DNA from: Terramyces sp. JEL0728
Lineage: Eukaryota > Chytridiomycota > Chytridiomycetes > Rhizophydiales > Terramycetaceae
Direction: 5' to 3'
NCBI GenBank assembly: GCA_027603945.1
Contig: JADIIU010000011.1
Coordinates: forward strand, 124,001-188,000
Length of the DNA stretch: 64,000 nt
Shown piece after piece: positions 1 to 64,000 of this stretch. The notes under the pieces were generated by a model that saw only the letters and a list, made by a program, of their open reading frames with translations, was not told the origin of the DNA and did no database searches. The position numbers and the translations under genes are program-made. Positions within the stretch are counted from its first letter, which is position 1; each line of letters starts with the position of its first letter.

Positions 1-2070
1 GCATAGATATAGCTGGTCGTAGAGGTAAATGTACCGTCTTTGTTTTGGATCGGTTTGCTGAAAGAAAACCCAAGAGCTGCCCATGACGGCATCGGAACTC
101 TCAGAGGGACGATTTTGGATAGGATTTCACCCGACGCAACAGGCATAACAAAGTCCTTTGAAACTCTGTCTGAAATGGTGTAGCCCCCATTACTATTTTT
201 CCAACCAACAGTAATCGCGCCGTCAGTCATACCACTCCCGGTTCCAATAGCGGCCCACTATCATTAGTAAGATTTACCCCTTCCAATGCTGAATGAACAG
301 TAAAGATGATATTTCCTTGGTTGTCATTTTCGCCGTAAATACAGTACTGTTGGCCAACGCAAATGCCATTTTTGCCGCTAGATACAGGCGTAGCCGATGG
401 AGAGCTGGTTTCAATAGTTGGCGACGCAGTAGTTACTGGATTTGATGTGCCACCAACAAAATTAAGTGCTCCAAGTTGTCCTTTGGTTCGGCCATGACCT
501 TTGAAAACCGCGCCTGGATCATCAATGTTTCCAGTTGGAATTTTACTACTGTAAGCATAGAGCCACTGAGTATTGCTAGTGATTGTGTAATCAACAGAGC
601 TAATTGGACGAATGTAAGAGAAAGCCATAGTAGCCCAACTTGGAGCAGGATATTGGAGTGGGATAAGTTTGGATGCTGGATTGCTGCTTACGCCTGGTAA
701 TGAATCAGCGGCTGCAATGCGATCACTGATTGTATATCCGCCAGTAGAGTTTTTCCAAACCACGACGTCTTTCGATCCAATCATGGTGCTTGAATCCGCA
801 CCTATTCCTATCCATCCTAGCGCAGCCGAAAATACAGTGAAAATAATATTTCCAGCACCGTCGGGCTTTCCATAGATACAGTAGGAAGTGTCGACGCAAA
901 TACCAGCTATACTCGGAGTAGGGGAGGAAATAGGAGCTCCTGTTGAAGTAGCGGTAGAAGGGGCCGGTTTATCGACAAAATCCAATACATCAAAGTACCC
1001 CTTGTCATAGTGTTCTAGAATTCGACTGCCTGGGTTATCGATATTCCTCTGGGGAGGATTTTGACCCAGCGCATAGATCCAACTGGATTTACTGCTAAGA
1101 GTAACATCAGAAGCTTGGATTGGTCTTGTAAAGCTAAATGACATTTTGCTCCAGGCGGGTGCAGGATATTGTAAAGGGATTATCTTTGATACTTGGTTAA
1201 CACCAACTGTCGGAGACACGTAGTCAGTTGCGTATCTATCACTGATGGTGAACCCGCCAGTGGAATTCTTCCAAACAATAACGTCGGTGGAATTAACCAT
1301 TCCGGTGCCAATACCAACACCAGTGTATCTATTATTAGGAATGCCCTACCCCTGCGCCGAAGAATGAACAGTAATCATCACATTTCCTAGTCCGTCAGGC
1401 TGACCATAAATGCAAATGGTAGTGCCTACACACTTTCCTGCAATAGATGGAGGCTGGACAGGAGTAGCTGTTGGAGAAGGGGTAGTTGCTACAGGCTTGT
1501 CAACAAAATCTAGAACGTCCAGCAAACCTTTATCGTAATGTTCAAGTATTCGGGTTGCAGGGTTATCAATATTTCTTTTTGGGGGACTATGCCCAAGCGC
1601 GTATATGTAGCTGCTGGAACTGGTCAAGTTAACATCAGCAGATATAATTGGTCTGCTGAAAGAGAAAGACATGTTACTCCAAGCCGGTGCTTCAATTTGC
1701 AACGGTACAATCTGAGATACAAGGTTATTGCTTACAGCTGGAGATACATAGTCGGTCGCAACTCTGTCACTAATCGTGAATCCACCAGTAGAGTTCCTCC
1801 ATACAATGATGTCCGTCGAGTTAACCATGCCTGAACCAACGCCTATAGCAGTCCATCTAAATTAAAACCAATCTACCCTGGTGCAGATGAGTGTACGGTA
1901 AAAATAACATTTCCATTTCCATCAGGTTGCCCGTATAAACAGATTGCTTCTGTTCCAATGCACTTTCCATTTATCGGTGGGGAAGCTCCATCCTTGGTCC
2001 CAAATCTAACTCTAGTGGGCGGGAAAAAGATGGACCATAGCAAATTGGCAATTAATCCAACCGCAACCAT
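1..2070 (-). CDS. Secreted protein with at least four tandem DOMON domains (C-terminus outside window)
   Basis: The protein starts with a hydrophobic signal-like segment (MVAVGLIANLLWSIFF) and continues with four or more copies of a DOMON-type module of about 170 residues. Each copy has a C-x4-C-[IL]-YG-x-[PN]-D start, a HSSA-G-W core and a TDI/TDVIVW-(K/R)NSTGGF/Y-TISDR stretch. DOMON is a beta-sandwich that binds heme or sugars, usually in secreted or membrane redox proteins; the ligand here is unknown. Introns: 1857-1876 (20), 1329-1349 (21), 258-277 (20). All three fall at the same place in the repeat, between the HSSA-G and the following W/Y. The start at 2070 is the first ATG; the same frame is open further upstream but only from a TTG codon. 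The gene runs off the left edge, so a C-terminal membrane or cytochrome b561 region cannot be excluded. Confidence 0.8.
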
Positions 2071-2516
2071 TTGAAAATACGACAAAGCTTTGTATATGTT
2101 TATATCTTTCCATCAGTCCTCGATTCCGATTTGCCGTATACCGTTTCTTGATTAGGAAAGATCTGTTGGTGAATCGATGCACAAAAATGGAAAAATTAAA
2201 CATGTGGTGAAAAATTTGTTGCTCCTGCATGGCGTTGTCAAAGAATCCTATCAAAATAAGCCGAGTGCTGGCCAGCGACTGCTTTCAAACAAATCTTTAA
2301 TCTCTGCTGTCATCTGGTAAGTAGTTCTATTGTACAAAGACAACACATGTATGGGAACCGAGTTTACAGTTTTCCACATTTTCACCGGAACTCTCGTGGA
2401 GAATATCCGTTAAGTACAAGCTTTATTTCGGCCATTCACCCTCAACCAACCAAACTGAGGATTTGAGCAATGCAAGTGAAACGCAAAAATGAAATGGGTT
2501 TATTGATCCATAATTT
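2071..2516. other. Intergenic spacer without a supported gene
   Basis: Between the start of the DOMON gene and the stop of the small ORF at 2517 I see no conserved coding signal on either strand. Short open frames here lack intron signals or a start codon, and no tRNA-like A/B boxes were seen. It probably holds the DOMON promoter and the 3' end of the small upstream gene, with an AATAAA on the minus strand 12 nt after that gene's stop. Confidence 0.5.
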
Positions 2517-2678
2517 CTAATGGTCAGGATCAATGTCCATCGCAGACTGCGCCATTATAACCTCATTTGCCGCGTGGAATTGAGCTAAGACGTATTCTTT
2601 CACCACGTTGAGCAAATGGCTATGCTTGATAATAACTGTTTGTATCACAAACCACAGCGCAGTCTTATAGTTCAGCAT
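2517..2678 (-). CDS. Small ORF, 53 residues, unknown
   Basis: An uninterrupted ATG-to-TAG frame of 53 codons begins 15 nt after the USP14 stop, in the same direction. The product has a hydrophobic N-terminal helix (about residues 8-20), a second likely helix (HLLNVVKEYVLAQFHAANEV) and an acidic MDIDPDH tail. An AATAAA lies 12 nt after the stop, which is the normal gene-end layout in this window and supports a real transcript end. I recognise no family. It could also be the last exon of a gene whose upstream exons I failed to find, or a cistron read through from USP14. Confidence 0.45.
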   Translation of the reverse strand: MLNYKTALWFVIQTVIIKHSHLLNVVKEYVLAQFHAANEVIMAQSAMDIDPDH

Positions 2679-2693
2679 TGTAAGGAAAAATGT

Positions 2694-4294
2694 TTATTCC
2701 AAATCTCTGGCTTTGTAAAGGCACATATATGCGGTGTGCCAATCTCCTCCGCCTTCAAGTTTTGTAATATCTTCCTCTTTGATCTGCGATACTTTATCAT
2801 CATCGAATTTCCACCAGTATGCCCCTTGTTTCGCCCAGCCAATATAGTGGCCAGAGTTTGCACCACGACCAACATGGGTAAGCACTATTGTTGATTAAAT
2901 ATTACCTGCAACTAGATCGTATTGTCCAGAAGGATTTACACCAGGGTCTTCAACAAGAGATGAATCAACGCCTATTTCTTCAAGTAACGCCTTTTGATTT
3001 TTAGGTGGTTCAACTACCGCCATTTCTTCTGGGCTATTTTCCAATTTTCTCTTTTTCTAACATTAACTTGAGATACCTTTTCTTCTGCTTTCTTATCGGC
3101 AATTTCCTTCAACTTTGCTTTTGCAGGTTGTAATTTCGTAGACAATTCAGGTGTGCAGTATGGAACCATATCTAACTCAAATGGAAATTGGACTCGTTTC
3201 AAAATCTTTGCTTTGATTTGTTCTTGCGCTTTCCATTGGAAACGCACAAAATTGATCGTGAGATATCGAGGGAGACGACTGATTTTGGAGGTTTTTGTGT
3301 AAATTGCGTTTCTGCCTAGCGAAGGAGAGTTCTTTTCAATTTTTTCTATTAAACCATTTCCAATTTCAGACACCATGTAAGTAGACACTGTATCAATATA
3401 CACTTACCGCCGGACCCAATATTAACACGCAGCTTGTTGGTCGACTCCATTGAAATTGATGGCGCTTCACTTGGGGCATCGTCGCATTTAGTTCTAAGTT
3501 ACATTCCGAATTACTCTACAATTGTTTCAACAGTCATGAATTGCTCGACAAATTTCTTGCTTTTGTTACTTTCTCCAGTGCGAGTTAAGCTGTTGACAGT
3601 TTCATCCAAGACGTGAACGATTTGTCCCCAGCACTCTTCTGCGTCCTGCTGCATAAATCCATTGCGGTCTCTTTCAGCAAATTGCGGATACAAGGTGCGA
3701 AGTAGCTAGGTTAGGAAAGTGCTACCTGGACAAACATTACAGGATGAACAGCTTGTCCAGACTTGTCGAGTTCCTTGAACAGGGCATTCATTGAAACGGA
3801 AAAGTTTTGTTGGTTGTTGGATGAAATATTGATCCCAGACCTGAGTTAACAAACTTTTACTTTTCAACAGCATTTGGCAATTCGGTAACTGCTCGAAGAC
3901 ATTGCAAGGTGGAATTCAAATAGCATGTGTTACCCAAATTGACCAAACCAGCAGGAATGTTCAACTACTATAAGCATAAATTACAGCTCTGGAAATTTGT
4001 GCTTCTGATAAATCTTCCAGGAACACGGTTTTCTCTTGAGGTTCTCTGAGCACTTCAACAGTTCCCATCATCATTAATTGCTGGTTTTCCTTTAATTTCA
4101 AAGTGTTTAAATCCGTATCGTCTTTCAACACCCCACCCTTGACCATGATCTTTTGGCGTTCAGGTGCAACACCGGTTAAAGAAAATACCTGTGTCTTCAG
4201 AACTAGTCCTGGTTGACTGAGATCGGCTGGCACGTTATATTTTCCACCATTCCATTTGATGATAACTGGGATTAGGTTTTCAATTACTATTCAT
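2694..4294 (-). CDS. UBP6: Proteasome-associated deubiquitinase USP14/UBP6
   Basis: Predicted 478 residues, close to the family length. An N-terminal ubiquitin-like domain (KIMVKGGVLKDD, about residues 20-85) binds the proteasome base. It is followed by a C19 protease with the Cys box GLVNLGNTCYLNS, the QQDAEECW motif, ISRLPRYLTINFVRF, and the His box NSGHYIGW with WWKFDDDKV. It removes ubiquitin chains from substrates held at the 26S proteasome. Eight introns: 4266-4287 (22), 3966-3985 (20), 3841-3860 (20), 3706-3725 (20), 3494-3514 (21), 3388-3407 (20), 3057-3076 (20), 2885-2905 (21); removing them gives one frame. The first exon has only seven coding bases. It is divergent from the HDAC gene, the two ATGs being 37 bp apart, so they share a promoter. 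The stop TAA lies in AATAAA. Confidence 0.93.
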
Positions 4295-4331
4295 TTCAAG
4301 ATTTGGCTTGGAAAAAACTTGCAAAATCAGA

Positions 4332-5882
4332 ATGACAGTCAAAACCAGAAAAAACAAGACGTCGTACTACTACCACTGTAAGATCTGTTTAACCGTAGCC
4401 GATATTGGCCACTATTATTACGCACCACTACACCCAATGAAACCACATCGCATTCGCATGACCCACAACCTAATTGTAAATTATGGATTATACAAAAAGC
4501 TGGAAATCAATCGCCCAAACCCCGCTACTCTAAAGGAAATGACCAAATTTCACTCTGACGAATATATAGAATTTCTTCAAAGAGTCACACCAGAGCAAAC
4601 TGAAGAAATCAACAAGCACCAAACAAAATGTGATTTTTAATTAATGTAGTCAATTTACTGGATGATTGCCCGGTCTGGGATGGGCTGTATGAATTCTGTG
4701 CTCTATCGGCTGGTGGTTCGATCTCTGCAGCGGCAAAGTTAAACAGAGGTGATACTGACATTGCGATCAACTGGGGTGGTGGTCTGCATCACGCCAAGAA
4801 AGGTGAAGCTTCTGGGTTCTGCTATGTCAACGATATTAATCTTGCTATTTTAGAATTGCTCCGTTATCACCAAAGAGTTTTGTACATTGATATTGATAAT
4901 CATCATGGTGATGGAGTAGAAGAAGCTTTTTATACCACTGATCGAGTAATGACTGTTTCCTTCCACAAGTATGGCGAATATTTCCCTGGAACTGGAGATA
5001 TTTTGGATGTTGGGCATGGAAGAGGAAAACACTATTCCGTTAATTTCCCATTAAAGGACGGCATTGACGATGAATCGTATAAAGTCATCTTTTCTGAAGT
5101 GCTACTTAATTAACTCAGGTTTTGCAATCGGTAATGGACAGATTCCGTCCTGGCGCAGTTATCTTGCAGTGTGGTGCCGATTCTTTAGCAGGTGACAGAT
5201 TGGGCTGCTTCAATCTATCCATGAAAGGTAGCTAATTTTAACACCAGGCCATGCGTATCCCCTTGAATTCATGAAAAAATTCAATGTGCCTTTGCTCGTA
5301 CTTGGCGGAGGTGGATACACCATTCGCAACGTATGCCGTGCTTGGACCTACGAAACCTCACTGTGTGTCGATGAAGAGCTTCCTGAAGGTATTTTGTGGT
5401 TGAGATAGCATTGCCATTTAACGACTATTTCCAGTATTTCGGGCCAGACTATCGTTTAGAAGTCCCTGCTACAAATATGGAAAACATGAATTCCAGGGAA
5501 TATCTAGAAAAGATGAAGTAGTCATAAGCTGATATAGATCTAAAATATTGGAGAACCTGAGACACATTGACCACGCACCGAGTGTTCAAATGCACCAAGT
5601 TCCGCATGACCTGTATTCTTCTGATGATGAAGATGATAATGACAAGGACAAGCGTATTACTCGTAGATATTATTGATATTAGAAAGAATGTCCGATAAGC
5701 GAAGAGTTCCAGAAAACGAATTATCCGATTCGGAAGATGAAGGAGATAACAGAAGGAACCAGCGATCATACAAGGAAAGAAGTTTGCTGTCCTTTGATAA
5801 AGAAGGCAGGGGCAATGACTCTTCCCGTCCAGCAAAGACTGATGCAGGCGACGAAGAAGCCGATGATGAAGCTGATGATTAA
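4332..5882 (+). CDS. RPD3: Class I histone deacetylase (RPD3/HDAC1 type)
   Basis: Predicted 469 residues. The catalytic domain shows GHPMKPHR-like [15 protein letters not shown], the paired histidines in [11 protein letters not shown], the zinc ligands in [40 protein letters not shown] and [15 protein letters not shown]. It removes acetyl groups from histone tails in Sin3/NuRD-like complexes in the nucleus. The C-terminal tail is acidic (SDSEDEGD and [12 protein letters not shown]), as in HDAC1/Rpd3. Seven introns: 4378-4398 (21), 4630-4649, 5099-5118, 5228-5247, 5389-5408, 5518-5537 and 5663-5682 (20 each). The start chosen is the first ATG in frame ([19 protein letters not shown] after splicing). 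The stop overlaps TTAATAAAT. Dense tiny introns make any unspliced translation badly broken. Confidence 0.96.
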
Positions 5883-5963
5883 TAAATTACCGTTCATTTA
5901 ATCGCTATGCTGCATCCAAAGTGAGATGAGCTCGGAAATATACGCGTATTTTCTTTTTCAAAG

Positions 5964-6331
5964 ATGTCTGCGATAAAGGACCAAAACAAGGATTACAATG
6001 AAGTTGAAACCGCATTGAATAGACTTCAAGCCCACAAAGGCGTACAAGGAATAGTCATTGCAACACACGAAGGCTCTGTTATTAGATCCACGCTTGATAA
6101 CATTCAAACTCCACAAATATCTACACTGGTTACTCAATTAGCAGCGCGAAGCAAAGGAGTAGTGCGCGACTTGGATCCAGAAGTAATTCATAGATAACAG
6201 CAGGACGAATTGAAATTTTTACGTATAAGATCAAAGAAACATGAGATTATGGTAGCAGAAAGTATACTGTTTATTAACTATTAGCTAAATCATATTTGAT
6301 GATTGTAATACAAAATCCGCACGAATTATAA
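5964..6331 (+). CDS. DYNLRB: Dynein light chain, roadblock/LC7 type
   Basis: Predicted 107 residues, slightly longer than the usual 96-100. It matches roadblock along its whole length: LNRLQAHKGVQGIVIATHEG, then RSTLDN, the LAARSK helix, RDLDPEDELKFLRIRSKKHE and the terminal strand MIVIQNPHE. It dimerises and binds dynein intermediate chains in cytoplasmic or axonemal dynein. Introns 6183-6203 (21) and 6262-6284 (23). It converges with the GTPBP1-like gene, with only 11 bp between the two stop codons, so the two 3' UTRs must overlap. Confidence 0.93.
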
Positions 6332-6342
6332 TTTTAATATAA

Positions 6343-8282
6343 TTACCGGGTTATTGAATCCTGTTTTGTAAATGGATTATGTAGATTAAGAATCTTTCCG
6401 ACACATTTGATTCCAGCTCCACGAACTAGCACAGTTGAGCCAACTGTTAAATGTTCTGGTTCGTACATGAATCGCAGACGAACTCTGCCATGCTGACCAT
6501 GCGCAAGGTGTATTCCTGGTTTAGATTTGCGTTTTGGGGATGGTTTTGGCGAGTCTTCTACTGTTAGGCTATTTTACCATCTGAGGAAGTGAACGCAATT
6601 TCATTTTCACCACTTGTTGGTTTGATTGTCATTACTTTTGCAAGCTGTCTGACACTGCCAACGTATACCATAACTTGTTGTTCACTATAGAGAGAAGTTG
6701 GATGAATCAATACGTATAGATCAACATCAATTTCCCAGAAACTTGGTGGTGGGTCCAATCCAAAAGGTACAAGGGATTGTCCCCTTCTTATTTTAAATTC
6801 AGCTGGAGCGCTTTCAATCCAGGAAGATTTGTTATAAATATTTAGTTTCTCTAAATCTTGTGGCCCAAAGTTACTAGTGTCTTCATTATAGAACTTGACT
6901 GCACAAGTCGCAACCTGTCCAGCCTGTACATGACTCACTTTACACCTCTGGCGATGTACAGAGTGAATTATTACTGGGATAAATCTGCCTCTGTCTGGAC
7001 CGAGGTAAAATATTTGAGGGGTGTTGCCAGACAAGTACATTCTGCCATTGACCATAATGCCTCCAACAACACATCCAGTCCCGTCCACTGTAAACACATC
7101 TTCTATCTGGAATTCAGTTTCAGACTCCAGCACTTCGTTTCTTGGAGCTTGTGGTTTTGGTAATAGATTAAACAACTTGACGAGCAGATTGATATTTTCA
7201 CCAGTGACGCTCGACACTAGGAATAAAGGGACGACGTTGCTGACATTAACGAAAAGTACCTTGAAACCAACATTGGTATGCATGTGGCCAAATCATCTTC
7301 ATCCTTTATCACTATTGGTATCCTGGCCATTCCTGGGGTCTTCAAATACGACAACAAGGTTTTCAAAGTAGCCGTCAGTTTTTCAGCAGTCGTAACATCA
7401 ATCTTGGTAATTACAATAAATAATGGTACTTTTAGCAGGTTTGTCAACATTATTTGTTCGATAGCAACATCTGGCAATCCACCATAGCTTGCATTCAAAA
7501 TCAAAGTAGCATAATGTGGGGCATTGCCGGTAAGCCCACCTATCGTAGTTTTTTGATATTTAGGATGGCCACAAGTATCCATAAAAGTAACCACCTTTGA
7601 AGAATTTTCACACTATTGTCAATAATATTTACAATTTGCTCCCATGTGGATATATTTGTAGTTGCGTAATTAATGATCTCTCCAGACGAATTGAATCCGA
7701 TGATTTGCCTTGAAATTGAAGACGATCTTCCAGATTCAATTTCATGTCGATGTCTCAGTAAATTTAATCGTGCTTTTCCTCTCCCATTGTCCTTTTCATC
7801 ATGCGACAGGACACCCAACAAAGTGGATTTGCCTGCATCAGCTCCACCCAATACTGCCACTCTTATTTCCAAGAAATGTTGATCATCTTTTAGGCATTTT
7901 CTAAATAGCACTTCCGCAACTGTGTTTTGTCCTACATTCTGTATCCTAATAACTGATAATTCTGCACAAAGTGTGTTTCCCATTAGTTTTAGCGTTTCCA
8001 TAGATGCCTTCATTTCCTGTTCATTCAAACCCACCAGAGTTCCAGCATCAGACACACCGATTTCATAAATTGCCTCACCACCACCTTCAGCCAATCTAAA
8101 TTAGATAACCATTACCGCCATTTCAATTGCGTTACCAAGTGGTCTATTCGTTCTGGAGATGGATCGACTAATTTTAACTTGTACTCGATATTTCCCTCTT
8201 CTACTTCTGGGGGCAATCGATGTCCTGCGGTTTCCAAAAGTGAGAACGTTGTCTCGTTCTGAGCTTTTCCTTTCCGAAACAT
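6343..8282 (-). CDS. GTPBP1/GTPBP2-like translational GTPase
   Basis: Predicted 619 residues. The G domain carries G1 GGADAGKSTLLG, G3 DTCGHPKY and G4 VITKIDVTT, followed by EF-Tu-like beta-barrel domains II (FTVDGTGCVVGGIMVNG) and III (HGQHGRVRLRFMYEPEHL). This family is related to eEF1A/eRF3 and is linked to stalled-ribosome resolution and mRNA turnover in animals; Saccharomyces lacks it. Introns 8096-8115, 7612-7631, 7240-7259 and 6558-6577, all 20 nt. The start is the first ATG (MFRKGKAQNE). The linker around the last intron is basic and serine/proline rich (EDSPKPSPKRKSKPG). Confidence 0.9.
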
Positions 8283-8422
8283 ATTTTATAACTTGGTTTT
8301 AACTTTTTTTAAACTAACTTTTTGTGAGTCACAAGAGTGGGTTTACTCCACCTTCTTTTGACACCACGTTGGATGAGATTGGTGATCGCCGAATCAAAGA
8401 AGGGTACAATTAAATGAGCTTT

Positions 8423-9974
8423 TTATTTCAAAACGATGACAAGCGTCGGAGCCATACATGTCTTTAAAATGTCATGAATTCCATAAAACCCAACAGTGGA
8501 AGTATTATCCAAAACCGTTCCAGCTGCACCCAGGATGACGGAATTAGTGTGCTTGCTCACTTTGATCAAATGGGAAACATCTGGGGATACCCAAACTTCT
8601 CCATTTTCAACCAAACCTTCTGAAGTAACAACTTGTCTTTGTAAAGTGTTTGCATTATTAAGCGACAGCAAGCTAGGAGTGGTGAATATTTCGATTCTTG
8701 CATTGGTAGGCTGGTTGGTTTCCAATTTCAATTGAAGGTATGCGGACTGGATTTCGCTTTTTGGCGGAATGTCAATTTTGAAATTAAGATAGTGTTGGAT
8801 ACCTTCCCTTAGTTCCAGAACAGATTTGGAGGAAACAGTCCTTTGGCTGTTTAAAGTGTAAATATCTAAATGGCTTTGGACTGTAGTTTCGTAAAACTTT
8901 TTGGCAGGGATGGTATCCTTTACGTACTGGGCGAGGTTTAACGAAGGCGTAGTGATTTTGAATGTATCCCACTTTGTGCCATCAACATCTTTGAATTTAC
9001 AGTCTGCTTTCAGTGGAGATCCCTTGTGTTTAAAAGTGCATAGCAAGGCACCATAATTCACACCATTCTACAATTAATAATTGGTTACATCTAGAGCTGC
9101 CGTAGCAGCCCACCATGGATTCTTTTCATTGCCTTGTTTCCATGGTCTAATACTGTCGCCGCCCAATCCAGAAACAGCTGCAAAAGACTGGCCAGGCTTT
9201 ACTTCAAGAGTATCATCAGTAGAAGCAATCTCTTGAGTTGCGAAATCAGATAGCAAGTGGGTTCTTTCATAAGAGTGCTCGTGTCCAGTGAAAATTATAG
9301 CACCGTGTTTTCGACAGATATCTATGTTAATATATATTACCATAGACAGCATATCCGGTCTCATCCACTTTATCTCCGGTCTGAAGCTTGTTTTGGTTCT
9401 TGTGCCACATGCATATTTTCCACGGAACGTATGAATATCGTTTTAAGGCAGCATCAATGAACTCTTCGTGGTGCGACCCCATTGTACCGACCCCTGACAA
9501 CACAAACACCATGTCCTTATAATGGCAAACCCTAGAAACACCGATTTCCCCTGTACAGTGTTTGTCCAGCCCAGACTTTTTCGTTTGCTTCAATAGCAAA
9601 TCTCTATACCCTGTTCTTGGTTCAAACCATTTCAAAATATCGTGATTGCCAATAACCGACATCATTGGAAACTTTTTCCCCATCGCATCAGTAAATTGGT
9701 TCATAAAACTAGTTGGATCATCTTCGTAATCGAAATCTCCAAGATGTAGCAGTAAATCTGGTCCCCAACCTCTAACCATTTTTAATACTTGCTCCGGTTT
9801 TACTCCTAGTCCTTGGTCTCCTAGGATAGCAATTCTAGTTTCCTTTTGCTGTTTTGCTTTCGTATATTTTTCCACTTGAGGAATATTGAATTTTTCAAAT
9901 GCTTGATTTTCCAGTAATGGACAATTGCTTCCAAACGCCAAAACCCAGCTGGCCAATAGCAATTGTTTCCACAT
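8423..9974 (-). CDS. Secreted calcineurin-like phosphoesterase with a C-terminal beta-sandwich domain
   Basis: Predicted 503 residues. After a signal peptide (MWKQLLLASWVLAFGSNC) comes a metallophosphoesterase fold with GDQG, HLGDFDYE (D-x-G/D-x-D), VIGNHD and FTGHEHSYERTH. This is the purple-acid-phosphatase-like order, so hydrolysis of a phosphomonoester outside the cell is likely. The C-terminal third (about residues 290-503) is a separate domain with EIQSAYLQLKLE and VWVSPDVSHLIK, resembling DNRLRE-type repeats of secreted proteins. Introns 9322-9340 (19) and 9068-9088 (21). The upstream TTG-started extension was rejected in favour of the ATG that begins the signal peptide. Confidence 0.82.
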
Positions 9975-10101
9975 TCTTGAAAAATAGAAAAAGAAGTACA
10001 AGTATTAATTTATCACGTGAAATAAACGTGTTGCAGTTGCAGTACATTATTGGAGCTACAGTACATTATTGGAATGATGCTCCAGAATTAGAAATAATTT
10101 A

Positions 10102-10959
10102 TTAAAGAATGATATTCCCAAGTTTGTCAGTTAAAATATCAGAATCTTGGTTTTCAACTGTATTTCCTAGTCTACCAGCTTCTGGCTCTTCAATAATATT
10201 TCCAAACTTGTCTGTTTTTGGCTCAATAATATTTCCAAATCTATCAGTCTCTACATCCTCACACTCTGATTCTTCGCTTTCAGAAGGAGGCATTCCATAT
10301 GGATCATCATCATGGTTTGTATTCCTTCCGTAGTCTTCCTTTTTCTCTTTTTTTCGTGCGTATTCTTCTTCCATCTGTGCAATATATTCATTTTGTACTC
10401 TTACCACGCTTGCAGAATCTGCGCATTCAGAATATAAGCCAAACAGTTCTGAATTAATCTCATAAAATGCATGTCCCCATCCAAACTGTGAAAGCAGCGC
10501 ATGGCCAGCGTCGTCTAGTCCTGTAATGAAGCAGCAGGCAGCCAATGCTTCGACACAATTTAATTTGTATGGTTTCCCATAGTTGACGGGATTGGCAGCA
10601 ACCAGATATGGTAGCAGTCTTTCATGTGGAGAGCGAATCTTTGCGAATGGAACTTCTTCAATCCTTGCCCAGGAACAATCCACAACTGCGATTCCACTCT
10701 GTATAACTATATCCCTGTCTGCTGGCGATACAGAAAATTCACCTTTTGGACTATATTAATTTGACAAACCTCATTACAACTCCTTTAAATCTCTGACCTA
10801 CTCTCAAATTCGCTACAACTCCACATCGAACTAATTTCTTTCCTGAGCATCTCTTTGGGTCGCAATGTTCAAAATCCTACATCAGCGAATGGATACCCAC
10901 ATGGCGACCGGAAATGGAATCTCTTCCTCTCTTGGTTCATCAAAATTTTTCTTTCCCAT
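10102..10959 (-). CDS. TSR3: 18S rRNA aminocarboxypropyltransferase TSR3
   Basis: Predicted 272 residues. Family blocks are clear: MWDFEHCDPKRCSGKKL, SPADRDIV, VVDCSWARIEEVPF, RLLPYLVAANPVNYGKP, LNCVEALAA and FGWGHAFYEIN. TSR3 adds the acp group from S-adenosylmethionine to the hypermodified uridine of 18S rRNA late in 40S maturation. Introns 10877-10896 (20) and 10751-10769 (19; donor GTTTG). The C-terminal tail contains four imperfect copies of a T-D-(K/R)-x-GNII unit separated by acidic spacers. The gene end is TTTAATAAAT, stop and poly(A) signal overlapping. It shares a 223-bp divergent promoter region with the next gene. Confidence 0.93.
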
Positions 10960-11182
10960 TGTCTGTTTTGAGCAAGAAAAAAATCAATTTCATGCAACAA
11001 AATGCGAGCAACAGATTCGAAATTATCCAAAGGAACGAATGGAGCAAAGATACAAAGACTCGCAGTATGTGCATGTCTCATTTTAATTCTTTGATATGCG
11101 ATTTCTCGTTAATTGGAACAATGGGGTATTTGGAACAATCGGTTGAAAAATTATAAAATCTACGAAAGGGATTCAAAGGCCA

Positions 11183-12307
11183 ATGAAGTTTTTCAGCGCA
11201 TTCGCATTGCTATTAGCAGTCGCATTGGCGGACGATTCCAATACTCCGCAAAACCAATCAGGTTCAGTAACAGTTGATGCAGACTTTAGCTTGAGCACTT
11301 ATCAAAGCTTGCAAATATCCGGTTCTGTCGCTGAAGTATTGGACGCTAGCACCACGGTCTATTTTGGCGCTCAAGGTAGGGGATTGCATGTAAAGGTGCT
11401 GCCAAAGAAAGTCGTCATTTTCTCGTTCAACCCTAAAACAAATGCTACAACTGCACTTAGATTCAATGTTAGAAAAGAACCAAGGCTGGGCATAGAGTGG
11501 AATCACAACAGAAACTTGCTGAATGACACCAAAGCTACAGATGCCGCCTTTGCCACAAGACTCATTGGATTATTCGAAGTAAACAATAGCCTCAATACCA
11601 GTTTCTGGAGTTCAATTGGAACCTCCTATCTGTTCCGAAACTGGGATTGGAGTGAAATTACAATGGCGTGGGTAAATGACACCAACAGCAACGCTACTTT
11701 ATACCTCAACTCTGTCGGAACTCCAAGTGGCCAAACCAGTCCGCAGGTCAATATTACTGTGCAAGTATCAGCAGACACCTACGATCTGTCAAACGGATTC
11801 ACGGTCCGACCAACTGGTTTGAAGTACGATTTAGATATAACTGGACCAATGCCTTACAAATTAATTCCTCCAACTTCATCGACTTGGAAATTAGTTAAAA
11901 GGGTATTTACTTCACATGCAAATGTTACTGTTGCAAACAACACCATTGCAGATGGTAATGGCATTGGCAAACTTCAATGGACAAGCAATATCACGATTGA
12001 CGGACAACAAAGCAGTATGACTTTTGATGGTGTACTCAAAGTCCCACTCGCGCTTGCTTTAGGTGCTGGTGATAATACAGATAGAGATGATCATATTGAC
12101 TTTGTATGTGCAAAGCGATTGGTCATTCACACAATTCCATACTTTACTCAATCATTCAACTGGGATCCATCCATCTATGCTAACGAGTCCGCTGCTATTA
12201 GCGGTTATGGATCAAGCACTCCTTCATCGAACAGTGCGTTGAAAAAGGCTGGATTGTCCTTGTCGTCATTTGCAGTAGTAATTCTAACTGCCCTATTTTT
12301 ACTTTAA
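11183..12307 (+). CDS. Secreted, probably GPI-anchored protein, unknown family
   Basis: A single-exon gene for 374 residues. It begins with a signal peptide (MKFFSAFALLLAVALA) and ends in a Ser-rich stretch followed by a hydrophobic tail (SLSSFAVVILTALFLL), the layout of a GPI-attachment signal. The region between is rich in Asn/Thr/Ser with many N-x-S/T sequons and beta-strand-like alternation, consistent with a glycosylated extracellular domain. A single-pass C-terminal anchor is the alternative. I do not recognise the family. TAA is embedded in CTTTAATAAAC. Confidence 0.78.
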   Translation: MKFFSAFALLLAVALADDSNTPQNQSGSVTVDADFSLSTYQSLQISGSVAEVLDASTTVYFGAQGRGLHVKVLPKKVVIFSFNPKTNATTALRFNVRKEPRLGIEWNHNRNLLNDTKATDAAFATRLIGLFEVNNSLNTSFWSSIGTSYLFRNWDWSEITMAWVNDTNSNATLYLNSVGTPSGQTSPQVNITVQVSADTYDLSNGFTVRPTGLKYDLDITGPMPYKLIPPTSSTWKLVKRVFTSHANVTVANNTIADGNGIGKLQWTSNITIDGQQSSMTFDGVLKVPLALALGAGDNTDRDDHIDFVCAKRLVIHTIPYFTQSFNWDPSIYANESAAISGYGSSTPSSNSALKKAGLSLSSFAVVILTALFLL

Positions 12308-12318
12308 TAAACCGTTTT

Positions 12319-12621
12319 ATCTAATATTGTAGGTTTGGCGGAGCATTTGTCGGGTTTGCAGTCCTAAATGGTTGCGGAATTTCGCTATGCCTCGGAATCA
12401 TTAGATGGAAACACCTGCTTATTTCGGAAGAGGTCTTTGAATCAAGGCCGTGTCTGGTACTCACCTCCATGGTGGTGGTCTTGATCACTGCAACGACTTT
12501 GCTTAAAGCATTGTCTAGATTGTGTTTTGTACCTATTGGATGCTGTCAAAGTAGTCGATTACTGTTTGCGCGTGTAACAAATTCCCATTCAATAATACTA
12601 GCTTTCGGCATTACCATGTGA
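12319..12621 (+). pseudogene. Open hydrophobic reading frame without a start codon (exon or gene remnant)
   Basis: In the 446-bp gap between the GPI-like gene and the MFS gene, one + frame is open for about 100 codons up to the TGA at 12619-12621. It translates into membrane-protein-like sequence (GGAFVGFAVLNGCGISLCLG, then MVVVLITATTLLKAL). There is no ATG in its first half. A 19-nt intron-like sequence with a CTAAT branch site ends exactly at its left border (12315-12333), but I found no upstream exon to join it to. It may be an exon of an unrecognised gene, a decayed gene, or chance. Confidence 0.3.
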
Positions 12622-12753
12622 AGTGTAATTGTAATTCATCGTTAATGGGTTGGCTAAATCTGGCTCCCGAGTATTTTTTCGGAACGGAATAGAGTTTCCC
12701 GCTGCTCATTGGCGCAAGCAAAAATAAACAAACAATTTTCACTTTTAATACAA

Positions 12754-14292
12754 ATGGAAAGACAGGTTGTGATATTGACAGAGACCACAGGAAAGCCTTC
12801 AAACAGATTCGGGTGTTGGAGATTCATCATTGGGCTGCAGCATGGTTACACCTCATTGCATATTTGCGTTTACCTGTTAGGAGTTGCAATGACGATCGCA
12901 CTGTTTGTTTTCTTGAATTCTACACAGGGATTTGTACTCAAGGAAATATTAAATTATCCAACAGATAACTTGGGATACGCTTCTGGCTCTCTAGTGTTTT
13001 ATGATGAATTGCTCTCGTTGTTTATGGTCGCAATTTGGGGGATACTATCGGATTTGATTGATCGATTTACAATATTTGGATTAGGGTTCATTTTTAGTTC
13101 AATTGGAGTGGGATGCTTTACTTATGCTTCCAATTTGTACCCTCAATTGCTGCTGTTTAGACTTTTATTCGCGATTGGCGGCTCCGCTTGTAGCTCTATG
13201 CTTACTGCAATTTTATCGGATGTAGTTATAGAACAGGATAGAGGAAAACTTAGCGGGATTACGGGATTAATGTCTGGTGCTGGTGCATTGATTGCTGTGT
13301 TCTTGTTTTTACCATTGCCAGCAAAATTTGGAGACGGACCAGCAGCCCTTCATAAATCATATTTTATTGTTGCTGGAATTGGACTTGCGACTGCCTTGAT
13401 GTTATTTGGAGTTCCGCTAGCACATTTATTCAGGAGAAAAACACCACCGACGGAATCTTCTGATAGTCCAGCAAATACTTCTACATCTTCGAATGAAGGG
13501 TTAGACTCTGAACAGCAATTGTTGACGGCAAAAGGGCCAATAAACAAAGTCTGGAACTCGATTACCCTGGGATTATCCGCAAGTAGAAATCCAAATATAT
13601 TGATGGGACACTTGGCCAGTTTTTTGGCTAGAGGGGATTCTCTGTCTCTGACTTTGTTTATTCCACTCTGGGTATATCAATATTATCTTGTCAATGGACT
13701 ATGTAACTCAAATACCACACCAGAAAATTCTGACCGAGATACTTGCAATGATGCGTACATCAAAGCTTCTATTCTTAGTGGGGTTGCACAAACATTTGCT
13801 TTGATTGGGGCTCCAATATTTGGTACTTTTCGTTGACGACTAGGGTACCTCAGCGATAGAGTTTATCGCCCAATAGTATTGCTGATTGCCTCTGTATTGG
13901 CTGCAATTGGTTACTTGCTAATGTCGTTTCAGCAAAATCCAACTGCAGGGATCAATTTCCTCTACCTGTTTTTAGTTGGGTTTGGAGAAATTGGACTGAT
14001 CATTGTATCCCTGGGACTAGTTACCCATACATCTGTACCAGTTGGCAGCAAAGGAAGTGTAGCAGGGATAGCATCGTTCTCTGGGGCACTAGGAATTCTA
14101 ATAATTTCAAAATTCGGAGGATACTTGTTTGACAACTGGTTCCCAGGAGCGCCATTCTTGTTGCTGGCCATTCTGCACTTTATATTCATTTCATTGTCGT
14201 TAATTATCATAGCGTCGCAAGTTGTCGGGAACGGCGGATGGTCGATGAAGACATTTGCCAAACTACGAGATGAATTCCAATTAATTGAATAA
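12754..14292 (+). CDS. Major facilitator superfamily transporter
   Basis: Predicted 505 residues with about 12 membrane segments. The loop after helix 2 has the MFS signature variant GILSDLIDRF, and helix 8-9 has the matching GYLSDRVYRP created by splicing. A long hydrophilic loop (about residues 228-270) separates the two halves and is rich in Ser/Thr. Substrate cannot be inferred. Intron 13823-13843 (21). ATG at 12754 is preferred; an upstream TTG only lengthens the cytosolic tail. The stop overlaps GAATAAAC. Confidence 0.85.
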
Positions 14293-14509
14293 ACTGATTA
14301 CTACCATTGCATTCAATTGCTTGCAGCCGAGCATTCCGTGGCAATTAGAAAATCAAAATCCCACCAATTCACTCGAGCTGGAGTCTCTTTATCGCTCAAA
14401 CTAATCTCCATTGATAAGAGGACTCAAAAAAATTAATTTACCTCGAAAAGGAAGGTAATTAAGGGGAACTTTCTGGCCAATCATTTCGACTAATTTTGAG
14501 AAAATTTCA

Positions 14510-15723
14510 ATGGGACAAAAAACTTCCAAACTTGCACCTCATCCAGAGATGTCGATTCAACTTGCAAAGAAGATTGCCAAAATTCCAAAAGGAATGAGAG
14601 CGCTAAACACCTCAGTCACCTTTGATTTCCCTGAAAACACTTTTACCACTCACAACTGCGATTTACCTCCACTTCAAACTGTTGCCACCAGAGATGAGGT
14701 GTTGTCCTTGTACAAGGTTATGGTTGAGATTAGACGGTTGGAGATGGCCTGCGATCAAGTAATTACTCGTTAATTTAGGCATACAAAGCAAAGCAGATTC
14801 GTGGTTTCTGCCATTTGTCGATCGGGCAAGAAGCAATCGCTGCAGGTATGGAAGCTGCAATCACCAAGAACGACTCTATTATTACTGCTTACAGATGTCA
14901 CGGGTTTACCCTTACTCGTGGACAAACTGCAACTAGTATTATCGCAGAATTGATGGGTAAAAAAATCGGCAGTTCTTTGGGAAAAGGAGGTTCTATGCAC
15001 TTGTTTGCACCCGAATTCTATGGTGGTAACGGTATTGTCGGAGCTCAGGTTCCATTGGGAGCCGGGATTGCTCTAGCACATAAGTACAGAGAAAACGGGG
15101 CAATGTGTTTCTCACTCTACGGTGATGGTGCAGCCAACCAAGGACAAGTATTTGAAGCATACAATATGGCTAAATTATGGAACTTGCCTTGTGTGGTAAT
15201 CGATTATTAATGCTAGTTTGTCTGCGAAAACAACAACTATGGCATGGGTACAGCTGCTGCAAGGGCTGCAGCCTCAACTAAATATTATACTCGTGGTGAT
15301 TATATCCCTGGATTGAGGGTTAATGGTATGGACGTATTGGCTGTTCGTGAAGCCAGCAAGTATGCTAGAGAATGGGCCATTTCTGGCAATGGACCTCTTG
15401 TTATGGAAATGGTAACCTATCGCTATGGTGGCCACTCCATGTCTGATCCAGGTACTACTTATCGCACCCGTGAAGAAATTCAACACATGCGTTCTACCAG
15501 CGACCCAATTAATGGCTTGAAAGATAGAATTCTCAAGAACGATATGGCTACTGAAGACGAATTGAAGCAGATTGAAAAGCAAATCCGTGTTGAAATGGAT
15601 AAGGCTGTCGCAGACTCTATTGCTGCTGGCGAACCAGACGAAGCTGAACTATACACTCAAATCTATGCTGCAGGAAGTGAACCAAAAACCGTAAGAGGAG
15701 TAAATAGTGTACACTACTATTGA
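14510..15723 (+). CDS. PDA1: Pyruvate dehydrogenase E1 component, alpha subunit
   Basis: Predicted 390 residues. It has [37 protein letters not shown], the thiamine-diphosphate motif [30 protein letters not shown] and the regulatory phosphoserine loop [18 protein letters not shown]. With the beta subunit it decarboxylates pyruvate in the mitochondrial PDH complex. Introns 14759-14778 (20) and 15196-15216 (21). The annotated N-terminus MGQKTSK looks like an N-myristoylation signal. The next in-frame Met (residue 14) begins [19 protein letters not shown], a good amphipathic mitochondrial presequence, so the start is uncertain. An AATAAA follows 4 nt after the stop. Confidence 0.94.
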
Positions 15724-15778
15724 TCAATAAATTTAAGCATAATCTTTTGATTTTTCAGCTTGAAAATTAACTCTCAAA

Positions 15779-16727
15779 ATGAAAATCTTGAATTTCCTCA
15801 TTGCGGCTTCTTGCGTGTGGACGTATGGAAGTATTGGACACTCACTCAGTGGCCGGGTAGCTCAAGAATTATTGTCTCCCAAAGCAACAGAGCTTGTCAC
15901 AAAGTTGCTGCCAAAACAAAAGGGTCAACTGAAGGATGTTGCAAGTTGGGCCGATCAAATCAAAAGCAACAGGAAATACGACTGGGCTAAACCATTACAT
16001 TATGTAAATCCAGTTAACGACGACCCACCCACTCTTTGTACATATACCGGGATACCACAGGATTGTCCAAACGATGTCTGCGTGATTGCTGCAATTCACA
16101 ACTACACAAACAGACTGTTGGATTCAAATGACCAAGAAGAAGCGTTGAAATTCCTTGTCCATTTTATCGGCGATATCCATCAGCCATTGCATGTACGGAT
16201 TTCTAACCCTAGTCAACTGGGAAATTTCGAGGCGGAACTCAAGCTCAGGTCAGATACAATGGAAAACTTACCAATCTCCATTCTTTGTGGGATAGCACTC
16301 TCTTTCAAGTACATAAAATTAACCGTAGCAACGAATTCGTTCAGATTTCAAGAACAGTCCAGATTTGTATGCAGAATACATTGTCAAACAAATTGGAACT
16401 ACCTGGAGAGCTGAAGTTCCGGAATGGCTTGCATGCCCTGAAACCACCTCTGTTTTAAACCTCCAAAACAATCTACTTGGATTCAGCTGCTTGAATGGGA
16501 ACTGCCCAAGTAAGAACGGTCTTGAAAACTTGGTCTGTCCTGAAGTTTGGGCTAAATACGCGAACCAGATTAACTGCGATGTTACTTTCAAAGGATATAA
16601 GCGCAGAGCAAACCTACCTGCAGATTATTACAAAGACAGTATTGCAGTTGAAGAAAAGATGCTTGCTCAGGCTGGTGTGCGCATGGCAGCCATCTTGGAT
16701 GAAATCGCCAATCGCGTCCAACTTTAG
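15779..16727 (+). CDS. Secreted P1/S1-type zinc nuclease
   Basis: Predicted 302 residues, the usual family size. A signal peptide precedes YGSIGHSLSGRVAQELLSP, the family N-terminus. Other zinc-site motifs are ASWADQI, LHYVN, FLVHFIGDIHQPLH, GKFRGGTQAQ and NLHSLWDSTL. P1/S1 nucleases cut single-stranded DNA and RNA with three zinc ions, outside the cell or in vacuoles, and could scavenge phosphate or nucleosides. Introns 16193-16212 and 16309-16328 (20 each). One oddity is that the Trp normally at the mature N-terminus, whose amino group binds zinc, appears as Tyr in the aligned position, with a Trp two residues earlier. Confidence 0.92.
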
Positions 16728-16788
16728 GACTTGAAAATTATTTGAAATGCAATCAAATAAAATAATACTTTAATGATTCCAGACACGT

Positions 16789-17172
16789 TTAATTGAAATC
16801 GCAGACAAGGTTTCCACCAGATGCCGCACAACCAACATTGGTGAAACCATCGTCAAGAATGATTTTGCAATGGCCACCACTACAAGTGCCGCTGCCATAG
16901 GACGTCATTTCATTTTCAACCCAGAGCTTGATTGCTTCATCACAATCTTCAGTTCCAGCCATGATTTGTCCTTTTACAAAACCACCAGCGCCATCTCCTA
17001 AATCGTGGTGCCCGACCCATGGGTTAGCAACTGCTGCTGCTCTATCAGCAAAGTCTTGGTTCCAGTTGAGTGGAGTGGAAATGCCGCGATATTGGTAACG
17101 CTTGGCAGATAATTTATCATCACAGTAACAGTCCGCAAGCACAATCTGAAGAAGAAGAGTAACTGCAAGCAT
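16789..17172 (-). CDS. Small secreted CAP-superfamily-like protein
   Basis: A single-exon 127-residue product with a signal peptide (MLAVTLLLQIVLADC). It shows the CAP (SCP/PR-1) order in reduced form: LNWNQDFADRAAAVANPW, a HHDLGDG segment, a WVENEM helix, CSGGHCKIILDDGFTNVGC and a terminal VCDF. Seven cysteines remain in the mature part. CAP proteins bind sterols, lipids or partners in the extracellular space; the function here is unknown. The length is at the short end for the family. It converges with the P1 nuclease gene. Confidence 0.7.
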   Translation of the reverse strand: MLAVTLLLQIVLADCYCDDKLSAKRYQYRGISTPLNWNQDFADRAAAVANPWVGHHDLGDGAGGFVKGQIMAGTEDCDEAIKLWVENEMTSYGSGTCSGGHCKIILDDGFTNVGCAASGGNLVCDFN

Positions 17173-17304
17173 TATTATGCTGTTTCAATGTGTACACTAT
17201 TTATAGACAATCAACGCGACGCCTTTGCATTTGTGTGCATGTTTACTATAGCTTAATTGGAAAATACGCAAATTTGAAGGCTAATGTAACATTTCGTCTA
17301 TATT

Positions 17305-18854
17305 TCAGTATTTCTTCCACTCCATCAATAACTTTGTGTAAGGTGGATTTGGAGAGAAAGAGTCTATTCTAAACATCCCTTGAAAGTGTGTTACTCCAAA
17401 ATGGAATGTTCCAAAACAGTAGCTCTCGAGATCGTTCTCTCCCACTAATTGGTTGTATACTATCAGAGACAACTCTGCGTCTATTATATCTGTTGAATCT
17501 TGAAGTGTCAAAATAACTGGCGAATAGAAAAACGTATCAGTAGTCCATTCTTGGCAGTTCATGCAGAAATCTATACTATCCATTCTATCGACTGGGTTTT
17601 CACATTTGGCATCTGGTTAACTACAAACTCACGAACTAACCTGGCATCTAATACTTTATATTTGGCAATTAATGATCTTGTTACAAAATAGTTGAGTTTC
17701 AATGATTTTAATATTCGCAGCGGAATCACTCGGTGTAACAGGGACGAAGATGGTATACATTGCATTGCTGATACTACAGTTAGTATTAATAACCATTGAC
17801 AATTTTAGACTGGGGCTGATTTATGAGCACAGTCTTGTCTCCCATATCCAATGATTTGAAATTCGATAGAAATACAAACATTCCTAATTTCAAATTACCG
17901 TTCAACATTAAGGGATCGACAATAGTCGCGTCGCACACCCCAGTTTCATCCTGAATCCAAGAATTAATCAACATTTACCTATTGTCAATAAAACAAACCT
18001 GAGTCCATACAGATTAGATCCATCTTCTATTGTGGGCTACTTGTCAACATTAACTACCATATTGGTTTGCAGGACTATTCTTCCAAACATACTAACACTA
18101 GGGCTTTCAGTAAGACTTTTGGCAAATTCCCGAGCATAGTTTTTGCACACCGCCTTTTCTCCTTTGACTACAAATAATACACTGTCTTCTGCATACTCTA
18201 AAATCAACTCATAGTTCTGAATTGACACAAGTGGATTCCAAAAACATATGTACTCTCCTTCAGAAAACAAATTGGACATGTTTGTCGATTTAGAGACTAT
18301 AAAAGCCGCAGATTTCGATGAATCGGATACTTTGATTACGTGTACGTTTCCAGTTTGAACAATCTCATCAATCTTGATCAATTTTAGATTACCCGCACGT
18401 ACAATTTCATATTCCCCCCTGCTTCTTCTAAAAAGTTGCCAGACTCTGAAATTATTGGACTGCTGGTTGGTATTTCAAAAACCAGTGAATCCGTTGGCAT
18501 GATATACTTTGTAAATCGATCATTTTCTAGTTGCGTAACTGTGCGGATATTCGTTACTCTCATCGTATAGTCCTGATCAATAAATGAGAGGTATTTGGAG
18601 TGCAAAAAGTGCTCTACTTTTGAGCTGGAATCAATTAGGTATCCAGAGTTGAATTTACAGGTATAGACAGCATTTGAAATATAATCTGACAGTTTATGCT
18701 GCTTGATTTTGTGTTGCTCTAAAGTGGATTCGATAATGGTCCGAGTGATGCCGCCAGGGTAATCAATCATTAATTGGAATAGTGTATGAGCAATGGAATT
18801 CCATGATAATCGGAATGATTGCTGTAGTGAATCAATCAAATCCAAGATTTCCAT
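17305..18854 (-). CDS. OB-fold protein with C-terminal zinc ribbon (RPA1/MEIOB-like), reading frame interrupted
   Basis: An N-terminal helical, winged-helix-like part (about 150 residues) is followed by two OB-like segments and a C-terminal domain. After splicing, that domain has a zinc ribbon (H-x2-C ... FCMNC) leading into FFYSPVILTLQDSTDIIDAE. This order resembles RPA1 and the meiotic paralogue MEIOB, which bind single-stranded DNA; the assignment is tentative. Introns 18373-18392 (20, acceptor AAG), 18037-18057 (21), 17774-17793 (20) and 17613-17632 (20). Between about 17947 and 17985 no GT-AG pair restores the frame: the upstream frame ends in TGA and the downstream frame (INSWIQDETGVC) is shifted. 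This may be a frameshift, an unusual intron or two genes. Confidence 0.5.
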
Positions 18855-18980
18855 AAATCAGAGAAATAATCGGACTAATTCGGACAAGATGGTATAAAAA
18901 GTTGTTCAAACCCCAAGAGTTATAAATCCAGAATTCCACGACGGGTTATTTGGGCAAAGAGGCAACTAGTGCTATATCCT

Positions 18981-20342
18981 TTATTCTAATAAAGGAACAA
19001 TTATATCTGTCCAAATCTTAATTGTACTATTAATAATTAACTTGTCTCTGTCGGCAATATTATTCACATCGGCCTCTTCAACGCTCATACACATCAATTC
19101 ATCCTCTTCGCTCCAGTCGTACCCTTTCCCAGTTTCAACGCTCCAATGATTGAACACTTGCAGAGTGGAATTAAACAAGGCTTTGTTGGCAGTTAAACCA
19201 CCATGCACCCACAGCAAGTTTCCATTATCATCCATGTGCCCCATCTGAGAAGTGCAAAACATCCCATCTTTGAATTCAGGGTCGTAATTGCCAATAGTAA
19301 GTGGGAAGTGAGGATCAAAAGAGAATGGCTCCATTACCAAGGCAGATGCAATCCAAAAAGTTTCCTTGTCGCCATAAAATCCAAAATAAGTTTGCGGCTG
19401 AATTGACAATTCATTCATATATGCAATGGCAATCATAGAAATGAATCTCCTTTTCTTGTTTATAACTACCATTCCAGATTCAGCTTCGTGCAGTGATACA
19501 CCTTGCATTATTCTAAAATTTTCCAGTTTCTTTAATTCGCTTTTTGGTACCACTTGCTTTACCCAATCTAGTCCCTCGGATTCTTGATCTTTTGTTCTAT
19601 CTTTAAATAGCAACAATCCAGTTTCTTTATACCCATTTTGATTAAAAATAACTTCTGGGGGTTGAACCAGCCAAGCGTCGCTATCTAGAAATATACACTC
19701 TTCGCATGGAGCTGCAAATATCGCTGCTGCTTTGATCCCAAAAGTTTCAAACTTTACTTTGTCATAATCATAGATTTCCTGCAAATCCATCACATGAACG
19801 TTTAACACTGCTGTCAATCTCTGGATATTTTGGATGGATAACTCTTCCTTTGTCCCGTTATGATATACATAGATTGGTATTTCTGATTTGTGGACCATTC
19901 GAATCTGTAATATTGCGAGGTAAGCAGTTGGAAACCAATCGTCAAACACTGAAAACACCATTCCCCTTCCTTGAAATGTGTTATACATTGATTTTACGGT
20001 TCTGTTTTGGTACCAATCAAATAATGGAGTATCTTCAATTAATTTCCCAACAGCTTGGAGCTGAGGCACCAAGGCTCCTGTTTCTTCATGTGCAATTGCG
20101 TCGTTAATGAGCTTGTAATTCAGCAACAAGTCTCTAGTATTGTTCAAATCAGTGTAATTATAATTCTGTGTTAAATTCTCCACACAATTTTTGAAATTTG
20201 ATATTGTTTCACTGTCAAGCCGATAATATTTTTGGTAGCAGTTGGTGGGTGCGAATGGCATATCCAGTGTTACTAGGAACATATATCCAATCGTGATCAG
20301 CACAGTCACAATCACCAGTCTCCGTATCACTCGAAGTCTCAT
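18981..20342 (-). CDS. Golgi alpha-1,3-mannosyltransferase, MNN1 type (GT71), copy 1
   Basis: A single exon for 453 residues. It is a type II membrane protein: short basic cytosolic tail (MRLRVIRR), one membrane helix (LVIVTVLITIGYMFLV) and a lumenal catalytic domain. The nucleotide-sugar DxD motif appears in PCEECIFLDSDAWLV, followed by GYKETGLLLFKDRTKD. Late motifs are SGMVVINKKRR, FGFYGDKETFWIA and MGHMDDNGNLLWVHGG. GT71 enzymes add terminal alpha-1,3-mannose to secreted glycoproteins in fungi. It is adjacent to and similar to copy 2 over the whole length, an evident tandem duplication. The stop is in GAATAAAGG. Confidence 0.88.
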   Translation of the reverse strand: MRLRVIRRLVIVTVLITIGYMFLVTLDMPFAPTNCYQKYYRLDSETISNFKNCVENLTQNYNYTDLNNTRDLLLNYKLINDAIAHEETGALVPQLQAVGKLIEDTPLFDWYQNRTVKSMYNTFQGRGMVFSVFDDWFPTAYLAILQIRMVHKSEIPIYVYHNGTKEELSIQNIQRLTAVLNVHVMDLQEIYDYDKVKFETFGIKAAAIFAAPCEECIFLDSDAWLVQPPEVIFNQNGYKETGLLLFKDRTKDQESEGLDWVKQVVPKSELKKLENFRIMQGVSLHEAESGMVVINKKRRFISMIAIAYMNELSIQPQTYFGFYGDKETFWIASALVMEPFSFDPHFPLTIGNYDPEFKDGMFCTSQMGHMDDNGNLLWVHGGLTANKALFNSTLQVFNHWSVETGKGYDWSEEDELMCMSVEEADVNNIADRDKLIINSTIKIWTDIIVPLLE

Positions 20343-20426
20343 TTTGCTTTGAGAAAAAAAGTTAAAAAATCCGCAGTTTCATTTTTATGGAGCACAGCAA
20401 TAAACAAAAACAAGTTTCTCACAGTA

Positions 20427-21812
20427 TTATATTTTTAATGCAGGAAGCACTTTTTCAAGCCATAATTCTTGGGTCTTCAAGATAAACGACAGCTCGGCTG
20501 CAGTCAATTTGTTTGCACTTTTCCCATTCATTTTCATGCAGACCATTGTTTCTTTTCTGTACCATTTGTATATCCCAACTTCTTTGCTCCAATCTTCAAA
20601 TTGCTGGAGTTTGGAATAGACATTGTTTTTGATTGTCGTGACACCGCCATGAATCCAAAATAGATTTCCTAGTTCATCCAAATGAGCCATTTGGGTGCTG
20701 CAAAATTCATCTTTCTTAAAATCTGGATCATAATGCCCTATCGTAATCGGGAGATGGGAATCAAAGGCATAGGGCTCCATTACCATCGATGGAGCAATCC
20801 AAAATGTTTCTTTATCTCCATAAAACCCCCAATAGGACTTTGGGATAATAGATTTTTCATTCATGTACGTAATCGCCAGCATTGCAATCATCCGCTTTCT
20901 CTTGTTGATTATAACCATTCCAGATTCAGCTTCGTGCATTGTGGTGCCTTTGAAAATACGGTACTGTTCCAATCGCGGCAACTCGGATTTAGGAACTAAT
21001 TTTCTGACCCAACTAACCCCCATAGAGTCTACATCTTTAGTTCTATCTTTGAACAGCAATAATCCTGTTTCTTTGTATCCTGATTGATGGAAAGCAATTT
21101 CAGGATGTTGTAAAAACCATGCATCGTTATCTAAAAACACACACTCTTCGCAGGGTGCTGCATACAACATTGCAGCTTTATTCCCGAACCCTTTAAACCG
21201 CACTTTGGCTGGATCCAAGTAATCTTGTAAATCTAAAACTGTAACATTAGGTATTTTGGCGAATAACTTTTGATATTTGGGAGACAAATCCTTGTCCCCG
21301 TTGTAGAATATATAAATAGGCAAGTCGCTCTTATGTAGGTTTCGTATCTGTAATACTGACATGTAGGAAGTTGCGAACCATTTGTTAAACACTGACATGA
21401 CGATGCCCTTGCCCTTGAATGAGTCGTACGTGCTTCTAATTGACCTTCCAGGCCTGTACCAATCCAGTAGCTGTGAATTTTCAATTATTTTGGCAATGCT
21501 TTGAATATTACTTTTCAGCTGCGAATCTTCCATTTCCTCCATAACATTCCAAAGCAGCTTGTAATTCAAAAGCAAATTCCGCGACAGAAGCAGATTATGG
21601 AAATCGTACTCTTGCACTTTCTTTGTAATGCAAGCCTTGTAAAATTCTTGTGTAATTCCATCTTTTTGAAGAGCAGACTTTAAATATCCAGTCAGAAATT
21701 CTACATGGCATACATTATCGACATGGAATTTCGAGTTATTCGTTCTGTATATCAAGTATATGAGGATTAGTGAAATAGCAGCGACCAACCAACGGACTGG
21801 TCGAAATCGCAT
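20427..21812 (-). CDS. Golgi alpha-1,3-mannosyltransferase, MNN1 type (GT71), copy 2
   Basis: A single exon for 461 residues with the same architecture as the neighbouring copy: basic start, one helix (WLVAAISLILIYLIY), then the lumenal domain. DxD is FLDNDAWFLQ, followed by the identical GYKETGLLLFKDRTKD, then SGMVIINKRKR, WGFYGDKETFWIA and MAHLDELGNLFWIHGG. The two copies share the catalytic blocks but differ strongly in the stem region, so the duplication is not recent. Both lack introns, unlike most conserved genes here. Confidence 0.88.
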   Translation of the reverse strand: MRFRPVRWLVAAISLILIYLIYRTNNSKFHVDNVCHVEFLTGYLKSALQKDGITQEFYKACITKKVQEYDFHNLLLSRNLLLNYKLLWNVMEEMEDSQLKSNIQSIAKIIENSQLLDWYRPGRSIRSTYDSFKGKGIVMSVFNKWFATSYMSVLQIRNLHKSDLPIYIFYNGDKDLSPKYQKLFAKIPNVTVLDLQDYLDPAKVRFKGFGNKAAMLYAAPCEECVFLDNDAWFLQHPEIAFHQSGYKETGLLLFKDRTKDVDSMGVSWVRKLVPKSELPRLEQYRIFKGTTMHEAESGMVIINKRKRMIAMLAITYMNEKSIIPKSYWGFYGDKETFWIAPSMVMEPYAFDSHLPITIGHYDPDFKKDEFCSTQMAHLDELGNLFWIHGGVTTIKNNVYSKLQQFEDWSKEVGIYKWYRKETMVCMKMNGKSANKLTAAELSFILKTQELWLEKVLPALKI

Positions 21813-21974
21813 TTCTAAAAAAATTTACCACCACACCAATTCCACGTTGCTCCATGAAACAGATTAGATGAAAAGTAGGAAATTCTTATGTGGCCTAATA
21901 AGGGGCTTTGTTATGCATCTGTATTTGTTTACATTGGAAAATGGTAAATAAACTCTGGGAAAAGTTTATTTTTA

Positions 21975-22879
21975 ATGAAAAAGTTGGAAAGCACTGATGG
22001 AGACACAGATGGAGAGAGAGAGACCCCAAAAGTAGTACTTTGGACGAGTGCAATTGCAGAGGCAGACATATTCTTGCGCCAATCTGACTACAAAAGGGCA
22101 CAAGAACTATACAGCTACGCACTAACTCTACAACCAGATGATCCCCATGTGCTGATTTGTAGATCCAGGTGTAAAGCATTGAATGGTGACGCAAGGGGAG
22201 CGGAGAGAGATGCCGACCAAGTTCTTAAACTAGACCCGAAAAATGCAAAGGGGCTATTGAGCAAAGCAGACGCATTATTCACTAGTGGCGACTTTGAAAT
22301 GTCAATGGTATTCTTATCTTAATACAGGTCTGGTACTCTCGAGGGCAACAGTGCAGACCAGACGTCCCAGAATTTGAATCAGGAGTAAACAGATGCAAAA
22401 TAGCGATACAAAAAGCAATGGTCGAGTTTGACGTCGAAAAACTTAAAAAGTACAGCTTGGTAAAAAAGAATTTGGATGTGAAGGAATGGGATGAAAAAAG
22501 CGAGTCCCATGCAAAAAGAGAAGTGCCTATTGCAAAACAAAGACATATCGTAGAAAGTTTAGACAGCAATTTGCTGGAAGAATTATTCGACGATTATCTG
22601 TTTTTGCGTGACATTGAACAGGATACAATAATTGCTGAATCCGGATTGTCAGAAGTGGTTTCTAACGCGCTAGACTTTTTAGATGGCAGAATTGATTTCT
22701 GGAGAGCTAGAAATCCAAAAGGATTGCACGATACCACCGTTGTTGACGATGTTGTGAAATCAAACCGCTACATCTCCAAGCGAGCAAAGGCGAATAGTCA
22801 GCGATCAAACATCAATATCAAAGGCGAAAAGAAGGTTTTGCCCAAGATTAAAAGCCTTGCAGTCGAAAAAGTAAAATAA
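21975..22879 (+). CDS. ODAD4: Outer dynein arm docking complex subunit 4 (TTC25)
   Basis: Predicted 294 residues, shorter than the animal protein. N-terminal tetratricopeptide repeats (ADIFLRQSDYKRAQELYSYA, then LICRSRCKALNGDARGAERD) are followed by the signature WYSRGQQCRPDVPEFESGV (animal form FYRGHKLRPE-like). The C-terminal helical block has LEELFDDYLFLRDI, LDFLDGRIDFWRARNP. In animals and algae this protein anchors outer dynein arms to axonemal doublets, so the organism should build motile flagella. Intron 22308-22327 (20). The C-terminal extension after the helical block is short and basic. The stop lies in AAAATAAAT, and the next gene starts 15 nt later. Confidence 0.85.
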
Positions 22880-22894
22880 ATACTGGCTGTTTAC

Positions 22895-25136
22895 ATGGTG
22901 AATGACGTGTTTTACTTTTCAATTTACATGAGCGCAATTCACTGTTTCTTTTGCGGAGGAAAAGAGTGCAAGTACGAAAACTGGACGCTGTGGACGCCAG
23001 AGAAGTATCCAGGAAAGAATGCATTTGACGGACTGTTTTCGAGCTGGTATTTGTAACTTTATTCAGGATTTCCGAGAATATATTGGCAATGCAGCGTCCA
23101 TCAACAAGGATTATAAAGGAATATAACGTCATTCAAAAGTTTACAGAAAGCAGGATATTTGCAGTGTTCAATTTGCAGCAGTTTGGAGAACATGCTTCGT
23201 GCGGAGACGGCATCATTCCTGAAAGCGGTTTCTCATATTCTCCTGAAATATTTATGGATAACGGAGGTAATATTTACTGATAGTCAGTTTCATACTACAA
23301 TTTTGGCTGGTAGAATGTATTTTACGATAGGACAGACATGGATACTCCTGATATGGACACCATGTTAAATATCGTCACTATTATGGCCTATGCCTTGAAG
23401 GCAGACAAAAAGATTTCAGTCCATTGTCACGCAGGGCTGGGTATGGAAAGATTAACTCAGGTCGAACTGGACTAAGCATTGCATGCTATCTGATATACAG
23501 TTCCGGAATGCCAGCAAACCAGGTACATTATTGTTTCACCAGGCAATATTTCTTGTGAGAAACCAAAGGTATTTTTTGTTAACTCAGGCCGCTGTCGATC
23601 CAAACCAAAAAACAACAGCTTTTTGTTTCAAGATTCGAAGAGTATTTGAAAACCCTTCGGCTATTCTTTCCGAGATATCTTTCCAAAAGTCAAAGAGAGC
23701 CGCTGCCTGCCCCAGTTAAAGAGCTTTCTCTAGGACAGTCGATTGCCAATCAAAGAAAGCTGCTCAGGGAAAATGAGACGGAATTCAAAAATGTTCCAAA
23801 GGTAAAATTCAAGATTTACAAGATTGTTCACATAATTATTACCAGATTGATAGATATCTGCACTGGGACAGAAAAATGGTATTCCACTTTGGGCACATTT
23901 GTAGAATTTGAAGGATATAGTGCCCTTACTCCAAAAATTATTTCCATGATGGTAATATGCACTAATATAGGCTGACATCAATGAGAATGACTGGGGAGAA
24001 ATTGTAATGGAATTGGATGAAGTGTTTTTAGTTGAATTTTTGCTGCAATGGATAATTAAACTGGATGAACCATTAATAGATATAAACCAATTGGTAGAAT
24101 TTGAATCAGAAGAGGAACAAGTCGAAAAATGTGACAAAGCTGCCTTCCACACGCTAAATTTCATGCTGCAATTCTTTAGACAAGTATCTTTACTTAATTC
24201 CAGATTCCGTCCATTTCTAAATCTACAATCGACGTCGTGTTTCAGCGATTTTGTATGTACACGTCCAGCGAAAGGAGAAATTTGAGGCATATGAACACTT
24301 TGGACCCCAAACCGGCTACACCAGCGGAATCGCCAACAAAAACAAATCTGAACAATGCCAAAATAGCAGCAGATAACCTGGCAAAGAAGATGCAGGCTCC
24401 TCTTTCAAACCTGAACAGTAATTTGACTTCGCTCAATACCAAAATATTGGCCAATACTGAATCTCTGATGCAAAATCTACGAAATAGGAATTTGATGTAC
24501 ATGTATCCTCAAAGGCAAGAGAAGAGGGACGAATTCCCCCCAGATATCTACCTTGGAACCATGAGCGATCCAGGACAGCGAATTAGTATCCCAAAATTAT
24601 CAGATAACGGAAAGAAGGCCAGTCCGATATTAGAACAGCCGGAACCAAGGCATGGTGATAAAAACCCAGTGCAAAACTATCAAAATTTTATCAACCACTT
24701 GTACAAAAATTACAATGTTTTACATGGCCACACAGTCTCAATGAAGACCAAGGAGCCGGTGTATCAAACTTGGCAAACACCGATTGAATTTGTCAAAGAA
24801 AACCCAAGATATACTGAAAATCTTGCATTGAAACTAGCTGGAATTGAACCTGCAAGGAAACTAACAATTGCTGAAATGGCTACTGGGTATATCGACCCAC
24901 TGAAAAAGACAATGGAAAAGTTTAAAGTCGGAGCAGTGTCCTCGCCAGATTTGCCAGCTGCAAATAAAGCTGACCATCAAAGAACGGCAAGTCACACAGT
25001 GGATACAAAGAAACTCCCGAAATTAGACGAATCTCTCATTTCATTGTCTACCTCTCCCCAATTCTCCATGGTTTGGGCAGCTGGATCTCCAGATATCCCC
25101 CTCCCTCCGCTCCCTACCGAATTGTCAAAGTCTTGA
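22895..25136 (+). CDS. PTPDC1: Cilia-linked dual-specificity phosphatase PTPDC1
   Basis: Predicted 693 residues. The N-terminus has CFFCGGKECKYENW and LFSSWISENILAMQRPSTRI, typical of PTPDC1, then FNLQQFGEHASCGD, SYYNFGWTDMD and the catalytic loop VHCHAGLGRTGLSIACYLIY. The C-terminal half is less conserved and probably disordered. PTPDC1 proteins localise to centrosomes and affect cilium length in animals. Eight introns: 23047-23066 (20), 23267-23287 (21), 23310-23330 (21), 23441-23460 (20), 23523-23542 (20), 23569-23587 (19), 23952-23970 (19) and 24184-24203 (20). Start at 22895 or the in-frame ATG at 22928. Only 15 bp separate it from the ODAD4 stop on the same strand. Confidence 0.85.
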
Positions 25137-25164
25137 AATAAATAAAACTCTTGTAACAATTATA

Positions 25165-27023
25165 TTAAGCGAGTAAGTGAAAATCCAGCCTGTTAAGAAT
25201 AGTTAATATGTTGGCAGCATTGGGATCTGCAATGTTGCTTAAGCTAATATCAAAAGAGCAATCTTTTTGCACAGCGATTTTTATATCTCCGGCTATTTCT
25301 ATTTCAGATTTGGATAGCTTGCACTCTAGGAAGGTTTTTGAAAGCTCTTTGTGAGCGTATGCCAACACAGATTCAAGTCTTTCATTCAAACTGACGGTAG
25401 ATTTGGAAAATAAGAATACAGAATCAAAAGGTTTCTTTAGATGGTGTCTTTGGGCGGCGTTGTCGTTACTGCCGTGCTTCATTTCAACCAAAACCAGATT
25501 TTGCTTGTTTTTGCCTTCCATTGAGTGGACTAGCATTCCTTTGATTGGTATCTTTCCTGTTTCATCTGGCGTATGGCTCTTGAGGAAACTGTTTGAAATC
25601 AACCCAGGAACAAAGTTCTCGGTTTCAATCGAGATGGATTCTCCATTTGCAGGGTCAAAGCAAGGAACCCCAAGTTCATTGACGATTCTGTTTTTCAATT
25701 GAGCCATTTTTAACTTTTCTCCGTGAACTAGCATTACGTTTTTCGTTTTTGACATTTGAACTAGGGCCATAATTCCTTTGGCATCAGCGTGAGCGGAAAA
25801 CGACAGATTCTTGACTTGCAAATTAACAACAACAGATTTAAATCTGTCAATATCAATCTTTTTCTCTCCGGCCAGTACCTTTGCACCGACCGTTCCAGCA
25901 ACACAGTATCCCGGCATAATAATCATGTTATTTGGGTCATGACACCATTTGGTAAAAACGGTTAAAGAAGTACCAGCATGCAACATACCTAGCATTAGTA
26001 CTGATAACCTGGGGATGCAAATAGCACCATCGGACCTGGTTCCCCGGCATACTCTTGCTTCCACGTTTTGATTCTTGCAAAATCAAACATATTATGCTCT
26101 ACAAAAGATTTTTTGATGTTTTCGTTTGTCCAGCTGATAAATAATTTGTAGTAATCATTGGCACGCTCTGTCAGCCCTGCAGAAAAGTAGATTGGGATGT
26201 CTAAAGGTTAAACAAGCTTACTGTGCAAATCAGACATTCTGTCCCAGTAAGACTCTAGTAAAATTAGCAGTTCTTGAGCTCTTCCCAGCGCGAATACGGG
26301 AACCAATACCTTACCCCCTCCATTGACAGCATCGTGAACCTTTTTTAAAAAGTCTCGTTCCCTAGCCCTTTTCGAATCTCTTATAGTGGTTGCGTAAGTG
26401 GATTCGGTGATCAATAAATCGGGTTCGCATTCATCAATCCAGGCACTCCCCAAGTGACGATCTGGTGTCATATTGTAGTCTCCAGTATACACCACGCTCT
26501 CGCTTACACCTAATGCATTGGTATATTTTACGTGAAACATTGCAGCACCCAACACATGCCCGGCGTAATACGCCTTGATCTCCAGTTGATCGTCGACTTT
26601 AATCACTTCGTGCAAATCAACTGCAACAACTTTCATCATGCAGTTTTTGACATCGGCAGCAGTGAAAAAGTCTTTCTCTTGCTTTCTTTCAACACATACT
26701 TTTCTCATATCTTCCAATAATATTGGTGCAATTGCTCGTGTAGGGTGAGTCATGAATATTGGCCCACTGTATCCACACATTTCAGTGAAATAAGGAAGAG
26801 CCCCACAGTGATCCAAGTGGAAGTGGGATATAATTATGCAGTCAATCATAGAGTCGAAATCTCCAGATTTTGAAATATAGCTGAAATCCGGGTATCTTCG
26901 ATTGTCATTGTATCCCATATGCATACCACAATCCAGCATTACATTTTTGGTTCCTATTGACAATAAAATACATGAACGTCCAACGTCCTGCCCTGCACCT
27001 AATGGAACAACTTTGATTGTCAT
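25165..27023 (-). CDS. INTS11: Integrator-type RNA endonuclease INTS11 (CPSF3L)
   Basis: Predicted 605 residues. Metallo-beta-lactamase motifs: [57 protein letters not shown]. The beta-CASP domain has [56 protein letters not shown] and [11 protein letters not shown]. It matches the Integrator nuclease better than CPSF73; Integrator processes snRNA 3' ends and terminates stalled Pol II. Dikarya generally lack it. Introns 26201-26221 (21) and 25989-26008 (20). It is divergent from the next gene across 169 bp and convergent with PTPDC1 (28 bp between stops). Confidence 0.9.
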
Positions 27024-27192
27024 TGAAAATTTGGTAAAAAGTTAAGCCGGTTTATTAATCTAGATTTAGCTCGCAAATGAATGGTGGCGGATCTAGTTTT
27101 CTCATCTCTATGTTTGCAGTCGATATATCGAGCAGGAATTCCAATTCTAAAAGCATTTTTCCAGTCCAAGAAATTTCTACCCTTGTTAAGAA

Positions 27193-27972
27193 ATGTCAAA
27201 CCGCAAGCAATTAAAAGTGAAAGAATTCACTAAACCGCAAGCACCTCCTCAAAAACCATTAGCCTTGCAAGTAGGCTCATTCCTCATATTTCGGTTGCTT
27301 GATATAGTTGGGTTATTTGCCCTCGGACCTCTAATTCTCTTCAAATGGACTGCCCTTTCCTCAATTATTGTAAAAGGAAGTAGAAAAACTATCAAAAAGG
27401 AACCTACATACACGGACAAGCTAATTTTGGATGAAATATGGGAGAAACCTGTAGGACAGATGTATATTCGTTCCGACTTGGAATACCAACTCATGGAAGG
27501 GTATTGCGCACCTAGTACCGCAAGAAATATGATTAAAAGTATCGGTGATTTCGAACTACCGGAGCTTGTAAGGGGAGCACAAACTATTACAAAGGTTGTC
27601 AAGACAATTGACAAACATGCAAATGGAAAGACCTGCACCAAAATAGTTTATGGATCAGAAGGGTTCACAGAGTTCATGAAGCATATCCGGTTATCAAATG
27701 ATTTGAATTACCGTATTGGAATCAATTTCCTTAGGTCGCCATTATTTGGCTTTGAAAGTCCCTTACCATCTCACGTTACAATGGGGCTTTTTGGCGGGCA
27801 TTTCTCTGTTGTAATTGGATATGATCAAAGAAGGGATTTGGTTGCGATTTTCGATGTCAATCACACTTATTGTACTTATTTGGTTGATGCCAAACGGCTC
27901 TTCTCAGCAGTCGATACGGTTGATGCATTTTCAAATCAACCTAGGGGGCTGATAGTCACCAAAATATTGTAG
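27193..27972 (+). CDS. Membrane-anchored phytochelatin-synthase-like cysteine peptidase
   Basis: A single exon for 259 residues. A membrane helix (FLIFRLLDIVGLFALGPLIL, residues 30-49) precedes a domain with the phytochelatin synthase triad: Cys in MEGYCAPSTARNMIKS, His in LFGGHFSVVIGYD and Asp in VAIFDVN. Known enzymes of this clan C83 make phytochelatins from glutathione or cut its glycine. There is no Cys-rich C-terminal domain, so it resembles the short prokaryote-type or N-terminal half form. The membrane anchor is unusual. Metal detoxification next to the copper-ATPase region is possible but not shown. AATAAAT lies 17 nt after the stop. Confidence 0.78.
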   Translation: MSNRKQLKVKEFTKPQAPPQKPLALQVGSFLIFRLLDIVGLFALGPLILFKWTALSSIIVKGSRKTIKKEPTYTDKLILDEIWEKPVGQMYIRSDLEYQLMEGYCAPSTARNMIKSIGDFELPELVRGAQTITKVVKTIDKHANGKTCTKIVYGSEGFTEFMKHIRLSNDLNYRIGINFLRSPLFGFESPLPSHVTMGLFGGHFSVVIGYDQRRDLVAIFDVNHTYCTYLVDAKRLFSAVDTVDAFSNQPRGLIVTKIL

Positions 27973-28000
27973 CTTGATCCAACTTTTCAATAAATTTGCA

Positions 28001-28637
28001 ATGTCTTACTATGGTTATTCTCGATATTCTATCACCAGATACTTGTGCTTGCGAATTATGCAGATGCCCATAGAAATCTAAAGCAAAAAGTTTCGCGTTT
28101 TATGTCTTCAAAACCAACTACTGCCAAACCCAATATCAAAGGATTCAAAGATTTCAGCGAATCAGACTTGAAGCCAGCTCTCCCTTCAAAGAAATCTCTC
28201 CAAGAGCTGATTCCAGAACACTATAGTTCACTAAAACCAGTAGTTGATTTTCAAGAAATGGCGCCATCTCCCAACCAAACATTTTACCAACTTGTGGTTT
28301 ATCCATTCCAAGCGGTTGCTAGAAGTAGAAGAAACTCAAAGAAAAAGGATGAAGAGGACCAGCCACGAGTTGAATTGAATAGAGACAGAGCTTTGAAAGG
28401 CTGTGTAATACTACGCGACTGGCCAAGAAAGAGAATGTCTCAGCACTGGAGAAGAGATGGTATTTTCATTTAACGATAGGAATGGTAAATCCAAGCGAAA
28501 GGGTCATTTCCTTTGACGACTTTGTTGATGGAGAAATGGATGCTGCACTTATTACTGTGTTTGGACAAGATCGATACGACCAGACAAAGGAAGCAGTAAA
28601 AAAGGAAATCGAAAAGAGGAACAAGTACAGTATTTGA
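28001..28637 (+). CDS. Unknown protein, 5' exon structure unresolved
   Basis: The body of the frame (28045 to 28459) joins through intron 28460-28479 (20) to a last exon ending in TGA, giving a C-terminus SFDDFVDGEMDAALITVFGQ followed by a charged helix. The first ATG (28001) does not read into this frame without splicing. A single 50-nt intron (28014-28063), or two introns of 25 and 19 nt around a 6-nt exon, would both work. The first in-frame ATG without splicing is 28102. The sequence is basic and helical with an internal proline-rich section and shows no domain I recognise. It converges with the copper ATPase, 18 bp between stops. Confidence 0.5.
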
Positions 28638-28655
28638 TTAAATTTATTGTTAATT

Positions 28656-31600
28656 TTACACTTCATGCTCATTGTCTTGTAACTTTGCATATGAATTCCC
28701 ACCAACCATAGAAACAGCTGATGAAAATGCTTTTCTAAATTGAGATAATGCCGTTGCTTGTGTTTCAACCTCAGGGTCGAATATATCGGAAATCCTGAGA
28801 TCGGTAAGTTCTTCAGTGAATTCTTGTGCATATGTTGGAGGCTTGAATGTTCCGTCAGACTGCACTGTTCTTCTTCGGTATAGTTGAAGCAATAAGGAAG
28901 AAATTACCACTGACACTGATGACATTGACATTGCCATTCCTGTAACCATTGCTGGAAGTGTGATTCCTAGCGTTAATCCATGCATTACCCCAGGGTGCTC
29001 CAATTCCCATGGCTAACGGCACCATAACTACATTATAAATTGAAGCAAAGAAAAAGTTGAGCCAAATACGTCTCATAATTGTACGAGACAAATCTATGGC
29101 AGATATCACATCTTGGAGATCCGGTCGCATTAAAACAATTGAAGCGGCAGCAATTGCAACATCAGTCCCACCATACACTGCAATTCCCATGTCTGATTGT
29201 GCCAATGAAGCTGAATCATTTACACCATCACCGACCATGGCAACAACATCTGAAAGCTGCATAGATGAAATCAAGCTTTGTTTTCCGCTAGGTGAAACAC
29301 CTGCATGGACTTCTGTAATATTACATTGTTGTGCAATCATCTGTGCAGTCAATAGCTGGTCCCCAGTAATCATGGCAACTTTAATTCCCATATTCTGCAG
29401 GCATTTCACAACTGCGGGAGCTTCTGGTTTAATGGTATCTGACAAGGCAATGATTGCAGCAATTGAATTGTTCACCGCAGCATATACGACAGTTCTGCCT
29501 TCAGATTCATGGTGTTTTTGAATCATAGATAAATTGAGAGGCGTACTGCAGCCATTTCTTTCCATAAACTTCAAATTGCCAATGGACACCAAATAATTTG
29601 TGCCTGTTACCCCATGGGTAATACTAGCTTTTACCCCAGACCCATGGACGGATTCTGAATGGATGATTTTATGTGTTGTGTTTGACCCACAGTATTTAAC
29701 AATGCTTTTTGCAATAGGATGTTCACTGTCGGCTTCTACTAGGCTGACCAGCTCAAATATATCAGGTTTGGCCAATATACCGGCTGGGAATATGTCAAAT
29801 GTATGAACAGTCATCTTCCCATTAGTCAAAGTTCCAGTTTTGTCAAACACAATCTTGGTGATTTTATGAGCCATTTCCAATGGACCCCCGCTTTTGATCA
29901 AAATCCCTAGCTTTGCCCCAACACCAGTACCCACCATTACAGCTGTAGGGGTAGCTAGACCTAATGCACAAGGGCAAGCAACTACAATGACTGAAATACA
30001 CAAGCTGAGGCAGACAAACAAAGTATTGCTATCTTTTGGGAAAGACGATGGAATCCACCCCGTGGTTTCAATTACAATAAGCCAAGTGAAGAATGTAAAT
30101 AGTGCCAAAGCAATAATTACTGGGACAAAAACACCAGCAACTTTATCAGCGACAGCTTGAATCGGGGCTTTAGAAGCCTGTGCTCCGCTTACCAACTTTA
30201 CGATCTGAGAAAGGGTAGTATCCCCACCAACTCGTTCAGCACGTATCATCAATGCACCAGTTCCATTAACAGTGCCAGCAATTGCCTTGGAACTAACAGA
30301 CTTTTCAACAGGAAGCGGTTCTCCGGTCACGACTGACTCATCGACTGAGGATTCACCAGATTCAATTGTTCCATCGCAGGGAATACGCTCACCGGGCAAG
30401 ATTTTCAGCAAATCCCCAATTTTGATAAACTCTGAGGGTATTTGTTTCGTGGCAATTTGATGGGTTTTTGGATCACTTTCGACCAAGGTTGCAAAAGAGG
30501 GAGCTAGTGAAATCAGTGTTGAAAGCGCGCTTGATGTTTTGGCTTTTGCCCTATTTTCAATATATCTTCCAAAAGTGACAAATGTAATTAAAGTTGATGA
30601 AGTTTCAAAGGATACTTGGGCAGGAGGGCTGCCTCCTCTTGCAACACAGTACAGGATGGACACCACAGAGAATCCAAACGCAAGGGACGTGCCAAGTGCG
30701 ATCAAGACGTCCATTGTATAACTTCCATGCTTTAATGCTTTATACGCTTGGGTGTAGAAATGGGAGCCAATATGAAACTGAATTGGAATTGTTAACAGCA
30801 TCATTGTCAAATCGCCAAGAGTTAGTCCAGGGAATATTACAGTATAGTTGACCAAGTCAGGCATGCACGCAGGCAGAACCATTGAAAGTAGTGTTACCGG
30901 GAGTGCCAGCTTGAATGAAGCCCAGAATGAATCCCTCCATCGGTTAATTTCTCTGGTTCTTGCGAGAGATTCTACTTGGGAATTGGTAGAGCTATCAGGT
31001 ATAAATGCTTTGAAACCCAACGACTCTATCTCTTCGACCAAATCTCGTATTCCAACGGCATATTTGTTAATTTCAAATCTTCCAGAATTACCGAGCAAAT
31101 TGACGGCTACTGAGTACACGCCAGGCATTTTGCTGATGTGGGTTTCAATCTTTCCAGAGCAACTAGCGCAAGTCATTCCAAGGATTGTGAGATCAACAAC
31201 CCCAGTTTCATTTTCAGTGATTGCTCTTGCTCTAAACCCAATGTCGTTGATCAGATTAGCGATAGAGCTTGGCAAGAGTTCCACGGAATGTTCAATTTCT
31301 GCCCTTTCCAGTGCTAGAGCAACCGACGATTTATAAATACCGTCGACAGTTTTCAAGTGCTTTTCAATTGAAGCTACACACGACGCACAAGTCATGCCTT
31401 GAATTTCAAACGTTGTGATGATCGAGTCTGGTAATCCCACCACTGAATCTTTCAGCTTTCTTCCAAATTCTTGGAGTTCAATCTCTTCGTTCTTTAAAGT
31501 GTTGAGAGTGGATTTGGAAGCTTGTAAAACAGATTTTGTGGGTTTTCTTTGAAAGTCTTCATCTTCATCAAGCTTGATTAGCAATGGTCCATCCAAAAGT

Positions 31601-32708
31601 TTACAGTCAAACCCGCAATCTTCAATAATCTGAACTACACCTTGTTTTGATATTTTGGGTTCGTCAATCTCGATAGTGCCGCTTTCACTTGCCAGATCAA
31701 TTTTGGAACCGATGACTCCTGAATTCCTGGAAAGAGCGCTGGATATACTTTTGACACATGACTGACAGGTCATCCCTTTGATTGAAACATGTGCAATTGT
31801 CGTAGAATCATGCTTGATCAAAGACGCATCAAATCCGCAATCTTCAATTATATTCACAAGTTTGTGTTCATTAATCAACGATGGATTAACTTCAAAGGTG
31901 CCCATCTCTCCTTTCAGACTGATATTGATTTTGTTAACACCTGGATTCTGCGAGACTGAGTTGGTGATACTCTTGACACACGATTGGCCTAATATCAAAT
32001 AAACTTACAGGTCATTCCTTTTATGGATATCTTTACTGTCTTTGTATTAGGCAATAGTTTTGCTTCAAATCCGCAATCTTCAATAATTTGAACAATCTTT
32101 TCCGCACTAATAAATGATTCATTGAACCCAAATGATCCCATTTCTCCATCCAGATCGATATCAATAGTGCTTACTCCATGGTGGCCAGACACTGCTGATT
32201 TGATGCTCCTTACACAACTTTGGCAAGTCATTCCTTTAATCATTACTTTGGTTGATGATTGGTTGGTATCTGAAATTAACGATGCTTCAAATCCAGCGTC
32301 TTCAATAATTGAAATAATCCTGTCTGGAACAATCAGCAGCTCATCAATCTCAAATACGCCTGTTTCAGACGCTAGATCGATATTTGCAGATTTAACCCCA
32401 ACTTGAGGTTCTACGAGCGAGTTGATACTCTTAACACACGATTGACAAGTCATTCCTTTGATGGAAAGCTTGATGGTTACGTTAGGATCAATAACTGTGT
32501 ATCCGGCGTCTTTAATTGCATCCAGAATTTCCCCCAAATCCAGTATATCTCCATCAAAGTCAACTGTGCAGTTCTGCAGCTCCACATTTAACGAGTTGAT
32601 CCCAGTGAGAATTGAAATTGCGTTTTGAACTAACTGAATGCATTCCTACAATCAACAATTAACTACAATGCTCCTTAATCCTTGCAGCTTCAATTTTATC
32701 TCTGGCAT
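28656..32708 (-). CDS. CCC2: Copper-transporting P1B-type ATPase with seven N-terminal metal-binding domains
   Basis: Predicted 1329 residues. Six HMA domains carry the copper motif GMTCxSC and a seventh, at the very N-terminus, is degenerate (GLRSIECIQ). The ATPase core has the ion motif CPC in VVACPCALGLATPTAV, TGEPLPVEK, the phosphorylation site FDKTGTLTNGK, SEHPIA and MVGDGVNDSASLA. It moves Cu(I) into the secretory pathway for loading of secreted oxidases, or out of the cell. Introns 32646-32666 (21), 31989-32008 (20) and 28967-28988 (22). Fungal CCC2 usually has two metal-binding domains, so seven resembles or exceeds animal ATP7. A roughly 70-residue cytosolic tail follows the last helix. 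Confidence 0.95.
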
Positions 32709-32835
32709 TTAGATAGGAAGAAACTTTCAGCCACAGTTTCGTTGCAAAACAAACTCCTTTGTGGGCTTCATAATGAAAAAAGAGTAAACATTTACTTGAT
32801 TCTCGACAGCCAAGAGCCGATATTTATTGATCTCG

Positions 32836-33607
32836 CTAGCGGAAATAGCCGCTGAGGATGTCGTAGAAATCTTTAGTTTGAAGCACTTCGTCATGGTCGT
32901 AGCCCTTGAGTAAATGACTATCGGAACCCGGAATTGCGGATACGTGACTGTAATACTGATTGGACAAGCTATATCTCAACAAAGAGTCTTGCTCAGAGTG
33001 GACAACTGTCTGCGGAATGCTTCTACTTGGCTTTTCATAAAGCGAATATTGATTCCAGGTGGATCGATCTGGGAATGCATGGAACAGGAACCAATCGCCA
33101 TAGTCTGGATACTCTTTTAATAGCTGTTCAATGCAAAAGATTCCTTCTGAAGATACGTTTCTCTTTATCCATTTGGCAACGTCTTCTGAAATCCATTTTA
33201 ATTGAAGTGAAATCAATCCAGTGATATGAGCGCCAGCGGAATGTCCATGCAAGATTACCGATGGTGGTTTGAACTGTGTGTAATCTGCTACGTGGCTGTA
33301 TAGGAAGGTTAATCCATCAGCTACATCTTGAGTATGGACTGGAGCAACGAATGCAGCTTTTCCGTCCTTTGTTGTTAGCCTATACCCAGCAGCAGCAGTT
33401 ACAATTCCTCTTGAAGCCAACTCCCTTGCCAATGGCGCCAGCTGTGTTAATAACGATTACATCTTTTCTATCTCCGGTACACCATGCACCACCATGAACC
33501 AGAAAAGCCATTGGGATGTCTGGATTGCAGACTTGCGGAATGTATAGATCCAAGCATCTGTTGGGGTGAACTGTCCCGCCATAAGGAATGTTTTCCACTA
33601 CTCTCAT
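32836..33607 (-). CDS. Alpha/beta hydrolase (esterase or kynurenine-formamidase-like)
   Basis: Predicted 250 residues. The oxyanion motif is AFLVHGGAWCTGDRKD and the nucleophile is in VILHGHSAGAHIT; the late His is probably in SDSHLLKGYDHDE. This HGGxW plus GHSAG layout is typical of hormone-sensitive-lipase-like esterases and arylformamidases such as BNA7, but the substrate cannot be told. Intron 33442-33460 (19) sits between the two motifs. The TTG-started N-terminal extension was rejected; ATG at 33607 gives MRVVENIPYGG. AATAAA follows 10 nt after the TAG. Confidence 0.8.
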
Positions 33608-33647
33608 TTTGGCAAGTACAAAAAGCACAAGCAAATTGAATTTATTA

Positions 33648-34018
33648 TCACAATGGACGCAATAACTGGATGATTATAATAAATATAGTCAAATACGCTA
33701 ATATAGCCATCGCGAGAGACAAATAAACCAGAAAGCGAGCGACTTTGGCGTACCTTAACGCATCCATATTCTTCCCAGAATAAGCAAGCGGATCAACCTG
33801 CATTAGAATAAACATTACTTTGGAAGCGAAATATACAGCAATCAAAGATACGGGCAGAACGCACTATATTAAAATGTAATTACACAACAGCAACATGAAG
33901 AAACTGAAACAATAATTGATTCTCCCAGGTACGATTTGATTACTGGGCGATCGGATTCCGGCCGTGATTCGGTTGAAGTTCTTATTAATGGGTTCTCCAT
34001 TGAATCTCTCCTTTCCAT
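33648..34018 (-). CDS. CD225/dispanin-family two-helix membrane protein
   Basis: Predicted 116 residues after removal of intron 33864-33883 (20). It matches the CD225 domain: YLGESIIVSV, a cysteine cluster (SSCCCCCVLPVSL), the conserved loop IAVYFASKV...GKNMDALRYAKVAR and a C-terminal helix. The intron splits the cysteine run. Relatives include PRRT2, TUSC5 and IFITM proteins, which sit in endosomal or plasma membranes and influence membrane fusion. The cysteines next to the first helix are likely palmitoylation sites. The role in this organism is unknown. The stop is TGA followed at once by TAATAAAT. Confidence 0.82.
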
Positions 34019-34219
34019 TGTTTGGTTGTTTACGCGCAAAATGGAAGCTTAAATCACTGCGTATCTGGAACACCTTGTGATTATCCAACAAGATATTGAT
34101 CGTCAAGCATTTTGAAATCTTTATCCATCTGAAAAGAGGAACGCTGTCGGAGCGTTGGATAAAGGCGGAAGATGGCAGCTCGCAAACTCAATGTATTCCC
34201 AGAATTGGAGTAAATCTGT

Positions 34220-34390
34220 TTATTTAACGAAATATTTCTTGAGATAGTTGGTGAAATGCGAAACTGGCGAATTGGGCGAATTGTCGTTCTGACGCTTATT
34301 GACAATGACTGGCTGATAGAAATGGCCAAACTTTGGTCCGTAATAATTCTTTCTAATGTTCAATCGAAAGTTGGTTAGATTATGCTTCAT
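34220..34390 (-). CDS. Small basic protein, 56 residues, unknown
   Basis: ATG at 34390 opens a 57-codon frame (MKHNLTNFRLNIRKNYYG...). It is rich in Asn, Lys, Tyr and Phe, with a possible short terminal helix (HFTNYLKKYFVK). The stop is embedded in AAATAAAC, the standard gene end here. The frame stays open upstream to a possible acceptor (TTGACAG) with a 21-nt intron-like sequence, so an extra 5' exon is possible, but no ATG was found for it. Size and charge would fit a mitochondrial ribosomal or inner-membrane subunit; I cannot identify it. Confidence 0.5.
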   Translation of the reverse strand: MKHNLTNFRLNIRKNYYGPKFGHFYQPVIVNKRQNDNSPNSPVSHFTNYLKKYFVK

Positions 34391-34464
34391 TGGGAAAACA
34401 TCCACGCCTGTCAAATACAAATGTAAACAAATAGTGCTTGATATTTATTTTATCAAATTACAAC

Positions 34465-35040
34465 TTAACGAGAAGTGGCAGCAGCCTTTGGAGCGAAACC
34501 TTTAGCTTGTTGCTTGCTTACTTTAGGTTGAGCATTCTTTTGGTGTACTTTCTACGTTAATCAAAAATAACCTTTTCAGCGGCCTTCTTTTGTTGAGCTG
34601 CCTTCTTTTCCTTGACAGCATCGATAGCCTTCTTGCGTTCAGAAAGACGAGATTCAGCAGTCATATCACGTTTAGCTTTAATGACATCCAATGATGCACC
34701 AACGATGGAACGTTGGACTTTAACAGACTTCTTTGTGCGCTTTTTGGTGGCAGTTTCATCGATTCCCTTCTTGTGCAAACGACGGAATACAACGGTCCAG
34801 TCGAATTTAGCTGGCTTTTTACGTTGCAAGAACAAAGACTTGTTCTTTGAGCTGACGAAACGGTAGACCTACAATTAAATTCGTTCCGTACTCTAGAGTC
34901 TACACGAACATACAAACTTCCATGTCCTGGGTAGATTTTGAAGCCGGAAAAGTTACAAGTTTCGATCCTGATTGTTAATTTGTTCTCCAGTTTATAATTC
35001 CATTGTCAAATTGGTTGAAATTATTGTCTACTTACTTCAT
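34465..35040 (-). CDS. RPL24: Large-subunit ribosomal protein eL24
   Basis: Predicted 154 residues. The N-terminal zinc-ribbon-like domain reads ETCNFSGFKIYPGHG and FVSSKNKSLFLQRKKPAKFD, followed by TVVFRRLHKKG and a long basic helix (KKRTKKSVKVQRSIVGASLD). The first intron (34968-35035) is 68 nt and lies right after ATG-AA, more than three times longer than any other intron placed here; the others are 34869-34891 (23) and 34552-34571 (20). Early long introns in ribosomal-protein genes are known from yeasts and microsporidia. A CCCTAACCCTAG motif lies about 56 bp upstream of the ATG. Confidence 0.94.
34968..35035 (-). other. Long (68-nt) first intron of the eL24 gene
   Basis: The intron starts GTAAGT and ends AATTAACAATCAG, with a TTAAC branch-like site 6 nt from the AG. 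It is the only intron above 23 nt that I could place in the window. Its 5' splice site is the fullest match to the general GTAAGT consensus. Length and position directly after the second codon suggest retention for expression control of a ribosomal-protein gene. Confidence 0.85.
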
Positions 35041-35540
35041 GGTTTTGTTGAAAGGGAAGAAGCAATAGGAGAAAAAAACGAAGAAAAAAAATTAGCCCTA
35101 ACCCTAGATTGTATTTTTCACTAAAAAATTGCTGGACGCTTGGGATGATCGCAAACTATTCAAGCGAAATCAATTCTTACTTGAACAACTTACTATTCAG
35201 CTTATATCTTCATTATTAGCGGGTAGACTGAGTGTGTAAAATTGTCCGAGGCTGCACCACATACGATCTGTTCTTGGATACAGATGCAGAATATTAGTAG
35301 AGGTTATTATCACGTTCTGAGTTGATGGGAATGCAGTGCAATTTTCGTGTGCCGTGCAGCAACCATCCGAGTTTTGTCTCGCGCGTTACCTATGAAGCGA
35401 TAAGCCTATCGCACGTTTACCTTTATTGAGTTACTAGCAACTCCTTTAGATTTGCTCTGTTCAATCTTGGGCCAACGCGTGGCTGAATGGATATCCACCT
35501 ACTGCTGTAATTTAATGAATATTTTTTACCTAAATATCAA
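35041..35540. other. Unusually long intergenic spacer between eL24 and the DUF1769 gene
   Basis: At 500 bp this is the longest spacer here without any plausible coding frame. It holds an A-rich tract (35070-35091), the telomere-like motif at 35096-35107 and several short perfect stems: 35137-35142 with 35161-35166, 35251-35257 with 35354-35360 (7 bp), 35266-35270 with 35281-35285, 35397-35402 with 35407-35412, and 35428-35432 with 35439-35443. The left part must contain the eL24 promoter. The rest could be a structured RNA gene. No tRNA B box was found. Confidence 0.55.
35096..35107. promoter_or_regulatory. Telomere-repeat-like motif (CCCTAACCCTAG)
   Basis: Nearly two TTAGGG units lie on the eL24-coding strand, 56-67 bp upstream of the eL24 ATG. 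Telo-box elements of this kind bind Myb/TRF/Tbf1-type factors upstream of ribosomal-protein genes in several eukaryotes, which is the simplest reading. On the + strand the same sequence would also serve as a telomerase RNA template for TTAGGG repeats. Confidence 0.6.
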
Positions 35541-36476
35541 ATGAGCTACGACCCTAAGGATTATTTGATGCGAATCAAAGTAGGCCCCAACTACAAGAAT
35601 CTGCAAACCATACAAGTAAATGACGAGGCAAACCCCATATTCATCAATTCAGATACCTTCTCAGGATATATATCAGTGAAAATATTAAATTTTAATGGAG
35701 TCACTCCAGAGATGGATGCTGATCCTTCTGCAAAGCTGTACAACTCGTTTCCAAAACCAAAATCCAATTATTTCGAAGGGAGAAGTAGAAAATATTCCAT
35801 CACAATCCAAGGGCGGTTCAAAAAGGAGTGGAATGGCGATGAAGTATTGTTTGGGGCTGATTTCGATAAGCCCGTGACTAGTTTACCGCCTGGTATCTCT
35901 ATTGGTCTGAGGATTGCAAAGTGGTTGGATCCTGCCATCGAAGCAGATGCTTTTTCTCAGCAGCCTTATATCTATTCTCCAATTGTATCTTCGATGAATG
36001 CACTTGCGATATATGAAAGCAATACTAGTGAATTGGGAGCATCTTCAGACATCAAAAAATCAAAATATTCCTTGGAATTGGGCTCCTCAGACCTGCTGGA
36101 TTGTAAAACTTGGCATTATGAAAGTAATATGGTGCCAGAAATTCCAGACCTTTTGTTCACAGATAGCAGCCAACGGGCAGCAATTACGACTTATGAAAAA
36201 AGAAAGAAACATTTTGGAAACTTGAAAAATCGCACATCAGCAGTGATTTCTCCAGATAATATCTATTGTATGGATTTTTATGATGCTTATTTCGATCTAG
36301 CAACTTGTGCCATTAAATTACCGGGGTTTTCGTTGAACGGATTGAAATACTGGGACGGACAGATCTTGCGCTATGTTTGCAAGACCAGAGATCAATCCGT
36401 TGAATTTTTTGTAATTCAATTCGAGTTGATGAAAAAGTCGGATTTTGGTTTGGACGCATCTTCTGTTCCTAATTAA
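35541..36476 (+). CDS. DUF1769 family protein
   Basis: A single exon for 311 residues matching fungal DUF1769 proteins in order: YFEGRSRKYSITIQGRFKKE, VLFGADFDKPV, LPPGISIGLRIAKWLDPAIE, YIYSPIVSSMNAL, LELGSSDLLDCKTWHYESN, RKKHFGN, YCMDFYDAYFDL and LPGFSLNGLKYWDGQILRYV. No enzymatic function is established for the family. There is no signal peptide or membrane helix, so it is probably cytosolic and may bind lipid or membrane through its beta-rich fold; that is inference. Confidence 0.85.
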   Translation: MSYDPKDYLMRIKVGPNYKNLQTIQVNDEANPIFINSDTFSGYISVKILNFNGVTPEMDADPSAKLYNSFPKPKSNYFEGRSRKYSITIQGRFKKEWNGDEVLFGADFDKPVTSLPPGISIGLRIAKWLDPAIEADAFSQQPYIYSPIVSSMNALAIYESNTSELGASSDIKKSKYSLELGSSDLLDCKTWHYESNMVPEIPDLLFTDSSQRAAITTYEKRKKHFGNLKNRTSAVISPDNIYCMDFYDAYFDLATCAIKLPGFSLNGLKYWDGQILRYVCKTRDQSVEFFVIQFELMKKSDFGLDASSVPN

Positions 36477-36597
36477 TACCATACGATAGAAATAGAAATG
36501 AAAATAAAATTGATCTAATCAACATTTAGTATCTGTTTCATTTAAAATGACAGCTGACAACTGGGCGTAATTTTCTTTGCCAAATAAACATTGGAAA

Positions 36598-37759
36598 ATG
36601 AATTCAGTATTTATCTATGTCCTGGTAGCAGGAATGCTTTTCACTGGCACCATCAACACTCTCCTCAACAAACTGCAGGACCTTACTTGTGTATCTCACT
36701 GTGACGGAGACCCTTCGCAGCGCCATTACTTTGAACAGCCTCTATTCCAAACAATTGTACTCTCTTTTAACATTAGAATATGTTTATCGGCGAAGTAATG
36801 TGTTTGTTTGTATTTGAATTCATGAAATGGAGGAAATCAAAGCATGAATACCAGCCCGTTTCAGAAGTTGATCAACAGGAAAATCAAGAGACGATCTACG
36901 ATGAAATTGACGCTAAAGTGGAATTGACTGGATGGAAGCAAGTATTTTTCCTCTTTCCTACATTATGCGATCTCACAGCAACCACATTGATGAATGTTGG
37001 ATTAATCTTTGTTTCTGCTTCCGTATATCAAATGTTGCGAGGATCTGTTGTGTTGTTCACTGGAGTGTTTTCTACTCTATTTTTAGGAAGAAAACATCCT
37101 CCGTATCGATGGGTCGCACTTTTTGTAGTGTTTTTAGGAGTCGCCATTGTTGGATTATCAAGTGTATTTCAAACTAGCGGAACTGCAACTAGACCTACTT
37201 CACCAATTGGAATACTGTTGGTTGTGGTTGCGCAAGCGTTTACTGCTACTCAATTTGTTGTTGAAGAAAAAATCATGAGCAAGTATGCAATTGAGCCTTT
37301 GAAAGCAGTTGGATTGGAAGGGTTCTTTGGGTTGGCGCTCACTTTGGCAGCCGTCCCTATTTTACACTTTACTCTGGGTGCCAATGGAGAACCTGGAAAT
37401 GTATTTGACATGTATGAAATGTACCGTCAGATAATGTTCCCCCAGGTGCTATGGGCTGGATTTGGTATCATGTTTTCTATTTCCATCTTCAACTGGTGTG
37501 GATTAGCAGTTACTCAAAACATCAGCGCTACTTCAAGATCTACCATTGATACTTGTCGTACCATGTTCATCTGGATGGCATCATTGGCCCTAGGATGGGA
37601 ATCATTCAAATCTCTTCAAGTCTTGGGTTTCATCGTGTTGATTTATGGGTAATTTTTTGTTGATCTAGAACCTTTTTGTTTAACGATGTGGTTACTCCAC
37701 CTTTCTGTTTAAGGCCATCTGTGCAATTGGAAGAAGTTGAGACTCAAACCTCAAATTAG
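36598..37759 (+). CDS. SLC35F6-like drug/metabolite transporter
   Basis: Predicted 373 residues with about ten helices. Family features: VLVAGMLFTGTINTLLNKLQ, a Cys-containing lumenal loop, MFIGEVMCLFVFE, VGLIFVSASVYQMLRGSVVL, FVVEEKIMSKY, GLEGFFGLAL and SRSTIDTCRTMFIWMASL. SLC35F6 relatives are lysosomal or mitochondrial membrane proteins of the nucleotide-sugar transporter superfamily; substrate unknown. Introns 36757-36776 and 37649-37668 (20 each). The stop TAG is followed 18 nt later by TAATAAAT. Confidence 0.85.
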
Positions 37760-38015
37760 TATAGCAACGATTGCTAATAATTAGTAATAAATATAAAAAT
37801 CTCAAATTTTCTACTTTTAACGAGAGAGTTCTTGTATAAATATTAGTGCTGTGCCTTGGTTGGCTCCAAGGTCGCAAGAAGGCTATGGATCCTTTGGCAA
37901 TGAAATCAAGTACAGTGACGCCATTCGTGTTGCAAAAGAAGGAATGAGCTGGCGTTTAAAACATAATAATATAGCAAATAATTTAATTTCGTCACTTTTC
38001 ACTTGTGCAGCAGCT
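37760..38015. other. Spacer between SLC35F6 and Argonaute genes, with an unexplained open frame
   Basis: The two genes converge here, so 256 bp is long for this genome. A + frame from 37851 (GTG) stays open for 80 codons. Its first half reads protein-like (APRSQEGYGSFGNEIKYSD) before running antisense into Argonaute. It has no ATG and no clear upstream exon, although a 19-nt intron-like sequence (37831-37849) ends just before it. I could not assign it. Confidence 0.3.
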
Positions 38016-40715
38016 TCACATATAGTACATGGTGTTTTCAATACCAGCAGCAAATGGAGTGAGCTTAAACTTCGTATGTACATCTCCTGATCGAGTCGAC
38101 GCATTGTCACTGACGTCCTCGCCTTCCAAAAACATTCGTGCATCTATGTTAGTAAAAATTACAGTATGCTGCAAGTTGCGCTCTATAAGCTGGTGCTACA
38201 ATCGATATTGTTCTAGTTGCTCTTTCTGACAAGAAACAAAGGTTGTAGCACAATTGCTGGCATTCGTCGCTGGTCATCTTTGCTTCATCATACAATACGT
38301 GATATATAGTTGGTCTGGACATTCCTTGGAGGCCAGAGTGAGACTGAAGGATAAAGTTGAATTCGGTAGGGTGGACAACATTGGAGTCAATTACTGTTCC
38401 AGAACAGCAGTTTCCAGAGCGATCTTGGTTGTTGTCGACAGGGAATAATCTAATGTGGTGTCTCTTTTGCACAACAATTAAAGACAATTGGGCAGTACAT
38501 TTGGCTTTTGCCATAGCTTCTTTGATATGAGCAATTTCGATTTCACGAACTTCTTTGAATTGTCCTGATGCAACGCCATCTCTAAAGAATACGATACGCT
38601 TAGGTAGAGCACCTCTGTTGGCTTTTTTATAGTCTGCCAGTGCTTGATCCATAATGGATTCAAGATCTTGAATCAATGCTTGACGATGCATTTGAGCTCT
38701 ACAATAGGTGTTGTACTTGATCGCTTCACGATCTGTAGTAGCTACTACTGCCGCTATTGAAGGAGCGCTTGATCCGGGGGAAGCGTGGGTAACATCTGCA
38801 CCACAGAACATAATACCGTCATTTTTGAAAAGTAAGTGGTCTATATAGTTGGTTCCACCACCTAATTTGATATTGGCCTTCATAGCAACATTGCAGATAT
38901 ATTGATCTTTGATATTCCTTGCATTGAGGACATGCTTTCCAACCATAACCTGAGTTACAATGCCGCCTTCACACAAAGTTGCCCTCTTAATTTGCTCATA
39001 CAGTTGTTTTCCGTTGTTTTCTACAATACACATGATAATTTTACACTTGGAACGCATATTCTTTGTTGCCTCGTGGAAAGCTTGCATTAAAGCTCCTTTG
39101 ACGTTAGTTTCAGAGTTTGGATTTGCGACAAGGACTGGACAGTCAAACGAGGCAATATTCATACCATATTGCTTCCATTTTCTTAGAACCGTGTCTTTAA
39201 CTTCTTTAGCATCATTTGAGGAGACTTTGGTGAAAAACACAAAGGCAAATGAGTCCATTAAGGGTGTGTCAACCAACTAGATTAAACTAAAGTACTCTTT
39301 GATTGCGCATATTCCAGGATCCGTCTTGTCCATTCAACGCTTGGTTGTCGCCCAACAGTACTTTTGGTGCCGGCAAAATACGAGATTGGATTTCCATCAT
39401 TTTCGGTTCAACTTTTACACCAAAGGATTTCATATAGGGGTTTTCATTGTACTTTAAGGACTGGGTGACAGCATCTTCTATTTGTTTTCGACGATCAGAC
39501 GGTCTTTGTACAGTGGCTCTAATCATATCCGAGGTTTGAGTGCCATTCAATTTTTCTTTCACACGTTGAGCAGGCTGGATAGACAAACACTCTAATGGGA
39601 ATGCAGTTTTCCCGTTTCCTTTCAGTGCAAGAGGTAGATTTGGGTACCGAAGTCTCAAGTTGAATTCATCTTGGAAGTAGTCAGCGACCGAAATTTGCTT
39701 GCCGTCTTTTTCAAATCTCATTGACAAAGCAGAGTCTTTTGAAAGCCGCTTGATGGAGAATCGTTGCTTTTGGTCACCTCTATGGGTCGTGATACAGTTT
39801 ACCCCTCTGCAGGCTTTATCTAATTGCTGAGATGGAATTCTAGCAAGGTCGTTTTCATTTCTGCAGTTTAAAACCTCCATCAAATAGTCCAATAAGGGCA
39901 TGTTTCCCTTTCTAAATACAGTGGCTGCAATGTCAATGTTAATACCCAAGTGGCCAGCCATTAAGGATCTAACAGACTGGTGGTAACTAGGTTATACACT
40001 AAATACCCTCTCCAGACTTCAAGTCCACCAGAAATTGGAGTTCTGCCAATTGGAGAGAAAAAGTTTGATCCTACAGGAGTGAAAAGCATGGATGGTATAT
40101 GCCTTAGTACGACAGATAGAGCGGTAGCTGCGTGCAGCACGTTTTCAGATTCAGTGCACTTTCCCTTTGCAAACAACAAAAGCTCATGGAGATTGATAGT
40201 TGCAGTTTTTCGCATGACAAATTTCAATGTAATGGATTTCCCTACGACTGTTTCTTTAGTGTAGACAACTGCAGGCTTTAAATCCATAACTAGAGGAGCA
40301 TGGTGCTGAGTATGGCCACCGCGTCCCCCTCGGAATCCTCCTCTACCTCCACGGTTCTCTTGACGCGGTAGGTCTGGAATATCTACCTCGACGTGATCCG
40401 GGATAACGATTTCGAAAGTCTGGTTGTCGATATTGGCGAGTGAATATGCATTTCGCTGGCCGTCAAAAACAAACCAAGCATTGGGGTGAGATTTCCTGAT
40501 GATTTCTTCCGCTTGTCTGAATGCTCGTTTGGCCTTTTCTGGTGGAACGTCTGGGGTAAGTTGCACATCGTATTGGAATGCATCTGAAGAGGAAATCTGG
40601 AGAATCGGAAAAACATTGACAGCTACTCTGATATTTTTCCCAACAACACCTCCGTTATCTATGTTAAAATAATCCTACCTGGCCGCTTAGGTAAGTCACT
40701 GACTATAGGGTTCAT
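38016..40715 (-). CDS. AGO1: Argonaute (AGO clade)
   Basis: Predicted 872 residues with N, PAZ, MID and PIWI regions. PIWI shows the slicer residues: FCGADVTHASPG (D), RQALIQDLESIM (glutamate finger region), FFRDGVASGQFKEV (D) and PTIYHVLYDEAKM (H). It ends NTMYYM, the usual hydrophobic AGO tail. It should bind small RNAs and cut targets. An RGG-rich insert (QENRGGRGGFRGGRGGH) sits in the N-terminal region, a likely methylation or RNA-binding segment. Introns 40659-40678 (20), 39977-39999 (23), 39276-39294 (19) and 38144-38162 (19). No Dicer or RdRP is in the window. Confidence 0.94.
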
Positions 40716-40933
40716 TTTATGCGAGTGACAAAGTTTCAATTTCCATAACTATATAACTATATGTGGCTTTTGAAACCCTCACAAATAATAGCGTGTCTTA
40801 AGCTGATACATGCATTCCGTCCGGTTTCAAACATGCAGGCGGTTAAGGAAGCAATGCGCTTTCGCTGCCACCAATATGATGTCGCATTTATAATGTAAAA
40901 ATAGTCGCAAGTTGCAAAAAGAAGCAGATTTAT

Positions 40934-42513
40934 TCAGACTTTTGCTTGCCATACATAGTTTTCATTGCGGGAGTATCCAAGCTTTTCAACAAATTGGTTC
41001 AATTTTGCAGGCCCGCGAGTACCGAATGTATACGGCTCTGGCTGGACCTTCTTTGCCTCAAGCTCGTGCAATAGGGGAGTGAAAATCTTCCAGGCAGCAT
41101 CCAATTCGTCATCACGAACAAAGTTTGACTTGTCACCTTTGAGACAGTCGAGAATAAGAGATTCATAAGCATCCGGTATCTTGATTTCTCCATAGCGTTT
41201 GCCATATGAAAGATCAAGTTCAGAAATCGTAGCAGTGTTGGAGAGCCCAGGCATCTTGTTCATGAACTTCATATAAACTGCTTCTTGGGGTTGGACCCTA
41301 ATGACAAGTTCGTTACGAGTAGTATCCTTGTAAATGTTTCCTGCCACGTCTCTGAATTGAATTCTGACTTCAGTCTTTTGTTCATTAAGAGCTGGATAAG
41401 CTACTGATTACCTTTTCCACACTTCAAAATAAATGGAACACCTTCCCATCTTTCGTTGTTGATAGAAAATACTGCCGCGGCAAAAGTAGGGGTGATGGAT
41501 CCCTTTGGCACGGTCGGATCGTCCAAATAGCCTGGTTCTTTACCATCAGCACTTGCGGAATATTGGCCAAGCAAAACATGCTCCAATTCGAGGGGCTTGA
41601 TTGCCCTCAACACTTTGACTTTTTCGTTTCTTATATCCTCAGAATCCAAGGTGACGGGCTTTTCCATTGCGACAATAGTCAAAATTTGAAGCAAGTGGTT
41701 TTGCATAACCTAGAGTTAGCCAATTTATACGTCACGGATAATTCCAAATTCATCAAAGTAACCACCTCTTCCTTGAGTACCAATTGGCTCCTTGAAAGTG
41801 ATTTGAACGTTGGAAATGTAGAAGCGGTTCCAAACAGCGCCAAAAAAGACGTTGGCGAATCTCAAAACCATTAAATTCTTTACCATTTCTTTTCCGAGGT
41901 AATGATCAATTCTGTAAATCTATTGGTTAATCAAAAAGTACTTCATCTTCATGCCAATTTTTAGCCAGCAAGTCTCCCAACACCTTGGATGATACAGTGT
42001 CTTTTCCGAATGGTTTTTCAACAATAATTCTGTTGGTACCAGTAGTGGTGTAGACCTGAGACTTTAACCCATGGGATGCAGCAGCAAATACTGATGGTGG
42101 TAGAGCCATGTAAAATATACGATCAGTCTTAACAAATCCGATTTGGGTCTTTTCAACTGCTTCATTCAACTTTTTGTATGCTGCTTCGTCATCATAGCTT
42201 CCGCTTTCATAGGTGCATTTTGCCAAGAATTCGTCCAACATTACCTTTTCTTTGTCATTATGAAGCTTAATCTTTGAGCTGATTCTCTTTTTAAATTCGC
42301 TTAGTTCAATTTTAGAGCGGGCATAACCTGGGTCAAAAATTCAAGTACCAATGATATTTACGTTGATAGGGAGGAAATTGTTTCTGTACAATCCGAATAA
42401 TGCTGGATAAGTTTTCTTGAATGCTAAATCGCCTTTGATTAGCAAGGGCTACCTGATGCACCAAGGACAATGATGCAGCAATGATCGCTTTTAGTAGGAG
42501 ATACTGGTGCCAT
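40934..42513 (-). CDS. ZWF1: Glucose-6-phosphate 1-dehydrogenase
   Basis: Predicted 491 residues. NADP site [29 protein letters not shown], the substrate motif [28 protein letters not shown] and [17 protein letters not shown]. It makes NADPH and 6-phosphogluconolactone at the entry of the pentose-phosphate pathway, upstream of the transketolase also in this window. Introns 42433-42452 (20, acceptor AAG), 42328-42348 (21), 41920-41941 (22), 41710-41730 (21) and 41392-41411 (20). The first intron interrupts the GxxGDL nucleotide-binding motif itself. The stop is in TGAATAAAT. Confidence 0.96.
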
Positions 42514-42874
42514 TTCGAATACAATATATCTGATGAGTTGTTTGAGAGAGTTTGTTACTGAGCGGAGGGTGACTTTATGGGGTTTGATTTTGGAAATCTT
42601 TTGGCAGATTATTCAGCGGCTCACATAAATTACAATTGGCCAGCGGAAAAAAGCCCAATTGAGTGAATCGGGCGATTGACTTAATGCAATCGACGGACCA
42701 AATTGCAATCATAATCGTCGTGGGTATAGAAGATCGTTAGCATTTCTGCATTGCGCTAACTATTCCAATACACGTGATAAGGTGTCTATACCAGTAATCA
42801 TACTTTATTTCCAAGCGATAATTCTTGCAACATTTCCTGATTCAAAAAAGCTCATTTTAACTTTCCTAAAAATT

Positions 42875-44352
42875 ATGAATTTCAAAGAACTAAACACACG
42901 AGCACATATCGAAATCGACCGCAAGAAACCGCTTAGGGTAAGGAGCTGCTAAACTAGTTATATATGCGCTCGGCAGAAATGTTGCTGAAGCAAGCGGCCG
43001 TTTACGACAGGGAACAGGATTATGTAAACTCATATATCCTATACATGAAATACTCTACACTGGTAATAACCGAGTTTCCAAAACATCCAGATTATCCCAA
43101 AGAAAACGTAACTAAATTAAGAAATAACTGTGTTACAGCGATAGATGCATTGGAAAGGATCAAGCCACTATTAGAACTGGAATTCAAAAAACGAGAGCAG
43201 TTAATCAAAGAAAGGCAGATCCTGGAAAAGCAAAAGGAAGAGGAAAGGGCTCGAGTGGAAACCCAAAGAATGAAATTGGAACAGGAGAGAGCTGCCCAGA
43301 AAAAGATGGAAACGGAAAGGAACGAGCAGGAACGCCAAAAAATGGAGGGGTTAAAACAGCAAGAGGAGCGCAAGAAGCAAGACCATGCGCAATATTCGCA
43401 AATTGATCTGCTGGAGAATCCCGAAAGATTGAGTCAGACGTTAAAACAGCCGGTCTACGTTCATGCAAATGCAGCCGTTGCATATCCATCAAATAATGAT
43501 GTGTACGCCAATTCTACCAATAATTATCTACCACCAAGTAGCGATTACCAATCCACTTACACTTCCCAACCGACATTTAATAGCCTTCCCCCACCAATTT
43601 CTGCACCTGTATATCAACCTACAGTTTATACACCGAATATATTACCTCAAACACGAAATATACCAAGTTCCCTTCCAGTCCCACAACTGGCACCAGCATA
43701 CAAACCAATCACTCTTCCAGACGAAGCTCCTCCGCCAGTACCTTCGAAACCAGTACAAGAAACAATGGTGTCCCCAACTGGCGGCCCTCTCCGTACAGTT
43801 ACTCTTCCAGAATCGCTGGTGTCTCATTTCCTGAAAATTTCTGCCAAGAACACTAAAAATAATCTCGAAACTTGTGCGATATTATGTGGGATACTGAAAC
43901 TAAACAAATTGCATGTAAACACACTCCTGATACCGCCGCAGACCGCAACATCAGGTATTTTTTGCTTATACTAGATACATGCTCTACCACGGATGAAATA
44001 GCAGTGTTTGATTACCAAGATCAAAATAATTTGATGACATTCGGGTGGATACATTCTCACCCAACGCAATCTTGTTTCATGTCCTCTGTTGATGTCCATA
44101 CCCATTGCTCTTACCAGTAATTGGAATTAACATAGGCTGATGTTGCCAGAAGCAATTGCTATAGTAGTAGCGCCATCAAAGAAACCGTCGCTTGGAATAT
44201 TCAGACTAACGGACCCTCCAGGAATAGATATCGTATCCAATTGCAAGAATCCTCAAATGTTCCACCCGCATCCGCGCAACGATGAAATCTATGAAACAGT
44301 GGATAACATTGAATACACTTCCATCTCATGCAAAGTAGTGGACTTGCGGTAA
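42875..44352 (+). CDS. STAMBP: AMSH-type JAMM deubiquitinase (STAMBP)
   Basis: Predicted 472 residues. An N-terminal MIT/USP8-dimer-like helical region ([20 protein letters not shown]) leads into a charged coiled coil (about residues 95-150), a proline-rich linker and a C-terminal MPN+ domain. The JAMM zinc motif is [20 protein letters not shown] and the AMSH-specific end is [13 protein letters not shown]. It trims K63-linked ubiquitin from cargo on endosomes with ESCRT proteins. Introns 42938-42957 (20), 43955-43974 (20) and 44117-44135 (19). It converges with the next gene; the 32-bp gap contains AATAAAA and TTTATT facing each other. Confidence 0.93.
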
Positions 44353-44384
44353 TGTAAAGTAATAAAATAGTTTACTACAATTTA

Positions 44385-44885
44385 TTACAATACAATAAAC
44401 GGTATTAGAAATATCAAATCATAACCAATCTTGAGAGCGCTATTAGAATTTCCATTTCCGCTACCAATAATCTGAACATTACTGCCTGTTGGAGATGGGG
44501 ATTGGTTGCTGGTGGATGCTTGCCCGGTTTTAGAGACAGTTACATAAAAGGCCGTCGTATCTCCAATTTTTGCAATTGTATTATCGAAATTGAGCTCCTT
44601 CCACTGAAGCCTAATGGCTAACGAAGTTGCATTCACCCACTGACTAGGAACAAATGTAACATTTTGCTGCTTAGTATACGGACTAGTGTCGGGCCAATTG
44701 TAGGTGGCAGCCTTGGAATTTGCCGTATTTGTGCTGTCTGTTACATTCAGTGTAAAGGTAGATAAGTGAGGAGCCTGCACAATGGTTGATGTTGGGGAAT
44801 AGTTGATTGAAATTGTTGTAGAGTCTGTAGGCGCCATTAATGAGCAGGCAGGATAGCAGGTTGCGATAACATCGGTAACTGACAT
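44385..44885 (-). CDS. Putative surface protein with C-terminal hydrophobic tail, unknown
   Basis: A single exon for 166 residues. Thr/Ser/Asn-rich with several N-x-S/T sequons and beta-strand-like alternation, a Ser/Pro/Gly linker (NQSPSPTGSNVQIIGSGNGN) and a C-terminal hydrophobic stretch (IGYDLIFLIPFIVL) like a GPI signal or tail anchor. No N-terminal signal peptide is evident, so a 5' exon may be missing; the annotated ATG is only 6 bp from the ATG of an opposite-strand ORF. I recognise no family. Confidence 0.5.
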   Translation of the reverse strand: MSVTDVIATCYPACSLMAPTDSTTISINYSPTSTIVQAPHLSTFTLNVTDSTNTANSKAATYNWPDTSPYTKQQNVTFVPSQWVNATSLAIRLQWKELNFDNTIAKIGDTTAFYVTVSKTGQASTSNQSPSPTGSNVQIIGSGNGNSNSALKIGYDLIFLIPFIVL

Positions 44886-44891
44886 TTTATT

Positions 44892-45122
44892 ATGCGAAAA
44901 AATGGAAATGAATTTAAGGTGGAATCACAGCAATTTTGGGGCTTGAGAATCCACGGTGAAAGCGCCATTGCGGTAAGAATAATGAAACCTGGCCAATTTG
45001 ATATAATAAAATCTTGGGGATTACCATTGCCGATTGGGTTCAATTATGCTAGCCAACCTGGACACAATATGGAAAAGAAATCTAGCTTGCCAATTAAATT
45101 TGGAAGGAAATTCAATCCATAA
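44892..45122 (+). CDS. Small basic ORF, 76 residues, doubtful
   Basis: An ATG-to-TAA frame of 76 codons (MRKNGNEFKVESQQFWGLRI...). It is basic, with KKSSLPIKFGRKFNP at the end. A protein-like composition and placement in an otherwise empty gap speak for it. Against it, its ATG abuts the divergent gene at 44885 with 6 bp between, and no AATAAA follows the stop closely. It might be a small organellar ribosomal-type protein missing its first exon, but no family match is convincing. Confidence 0.3.
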   Translation: MRKNGNEFKVESQQFWGLRIHGESAIAVRIMKPGQFDIIKSWGLPLPIGFNYASQPGHNMEKKSSLPIKFGRKFNP

Positions 45123-45225
45123 GCATATCGGCACCTCTTATTCCGGAAGGTATCCCTACTTGTCCGATTAATTGAAATTCAAGTTTGAAAATCAAAATAA
45201 ATTCAGTCATTTTTTTCAATCAGAG

Positions 45226-47307
45226 ATGTTGAGTCTGAGCAGTAAAAAAAATGGAATTACAAGGATATTCAAAAGGACATTCTTTGCTGAACGAAAAATA
45301 TTCAAATTGGAGCAGGAGGCAAATGAACCGTTAAATAAAAAAGATCCAACGAAACAGCGTGTGTTGTTCAAGGAATTATACACCACTGGTAATTTCAAAA
45401 AAGTTATCCAGCGATTCGAGTCTCAACCTCAATTACCTCCACCATCGATGCGATATCCACCAGAAGTTAGAAATGAAGACGTTTTGGCATTACAATCCGA
45501 CCCTGTAATATTAGAAATGTACTTGTCTTCGCTTGTAATGGATGGGAAATCGAGTAAATTGATTGAAAAACTATCACCAATATATCAGCAATCAGGAAGC
45601 ATTACTCCACCAACGCCAGATCCTATCATTCCCCCAACATCAGAGTCAAGGGTCCATTGGATGAAGACTGATATGAACCAGCTACAGAGTGCGATTGACC
45701 GCTCCCAGCCAAATTCACAATATGCTTCCAGCAACAAAGGCTTACTCAGGAAGGATGAAGGGCCGATTCAGGTTGTGCTGAGCGAAGCTTGGTCCTGGTC
45801 GAAGTTCTCCAGAAACATTGGAACCAAACTTATCTATGGGGTCTTGTTGATTACTGGTCTGTCAGTTGTGTTGGACCAGCAAGGGATACTAAAAAATGGT
45901 AGCTCTATATTTATCTAGGTATGAATAATGAAGTAGAGCCGTTAACAGTCGGGTCCACAGTAACATTTAATGATGTCCAGGGTGTAGACGAAGCTAAACA
46001 TGAATTGGAAGAAATTGTAGCATTTTTAAAAGAACCATCTAAGTTTATGGAGTTGGGTGGCAAATTACCAAAAGGGATCCTCTTGTACGGACCACCAGGG
46101 ACTGGTAAAACGCATTTGGTAGCTTTTATTAATATTAGGCTCGCGCTGTTGCTGGCGAAGCTGGAGTGCCATTCTTTCAAATGTCTGGGAGTGAATTTGA
46201 CGAATTATACGTTGGCGTTGGAGCTCGAAGAGTTCGTGAATTGTTTGCTGCTGCAAAGAAAAGATCGCCTTGTATCATCTTTATCGATGAATTGGATGCA
46301 GTGGGCTCAAAGCGTTCAGGAAAGGATCAGTCGTACATGAGACAAACATTGAATCAGCTGCTAGTTGAAATGGATGGATTCAACTCCTCATCTGGAGTCA
46401 TTTTAATTGCAGCAACTAATACTCCTGATTCATTGGACAAAGCATTGGTTAGACCCGGGAGATTTGACAGATTGGTACCTGTACCATTACCCGACGTCAA
46501 AGGAAGACAGCAGATTCTCAAGGTTCATATGCGTGAAGTTTCTTTTGGCCCAGACGTAAATATTGAAATCATTGCAAGAGGTACGCCTGGATTTTCTGGT
46601 GCAGATTTGGCAAACTTGGTTAATCAAGCTGCCATCAAAGCCTCAAAAGACCAAGCGAAAGCGGTTACCATGAAAGAATTGGAATGGGCAAAGGACAAGA
46701 TAATCATGGGAGCAGAAAAGAAATCGGCTGTTATTACTCCTAAAAACAAAGAAATGACCGCATACCACGAAGGAGGGCATACCCTTGTTGCTCTTTACAC
46801 CAGAGGTGCCATGCCGCTACATAAAGTTACTGTTATTCCCCGTGGAAATGCGTTAGGTGTGACTGTAATGCTGCCAGAAGCAGATAGCTCAAACTATACA
46901 AAAGAAGAGTTATTTGCTTCGCTAGACGTTGCAATGGGGGGAAGAGTAGCGGAAGAGCTTATTTATGGAGCACAAAATGTAACAACAGGAGCGTCAAACG
47001 ATTTAGAAAATGCTACCAGAACTGCACGAGGAATGGTCCTTACATATGGTATGTCCGACAACATTGGTCTGATATCTTGGTCCGAAGACGATTTTGCAAG
47101 AGCTTCACCCGCAACAAAAGCAGCGATTGAGCTAGAAATCAAAAACATGCTGAATGTAATCATGCATTAACGTAGAATTCATATGCTCGTGTAACTCAGC
47201 TACTAAAGACACGTGAACGTGAGCTGCATCAATTAGCAAAAGCATTAGTAGAAGAAGAAACACTTGATTTAGAGCAAGTCCGTAAAGCAATTTCATTACG
47301 TAAATAA
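45226..47307 (+). CDS. YME1: Mitochondrial i-AAA protease (YME1/FtsH family)
   Basis: Predicted 673 residues. A basic N-terminus suits a mitochondrial presequence; one membrane helix ([15 protein letters not shown]) precedes the AAA domain with [18 protein letters not shown], Walker [14 protein letters not shown] (completed by splicing), Walker [13 protein letters not shown] and the second-region-of-homology arginines ([14 protein letters not shown]). The M41 protease site is [12 protein letters not shown], with Gly where HEAGH normally has Ala. One helix places it with i-AAA proteases facing the intermembrane space. Introns 45899-45918, 46129-46148 and 47156-47175 (20 each). The second splits the Walker A region. 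The stop is in AAATAAAG; it converges with LIS1, 23 bp apart. Confidence 0.95.
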
Positions 47308-47330
47308 AGTGTTCCACTAAACAATTTATT

Positions 47331-48644
47331 CTATGATAACATCCAACATTTAACAGTTTGATCCATTGAGCCAGTAACTAAAAGGGGTAAGGACGGGTGC
47401 ACTTGAACGCACGAAACAAATTGGGTATGACTTTTGATTGTTTTGATTGCTCTGCCTTCCACCAGGTTCCAGATTCTCAATGTGCAGTCGTCGGAGACTG
47501 TAGCCAATAGCAAACCTGAAGGATAGAAACATAAACCGCGTACCCAGTTTTCATGGCCAGTCTAGATTAAGGCTGATTACCAAGGAGTGAATGCATTCTC
47601 CTGATTGAATATTCCAGATTTTTATATGGCGGTCCCTGCTGACTGAGGCAAGATAGTCTATTGCTTGAGTGACATTCAATAGTTTAGAAATTGACTCGTT
47701 TGATTTTGCAGGGGCAAACTGTATATTTTCAATCACATGTTCATGTCCAGTCATAGTTCTGATTTCTGTCCAATTTGAGGTATTCCACAGTATAATAGAC
47801 TGGTCGTTGCCTGCAGTTGCAAGCATTGCTAATTTTTCGGAATAATCCAAACATCTTATCCAATCTGAGTGTCCACTTAATGTTTTTATGCAAAATCTAA
47901 TGTTAATGTCAACTAACCCAGTGGAGAATTCCCAAACTCTGACTGTGGAATCCCTGGAAACTGAAACCAACAAATCAGACTGCGGAATAAAGCAAATTCC
48001 CGATATCGCATGGTCGTGTCCATGTAAAGTTCGAACACAAGTATAGTTATTGCTCACGTCCCATACTTTGATTGAAAGATCGTTGGAGCACGATACTGAG
48101 GTTAACCAATTTTACCCAAGTATTGTCCGTCAGGCGTGAATATAACATCCTGCACTGGCTGCGTATGTCCTTTTAGTGTCTTTTCAAATGATCCTGTTTC
48201 AAAATCCCAAATCTTTATGGCTGCATCATCGCTAGCAGACGCCAAATAGCCAGATGAAGGATGAAAAGTAATTGAATTAACTCCCCTTGAGTGGCTCTTT
48301 AATACAAACTTTTCTTTGTCATTCGGTATTGAATACTCTGTTTTGCCTGCTTTCTTGTGGAATGGTTGTGCATTCACCTCTGCCTCCAACTCCAATATCT
48401 TTGATTCAAGCTCTCCAATCTGGAATTAGTCCAAAATACTTTTTTCTGTAGTCGTAATACTGAAGTCCACTTCTTTTCCAGGATATCAGTTATTGCTGGT
48501 TGTTCATGCTGAATCCCTATTTCTGACGAAAAAGCCTCGAATGATCTATCGAGTCCATTGCTAGCGAGGTAGTCGAGAATTGCTAACTGCCTTTATTAAT
48601 GAAAATTACAATTCCTGTTCTTGCTTTGGTGTGAGGATGGTCAT
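47331..48644 (-). CDS. PAC1: LIS1/PAFAH1B1 dynein regulator
   Basis: Predicted 404 residues. An N-terminal LisH motif (QLAILDYLASNGLDRSFEAF), a short coiled coil (LEKKWTSVLRLQKK) and seven WD40 repeats ending GSMDQTVKCW. LIS1 binds the dynein motor and is needed for nuclear migration and ciliary dynein regulation. Introns 48591-48609 (19, acceptor AAG), 48420-48439 (20), 48096-48115 (20), 47897-47917 (21) and 47562-47580 (19). The 21-nt intron keeps the frame open, so unspliced translation shows seven spurious residues in blade four. Its start was found only by splicing the first exon (MTILTPKQEQEL). Confidence 0.95.
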
Positions 48645-48691
48645 TCAAAAAGTTAAAAAAGTTGGAATATTTTATTTTCAGACCAGCTGAA

Positions 48692-49237
48692 TTAGTTGCC
48701 ATATGTTTTCATTAATCTCATTAATGAGGAAGAATAATTATCTGGATCGTTGGGTCCAGCACCATTCTTTGACATTACAGAGAATCTAAATTCATCAGAC
48801 TTGGATATCACAGAATCACGGATATTTACACTTGAAGGAGAGAATGCGTATTCAGGCTTCGTTATATCCCCTTCTATTTCGGTTTCTTGATCATCTGAAT
48901 TGGAAAGGATTTTCAAAGATTTAGGATATGCGGTAACTAAAATCTCTTGCTTTCTAGGAAGGCTTGTTGATCGTTTGTATCTCTTTGCTGGGTCGTCAAA
49001 CAAATTGGGTGTCTCTTGCTTTTGGTTTCTTTCTCTTTCCAACTTGCTGGTGCTTCTGTACAGCTGTATCAATAAAAGGGTAAGCACTACTAATAGCAAA
49101 GACATGGCACCAATGGCGAGTATTGGGGCGACACCGCCGTCAATCGAGATATCACTCGATCGCTTCTGTTTCGAAAAAGCAGGATGGGAATAGACGGACA
49201 TGGTTAATGCATGAATGAGCAGCATGTTTACAAACAT
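48692..49237 (-). CDS. One-pass membrane protein with signal peptide, unknown
   Basis: A single exon for 181 residues. Signal peptide (MFVNMLLIHALTMSVYS), short extracellular segment, one helix (PILAIGAMSLLLVVLTLLLI) and a cytosolic tail of about 115 residues with basic patches, acidic clusters and many Ser. It looks like a type I receptor or adaptor without a recognised domain. AAATAAAA follows the stop by about 17 nt. The LIS1 promoter must lie in or near its 3' end, since only 47 bp separate them. Confidence 0.6.
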   Translation of the reverse strand: MFVNMLLIHALTMSVYSHPAFSKQKRSSDISIDGGVAPILAIGAMSLLLVVLTLLLIQLYRSTSKLERERNQKQETPNLFDDPAKRYKRSTSLPRKQEILVTAYPKSLKILSNSDDQETEIEGDITKPEYAFSPSSVNIRDSVISKSDEFRFSVMSKNGAGPNDPDNYSSSLMRLMKTYGN

Positions 49238-49496
49238 TGTGTTTGGCTCTTTATATGTGCTTTAGTGCGGGCTTTTCTCTTGCAAAAACAATATTTAATT
49301 CCATGAAATGTCGTTGGAAAATTAGCTGGCAAAGAGAAATGTTTGTTGCTGCACCAACACTACCTGCTGCCGGATACTAGAATCTGAAGCTTCCAACGAT
49401 AAATACATTAATTGGGCACAAGCAAACAACCAAGGTCAGTGAAAAATTAGAGCCCAAATTGTCTTTTGGATCCCAAATCAAAATAATAATAATTGT

Positions 49497-49925
49497 CTAT
49501 GCTTTATTTAGCATACTTATTAATGTCGACGGCGTATAACCGACTCCATCACTAGTAACAGATGATGGGCTGGTGTCATAAATATTATTAGGGAACAAAG
49601 TACATTCCAGCTGTAACTTTTGCGTAATAGGCTGAGTGTCATAGCGCATGGTACTGTCAAAGAGAGTATCCTGCGACAAGTTGCTACCTTCCTTTGCTCG
49701 AACAGGTCTTGGTTTAACTATCTCTTGGTTGGTAAACTGCGAGTATTTGGCCATGATTACCTTCTTGCTGCGTAGCGGATTATCGTCAATTACCGGATTG
49801 CCAATTTCCATATCGTCATCACCGGGTTTCTTTCTTTTCAGTAAATGTAAAATTGCAATTCCTATTCCTATTGCGATTAATATACATGTGATTATGGTAA
49901 CCAAGATAAGCTGGTTGACTAGCAT
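49497..49925 (-). CDS. Second one-pass membrane protein, unknown
   Basis: A single exon for 142 residues from ATG at 49925; a TTG-started extension was rejected. An N-terminal helix (LILVTIITCILIAIGIGIAI) is followed by HLLKRKKPGDDD and a polar tail with several Tyr/Ser/Thr, ending SDGVGYTPSTLISMLNK. Its size, topology and position next to another one-pass gene in the same orientation suggest a related pair, although I see no clear sequence similarity. No family recognised. Confidence 0.55.
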   Translation of the reverse strand: MLVNQLILVTIITCILIAIGIGIAILHLLKRKKPGDDDMEIGNPVIDDNPLRSKKVIMAKYSQFTNQEIVKPRPVRAKEGSNLSQDTLFDSTMRYDTQPITQKLQLECTLFPNNIYDTSPSSVTSDGVGYTPSTLISMLNKA

Positions 49926-50202
49926 ATGTACCGCTAAACACAAAGAACTGACGAATTAATGTTGGCAAAATACCGCAAGTCGCTAATTTAATATAGAAGG
50001 CGTATTGAATGGTGGCCTCATGCCGCCATTGTCCGAATTTCTGATTGGACTTGACGGTAGGAGGCGTCCGACAATTGTTTGATATACGTTATTTAGTGCA
50101 GGATGGAATGCTGATAGCGTACTAACTATTCTGTACGGCCGCAGCAGAAGACATCCCGCCAGATGCCAACTACCACACGCAAGGATTGTTGAAAAATTTT
50201 AT

Positions 50203-52300
50203 TTAAAGAATTTGAGCCAACTTGTATTCTGGAACAACATTCTTGTAGTGAGCAATAACTTTCTTTGCCTTTTCTGCAACAACGTCTGGGACTAAACCAA
50301 CTTTCTTGTAGATTTGTTGATATGGAGCAGACATCCCAAAAGTATCCAAACCGAGAGAGACATGGGCATACTTGCTCCATCCGAATGTAGACATTGCTTC
50401 GGCGGAAATGACAGGGATGCCTTTAGGGAAGACGCTTTCTTTGTATTCTTGGCTTTGGTCTTCAAACAGTTCCCATGACGGCATAGAAACAACCCTTGAT
50501 TGAATACCTTCTTGTGCCAGTTGCTTAGCAGCATCCACAATAAGAGACACTTCTGAACCTGATGCAACAAAGCACACTGATGCATTTGGCGAATCAGATA
50601 AAACATAAGCACCCTTGAGAGTCTTTTCAAGAGAAGATCCTTCCAACTGTGGCAAGTTTTGACGAGTTAGGATCAAAACCGAAGGGCGAGAAGTGTGTTC
50701 AAGGGCTGCAGCATATGCACCAGAAACTTCGTTACCATCTGCAGGTCTAAGTGAAATCAAGTTTGGAAGGGCTCTGATGCTTGCCAAAGTCTCAATAGGC
50801 TGGTGGGTTGGTCCGTCTTCACCAAGACCAATGGAGTCGTGAGTCATGATATACAGGACGTGGTGCTTGGATAGTGCAGACAAACGAACTGCACCTAGAG
50901 CATAACTGATAAAGTTGAAGAAAGTTGCCCCAAATGGAATCAACCCCCCATAAGCTTGAATACCATTACAAATGGCAGCCATACCATGTTCTCTAACACC
51001 AAAACGGATATATCTACCAGAGTAGTCACCAAGCTTGGTTGACGGATGTTGGAAATCTTTGGCGGTCTTCCATCTTGTCAAGTTGGATCCAGTCAAATCG
51101 GCAGACCCGCCAATCAATTCAGGAAGCGCTTCAGCAATCTTGTTCAAAACATTTTCGGACAGTTTACGGGTTGCAACTGCGGAATCGGTTGGTTTGTAAG
51201 TTGGCAACAAGCTTCTGTAGTTTTCTGGCAGCTTCTTGGCCAATCTTCTGGTTAATTGAGCTGCTAATTCAGGGTGAGCAGCAGAATATTTGGCAAAAGT
51301 TTCTTTCCACTGGGTTTCAACGGCGACGTTCTTGGCAACAACTGATTTCCAGTAATCGTACACTTCAGTAGAAACATGGAAGTGTTCATCCTTGTTGAAT
51401 CCAAATTTAGCCTTTACGTTGGCAACATCTTCAGCGCCTAGTGGGGAACCGTGTACCTTTTCTTCACCTTCATTCTTAGATCCGAATCCAATGGTGGTTC
51501 TAATTTTGATGATGGATGGTTTGTCAGTAACTGCTTTAGCAGCCTCGATAGCTTTTTCGATACTATCCAAATCATTGTCGCCATCTCCGATTACAATAGT
51601 GTGCCAGCCACAAGCTTCAAGTCTTTTACATACATCTTCGGTAAAGCCAAGTGCGGTATCGCCATCAATTTGAATATGATTGTCATCATACAAAGCAATG
51701 AGTTTTCCGAGTTTCAAGTGACTGAATTAATTACAATTACCCAGCCAAAGCGACGGCTTCATTTTGAACACCTTCTTGCAAACAACCGTCCCCAAGAATA
51801 CAGAAAGTGTGATTGTTGATGATTTCAAATCCAGGTTTGTTGAATGTGGCAGCCATATGTTCAGATGCCAGAGCCAGACCGACAGCATTTGCAATTCCCT
51901 GGCCCAAAGGACCCGTAGATACTTCAACTCCGTCAATTCCATGGTTGGCTTCAGGGTGGCCCGGAGTTCTACATTAAGGTAATAAATACTTGCTTCCCAT
52001 TTGACGGAATGACTTGAGATCGTCGATGGAGATGTTGAATCCCAACAAATGCCACATAACATATTGCAAAACACAACCATGTCCATTAGAGAGGACGAAT
52101 CTATCTCTGTTGACCCAGGTTGGATTGGCAGGATTTACTTTGACAAATTTAGAGAATAATACGTGTGCCATTGGAGCACATCCCATAGGAGCTCTACTGT
52201 TAATGCCGATCTACCCAGGGTGACCAGAATTAGCTTTTTGCACTACGTCTGCGGCAACGGTTCTTACGGTATTGATTGACTTTGTGTCGACTAGATGCAT
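50203..52300 (-). CDS. TKL1: Transketolase
   Basis: Predicted 678 residues, the usual length. Motifs: [49 protein letters not shown], the thiamine-diphosphate motif [41 protein letters not shown] and LRPADGNE. It moves two-carbon units between sugar phosphates in the non-oxidative pentose-phosphate pathway, downstream of the G6PD in this window. Introns 52194-52214 (21), 51969-51989 (21) and 51722-51740 (19), all in the first quarter of the gene. The stop is in TTTAAATAAAAT. Confidence 0.96.
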
Positions 52301-52660
52301 TAGCGATTCAGTTACTTGCTGCGTATGGCATTTTTGATTAGAATAACTTTTTCTGAATTTTTTCAGGGGAATGTGGCAGCAGTTTCAGTAAAGCCAACAT
52401 CTAGCCTGGTTTCAAGATTGGTGGGCAATCGTCGCGTAGGATATCCGCATTCACTATATTCATTGCATGTTTATTGTATATTCTCGATTGCGTTTAATTA
52501 TTTTGTGTGACCAAAGGCCGTCCGTGAGAAATTAAACTACAATCGCCATGTAATTAAAACCGCAATTCTTAATCATGCCGCACCTAACAAGTCCACTGCG
52601 TTAAAGGTCTTGGTGAAATCAAGAGCAATTAAACGAAAAAAGGAATATATTACGAGTTAT
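52301..52660. other. Intergenic spacer without a supported gene
   Basis: The transketolase promoter should lie at the left. A 61-codon ORF on the + strand starting at 52328 (MAFLIRITFSEFF...) is open but lacks a following poly(A) signal and recognisable sequence, so it is not annotated. Nothing else was seen on either strand. Confidence 0.45.
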
Positions 52661-53422
52661 TTAATAGTTACGGTGCTTGTGGCCCCTAGTTGTTCTGTAC
52701 TGTGAGTACGCACCAATTGCGGCTATTACGACGGTCGCTACAACCATAATGTAGACATTTGAGTTGGCAGTGAAATCAGAAGTCTGATATTTGTTGTTTC
52801 CGAACAAGAATGTTTGTATGGCCTCTTTAAACCCTTTCTTTGCAAAGACATCCACTCCATACATGAAACAGTACGCGCCGATAATAGCAGTGCCGATAAT
52901 AATGGCGGGAACTTCAATCCAGTGGATCACTACCGCGCAAATTATACCAACTGCTACAATAAAGATAATTTGTCCGGCTTCACTTGGAATCAACCCTCCA
53001 TCTTTGAGGGAAAGTATCAATATCGCCAAAGCCCCGCCAGCACAGAAACCAATAAGTGATAGACCAAACCTCCATACGGCCTGAGCAATAAAACCGCCCA
53101 CTATACCAGCAATAATTGGAACAACAAGCAACCACGTGTCCCTGTTGCTGTATCCACCAGAAGGCTCGAATTTAACCATCAAGTAGTATGCCAAATTTGC
53201 AAAGAAGACAAACCCAGCAAGGTATAGTGCGGCTCTGAAAAGCTTGAAACCAGAGAACAACAAAAACAGCCCACCAACTATAGCTATTACCCCAATAGTG
53301 ATTTCCTGTCCAGAAGAAGATTGGCTCGAAGGGTCGGCAGACCCGTCCCTCTTCAATATGCCCATCATTGGAGCTCCGAGTACTTGTAGAATCATACAGC
53401 ATATCATAAAAATGAACGACAT
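52661..53422 (-). CDS. TMEM198-like (DUF4203) multi-pass membrane protein
   Basis: A single exon for 253 residues from ATG at 53422 (MSFIFMICCMILQVLG). After a signal-like start and a Ser/Gln loop there are about seven helices of the TM7S3/TMEM198 fold: ITIGVIAIVGGLFLLFSGF, LYLAGFVFFANLAYYLMV, GIVGGFIAQAVWRFGLSLIG and VEVP-like IEVPAIIIGTAIIGAYCFM. Human TMEM198 sits in plasma membrane and vesicles and promotes Wnt receptor phosphorylation; no role is known in fungi. The longer frame upstream is out of an alternative start and was rejected. Confidence 0.8.
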   Translation of the reverse strand: MSFIFMICCMILQVLGAPMMGILKRDGSADPSSQSSSGQEITIGVIAIVGGLFLLFSGFKLFRAALYLAGFVFFANLAYYLMVKFEPSGGYSNRDTWLLVVPIIAGIVGGFIAQAVWRFGLSLIGFCAGGALAILILSLKDGGLIPSEAGQIIFIVAVGIICAVVIHWIEVPAIIIGTAIIGAYCFMYGVDVFAKKGFKEAIQTFLFGNNKYQTSDFTANSNVYIMVVATVVIAAIGAYSQYRTTRGHKHRNY

Positions 53423-53646
53423 TTTGTTTTCGTGAGGAAATTCATGCGTATTTATATTTGCCGCGCGAGCCCCTGTTACAGCCATCCTTATTTCAAAGAG
53501 TTGGTTAAGGGGAGTAAAAGACACCGCCATTAACTTTGGAGGTTTCATAACCAAAGTAGAATAAATATCATTAATAATAATTCTAATAATAATTCCGCAT
53601 CAGCACGAGCATCCGAAATTGTATGTAAAATTCTTTTGAAAACCAA

Positions 53647-53892
53647 ATGCAAAAGTGTTACGCATACGCTTGCAATGGAGAAAACTGCTATTCAATCAGC
53701 CATAGAAACACAAAATTAGTAATAGCGAATCAATCGGAAATAGCAGATAAATCGCAAGATAAAGCAAACCCAGTTACCCCAAAGAAAGAAACCCAAGTCG
53801 TTTACCACAAGGAAAGGGACTCTGCACAAACAGCTGTGAGAATATTCTTTAGCGCACTAGTAATATTTGTGTGTCTGGCATTATATCTATAA
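53647..53892 (+). CDS. Small tail-anchored protein, unknown
   Basis: A single exon for 81 residues. The N-terminus is Cys-rich (MQKCYAYACNGENCYS), the middle is polar and basic, and the C-terminus is one membrane helix (TAVRIFFSALVIFVCLALYL) running to the last residue, the layout of a tail-anchored protein. The stop is in CTATAAATAAAG, shared with a palindromic poly(A) element. No family recognised. It is divergent from the TMEM198-like gene over 224 bp. Confidence 0.6.
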   Translation: MQKCYAYACNGENCYSISHRNTKLVIANQSEIADKSQDKANPVTPKKETQVVYHKERDSAQTAVRIFFSALVIFVCLALYL

Positions 53893-53906
53893 ATAAAGCG
53901 TTTATT
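53892..53906. terminator. Palindromic bidirectional poly(A) element
   Basis: AATAAAGCGTTTATT has perfect inverted arms and gives an AATAAA on each strand. The + gene stops at 53890-53892, overlapping its left arm, and the - gene stops at 53902-53904 inside its right arm. Two convergent genes thus end on one 15-bp element. Confidence 0.7.
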
Positions 53907-55318
53907 TTTTCGAAATGCAGCTGGAACAATATGGGATATCGTCTTTAAGTTTAGCGGCAGAATCCAATTGCTTCCTGCAGCCTTGGCATTTCAAGCAGCT
54001 CGTGTGCCAATCTGCGGCGTTAGGGCCAGGAATCTATGTTAGGAAAGGTTACTTTATCTCCAGGATACATGGTTTTTTGGCATCTTGGACATATGTTTGA
54101 GCCACCAAGTGTGTTCAACTTTTGAGCAACATTGTTTGCGAATCCAGCGTCCCTGATTTCTTTTTCTCCTGTCATTGGATTTACTGTGAACCCTGGCTTC
54201 AGTCCATAAGTGATGGTTGAACCACTTGAATTCTGAACAACTTTGGGGTTTTCGCTTTTTAGGCCTGCTACAAGACAGGATTCACAAGCTGCATCTCCTT
54301 GTAATTTACCAAATGGAACACCAGCCAAAGATTTCAAACATTTTGAGCATTTGAAGCAATTTGAATGGAATTTTTTACCTTCAAAGTCAACAAATCCATC
54401 CGTAATATCCCGATAGCATGAAGAGCATACCGGTTTAGGTCCTCCCGCATTAACGCACTTTGGATGGAAATATTGATTGTTGGTTCCTTTGACAAAGCCG
54501 TTGGAATTATCAATTTGCTGATTGCATTTCCCGCATTTCAGACATTTGGCATGGATCAACTGATCGCCAGTAATCTGCAATAACTGTTCATTTGTTCCTA
54601 ACACAAGATTGCAGAATGCACAGTTCTGCTTACCTTGATTGTTATTGATTATAATTTTTTCCTTCTTTTCGGCTGGCAATGCAGTGCTAATATTGCCATT
54701 ACTCTTTACCTTTTCAGCAGCCTTGATTTGTGCAGCGGAAGCGCAATTTGAGCAAATAACAGATTTGTTGCGCAGCGCGAATTGGCCATTTTTGAGTAAA
54801 CTGGCATTACAAATTTCGCAATTGAAGCATTTTTCATGAAACACCAAGTCTTCTACTCCTACTCCATGTCCAATGATTTCGGCTTTGCAATTCACGCATG
54901 GTTTTCCTTTGAAGCACTCTTTATGCCACAAGCCGCCATCTGAATCCTTTACCCAGACTTTTCCTTGGCCCAATACCGCCTTGTTGCAGCCTTTACAGCT
55001 ACCTTTGTTCCATTTTGAAGAGTAGCACTGCTCACAAAATGGCTTTCCTTCGTGCTCACCTGTCAACCCTGGAAAAACCTGATTTGAGCTGGTAAGCGCT
55101 AAATTGCAACCAGCACATTTGTAATTAAGTGGTTTGTCATCTCCATGCATCATGGTTTTCAGACTAGATTCAACACCTCCTCTGAATCCTTGTGACAGGT
55201 AGGTGTTTGGCACTTGAGATGGCTGGCTGTTTTCAAACCCATCCAATTCTTTCTTTCCTCCGCCGCATTTGCACTTGTTGTCGTATAGTATTTCTCCACA
55301 GCTGTTGCAAAATCCCAT
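53902..55318 (-). CDS. LIM-domain repeat protein
   Basis: Predicted 465 residues. An N-terminal zinc-ribbon-like CNSCGEILYDNKCKC motif is followed by about six LIM zinc fingers with the usual C-x2-C ... H-x2-C spacing (for example CKGCNKAVLGQGKVW with WHKECF, CEICNASLLKNGQFA, and CSSCYRDITDGFV with FHSNCF). LIM arrays of this kind scaffold actin or adhesion complexes, as in paxillin/PINCH relatives or fungal Pxl/Rga proteins. A linker with AAEKVKS... and a basic KKEKIIIN run separates fingers three and four. Intron 54034-54052 (19) lies in the last finger. The stop is in AAATAAAC. Confidence 0.82.
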
Positions 55319-55415
55319 TAATTTGTAAAATGTGGGGTTCAGTCAAGACCGTGGATGTACAATCAAAAAATGAATATATTAAATTAGTCGTCATGCAGTT
55401 CCAATAGTGTGCGTC

Positions 55416-56968
55416 CTATATCAACTTATTATTACTGGCCATAAGATTTAGTTCTCGAAATTCCTGGATGTTCTCCATTAGCGATTCCAGTTCCTGTAGG
55501 TATTTAAACATGACATCTCGAGGCCAGAATGCCTCCAAATCTCTATCTGCTTGCAAGGCTTCCAAAGTTTCTTCAACCATCTTGTCCCAAGCTGCGGTTA
55601 ATCTACTTTTACTATCTACATTCATCTTGTCTTCCATCCTCTTGTGGATTTGTTCCAACTCTTCATTTCTCTGATCGCTCGATAAAAGGGGATTTGGCTC
55701 TCTGCTATTAGGATTAATTACTCTTTTAAACTCTCTTGTTCCAATTGTCGTTTTAGTTTTAATTTCATCCTTTCCAGCTTCTTTGCTTCCATTTCCGCTT
55801 GTCTCTCTTCATCCAGTTTGGCTAAATTAACCAAAAATACCTGCAATTCTCTTGAAATTGTGAATCATCACACCCACAAAAATATTTCGAAACACAAAAG
55901 CTCCCAACCACGACCAGCTAAGAATAAAAAAATGCGACAGGCCAGGGTTCGTCACTTGGCTTAGGTTTCGGTCAAGAGGATCCCATTGGTCAAAGGTCAT
56001 CACGATAAAAATACTCTGGAAAGATTCTCCAATTGAGGCAAAGTAATCTTGATACACCAATCCGATATTTGTTGAATGTACGTAGTCTTCATACAGATTC
56101 ACTCCAAGGTTCGCATACATTGTCGCAGCCAATATAATGAATAAAATAATGAAATTCATCGACTGTATTAGTGAGGCTTACTTGCAATGCCTGGAATATC
56201 GTGACTACAATCGTCCTTAAACTTTCCATTCGAACAATAATTTTAGGCACAACTAAAACTTGAACAACACAGGTGTATTTGCTCGCCGCCGTGGAATATC
56301 CAAACATCAAGTTGTAAATATTGGGTCCAAACACGCCAACGGTGATTATAAAATCAAATATCCTCCATCTGTTATTCCAATAGCCTGAAAAGTCATCGAT
56401 CCAATATAAAAGTATATCCATTGCCAGTGTACACAATATCGCTGTGTTTATCAATGGAATGATTCCAAGAGAGTAATAGTACTGCTCTTGTTGTTGAAAA
56501 TACTCTGCCATGAACCCGATATTGATAGAGTAAACAAATACAAGGACGAGAATCAAGTTTTGGTAGATGTCTAGGCTTGTCAGCCATCTAGCCCATGCAC
56601 CAATTGGAATAACTTGTTGATTCTTTGTCCTAATTAGCCGGCGATCCACTTTGCCCTTTTCATTTGTCTTTCTCCGTATTTCCTTTGTTAAACCTTTATA
56701 CTGAACACCAAATAACAGATGAAGGGGATTCAATCAACAGTTTTTGCCGAATTTCTGGATCCTGGAAATCTCTGGTGGTATATCTCGATCCGTTTAATGA
56801 TGTTGATGATACTATATCCAGACTCTATCGTGAGTGGAAAGATACTTCTATGATATTGAACTCTTGAATCAGTTTGTCCCTGAAAAACGAGGCATTTTCT
56901 GACAAGTCTCTAAAAGCTGTGTTATTGAAAATTACCCGACTGCACACCTCTCTGTGATTTGGTTTCAT
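55416..56968 (-). CDS. CATSPER2: CatSper2-like flagellar cation channel subunit
   Basis: Predicted 484 residues with one six-helix channel domain. Helices include LILVLVFVYSINIGFMAEYF (S1), IDDFSGYWNNRWRIFDFIIT (S2-S3) and FIILFIILAATMYANLGVNL (S5). The pore loop TFDQWDPL has the CatSper T-x-D-x-W motif, and S6 is FVFRNIFVGVMIHNF. The tail has a coiled coil and then AFWPRDVMFKYLQELESLME, which matches the conserved C-terminus of animal CatSper2. The channel admits calcium into flagella. S4 keeps few basic residues (VPKIIVRMESLRTIVV). Introns 56825-56845 (21), 56683-56701 (19, acceptor AAG), 56163-56181 (19), 55822-55840 (19) and 55702-55721 (20). CatSper subunits are known in chytrid-type fungi. 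Confidence 0.87.
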
Positions 56969-57056
56969 AGGACAGCTCGGTTGAGGAATACTGTTTCTGC
57001 TTGAACAAGCTCATTGTTTACGCGTGCAAAAATTTAAAGAGCTGACATTTATTTGT

Positions 57057-58217
57057 TTAAAAAATATCTACGGTCAAAAGAGAATACCTATTCATCACTC
57101 TAGCGAGGGTATGTATAGTTACAGGCGCCGCGAGTATTTCATCTACCCCACTGCAGGTGGAATAATCTGTGTCTTTTCTGCCAACGGTGCATAGGATTGG
57201 CACGTTATGATTGATTGCTTTGATCTGGTTGGTTATTCTCTGACAGCCAGATTCATTTCCGTCGAATATGAAAAAGTCAAAGTTGTCAGAGTTTTGAATT
57301 GTGCTATATAAAAAGTACTCGTCTTTAGCCTGTATTATATTGCACTTTAGTTGGTCTAGGAGAGGCACCATATGCGGCGATTCATTCCTGGAATACAGCA
57401 GAATCGATGTTTTTCTACAATTAGTTTGGCAGCACCTGAGCGGTTCGGATATATTGGGGGACATGCAGCGATCATCAAGCAACGACGCGGCATTAGAGCT
57501 CTTGCTTGCTGTAGAATTTGAAACTGCCTCTACAGCCGTATGGAGCGTTCCGAGTTCGGATAATTCGTGAACTAGCGTTACATAGGATTACATTGATCCA
57601 GCAGAGCCTTAGACCGAGAATTCTCTGGTAAAAGGTACGCTAATTGAGTAATCATTTGTGTCTGCTGCAGTATTGTTTGCCTCATCGCATACATATTTTC
57701 TTCAATTAAGCAGCACCTTGCTTCTGTTTCAGCAACCTTGCAATCCAACTCGGCATTGATAGCTCGAAGCGATTCGATTTGGCTAGTCACATTAGTTCTG
57801 TGTCGACTATCTACAGTCAATGAGATGGAACCTGTCTTTGTGATATTCCAGCATATCTTTGACCACTGCTCTCTGCGATTTTTCTTGAAATGCTGGTGAG
57901 AATATTCAGAGGACTATATTAGTTGCAGGTACATTATCAACGTCATTCGGAAATGGGGTTTTGCTTCTGCGGAAGCCATGTTTATTCAATTGCCTGATGA
58001 AAGACGCCAATTGATTATGTCGAAAGTATTGCGGAAGAACGGACCTGGTAAACTCGCTGCTGTTCTTGATAACAATCGATTCTCCATTCTTTCCCCAAAC
58101 TATTGCATCCTGAGCGTTGTCACACAACATTCTATTCTTAGTTATATTGTACATGTTTAGTTTCTGTATAAATGGGACGACTGCACTCGTCTCCTCTTCG
58201 AATATTTCGTCTGGCAT
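57057..58217 (-). CDS. SKN7/PRR1-like HSF-domain protein with degenerate receiver domain
   Basis: Predicted 366 residues. An HSF-type DNA-binding domain (VVPFIQKLNMYNI, SVLPQYFRHNQLASFIRQLN, KHGFRRSK) is followed by a coiled coil (IESLRAINAELDCKVAETEA) and a C-terminal fold like a response-regulator receiver. In that fold the phospho-acceptor-like Asp is present (FDFFIFDGNES), but the acidic pair and the catalytic Lys-Pro appear lost (ILLYSRNES and ILAAPVTIH). SKN7/PRR1 control oxidative and cell-wall stress genes downstream of histidine kinases. Introns 57914-57932 (19), 57811-57831 (21) and 57572-57591 (20). AAATAAAT overlaps the 3' end. Confidence 0.83.
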
Positions 58218-58259
58218 GCTGAATTATTTGAAAATGCAAAAAACGTCTTCAGTTTTCAT

Positions 58260-58487
58260 TCACCAATAGTTCTTCCGGTATGACTCAACCATGATAAAAA
58301 ATTTATCCTTGACACGCTTCAGAAAATACAGATAGGTGGTGAAGCTACAACATGGTAACCGGGACCGCTTGGAATCAAGTGGGCGGATATCACACAGTTG
58401 AGCTGTAGACAAGCTTTGTTCAAGGGCATCAGTTTGCAGTAAATTTTTTTGATTATTGGAACGAATGTCAGTGCGGACCCCATGCAT
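58260..58487 (-). CDS. Small ORF, 75 residues, unknown
   Basis: An ATG-to-TGA frame of 75 codons fills the gap between APP1 and the SKN7-like gene, starting 13 nt after the APP1 stop. The product is basic with a helical first half (KNLLQTDALEQSLSTAQLCD) and an aromatic end (LYFLKRVKDKFFIMVESYRK). No poly(A) signal follows closely and no family is recognised, so it may be the SKN7 promoter by chance open, or a real small gene. Confidence 0.35.
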   Translation of the reverse strand: MHGVRTDIRSNNQKNLLQTDALEQSLSTAQLCDIRPLDSKRSRLPCCSFTTYLYFLKRVKDKFFIMVESYRKNYW

Positions 58488-58500
58488 AAATGGAAAACGT

Positions 58501-59927
58501 TTATTGCAAAGACAATTTCATAGTTTCTAATACCAGCGTGTCGGTAATCAAATCAGTTGGATCAGTGAATAGTTTCCATGACAGTTCATTGATTACCTTA
58601 ACATCGTCTTGCTTGGCACGCATGATCTTTACTTCTTCAGTCTTGATTTTGTTTGTCAGCTTTGTCCAGGTAGAAGATGAGAGTGGAGCATCAGTTGCTG
58701 CGGTTCTTGCTCTCTTTTCGAGTTCAACAACATCCTGTCCAGTCCCAACATTTCTGATGAAAATTTTAGAAACTTGGTCTGGATAAGCCAAATGGACTTT
58801 GGAATATACCTCAATGTCATACTCACCACTATCCCCGACCATTATGAATTTTCTTTTTGGGAAATCCTTGACGATGGATTTGATGACTTGGATTTTGTAG
58901 TCCACTGGTCCAATTTCCGAGGTATTCCTCAAAATCAAAGAGCCTTCGGGAAAGTTGAATGAGCTGACGAATGTGTGTACAACAGGTAATAATTGGAACG
59001 GGCCGGCGCTGACATAGTGGAAAGCAGTCTTTTTTGAAAACTAGAATCAGCTATCGATTACCAAGAGGTTGTATGAATCTCTCATCCCAGGAACGTCTTT
59101 AAAGTCACCAAACAAAGACACTTTAGCAGCGGTCAACAGTCCATCATATACACACTACCATTAAATTGGATTACCGAGTGCTTGATAGTATCGTCTACAT
59201 CAGAAACAAGGGAAATCCCTTCCGGTTCAATCAAAGGAATATTTCCAAAGACATTTGATTCCAATTCGGTCGGCAAGAATGCGATTATTCGCAATCTGAT
59301 ACGGCCGTGGAATTCTTCTTTGGTGTCCCTTGTAATTTCATCAATATTTACTTGTGGGATATTCATGCTGCCAGTAAATATTCCGTTTGCATCAGTTTGT
59401 AATTCAACATAGAGATACCCATCTCCCACTAACTTGGTCTTGTCCAACTTGTCAAATTCTAATTCATCATTCGTATCCTCTACTTCCGCATCCTTTTTTT
59501 CAGCTGTTATATCATGCGGTGGTGCTATCCCTACGACACTTATACGTACAGTTTGTTTTGCCAATGGTGCTGAAAGAAATGAAGCTGTGCGTTCCGCAAA
59601 TACCTGTTTATTGTGGCCGCTGCTTCCATCGATAGGAGCCAACATTCTACGAGTTACACTTCGAAAGAATCTGCTTCGTTTTGAGGATTCAGTGGATTTG
59701 AAGGCCCATCCTTTAATATTAAGCTTCCATTCGTTAGTTTCTTCATTCAATGAGGCATAGGTAGGAAACAAGAGGATCTGAGTTTGTGTTGTCCCCATCA
59801 TTGTGCGCTTGACTCTCGCTCTAACCAAGCGGGGAAACATCAAAAACTTATACAAGAGTGGCGTAGAGGAACCAAAAGGAGTTTCAAAGTCAACTGCGAG
59901 TACATTTCTCTGGTGGAAGATGGGCAT
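58501..59927 (-). CDS. APP1: APP1-type phosphatidate phosphatase
   Basis: Predicted 461 residues. The N-terminal beta domain (LLFPTYASLNEETNEWKLNI, KGWAF) is followed by the HAD-like catalytic domain with the DxDxT motif GISLVSDVDDTIKHS, VPGMRDSYNLL, FHYVSAGPFQLLPVV, FPEGSLILR and RKFIMVGDSGEYDIEVY. APP1 dephosphorylates phosphatidic acid at actin patches and endocytic sites. Introns 59155-59174 (20; just after the DxDxT motif) and 59041-59061 (21). The start at 59927 is an ATG, but an additional 5' exon cannot be excluded. The stop is in CAATAAAC. Confidence 0.88.
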
Positions 59928-60130
59928 CCAAGCAATATCTTTCTAGTGATCTTGGAATTCATTCTGTCGAAACCTGTTGAATATTCGATACGTGATTTTG
60001 AAATATTTGCACCAGATAATGAAGTCCTCTGATCCAATTAAGCAATCTTGAAATCTCTGGGTTTATAAAGGACATGTAAATCACATGCCCTCTCAACTCA
60101 AAAAAGTTTATTTCAAAAAGAAACCCAAAG

Positions 60131-60238
60131 ATGAATGAATTCAAGGCATTCAAGGAAAATTACTCAGAGAACACCGCCGAGCAAGAACTTGAGCATCTCA
60201 CTACTCTGCCAATCCCAGATCATTCTACTTTTGAATAA
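60131..60238 (+). CDS. Microprotein or last exon, 35 residues
   Basis: ATG at 60131 gives a 35-residue acidic product (MNEFKAFKENYSENTAEQEL...). Its stop lies in GAATAAAAC, the hallmark gene end in this window. A second ATG at 60085 could be joined to it through a 25-nt GT-AG intron-like segment (60106-60130), giving 42 residues. It sits between the APP1 start and the carboxypeptidase stop. No family recognised. Confidence 0.4.
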   Translation: MNEFKAFKENYSENTAEQELEHLTTLPIPDHSTFE

Positions 60239-60253
60239 AACTTTTTATTGCAG

Positions 60254-61962
60254 CTATTCATCAAAAGCCCTGATAAGTTCGTGATAGAAACGTACAATAC
60301 CAACCAAGTTCTCGACACTGTTATTTTCATTAACAGTATGTACGCCTTCTCCTCCGGTGGCAATTTCAGGAACAAATCTGAAAATAGAGTTTGAAAGATT
60401 CCAAGTGTAGCGAGTGTCAGTGTTTGCAGTCATCAAAGACGGAGCAACAATAGCTTGAGGGAACACCCGGCGAATAACCGAAGACAAGATCTTGTACGGA
60501 GATGCATCCGTTGGAGAGATTGGGGATGGGTTGAATCCAATATGCTTTACCGCAATAGCACCTTTGGTTCCTGAAGATCGCGGCGTTTCTAGCGTAGGAA
60601 GGAAATCGAGGTTATTCTTTTTTGCAATTGGTCCAACAATAGAGTAAATATGTGCAAGAGTTGTGTCAACAGTTTCGTGAAGAGCAATTCTGTGATTTGA
60701 GACTTCAAAAGAAAATTGAGGGAGAGCGTTTACCTTGACACCGCCTTGAATTAAATCAACTGCCTGAGAAGTAGTAACAGCAGCTTTCAATTGCGGGTTT
60801 TCAGAGAATGCTTTCAATAGAATGTGCTTGAATGCCTTCCAGTGCTTCAATACGTATTTTTCGCGTTTTGAGAATTTGTTTGTATGTTCTGCTTGGCAAT
60901 TCAATGATTTCAAAATTGGATTGCTGCCTTCCAAGTCTGGAGTGAACGGATTGTTTTCTAGCGCAACGATTACTTGCGACAGCATACCAATCCCAGTGTG
61001 AGGAGGTGCAATAGAAGCATGTCCACCAATATCGATCGAGACCGAAATATTGACATTAAGGAACCCCTTTTCAGCAATGCCAATGTTTGCAAAAGTGAGA
61101 TCCTTTTGTTTCATTATTCCAACTTTGGCATCTTCAACAATCGCAAGCGCGAGCCCCTCATCCAAAATCATTTCAACACCCTGATGTCCAATGCCAAGGT
61201 GGTTTTCAATGAAAGCGACGATTTCTTGTGCACCGTTAAATCCAGTAATTTCTTCGTCGTGTCCAAAAGCAATAATTACTGGACGTTTTGGCTCATAATT
61301 TACCTGTAAGAGAGCTTCAACAGATTCTAATATGCCAATCAGGGACATTTTTGTGTCAGCAGTTCCTGGATTAATAGCAAAGTACCTCTTCCCCAAACCT
61401 TTTCGTCAGCAATTTCACCAGAAAATGGTGGATACTTCCATTCATTGGCCGTCGCAGGGTCCACAGGAACAACGTCCATATGTGCCATTAGCATGATTGG
61501 TTCCAACTGCGAATCCGAGCCTTTCCAGTAAAACAAAAGAGAGTATTCGTTAACAACATGCTTTTCCAACCTTTGGTGCACCAATGGATAAGCTTTTTCC
61601 AAATATTGATGCAGATCCAAGAATGGTTTGTGAGACACTGGATCCTGGGGAGATTGAGCAGTCATATCATCATACGAAACCGTCGGGATTTTGATTGCAC
61701 CAGAAAATCGCTTAGATGCTTCATCTGCAAAGGATTGAGAAGTCAAGTATTCTTCGTATCGCTGGTTTAATTCCGCAGCCCTATCACCAGTCGGTTCATA
61801 CGGTTGTTCTTGAATGCAATCATCATCTAGCGAAACTTCATTCAAATCCGGCCAATAGGTTAGGAAAACAGCGATAACTAACAGTAATGGCAGGAAAATC
61901 CCAACAAAGGTCCATCTTTTTGAAGTTTTTTTATTTCCAAGGAGAGATTGTTTTTCGTTCAT
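60254..61962 (-). CDS. CPS1: Carboxypeptidase S-like M20 zinc peptidase
   Basis: Predicted 562 residues. One N-terminal membrane helix (FVGIFLPLLLVIAVFLTYW) targets it to the vacuole or secretory route. The M20 metal sites are MLMAHMDVVPVD, VWGRGTADTKMSLIGIL (joined by splicing) and FGHDEEITGFNGAQEI; SIDIGGHASIAPPHTGIGML is the dimerisation-domain region and ATGGEGVHTVNENNSVENLV the last His site. It removes C-terminal residues from peptides. Intron 61366-61385 (20) lies at the second metal ligand. AATAAA follows 5 nt after the TAG. Confidence 0.93.
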
Positions 61963-62154
61963 AAAGTTCTGGCTTAATCAAATCGACAGGGGCCTGTTGA
62001 CTTGCCATGTGCGGTCATCCCAATGAAATAGACACGCTCCAAGAAAGTCGTCGGTAATACATTTAATTGCACTAGCATCGTGAATGCTAACGATGTCGCT
62101 TGAGTTTCTCTTGTGCTTGATATATTCCGAAAATTCTGATCTTGAATTTTTCAC

Positions 62155-63953
62155 ATGGAGAAAACAAGTAAACAAGGAGATGCTGGAAATACATCCAGAC
62201 AGAGTTGGATGCTGGAACAAGACAGTCAAGTGGGCGATATATTCAAAGCATCGGGCAGAGAAAAGACAAATAGGGAAATCGAAAGAGAAAGGCAGCAAAA
62301 GGAAGCTGAAAGGATTAGAAAAGAGCGAGAAATCAAGCCAATTGAAAATTCGGCTAGAGGATATGAATTTGGAGACAAGGGATCGTCCTGGAGAATGATG
62401 AAATTGAAAAGAGTGTTTGATATTGCAAAAGAGGAAGGAGTTGCAGTTGAAAAGATTGCTGTAGAAAGATATGGAGATATCAAGGATTTTCAGGAAGCTA
62501 TGGAGGAACGAGAATATCTAGATTTTCACAAGAAAGGATCTGATTCAAGCAGCAGGTCCAATTTCAAGAAACCTAGTTTTAAAGCTCCTTTGGATTATTC
62601 CAAGCCGTACAGAAATGAAAAAAGGACACACAGAGATCAGGATAATTCACAAGAGAAAGAAGACGAAGGTGTTTATCGTAGAAGCAAGGCAGTTGAGAGC
62701 ACGCAGCCCCTCCCACCAGTAATCACACCGGTTGTTAAATACGAATTGGACGAGTCAATACTATCCAAAGACCAGTTAAACAAATTACATGCCAAAGTAC
62801 TGAAGGCTAAAATGTTGAATCTGCCAGATCTAGAGGAGTTGGAGGAAGAATACTATTACGAATTGGCAAAAGCTGAATCTGGAGACAAGGTTATCATAGT
62901 GCCTTCCGTGAATAGCAGAGGAGAGCTCAATACAAACGACTCTACAGCAGTAAAAAACAAAAACACACACGACAAGCAAGGTAACAGACTGGGCTATGAC
63001 GACGAAGGCGAGCAAACATTGGATGATCTTGTTCGCTACGAGAAACTAAACAGGTCTTCTAATTTCGACAAGGATTTGTCACACCAAATTTCAAGAGATT
63101 CCACTTTCAAAGATAACCTGGATTATATGGATGATAGTACCGATAGATTATCTCGAAAAAAGAAAGACAAGAGAGATCATTCAGAGAAACAGGCCGTTAG
63201 AGGTAATATAAATTTAAAAATAGACTTTAAAAAGTCTGAAGCAGCTCTGGCAGAATGTGTGTATTGTTATCATGATACCGAGCCTCCAAAAATTACTGTA
63301 GTCTCCCTGGGAAATACAGTATACCTGGCTTTGCCCGAAACGATTGACATGGTTCCATATCACTGTTTAATTGTCCCTATTCAACATGTAAATTCTACAT
63401 TGGAGCTGGATGATCAGGCTTGGGATGAGATCAGAGTATTTTCAGACTAACTTTGAACTTTAAGAAATGTCTAATTCGAATGTGTGCCTCGAAAAACCTG
63501 TCCATACTGTTTATGGAGCAAGTCATTTTTGTCAAACAGCAGAGGCATACTGTCATTGAATGCATACCAGTTCCTAATGATGTTTACGAAGATATTCCAG
63601 GATATTTCAAAGAGGCATTGTTGAACGTTGAAGGTGAATACACCCAACACAAGAGTATAATCAATACCGATAAAGGATTCCGCAGATCCTTGGTGAAGAA
63701 TCTGCCGTATTTCCATGTTTGGTTCGATCCCAATCGTGGAATGGGGCACGTAATAGAAGAACCCAAGGAATGGCAGCATTGGTTTGGAAAGGTACATTCG
63801 AGTTTATATTAGCAAGTAATAGCCAGTGCAATGGACTTGCCACCGACCCTGTGGAGAAGACCCAAATACATTGAACCGCATGAAGTCGGAAAGAGACGGA
63901 AAGTATTTATGGATGCGTGGAAAGACTTTGACTGGACAAAGATGCTTGAATAA
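62155..63953 (+). CDS. CWF19L2: CWF19-like spliceosome disassembly factor (CWF19L2 type)
   Basis: Predicted 585 residues. The N-terminal half is charged, with IAVERYGDIKDFQEAMEERE. The C-terminal CwfJ domains show CVYCYHDTEPP, LALPETIDMVPYHCLIVPIQ, then (after splicing) HTVIECIPVP, LPYFHVWFDPNRGMGHVIEE and the terminal PKEWQHWFGK...WKDFDWTKMLE block. CWF19 proteins act with debranching enzyme and lariat turnover. The last intron is 63792-63812 (21). The junction at 63436 needs either a 20-nt GT-TG intron (63436-63455), which restores the conserved IRNF, or a 29-nt GT-AG intron (63436-63464), which drops three conserved residues. Start at 62155 gives a short N-terminus; upstream exons are possible. 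The stop is in GAATAAAT. Confidence 0.88.
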
Positions 63954-64000
63954 ATTATATTACCATATTAGAATGATTACTCGATAGAAATATTTATTCC

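Follow-up and report, generated by a model that had tools for sequence, protein, structure and literature searches.

Evidence for genome-wide 20-nucleotide spliceosomal introns in a chytrid fungus

Introduction

Introns of about 20 nt or less have been reported on a genome scale for a relict algal nucleus, for ciliates and for mikrocytids; a fungal case would bring them into the kingdom of the yeasts, whose spliceosomes are the best known. In the nucleomorphs of chlorarachniophytes (Bigelowiella natans and relatives), the published account describes GT-AG introns of narrow length, 18-23 nt, the commonest being 19 nt in B. natans, with 20-nt introns abundant in Lotharella vacuolata (35.8%) (PMC4494063). 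Three of the four genomes treated there carry 2.6-3.2 introns per gene, and introns of 40-41 nt are described as rare and read as possible fusions (PMC4494063). In Stentor coeruleus, the branch A is reported to be fixed 5 nt from the intron end, and the commonest intron begins with GUAAUU (PMC9505925). Batrachochytrium is described as intron-rich, with 37,153 introns predicted in B. dendrobatidis (PMC5364385). Our literature search found no published genome-scale set of such tiny introns in a fungus.

Here we analyse 64,000 nt of Terramyces sp. JEL0728 (GCA_027603945.1, contig JADIIU010000011.1, positions 124,001 to 188,000; hereafter the window) together with a 200-kb sample drawn from 20 further contigs of this 15.0-Mb genome, a draft assembly of 231 contigs.

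Results

A scan for GTA...TAAY...AG made without gene models yields a single, sharp length peak at 19-22 nt, with a mode of 20 nt, in the window and the 20 other contigs. Window matches at 19, 20, 21, 22 and 23 nt number 19, 34, 14, 7 and 8, compared with 2.2, 2.2, 2.1, 2.9 and 2.6 in dinucleotide shuffles. The same scan of the 200 kb outside the window finds 96 matches at 20 nt where 7.6 are expected, so that the 20-nt mode originally proposed for the whole genome does recur beyond the window. Short introns are present on all 20 other contigs at 6-20 per 10 kb, and extrapolation gives ∼18,000-20,000 introns for the whole genome.

A trained gene model, applied to the window and the sampled contigs, places 348 introns in 116 of 151 gene models, and 344 of these introns are 18-23 nt long. 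On reversed sequences it returns five genes and a single intron, of 161 nt. Under strict settings the window contains 74 introns in 37 gene models, all of 19-22 nt and 44 of exactly 20 nt (Table 1). Under relaxed settings there are 94 introns in 46 gene models, of which 93 are 19-23 nt (50 are 20 nt) and one is 49 nt, nearly reproducing the original prediction of 96 introns in about 32 genes, with 95 at 19-23 nt and 51 at 20 nt. The near-uniform intron length of 19-23 nt is confirmed and extends beyond the window.

Table 1. Predicted genes of the window and their introns (lengths in nt in brackets; from the strict gene model unless stated).
Gene	Product	Span	Strand	Introns	Basis
g01	secreted-looking repeat protein, reaches window edge	1..2070	-	258-277 (20), 1329-1349 (21), 1857-1876 (20)	gene model
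g02	USP14/UBP6 deubiquitinase	2694..4294	-	2885-2905 (21), 3057-3076 (20), 3388-3407 (20), 3494-3514 (21), 3706-3725 (20), 3841-3860 (20), 3965-3984 (20), 4266-4287 (22)	gene model; Pfam UCH + ubiquitin
g03	RPD3/HDAC1 histone deacetylase	4332..5882	+	4378-4398 (21, without in-frame stop), 4630-4649, 5099-5118, 5228-5247, 5389-5408, 5518-5537, 5663-5682 (20 each)	gene model; splice-blind alignment (not first intron)
g04	presumably roadblock-like dynein light chain	5964..6284	+	6183-6203 (21)	gene model
g05	GTPase, presumably GTPBP1/2-like	6343..8282	-	6558-6577, 7240-7259, 7613-7632, 8096-8115 (20 each)	gene model; Pfam GTP_EFTU
g06	metallophosphatase	8423..9974	-	9068-9088 (21), 9322-9340 (19)	gene model; Pfam Metallophos
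g07	TSR3-type ribosome biogenesis protein	10102..10959	-	10751-10769 (19), 10877-10896 (20)	gene model; Pfam Ribo_biogen_C + Fer4_RLI
g09	presumably MFS-like membrane protein; 5' end uncertain	13198..14292	+	13823-13843 (21)	gene model
g10	pyruvate dehydrogenase E1 alpha	14510..15723	+	14759-14778 (20), 15196-15216 (21, with in-frame stop)	gene model; Pfam E1_dh
g11	S1/P1 nuclease	15779..16727	+	16193-16212, 16309-16328 (20 each)	gene model; Pfam S1-P1_nuclease
genes including g12		17305..18770	-	18373-18392 (20, strict, g12); 17613-17632, 17774-17793 (20 each, relaxed model only)	
g15	presumably TPR protein	21975..22879	+	22308-22327 (20)	gene model
phosphatase-like reading frame, then g16	phosphatase-like (by eye)	22895..25136	+	23569-23587 (19), 23952-23970 (19), 24184-24203 (20) strict; 23047-23066, 23267-23287, 23310-23330 relaxed only	
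g17	CPSF73/IntS11-like nuclease	25165..27023	-	25989-26008 (20), 26201-26221 (21)	gene model; Pfam Beta-Casp, Lactamase_B_6, RMMBL
g19		28102..28637	+	28460-28479 (20)	gene model
g20	presumably copper-transporting P-type ATPase, from its motifs	28656..32708	-	28967-28988 (22), 31989-32008 (20), 32646-32666 (21)	gene model
g21 + neighbour	esterase-like (by eye)	32836..34018	-	33442-33460 (19) strict; 33798-33818, 33864-33883 relaxed only	
g22	short basic protein	34465..34664	-	34552-34571 (20)	gene model
g24	presumably nucleotide-sugar-transporter-like membrane protein	36598..37759	+	36757-36776, 37649-37668 (20 each)	gene model
g25	Argonaute	38016..40715	-	38144-38162 (19), 39277-39295 (19), 39987-40006 (20), 40659-40678 (20)	gene model; Pfam Piwi, PAZ, ArgoN, ArgoL1, ArgoL2
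g26	glucose-6-phosphate dehydrogenase	40934..42513	-	41392-41411 (20), 41710-41730 (21), 41920-41941 (22), 42328-42348 (21), 42433-42452 (20)	gene model; splice-blind alignment
g27	presumably STAMBP-like deubiquitinase	42964..44352	+	43955-43974 (20), 44117-44135 (19)	gene model
g28	YME1-like AAA/M41 protease	45226..47307	+	45899-45918, 46119-46138, 47156-47175 (20 each)	gene model; Pfam AAA + Peptidase_M41
g29	WD40 protein, presumably LIS1-like	47331..48644	-	47562-47580 (19), 48096-48115 (20), 48420-48439 (20), 48591-48609 (19)	gene model; Pfam WD40
g31	transketolase	50203..52300	-	51722-51740 (19), 51969-51989 (21), 52194-52214 (21)	gene model; Pfam Transketolase_N, Transket_pyr, C-terminal domain
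g33	presumably LIM-domain-like protein	53902..55318	-	54034-54052 (19)	gene model
g34 + upstream genes		55384..58217	-	55416-55435 (20), 55702-55721 (20), 55822-55840 (19) strict; further ones relaxed only	
g35	APP1 phosphatidate phosphatase	58501..59801	-	59041-59061 (21), 59155-59174 (20)	gene model; Pfam APP1_cat
g36	presumably M20-type carboxypeptidase	60254..61962	-	61366-61385 (20)	gene model
g37	CWF19/CwfJ-like protein	62155..63450	+	63203-63223 (21, candidate, relaxed model only)	CwfJ_C_1 match ends at profile position 75 of 122

The introns of the trained model begin with GTA (90%), GTT (5%) or GTG (3%), and a T[AG]A[CT] branch-like motif is present in 291 of the 344 short ones. In 289 of these the A of the motif precedes the intron end by 4-7 nt and in the other 2 by 9 nt, in agreement with the GTA/GTT starts, TTAAY/CTAAY site and AG 4-7 nt later that had been read from the window. 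The presumed branch A falls mostly at intron position 14 (145 introns) or 15 (115 introns), and the AG follows 5-6 nt downstream. Among the 291 introns with the motif, its distance is 13.6 nt (s.d. 0.78) from the 5′ splice site and 5.5 nt (s.d. 0.74) from the 3′ end, such that the branch A predicted from the motif would occupy a nearly fixed place relative to both intron ends. GC content is 30% in introns versus 41% in coding sequence.

If retained, 288 of the 348 introns would shift the reading frame. An in-frame stop is carried by 56 of the 60 introns whose length is a multiple of three, a share that is too high because stopless introns of this kind escape the gene finder; motif counts give no shortage of 21-nt introns. 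Splice-blind protein-to-genome alignments recover excisions of similar size. All five excisions in G6PD are 20-22 nt and all six in HDAC are 20 nt, each at GT-AG or within 12 bases of it relative to the gene model, and the HDAC alignment lacks the 21-nt first intron. For USP14 aligned with four homologues, 24 of 29 excisions are 20-21 nt and the remaining five are 23, 26, 29, 35 and 48 nt; seven of the eight intron places are recovered, and the first intron, of 22 nt, appears in none of the four alignments.

Many introns interrupt conserved domains: in the 12 genes scanned with Pfam, 26 of 38 lie within matched stretches, or 24 of 34 when the WD40 gene g29, for which the joint span of several matches was taken, is left out. 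The final G6PD intron in Table 1 interrupts the codon for the second G of GASGDL (residues 18-23). In the YME1-like protease, the second intron falls directly after Walker A (GPPGTGKT, residues 282-289) and before residue 292. Both motifs are intact in the spliced models, as had been claimed, and excision would restore conserved proteins. Two near-identical genome copies, on contigs 199 and 111, provide a further comparison (3072 matches, 20 mismatches). Apart from an end effect they differ by five indels: two of one base inside predicted introns (21 vs 20 nt each), three between genes and none in exons. The spliced 351-residue protein is identical in both, and one-base length differences are tolerated inside the short introns.

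The genome had been described as of flagellated fungal type, and protein trees narrow the host to Rhizophydiales (Chytridiomycota). In the USP14 tree, the sister is Boothiomyces macroporosus (support 100/99; g02 is 91% identical to the Boothiomyces protein), followed by Globomyces (100/100), within an eight-row group that includes Batrachochytrium (100/96). In the G6PD tree, Globomyces is the sister (100/100) within a six-row group (97/96). Boothiomyces and Globomyces are listed as Rhizophydiales, and we take the other members of both groups to belong there as well.

Among spliceosome components, U2 snRNA (C70:14443-14635) scores 140.2 bits over the full model, and its branch-recognition sequence GUAGUA is intact. 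SF1 is represented by an SF1-HH match above cut-off, in two pieces, and its spliced model matches the PDB Splicing factor 1 chain with an E value of 2e-56. The unspliced U2AF65 gene reaches 251.7 bits with U2AF_lg, below the cut-off of 310.3, and the spliced model matches the PDB U2AF 65 kDa chain at 9e-62. All three look canonical, with nothing visibly unusual. U1 was not found with the Rfam model alone, nor U6 with the Rfam model, three patterns and BLAST; a failed search or a hole in the assembly would account for these misses, and for that of RED below, just as well. The Rfam U6 matches fall on the final exons of a two-copy protein gene. The RED_N profile gave no match, a miss that does not show absence of RED, which together with Smu1 is required for short human introns (PMC6692369).

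Discussion

The best reading of these data, and a supported one, is that a zoosporic (chytrid) fungus has spliceosomal introns of 20 nt throughout its genome. We consider it very probable that the segments are genuine spliceosomal introns and that the nuclear intron set of this Rhizophydiales chytrid has shrunk to 19-23 nt, with removal that we infer from the sequence.

An improbable alternative is recent gain, rather than shrinkage, from one introner-like mobile element family of fixed 20-nt size. Uniform length, shared motifs and the number of introns per gene model would suit such an origin, but the sequences between the motifs are diverse and T-rich, and the phases (166/104/78) and only mild 5′ bias (50, 42, 37, 33, 31, 48, 31, 21, 29 and 26 introns by decile along genes) look like those of an old set. 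A phase distribution of this kind is ordinary, which suggests that older introns shrank rather than that a new burst occurred.

It is less likely still that many longer introns were missed by a reader and a model that both favored short ones. The counts cover introns in coding sequence, and the trained model does contain four longer candidates (42, 50, 52 and 60 nt), of which those of 42 and 52 nt also appear at looser settings. Against this, when the gene finder is given a flat length prior, 27 of its 48 GT-AG introns are nevertheless 19-23 nt long, with a peak at 19-21 nt, whereas four control dinucleotide pairs give only 2-4 of 37-47 in that range. In this comparison, where the method did not impose GT-AG, it alone among the five pairs produces a length peak; its calls above 23 nt (16) are also fewer than those of the controls (32-37). 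For introns with these signals, motif counts by length bin stay level between 34 and 400 nt, with no second peak up to 400 nt, and neither the G6PD nor the HDAC splice-blind alignment contains a long excision.

Removal or skipping by another route, either DNA-level excision of the type of ciliate internal eliminated sequences or translational bypass, is very unlikely. Eliminated sequences and bypass elements are likewise very short, uniform inserts in coding sequence; however, the boundaries and branch motif here are those of spliceosomal introns, the genome encodes U2, SF1 and U2AF65, and we know of no such route in fungi. The idea that assembly or sequencing errors break real reading frames has almost no probability and is already contradicted: even in a draft assembly, errors would not all begin with GTA, carry a branch motif in a fixed place and end in AG, nor give a single length peak on all 21 sampled contigs that the same model lacks with other dinucleotide pairs.

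How spliceosomal introns of this size would be handled by U1, U2 and U6 is conjecture. Human spliceosomes need 50 nt, and the 5′-site-to-branch spacing of 13-14 nt here is about a quarter of that. U2 presumably forms its usual pairing with the branch site. Because only 13-14 nt separate the 5′ splice site from the branch A, the duplex at the 5′ site (roughly +1 to +6) and the helix at the branch (roughly 9-15) would almost touch, and therefore U1 and U2 probably could not sit together as in the usual early complex. Recognition of the 5′ site is probably handed rapidly to U6, or carried out mainly by U6, in keeping with the weak G at +5 (16%). With no space left for a polypyrimidine tract, U2AF65 would have to bind the T-rich sequence that precedes the branch site, or else work through SF1 and the AG alone. 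A recognition ruler would be provided by the near-fixed length itself. The original prediction invoked a spliceosome adapted to almost no spacing between 5′ site and branch point: the short spacing is borne out by measurement, but adaptation goes beyond the data, U2, SF1 and U2AF65 looking ordinary. In its strongest form, the proposal that a Rhizophydiales lineage shrank an intron-rich set to 20 nt and splices it with U1 playing little or no stable part, U6 reading the 5′ site directly with U2 already on the branch site, is speculative and on balance doubtful. If true, it would make this fungus, which may be culturable, a model in which to study how spliceosomes assemble when their parts exclude one another sterically.

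A fungal case would let the action of a megadalton machine on only 20 nt be approached by comparing orthologues, and perhaps through culturing and genetics. Gene annotation that enforces a minimum intron length could disrupt many genes of such a genome. For Rhizophydium megarrhizum (same order, 15.4 Mb), the published account gives completeness of ∼76% at the genome level and 40.5% at the protein level for one AUGUSTUS-annotated assembly, scores that its authors ascribe to fragmented gene models and, at the genome level, to the reference set (PMC13391722). That tiny introns may lower the scores of such relatives is only a guess, and the 77.7% at the protein level given there for a JGI-annotated single-cell assembly counts against it (PMC13391722).

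Comparable sizes in ciliates and the chlorarachniophyte nucleomorph had been proposed from the window, and published accounts give 15-16 nt for Stentor and 18-23 nt for nucleomorphs. The 19-23 nt seen here approach the lower limit known for any organism. Nucleomorph and Terramyces introns are both tiny, narrow in length and GT-AG, three of the four nucleomorph genomes resemble Terramyces in introns per gene, and the 42-nt candidate in L012 compares with the 40-41-nt nucleomorph introns; in contrast, the nucleomorph is a relict endosymbiont nucleus with ∼800-1,000 introns as reported (PMC4494063), whereas the extrapolated set here occupies a 15-Mb fungal nucleus. Stentor shares a near-fixed length, a branch A fixed close to the intron end, the kind of 5′ start seen in its commonest intron (GUAAUU) and retained SF1 and U2AF, but its introns are described as having the branch A at position 10-11 without a strong branch consensus, unlike the clear TTAAY/CTAAY of the 20-nt introns here, and as present in 18% of genes rather than in most gene models (PMC9505925). 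Mikrocytos mackini also has narrow, tiny introns with conserved motifs; however, these are reported as 16-17 nt and only 224 in number, in a parasite of Rhizaria with a strongly reduced spliceosome (PMC10245619). In Paramecium the introns are likewise all ultra-short, but the reported mode is longer (25 nt), with introns of 3n length scarce and stops enriched (PMC5014332), whereas 21-nt introns are in no shortage here. In Trichomonas vaginalis, introns can be as short as 23 nt and carry a CTAA-type branch motif close to the 3′ end, but 63 active introns in total and a second class of 56-196 nt are described (PMC12316389). Intron-rich Batrachochytrium falls in the same USP14 group as the host and is its best-known genus. 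The Terramyces introns form one narrow class below ∼25 nt, and the predicted set is of the ultra-short type found in nucleomorphs, heterotrich ciliates and mikrocytids.

A narrow intron length class

Distances from GTA to the following TAAY...AG were counted without gene models, with dinucleotide-preserving shuffles serving as background. The window corresponds to C11:124001-188000. In the window, 19, 34, 14, 7 and 8 motif matches occur at 19, 20, 21, 22 and 23 nt, respectively, compared with 2.1-2.9 in shuffles. The corresponding counts for 20 other contigs (10 kb each, 200 kb) are 65, 96, 49, 33 and 11, compared with 7.6-10.0 expected, and the value at 23 nt barely exceeds chance. A second length peak is absent up to 400 nt when motif matches are binned by 10 to 50 lengths. 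Because 243 matches of 19-22 nt are observed per 200 kb where about 35 are expected by chance, length itself is informative.

A simple gene finder gave a similar picture. Provided with codon use from long open frames, and permitted to remove any GT...AG segment of 10-200 nt for a fixed penalty, with no other signal, it called 48 introns, 27 of which are 19-23 nt long. The control pairs GA-TG, AG-GT, TG-GA and CT-AC produced 47, 47, 37 and 40 calls, with only 4, 3, 4 and 2 in this range. When motifs were trained and the length prior remained flat, 182 of 227 calls fell at 19-23 nt and the others were spread over 15-193 nt. Addition of a length prior yields 348 introns in 151 gene models, 344 of them 18-23 nt long, although this prior favors short introns and the unbiased figures are the motif counts and flat-prior runs. 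On reversed sequence the trained model finds 5 genes and 1 intron. Short introns are present on all 20 sampled contigs. The lengths of 19-23 nt and mode of 20 nt in the original prediction are upheld both in the window and beyond it.

Protein homology across the introns

Spliced G6PD matches glucose-6-phosphate dehydrogenase in the PDB over residues 9-487 (E 9e-174), and HDAC matches histone deacetylase 1 (E 4e-201). Among 12 scanned genes, 26 of 38 introns lie inside Pfam-matched stretches, or 24 of 34 when the WD40 gene is left out.

Chytrid proteins were also aligned to the genomic strand by a procedure that has no knowledge of splice sites, but can drop any stretch of 1-300 bases (1-250 for USP14) for a constant penalty. 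The Globomyces G6PD alignment contains five drops of 20, 21, 22, 21 and 20 bases, and the Gorgonomyces HDAC alignment contains six of 20 bases each, missing only a seventh intron. This last intron (see table) was tested against five homologues, and the spliced form scores higher with all five, by 4 to 23; were it retained, HDAC would gain 7 residues unnoticed. For USP14, alignments with Boothiomyces, Globomyces, Gorgonomyces and Batrachochytrium contain 7, 8, 7 and 7 drops; those of 20-21 bases number 5, 7, 6 and 6, respectively. The remainder are 23 and 35 (Boothiomyces), 48 (Globomyces), 29 (Gorgonomyces) and 26 (Batrachochytrium) bases. Those of 23, 35 and 48 nt coincide with residues absent from the annotated Boothiomyces or Globomyces protein. 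The 26-nt drop is probably an alignment choice, since no residues are missing there in the Batrachochytrium alignment.

Features with coordinates or strand in the window and in sampled stretches of other contigs
Sequence	Position	Strand	Feature
Window	1-2070	-	Secreted-looking protein; apparently four repeat copies of ~150 residues, separated by T/S/P-rich linkers
Window	4378-4398	+	21-nt intron near HDAC start, without in-frame stop; missed by the gene finder
Window	18981-21542	-	Two adjoining genes, both intronless, with similar products that look glycosyltransferase-like by eye; likely a tandem duplication
L012	5867-6458	+	Gene model with a 42-nt intron candidate that reads as two adjacent full introns of 21 nt each
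L014		-	52-nt intron candidate in a gene that is CHD1-like by eye
L021		-	50-nt intron candidate

Length differences between two genome copies

Contigs 199 and 111 share near-identical 3.1-kb stretches with two genes (3072 matches, 20 mismatches), perhaps representing two haplotypes, or else a duplication or repeat. Setting aside an end effect, the copies differ by five indels, none of which falls in an exon. Three are located between the two genes, and two are single bases that both lie within predicted introns, each 21 nt long in one copy and 20 nt long in its counterpart. Such a one-base change would shift the reading frame if the segment were kept. The 351-residue predicted protein of the first gene is identical in both copies, and that of the second is identical over the length common to both.

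In-frame stops, longer introns and genome-wide number

In-frame stops are present in 56 of 60 introns whose length is a multiple of three, compared with 171 of 288 others. Translation-linked selection like that in Paramecium was considered and dropped, because the gene finder tends to read through stopless 21-nt introns, as with that in HDAC, and the excess is therefore discounted as evidence. A deficit at 21 nt is likewise not seen, as the motif excess is 64 at this length, compared with 146 at 20 nt and 18 at 22 nt.

With the motif-trained model and flat prior, 40 of 227 calls are 29-193 nt long; with the length prior, four of 348 introns exceed 23 nt. The 50- and 52-nt candidates open with GTAAGT, as do only 13 of the 344 short introns, and perhaps represent a minor group of longer introns whose 5′ sites are ordinary. 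Comparable to the 42-nt candidate in L012, nucleomorph introns of 40-41 nt have been interpreted as two tiny introns that may have fused (PMC4494063).

The 200-kb sample contains 270 introns of 18-23 nt (348 minus 74 in the window and 4 long). Scaled to the assembly (15,016,339 bases, 231 contigs), this count extrapolates to ∼20,000 introns in 15.0 Mb, and the 314 excess motif matches in 264 kb extrapolate to ∼18,000; both estimates draw on less than 2% of the genome.

Intron anatomy and the splicing machinery

The 344 short introns begin with GTA in 90% of cases, most commonly as GTAATT (64), and carry T at +5 in 57% and G in 16%. A T[AG]A[CT] motif is found in 291, mostly as TTAAT, TTAAC, CTAAT or CTAAC, with its branch-like A at position 14 in 145 and at position 15 in 115. 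Spacing varies little, with means of 13.6 (s.d. 0.78) from the 5′ site to this A and 5.5 (s.d. 0.74) from the A to the intron end. The terminal trinucleotide is TAG in 212 introns, CAG in 85, AAG in 40 and GAG in 7. GC content is 30% in introns and 41% in coding sequence, and phases 0, 1 and 2 account for 166, 104 and 78 of the 348 introns.

The spliceosomal components whose examination had been proposed along with the original prediction were recovered in part. U2 snRNA is complete (140.2 bits), with its branch-binding sequence intact. The SF1 gene (contig 39) has a 19-nt intron and encodes a helix hairpin, an SPSP-type motif and KH-QUA2. The U2AF65 gene (contig 2) has four introns of 19-20 nt, and its product starts in an RS-like stretch and contains a ULM-type W, two RRMs and a UHM. 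U1, U6 and RED were not found in the genome by searches run without a positive control, and we conclude nothing from these negatives. For U6, neither BLAST nor three sequence patterns, one of which permitted interruption of the gene, gave anything convincing across the whole genome. The Rfam model produced two hits on contigs 199 and 111, at 27.4 and 26.9 bits against a cut-off of 44; both were rejected because they fall within the final exons of the two-copy protein gene. The sole two-mismatch pattern match was likewise rejected, as it sits in a stretch that looks coding by eye. With U2 complete, the assembly may lack U6, or the gene may be interrupted or altered.

Human spliceosomes are reported to require a distance of ∼50 nt from the 5′ site to the branch site, and to depend on Smu1/RED when it is short (PMC6692369). 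With the 13-14 nt seen here, a 5′-site duplex and a branch helix, if each has its usual size, would be separated by about 2 free bases. The simplest ways out would be for U1 and U2 to bind successively rather than jointly, and for the 5′ site to be read early or directly by U6. T at +5 and +6 would weaken U1 pairing. Since a pyrimidine tract cannot fit into the 5-6 nt from branch to AG, U2AF65 would have to bind elsewhere or act as a bridge.

Relatives and their annotation

The best named matches are Globomyces pollinis-pini for G6PD (82%) and Boothiomyces macroporosus for USP14 (91%). For HDAC, Gorgonomyces haynaldii matches the whole query at 79% identity; a record under a bat name scores higher (61% over 74%), and some chytrids reach higher identity across shorter stretches. 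In trees of 26 and 21 proteins the window adjoins Boothiomyces (100/99) and Globomyces (100/100), respectively, both Rhizophydiales according to a taxonomy look-up, and both trees place it within a group containing Batrachochytrium (100/96 and 97/96). For Rhizophydium megarrhizum, of the same order, RNA sequencing is reported (PMC13391722). The genome seems unannotated in the protein sources searched, as no identical protein is among the matches listed for G6PD, HDAC or USP14.

Boothiomyces USP14 (P0241) starts MNSTLLLILVIIKWNG, compared with MNIIIKWNG for the window gene. It carries 7 extra residues at the window gene's first intron, whose back-translation resembles a plausible 21-nt intron, and lacks 4 residues at the seventh. 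This comparison suggests that tiny introns in the published Boothiomyces genome may be partly mis-annotated. Gaps of at least 4 residues near window junctions occur in 1 of 20 (USP14), 7 of 27 (G6PD) and 2 of 28 (HDAC) homologue rows, at 5 of 19 junctions. Together with the extra residues, they give a hint only that relatives retain a trace of the same introns.

Comparison with known ultra-short introns

Among the literature matches listed from open-licence papers, no title or abstract opening reports a fungus, chytrid or otherwise, with ultra-short introns. The chytrid set resembles in length, ends and narrowness the introns reported from nucleomorphs (18-23 nt, PMC4494063), Stentor (15-16 nt, PMC9505925), mikrocytids (16-17 nt, PMC10245619) and Paramecium (25 nt, PMC5014332), but differs from all four in lineage. 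Its extrapolated number also exceeds the counts given for the first three (about 1,000, 8,806 and 224, respectively). The commonest Stentor intron opens with GUAAUU, like the top chytrid hexamer; unlike Stentor as described there, however, the chytrid set has a clear branch consensus (PMC9505925).
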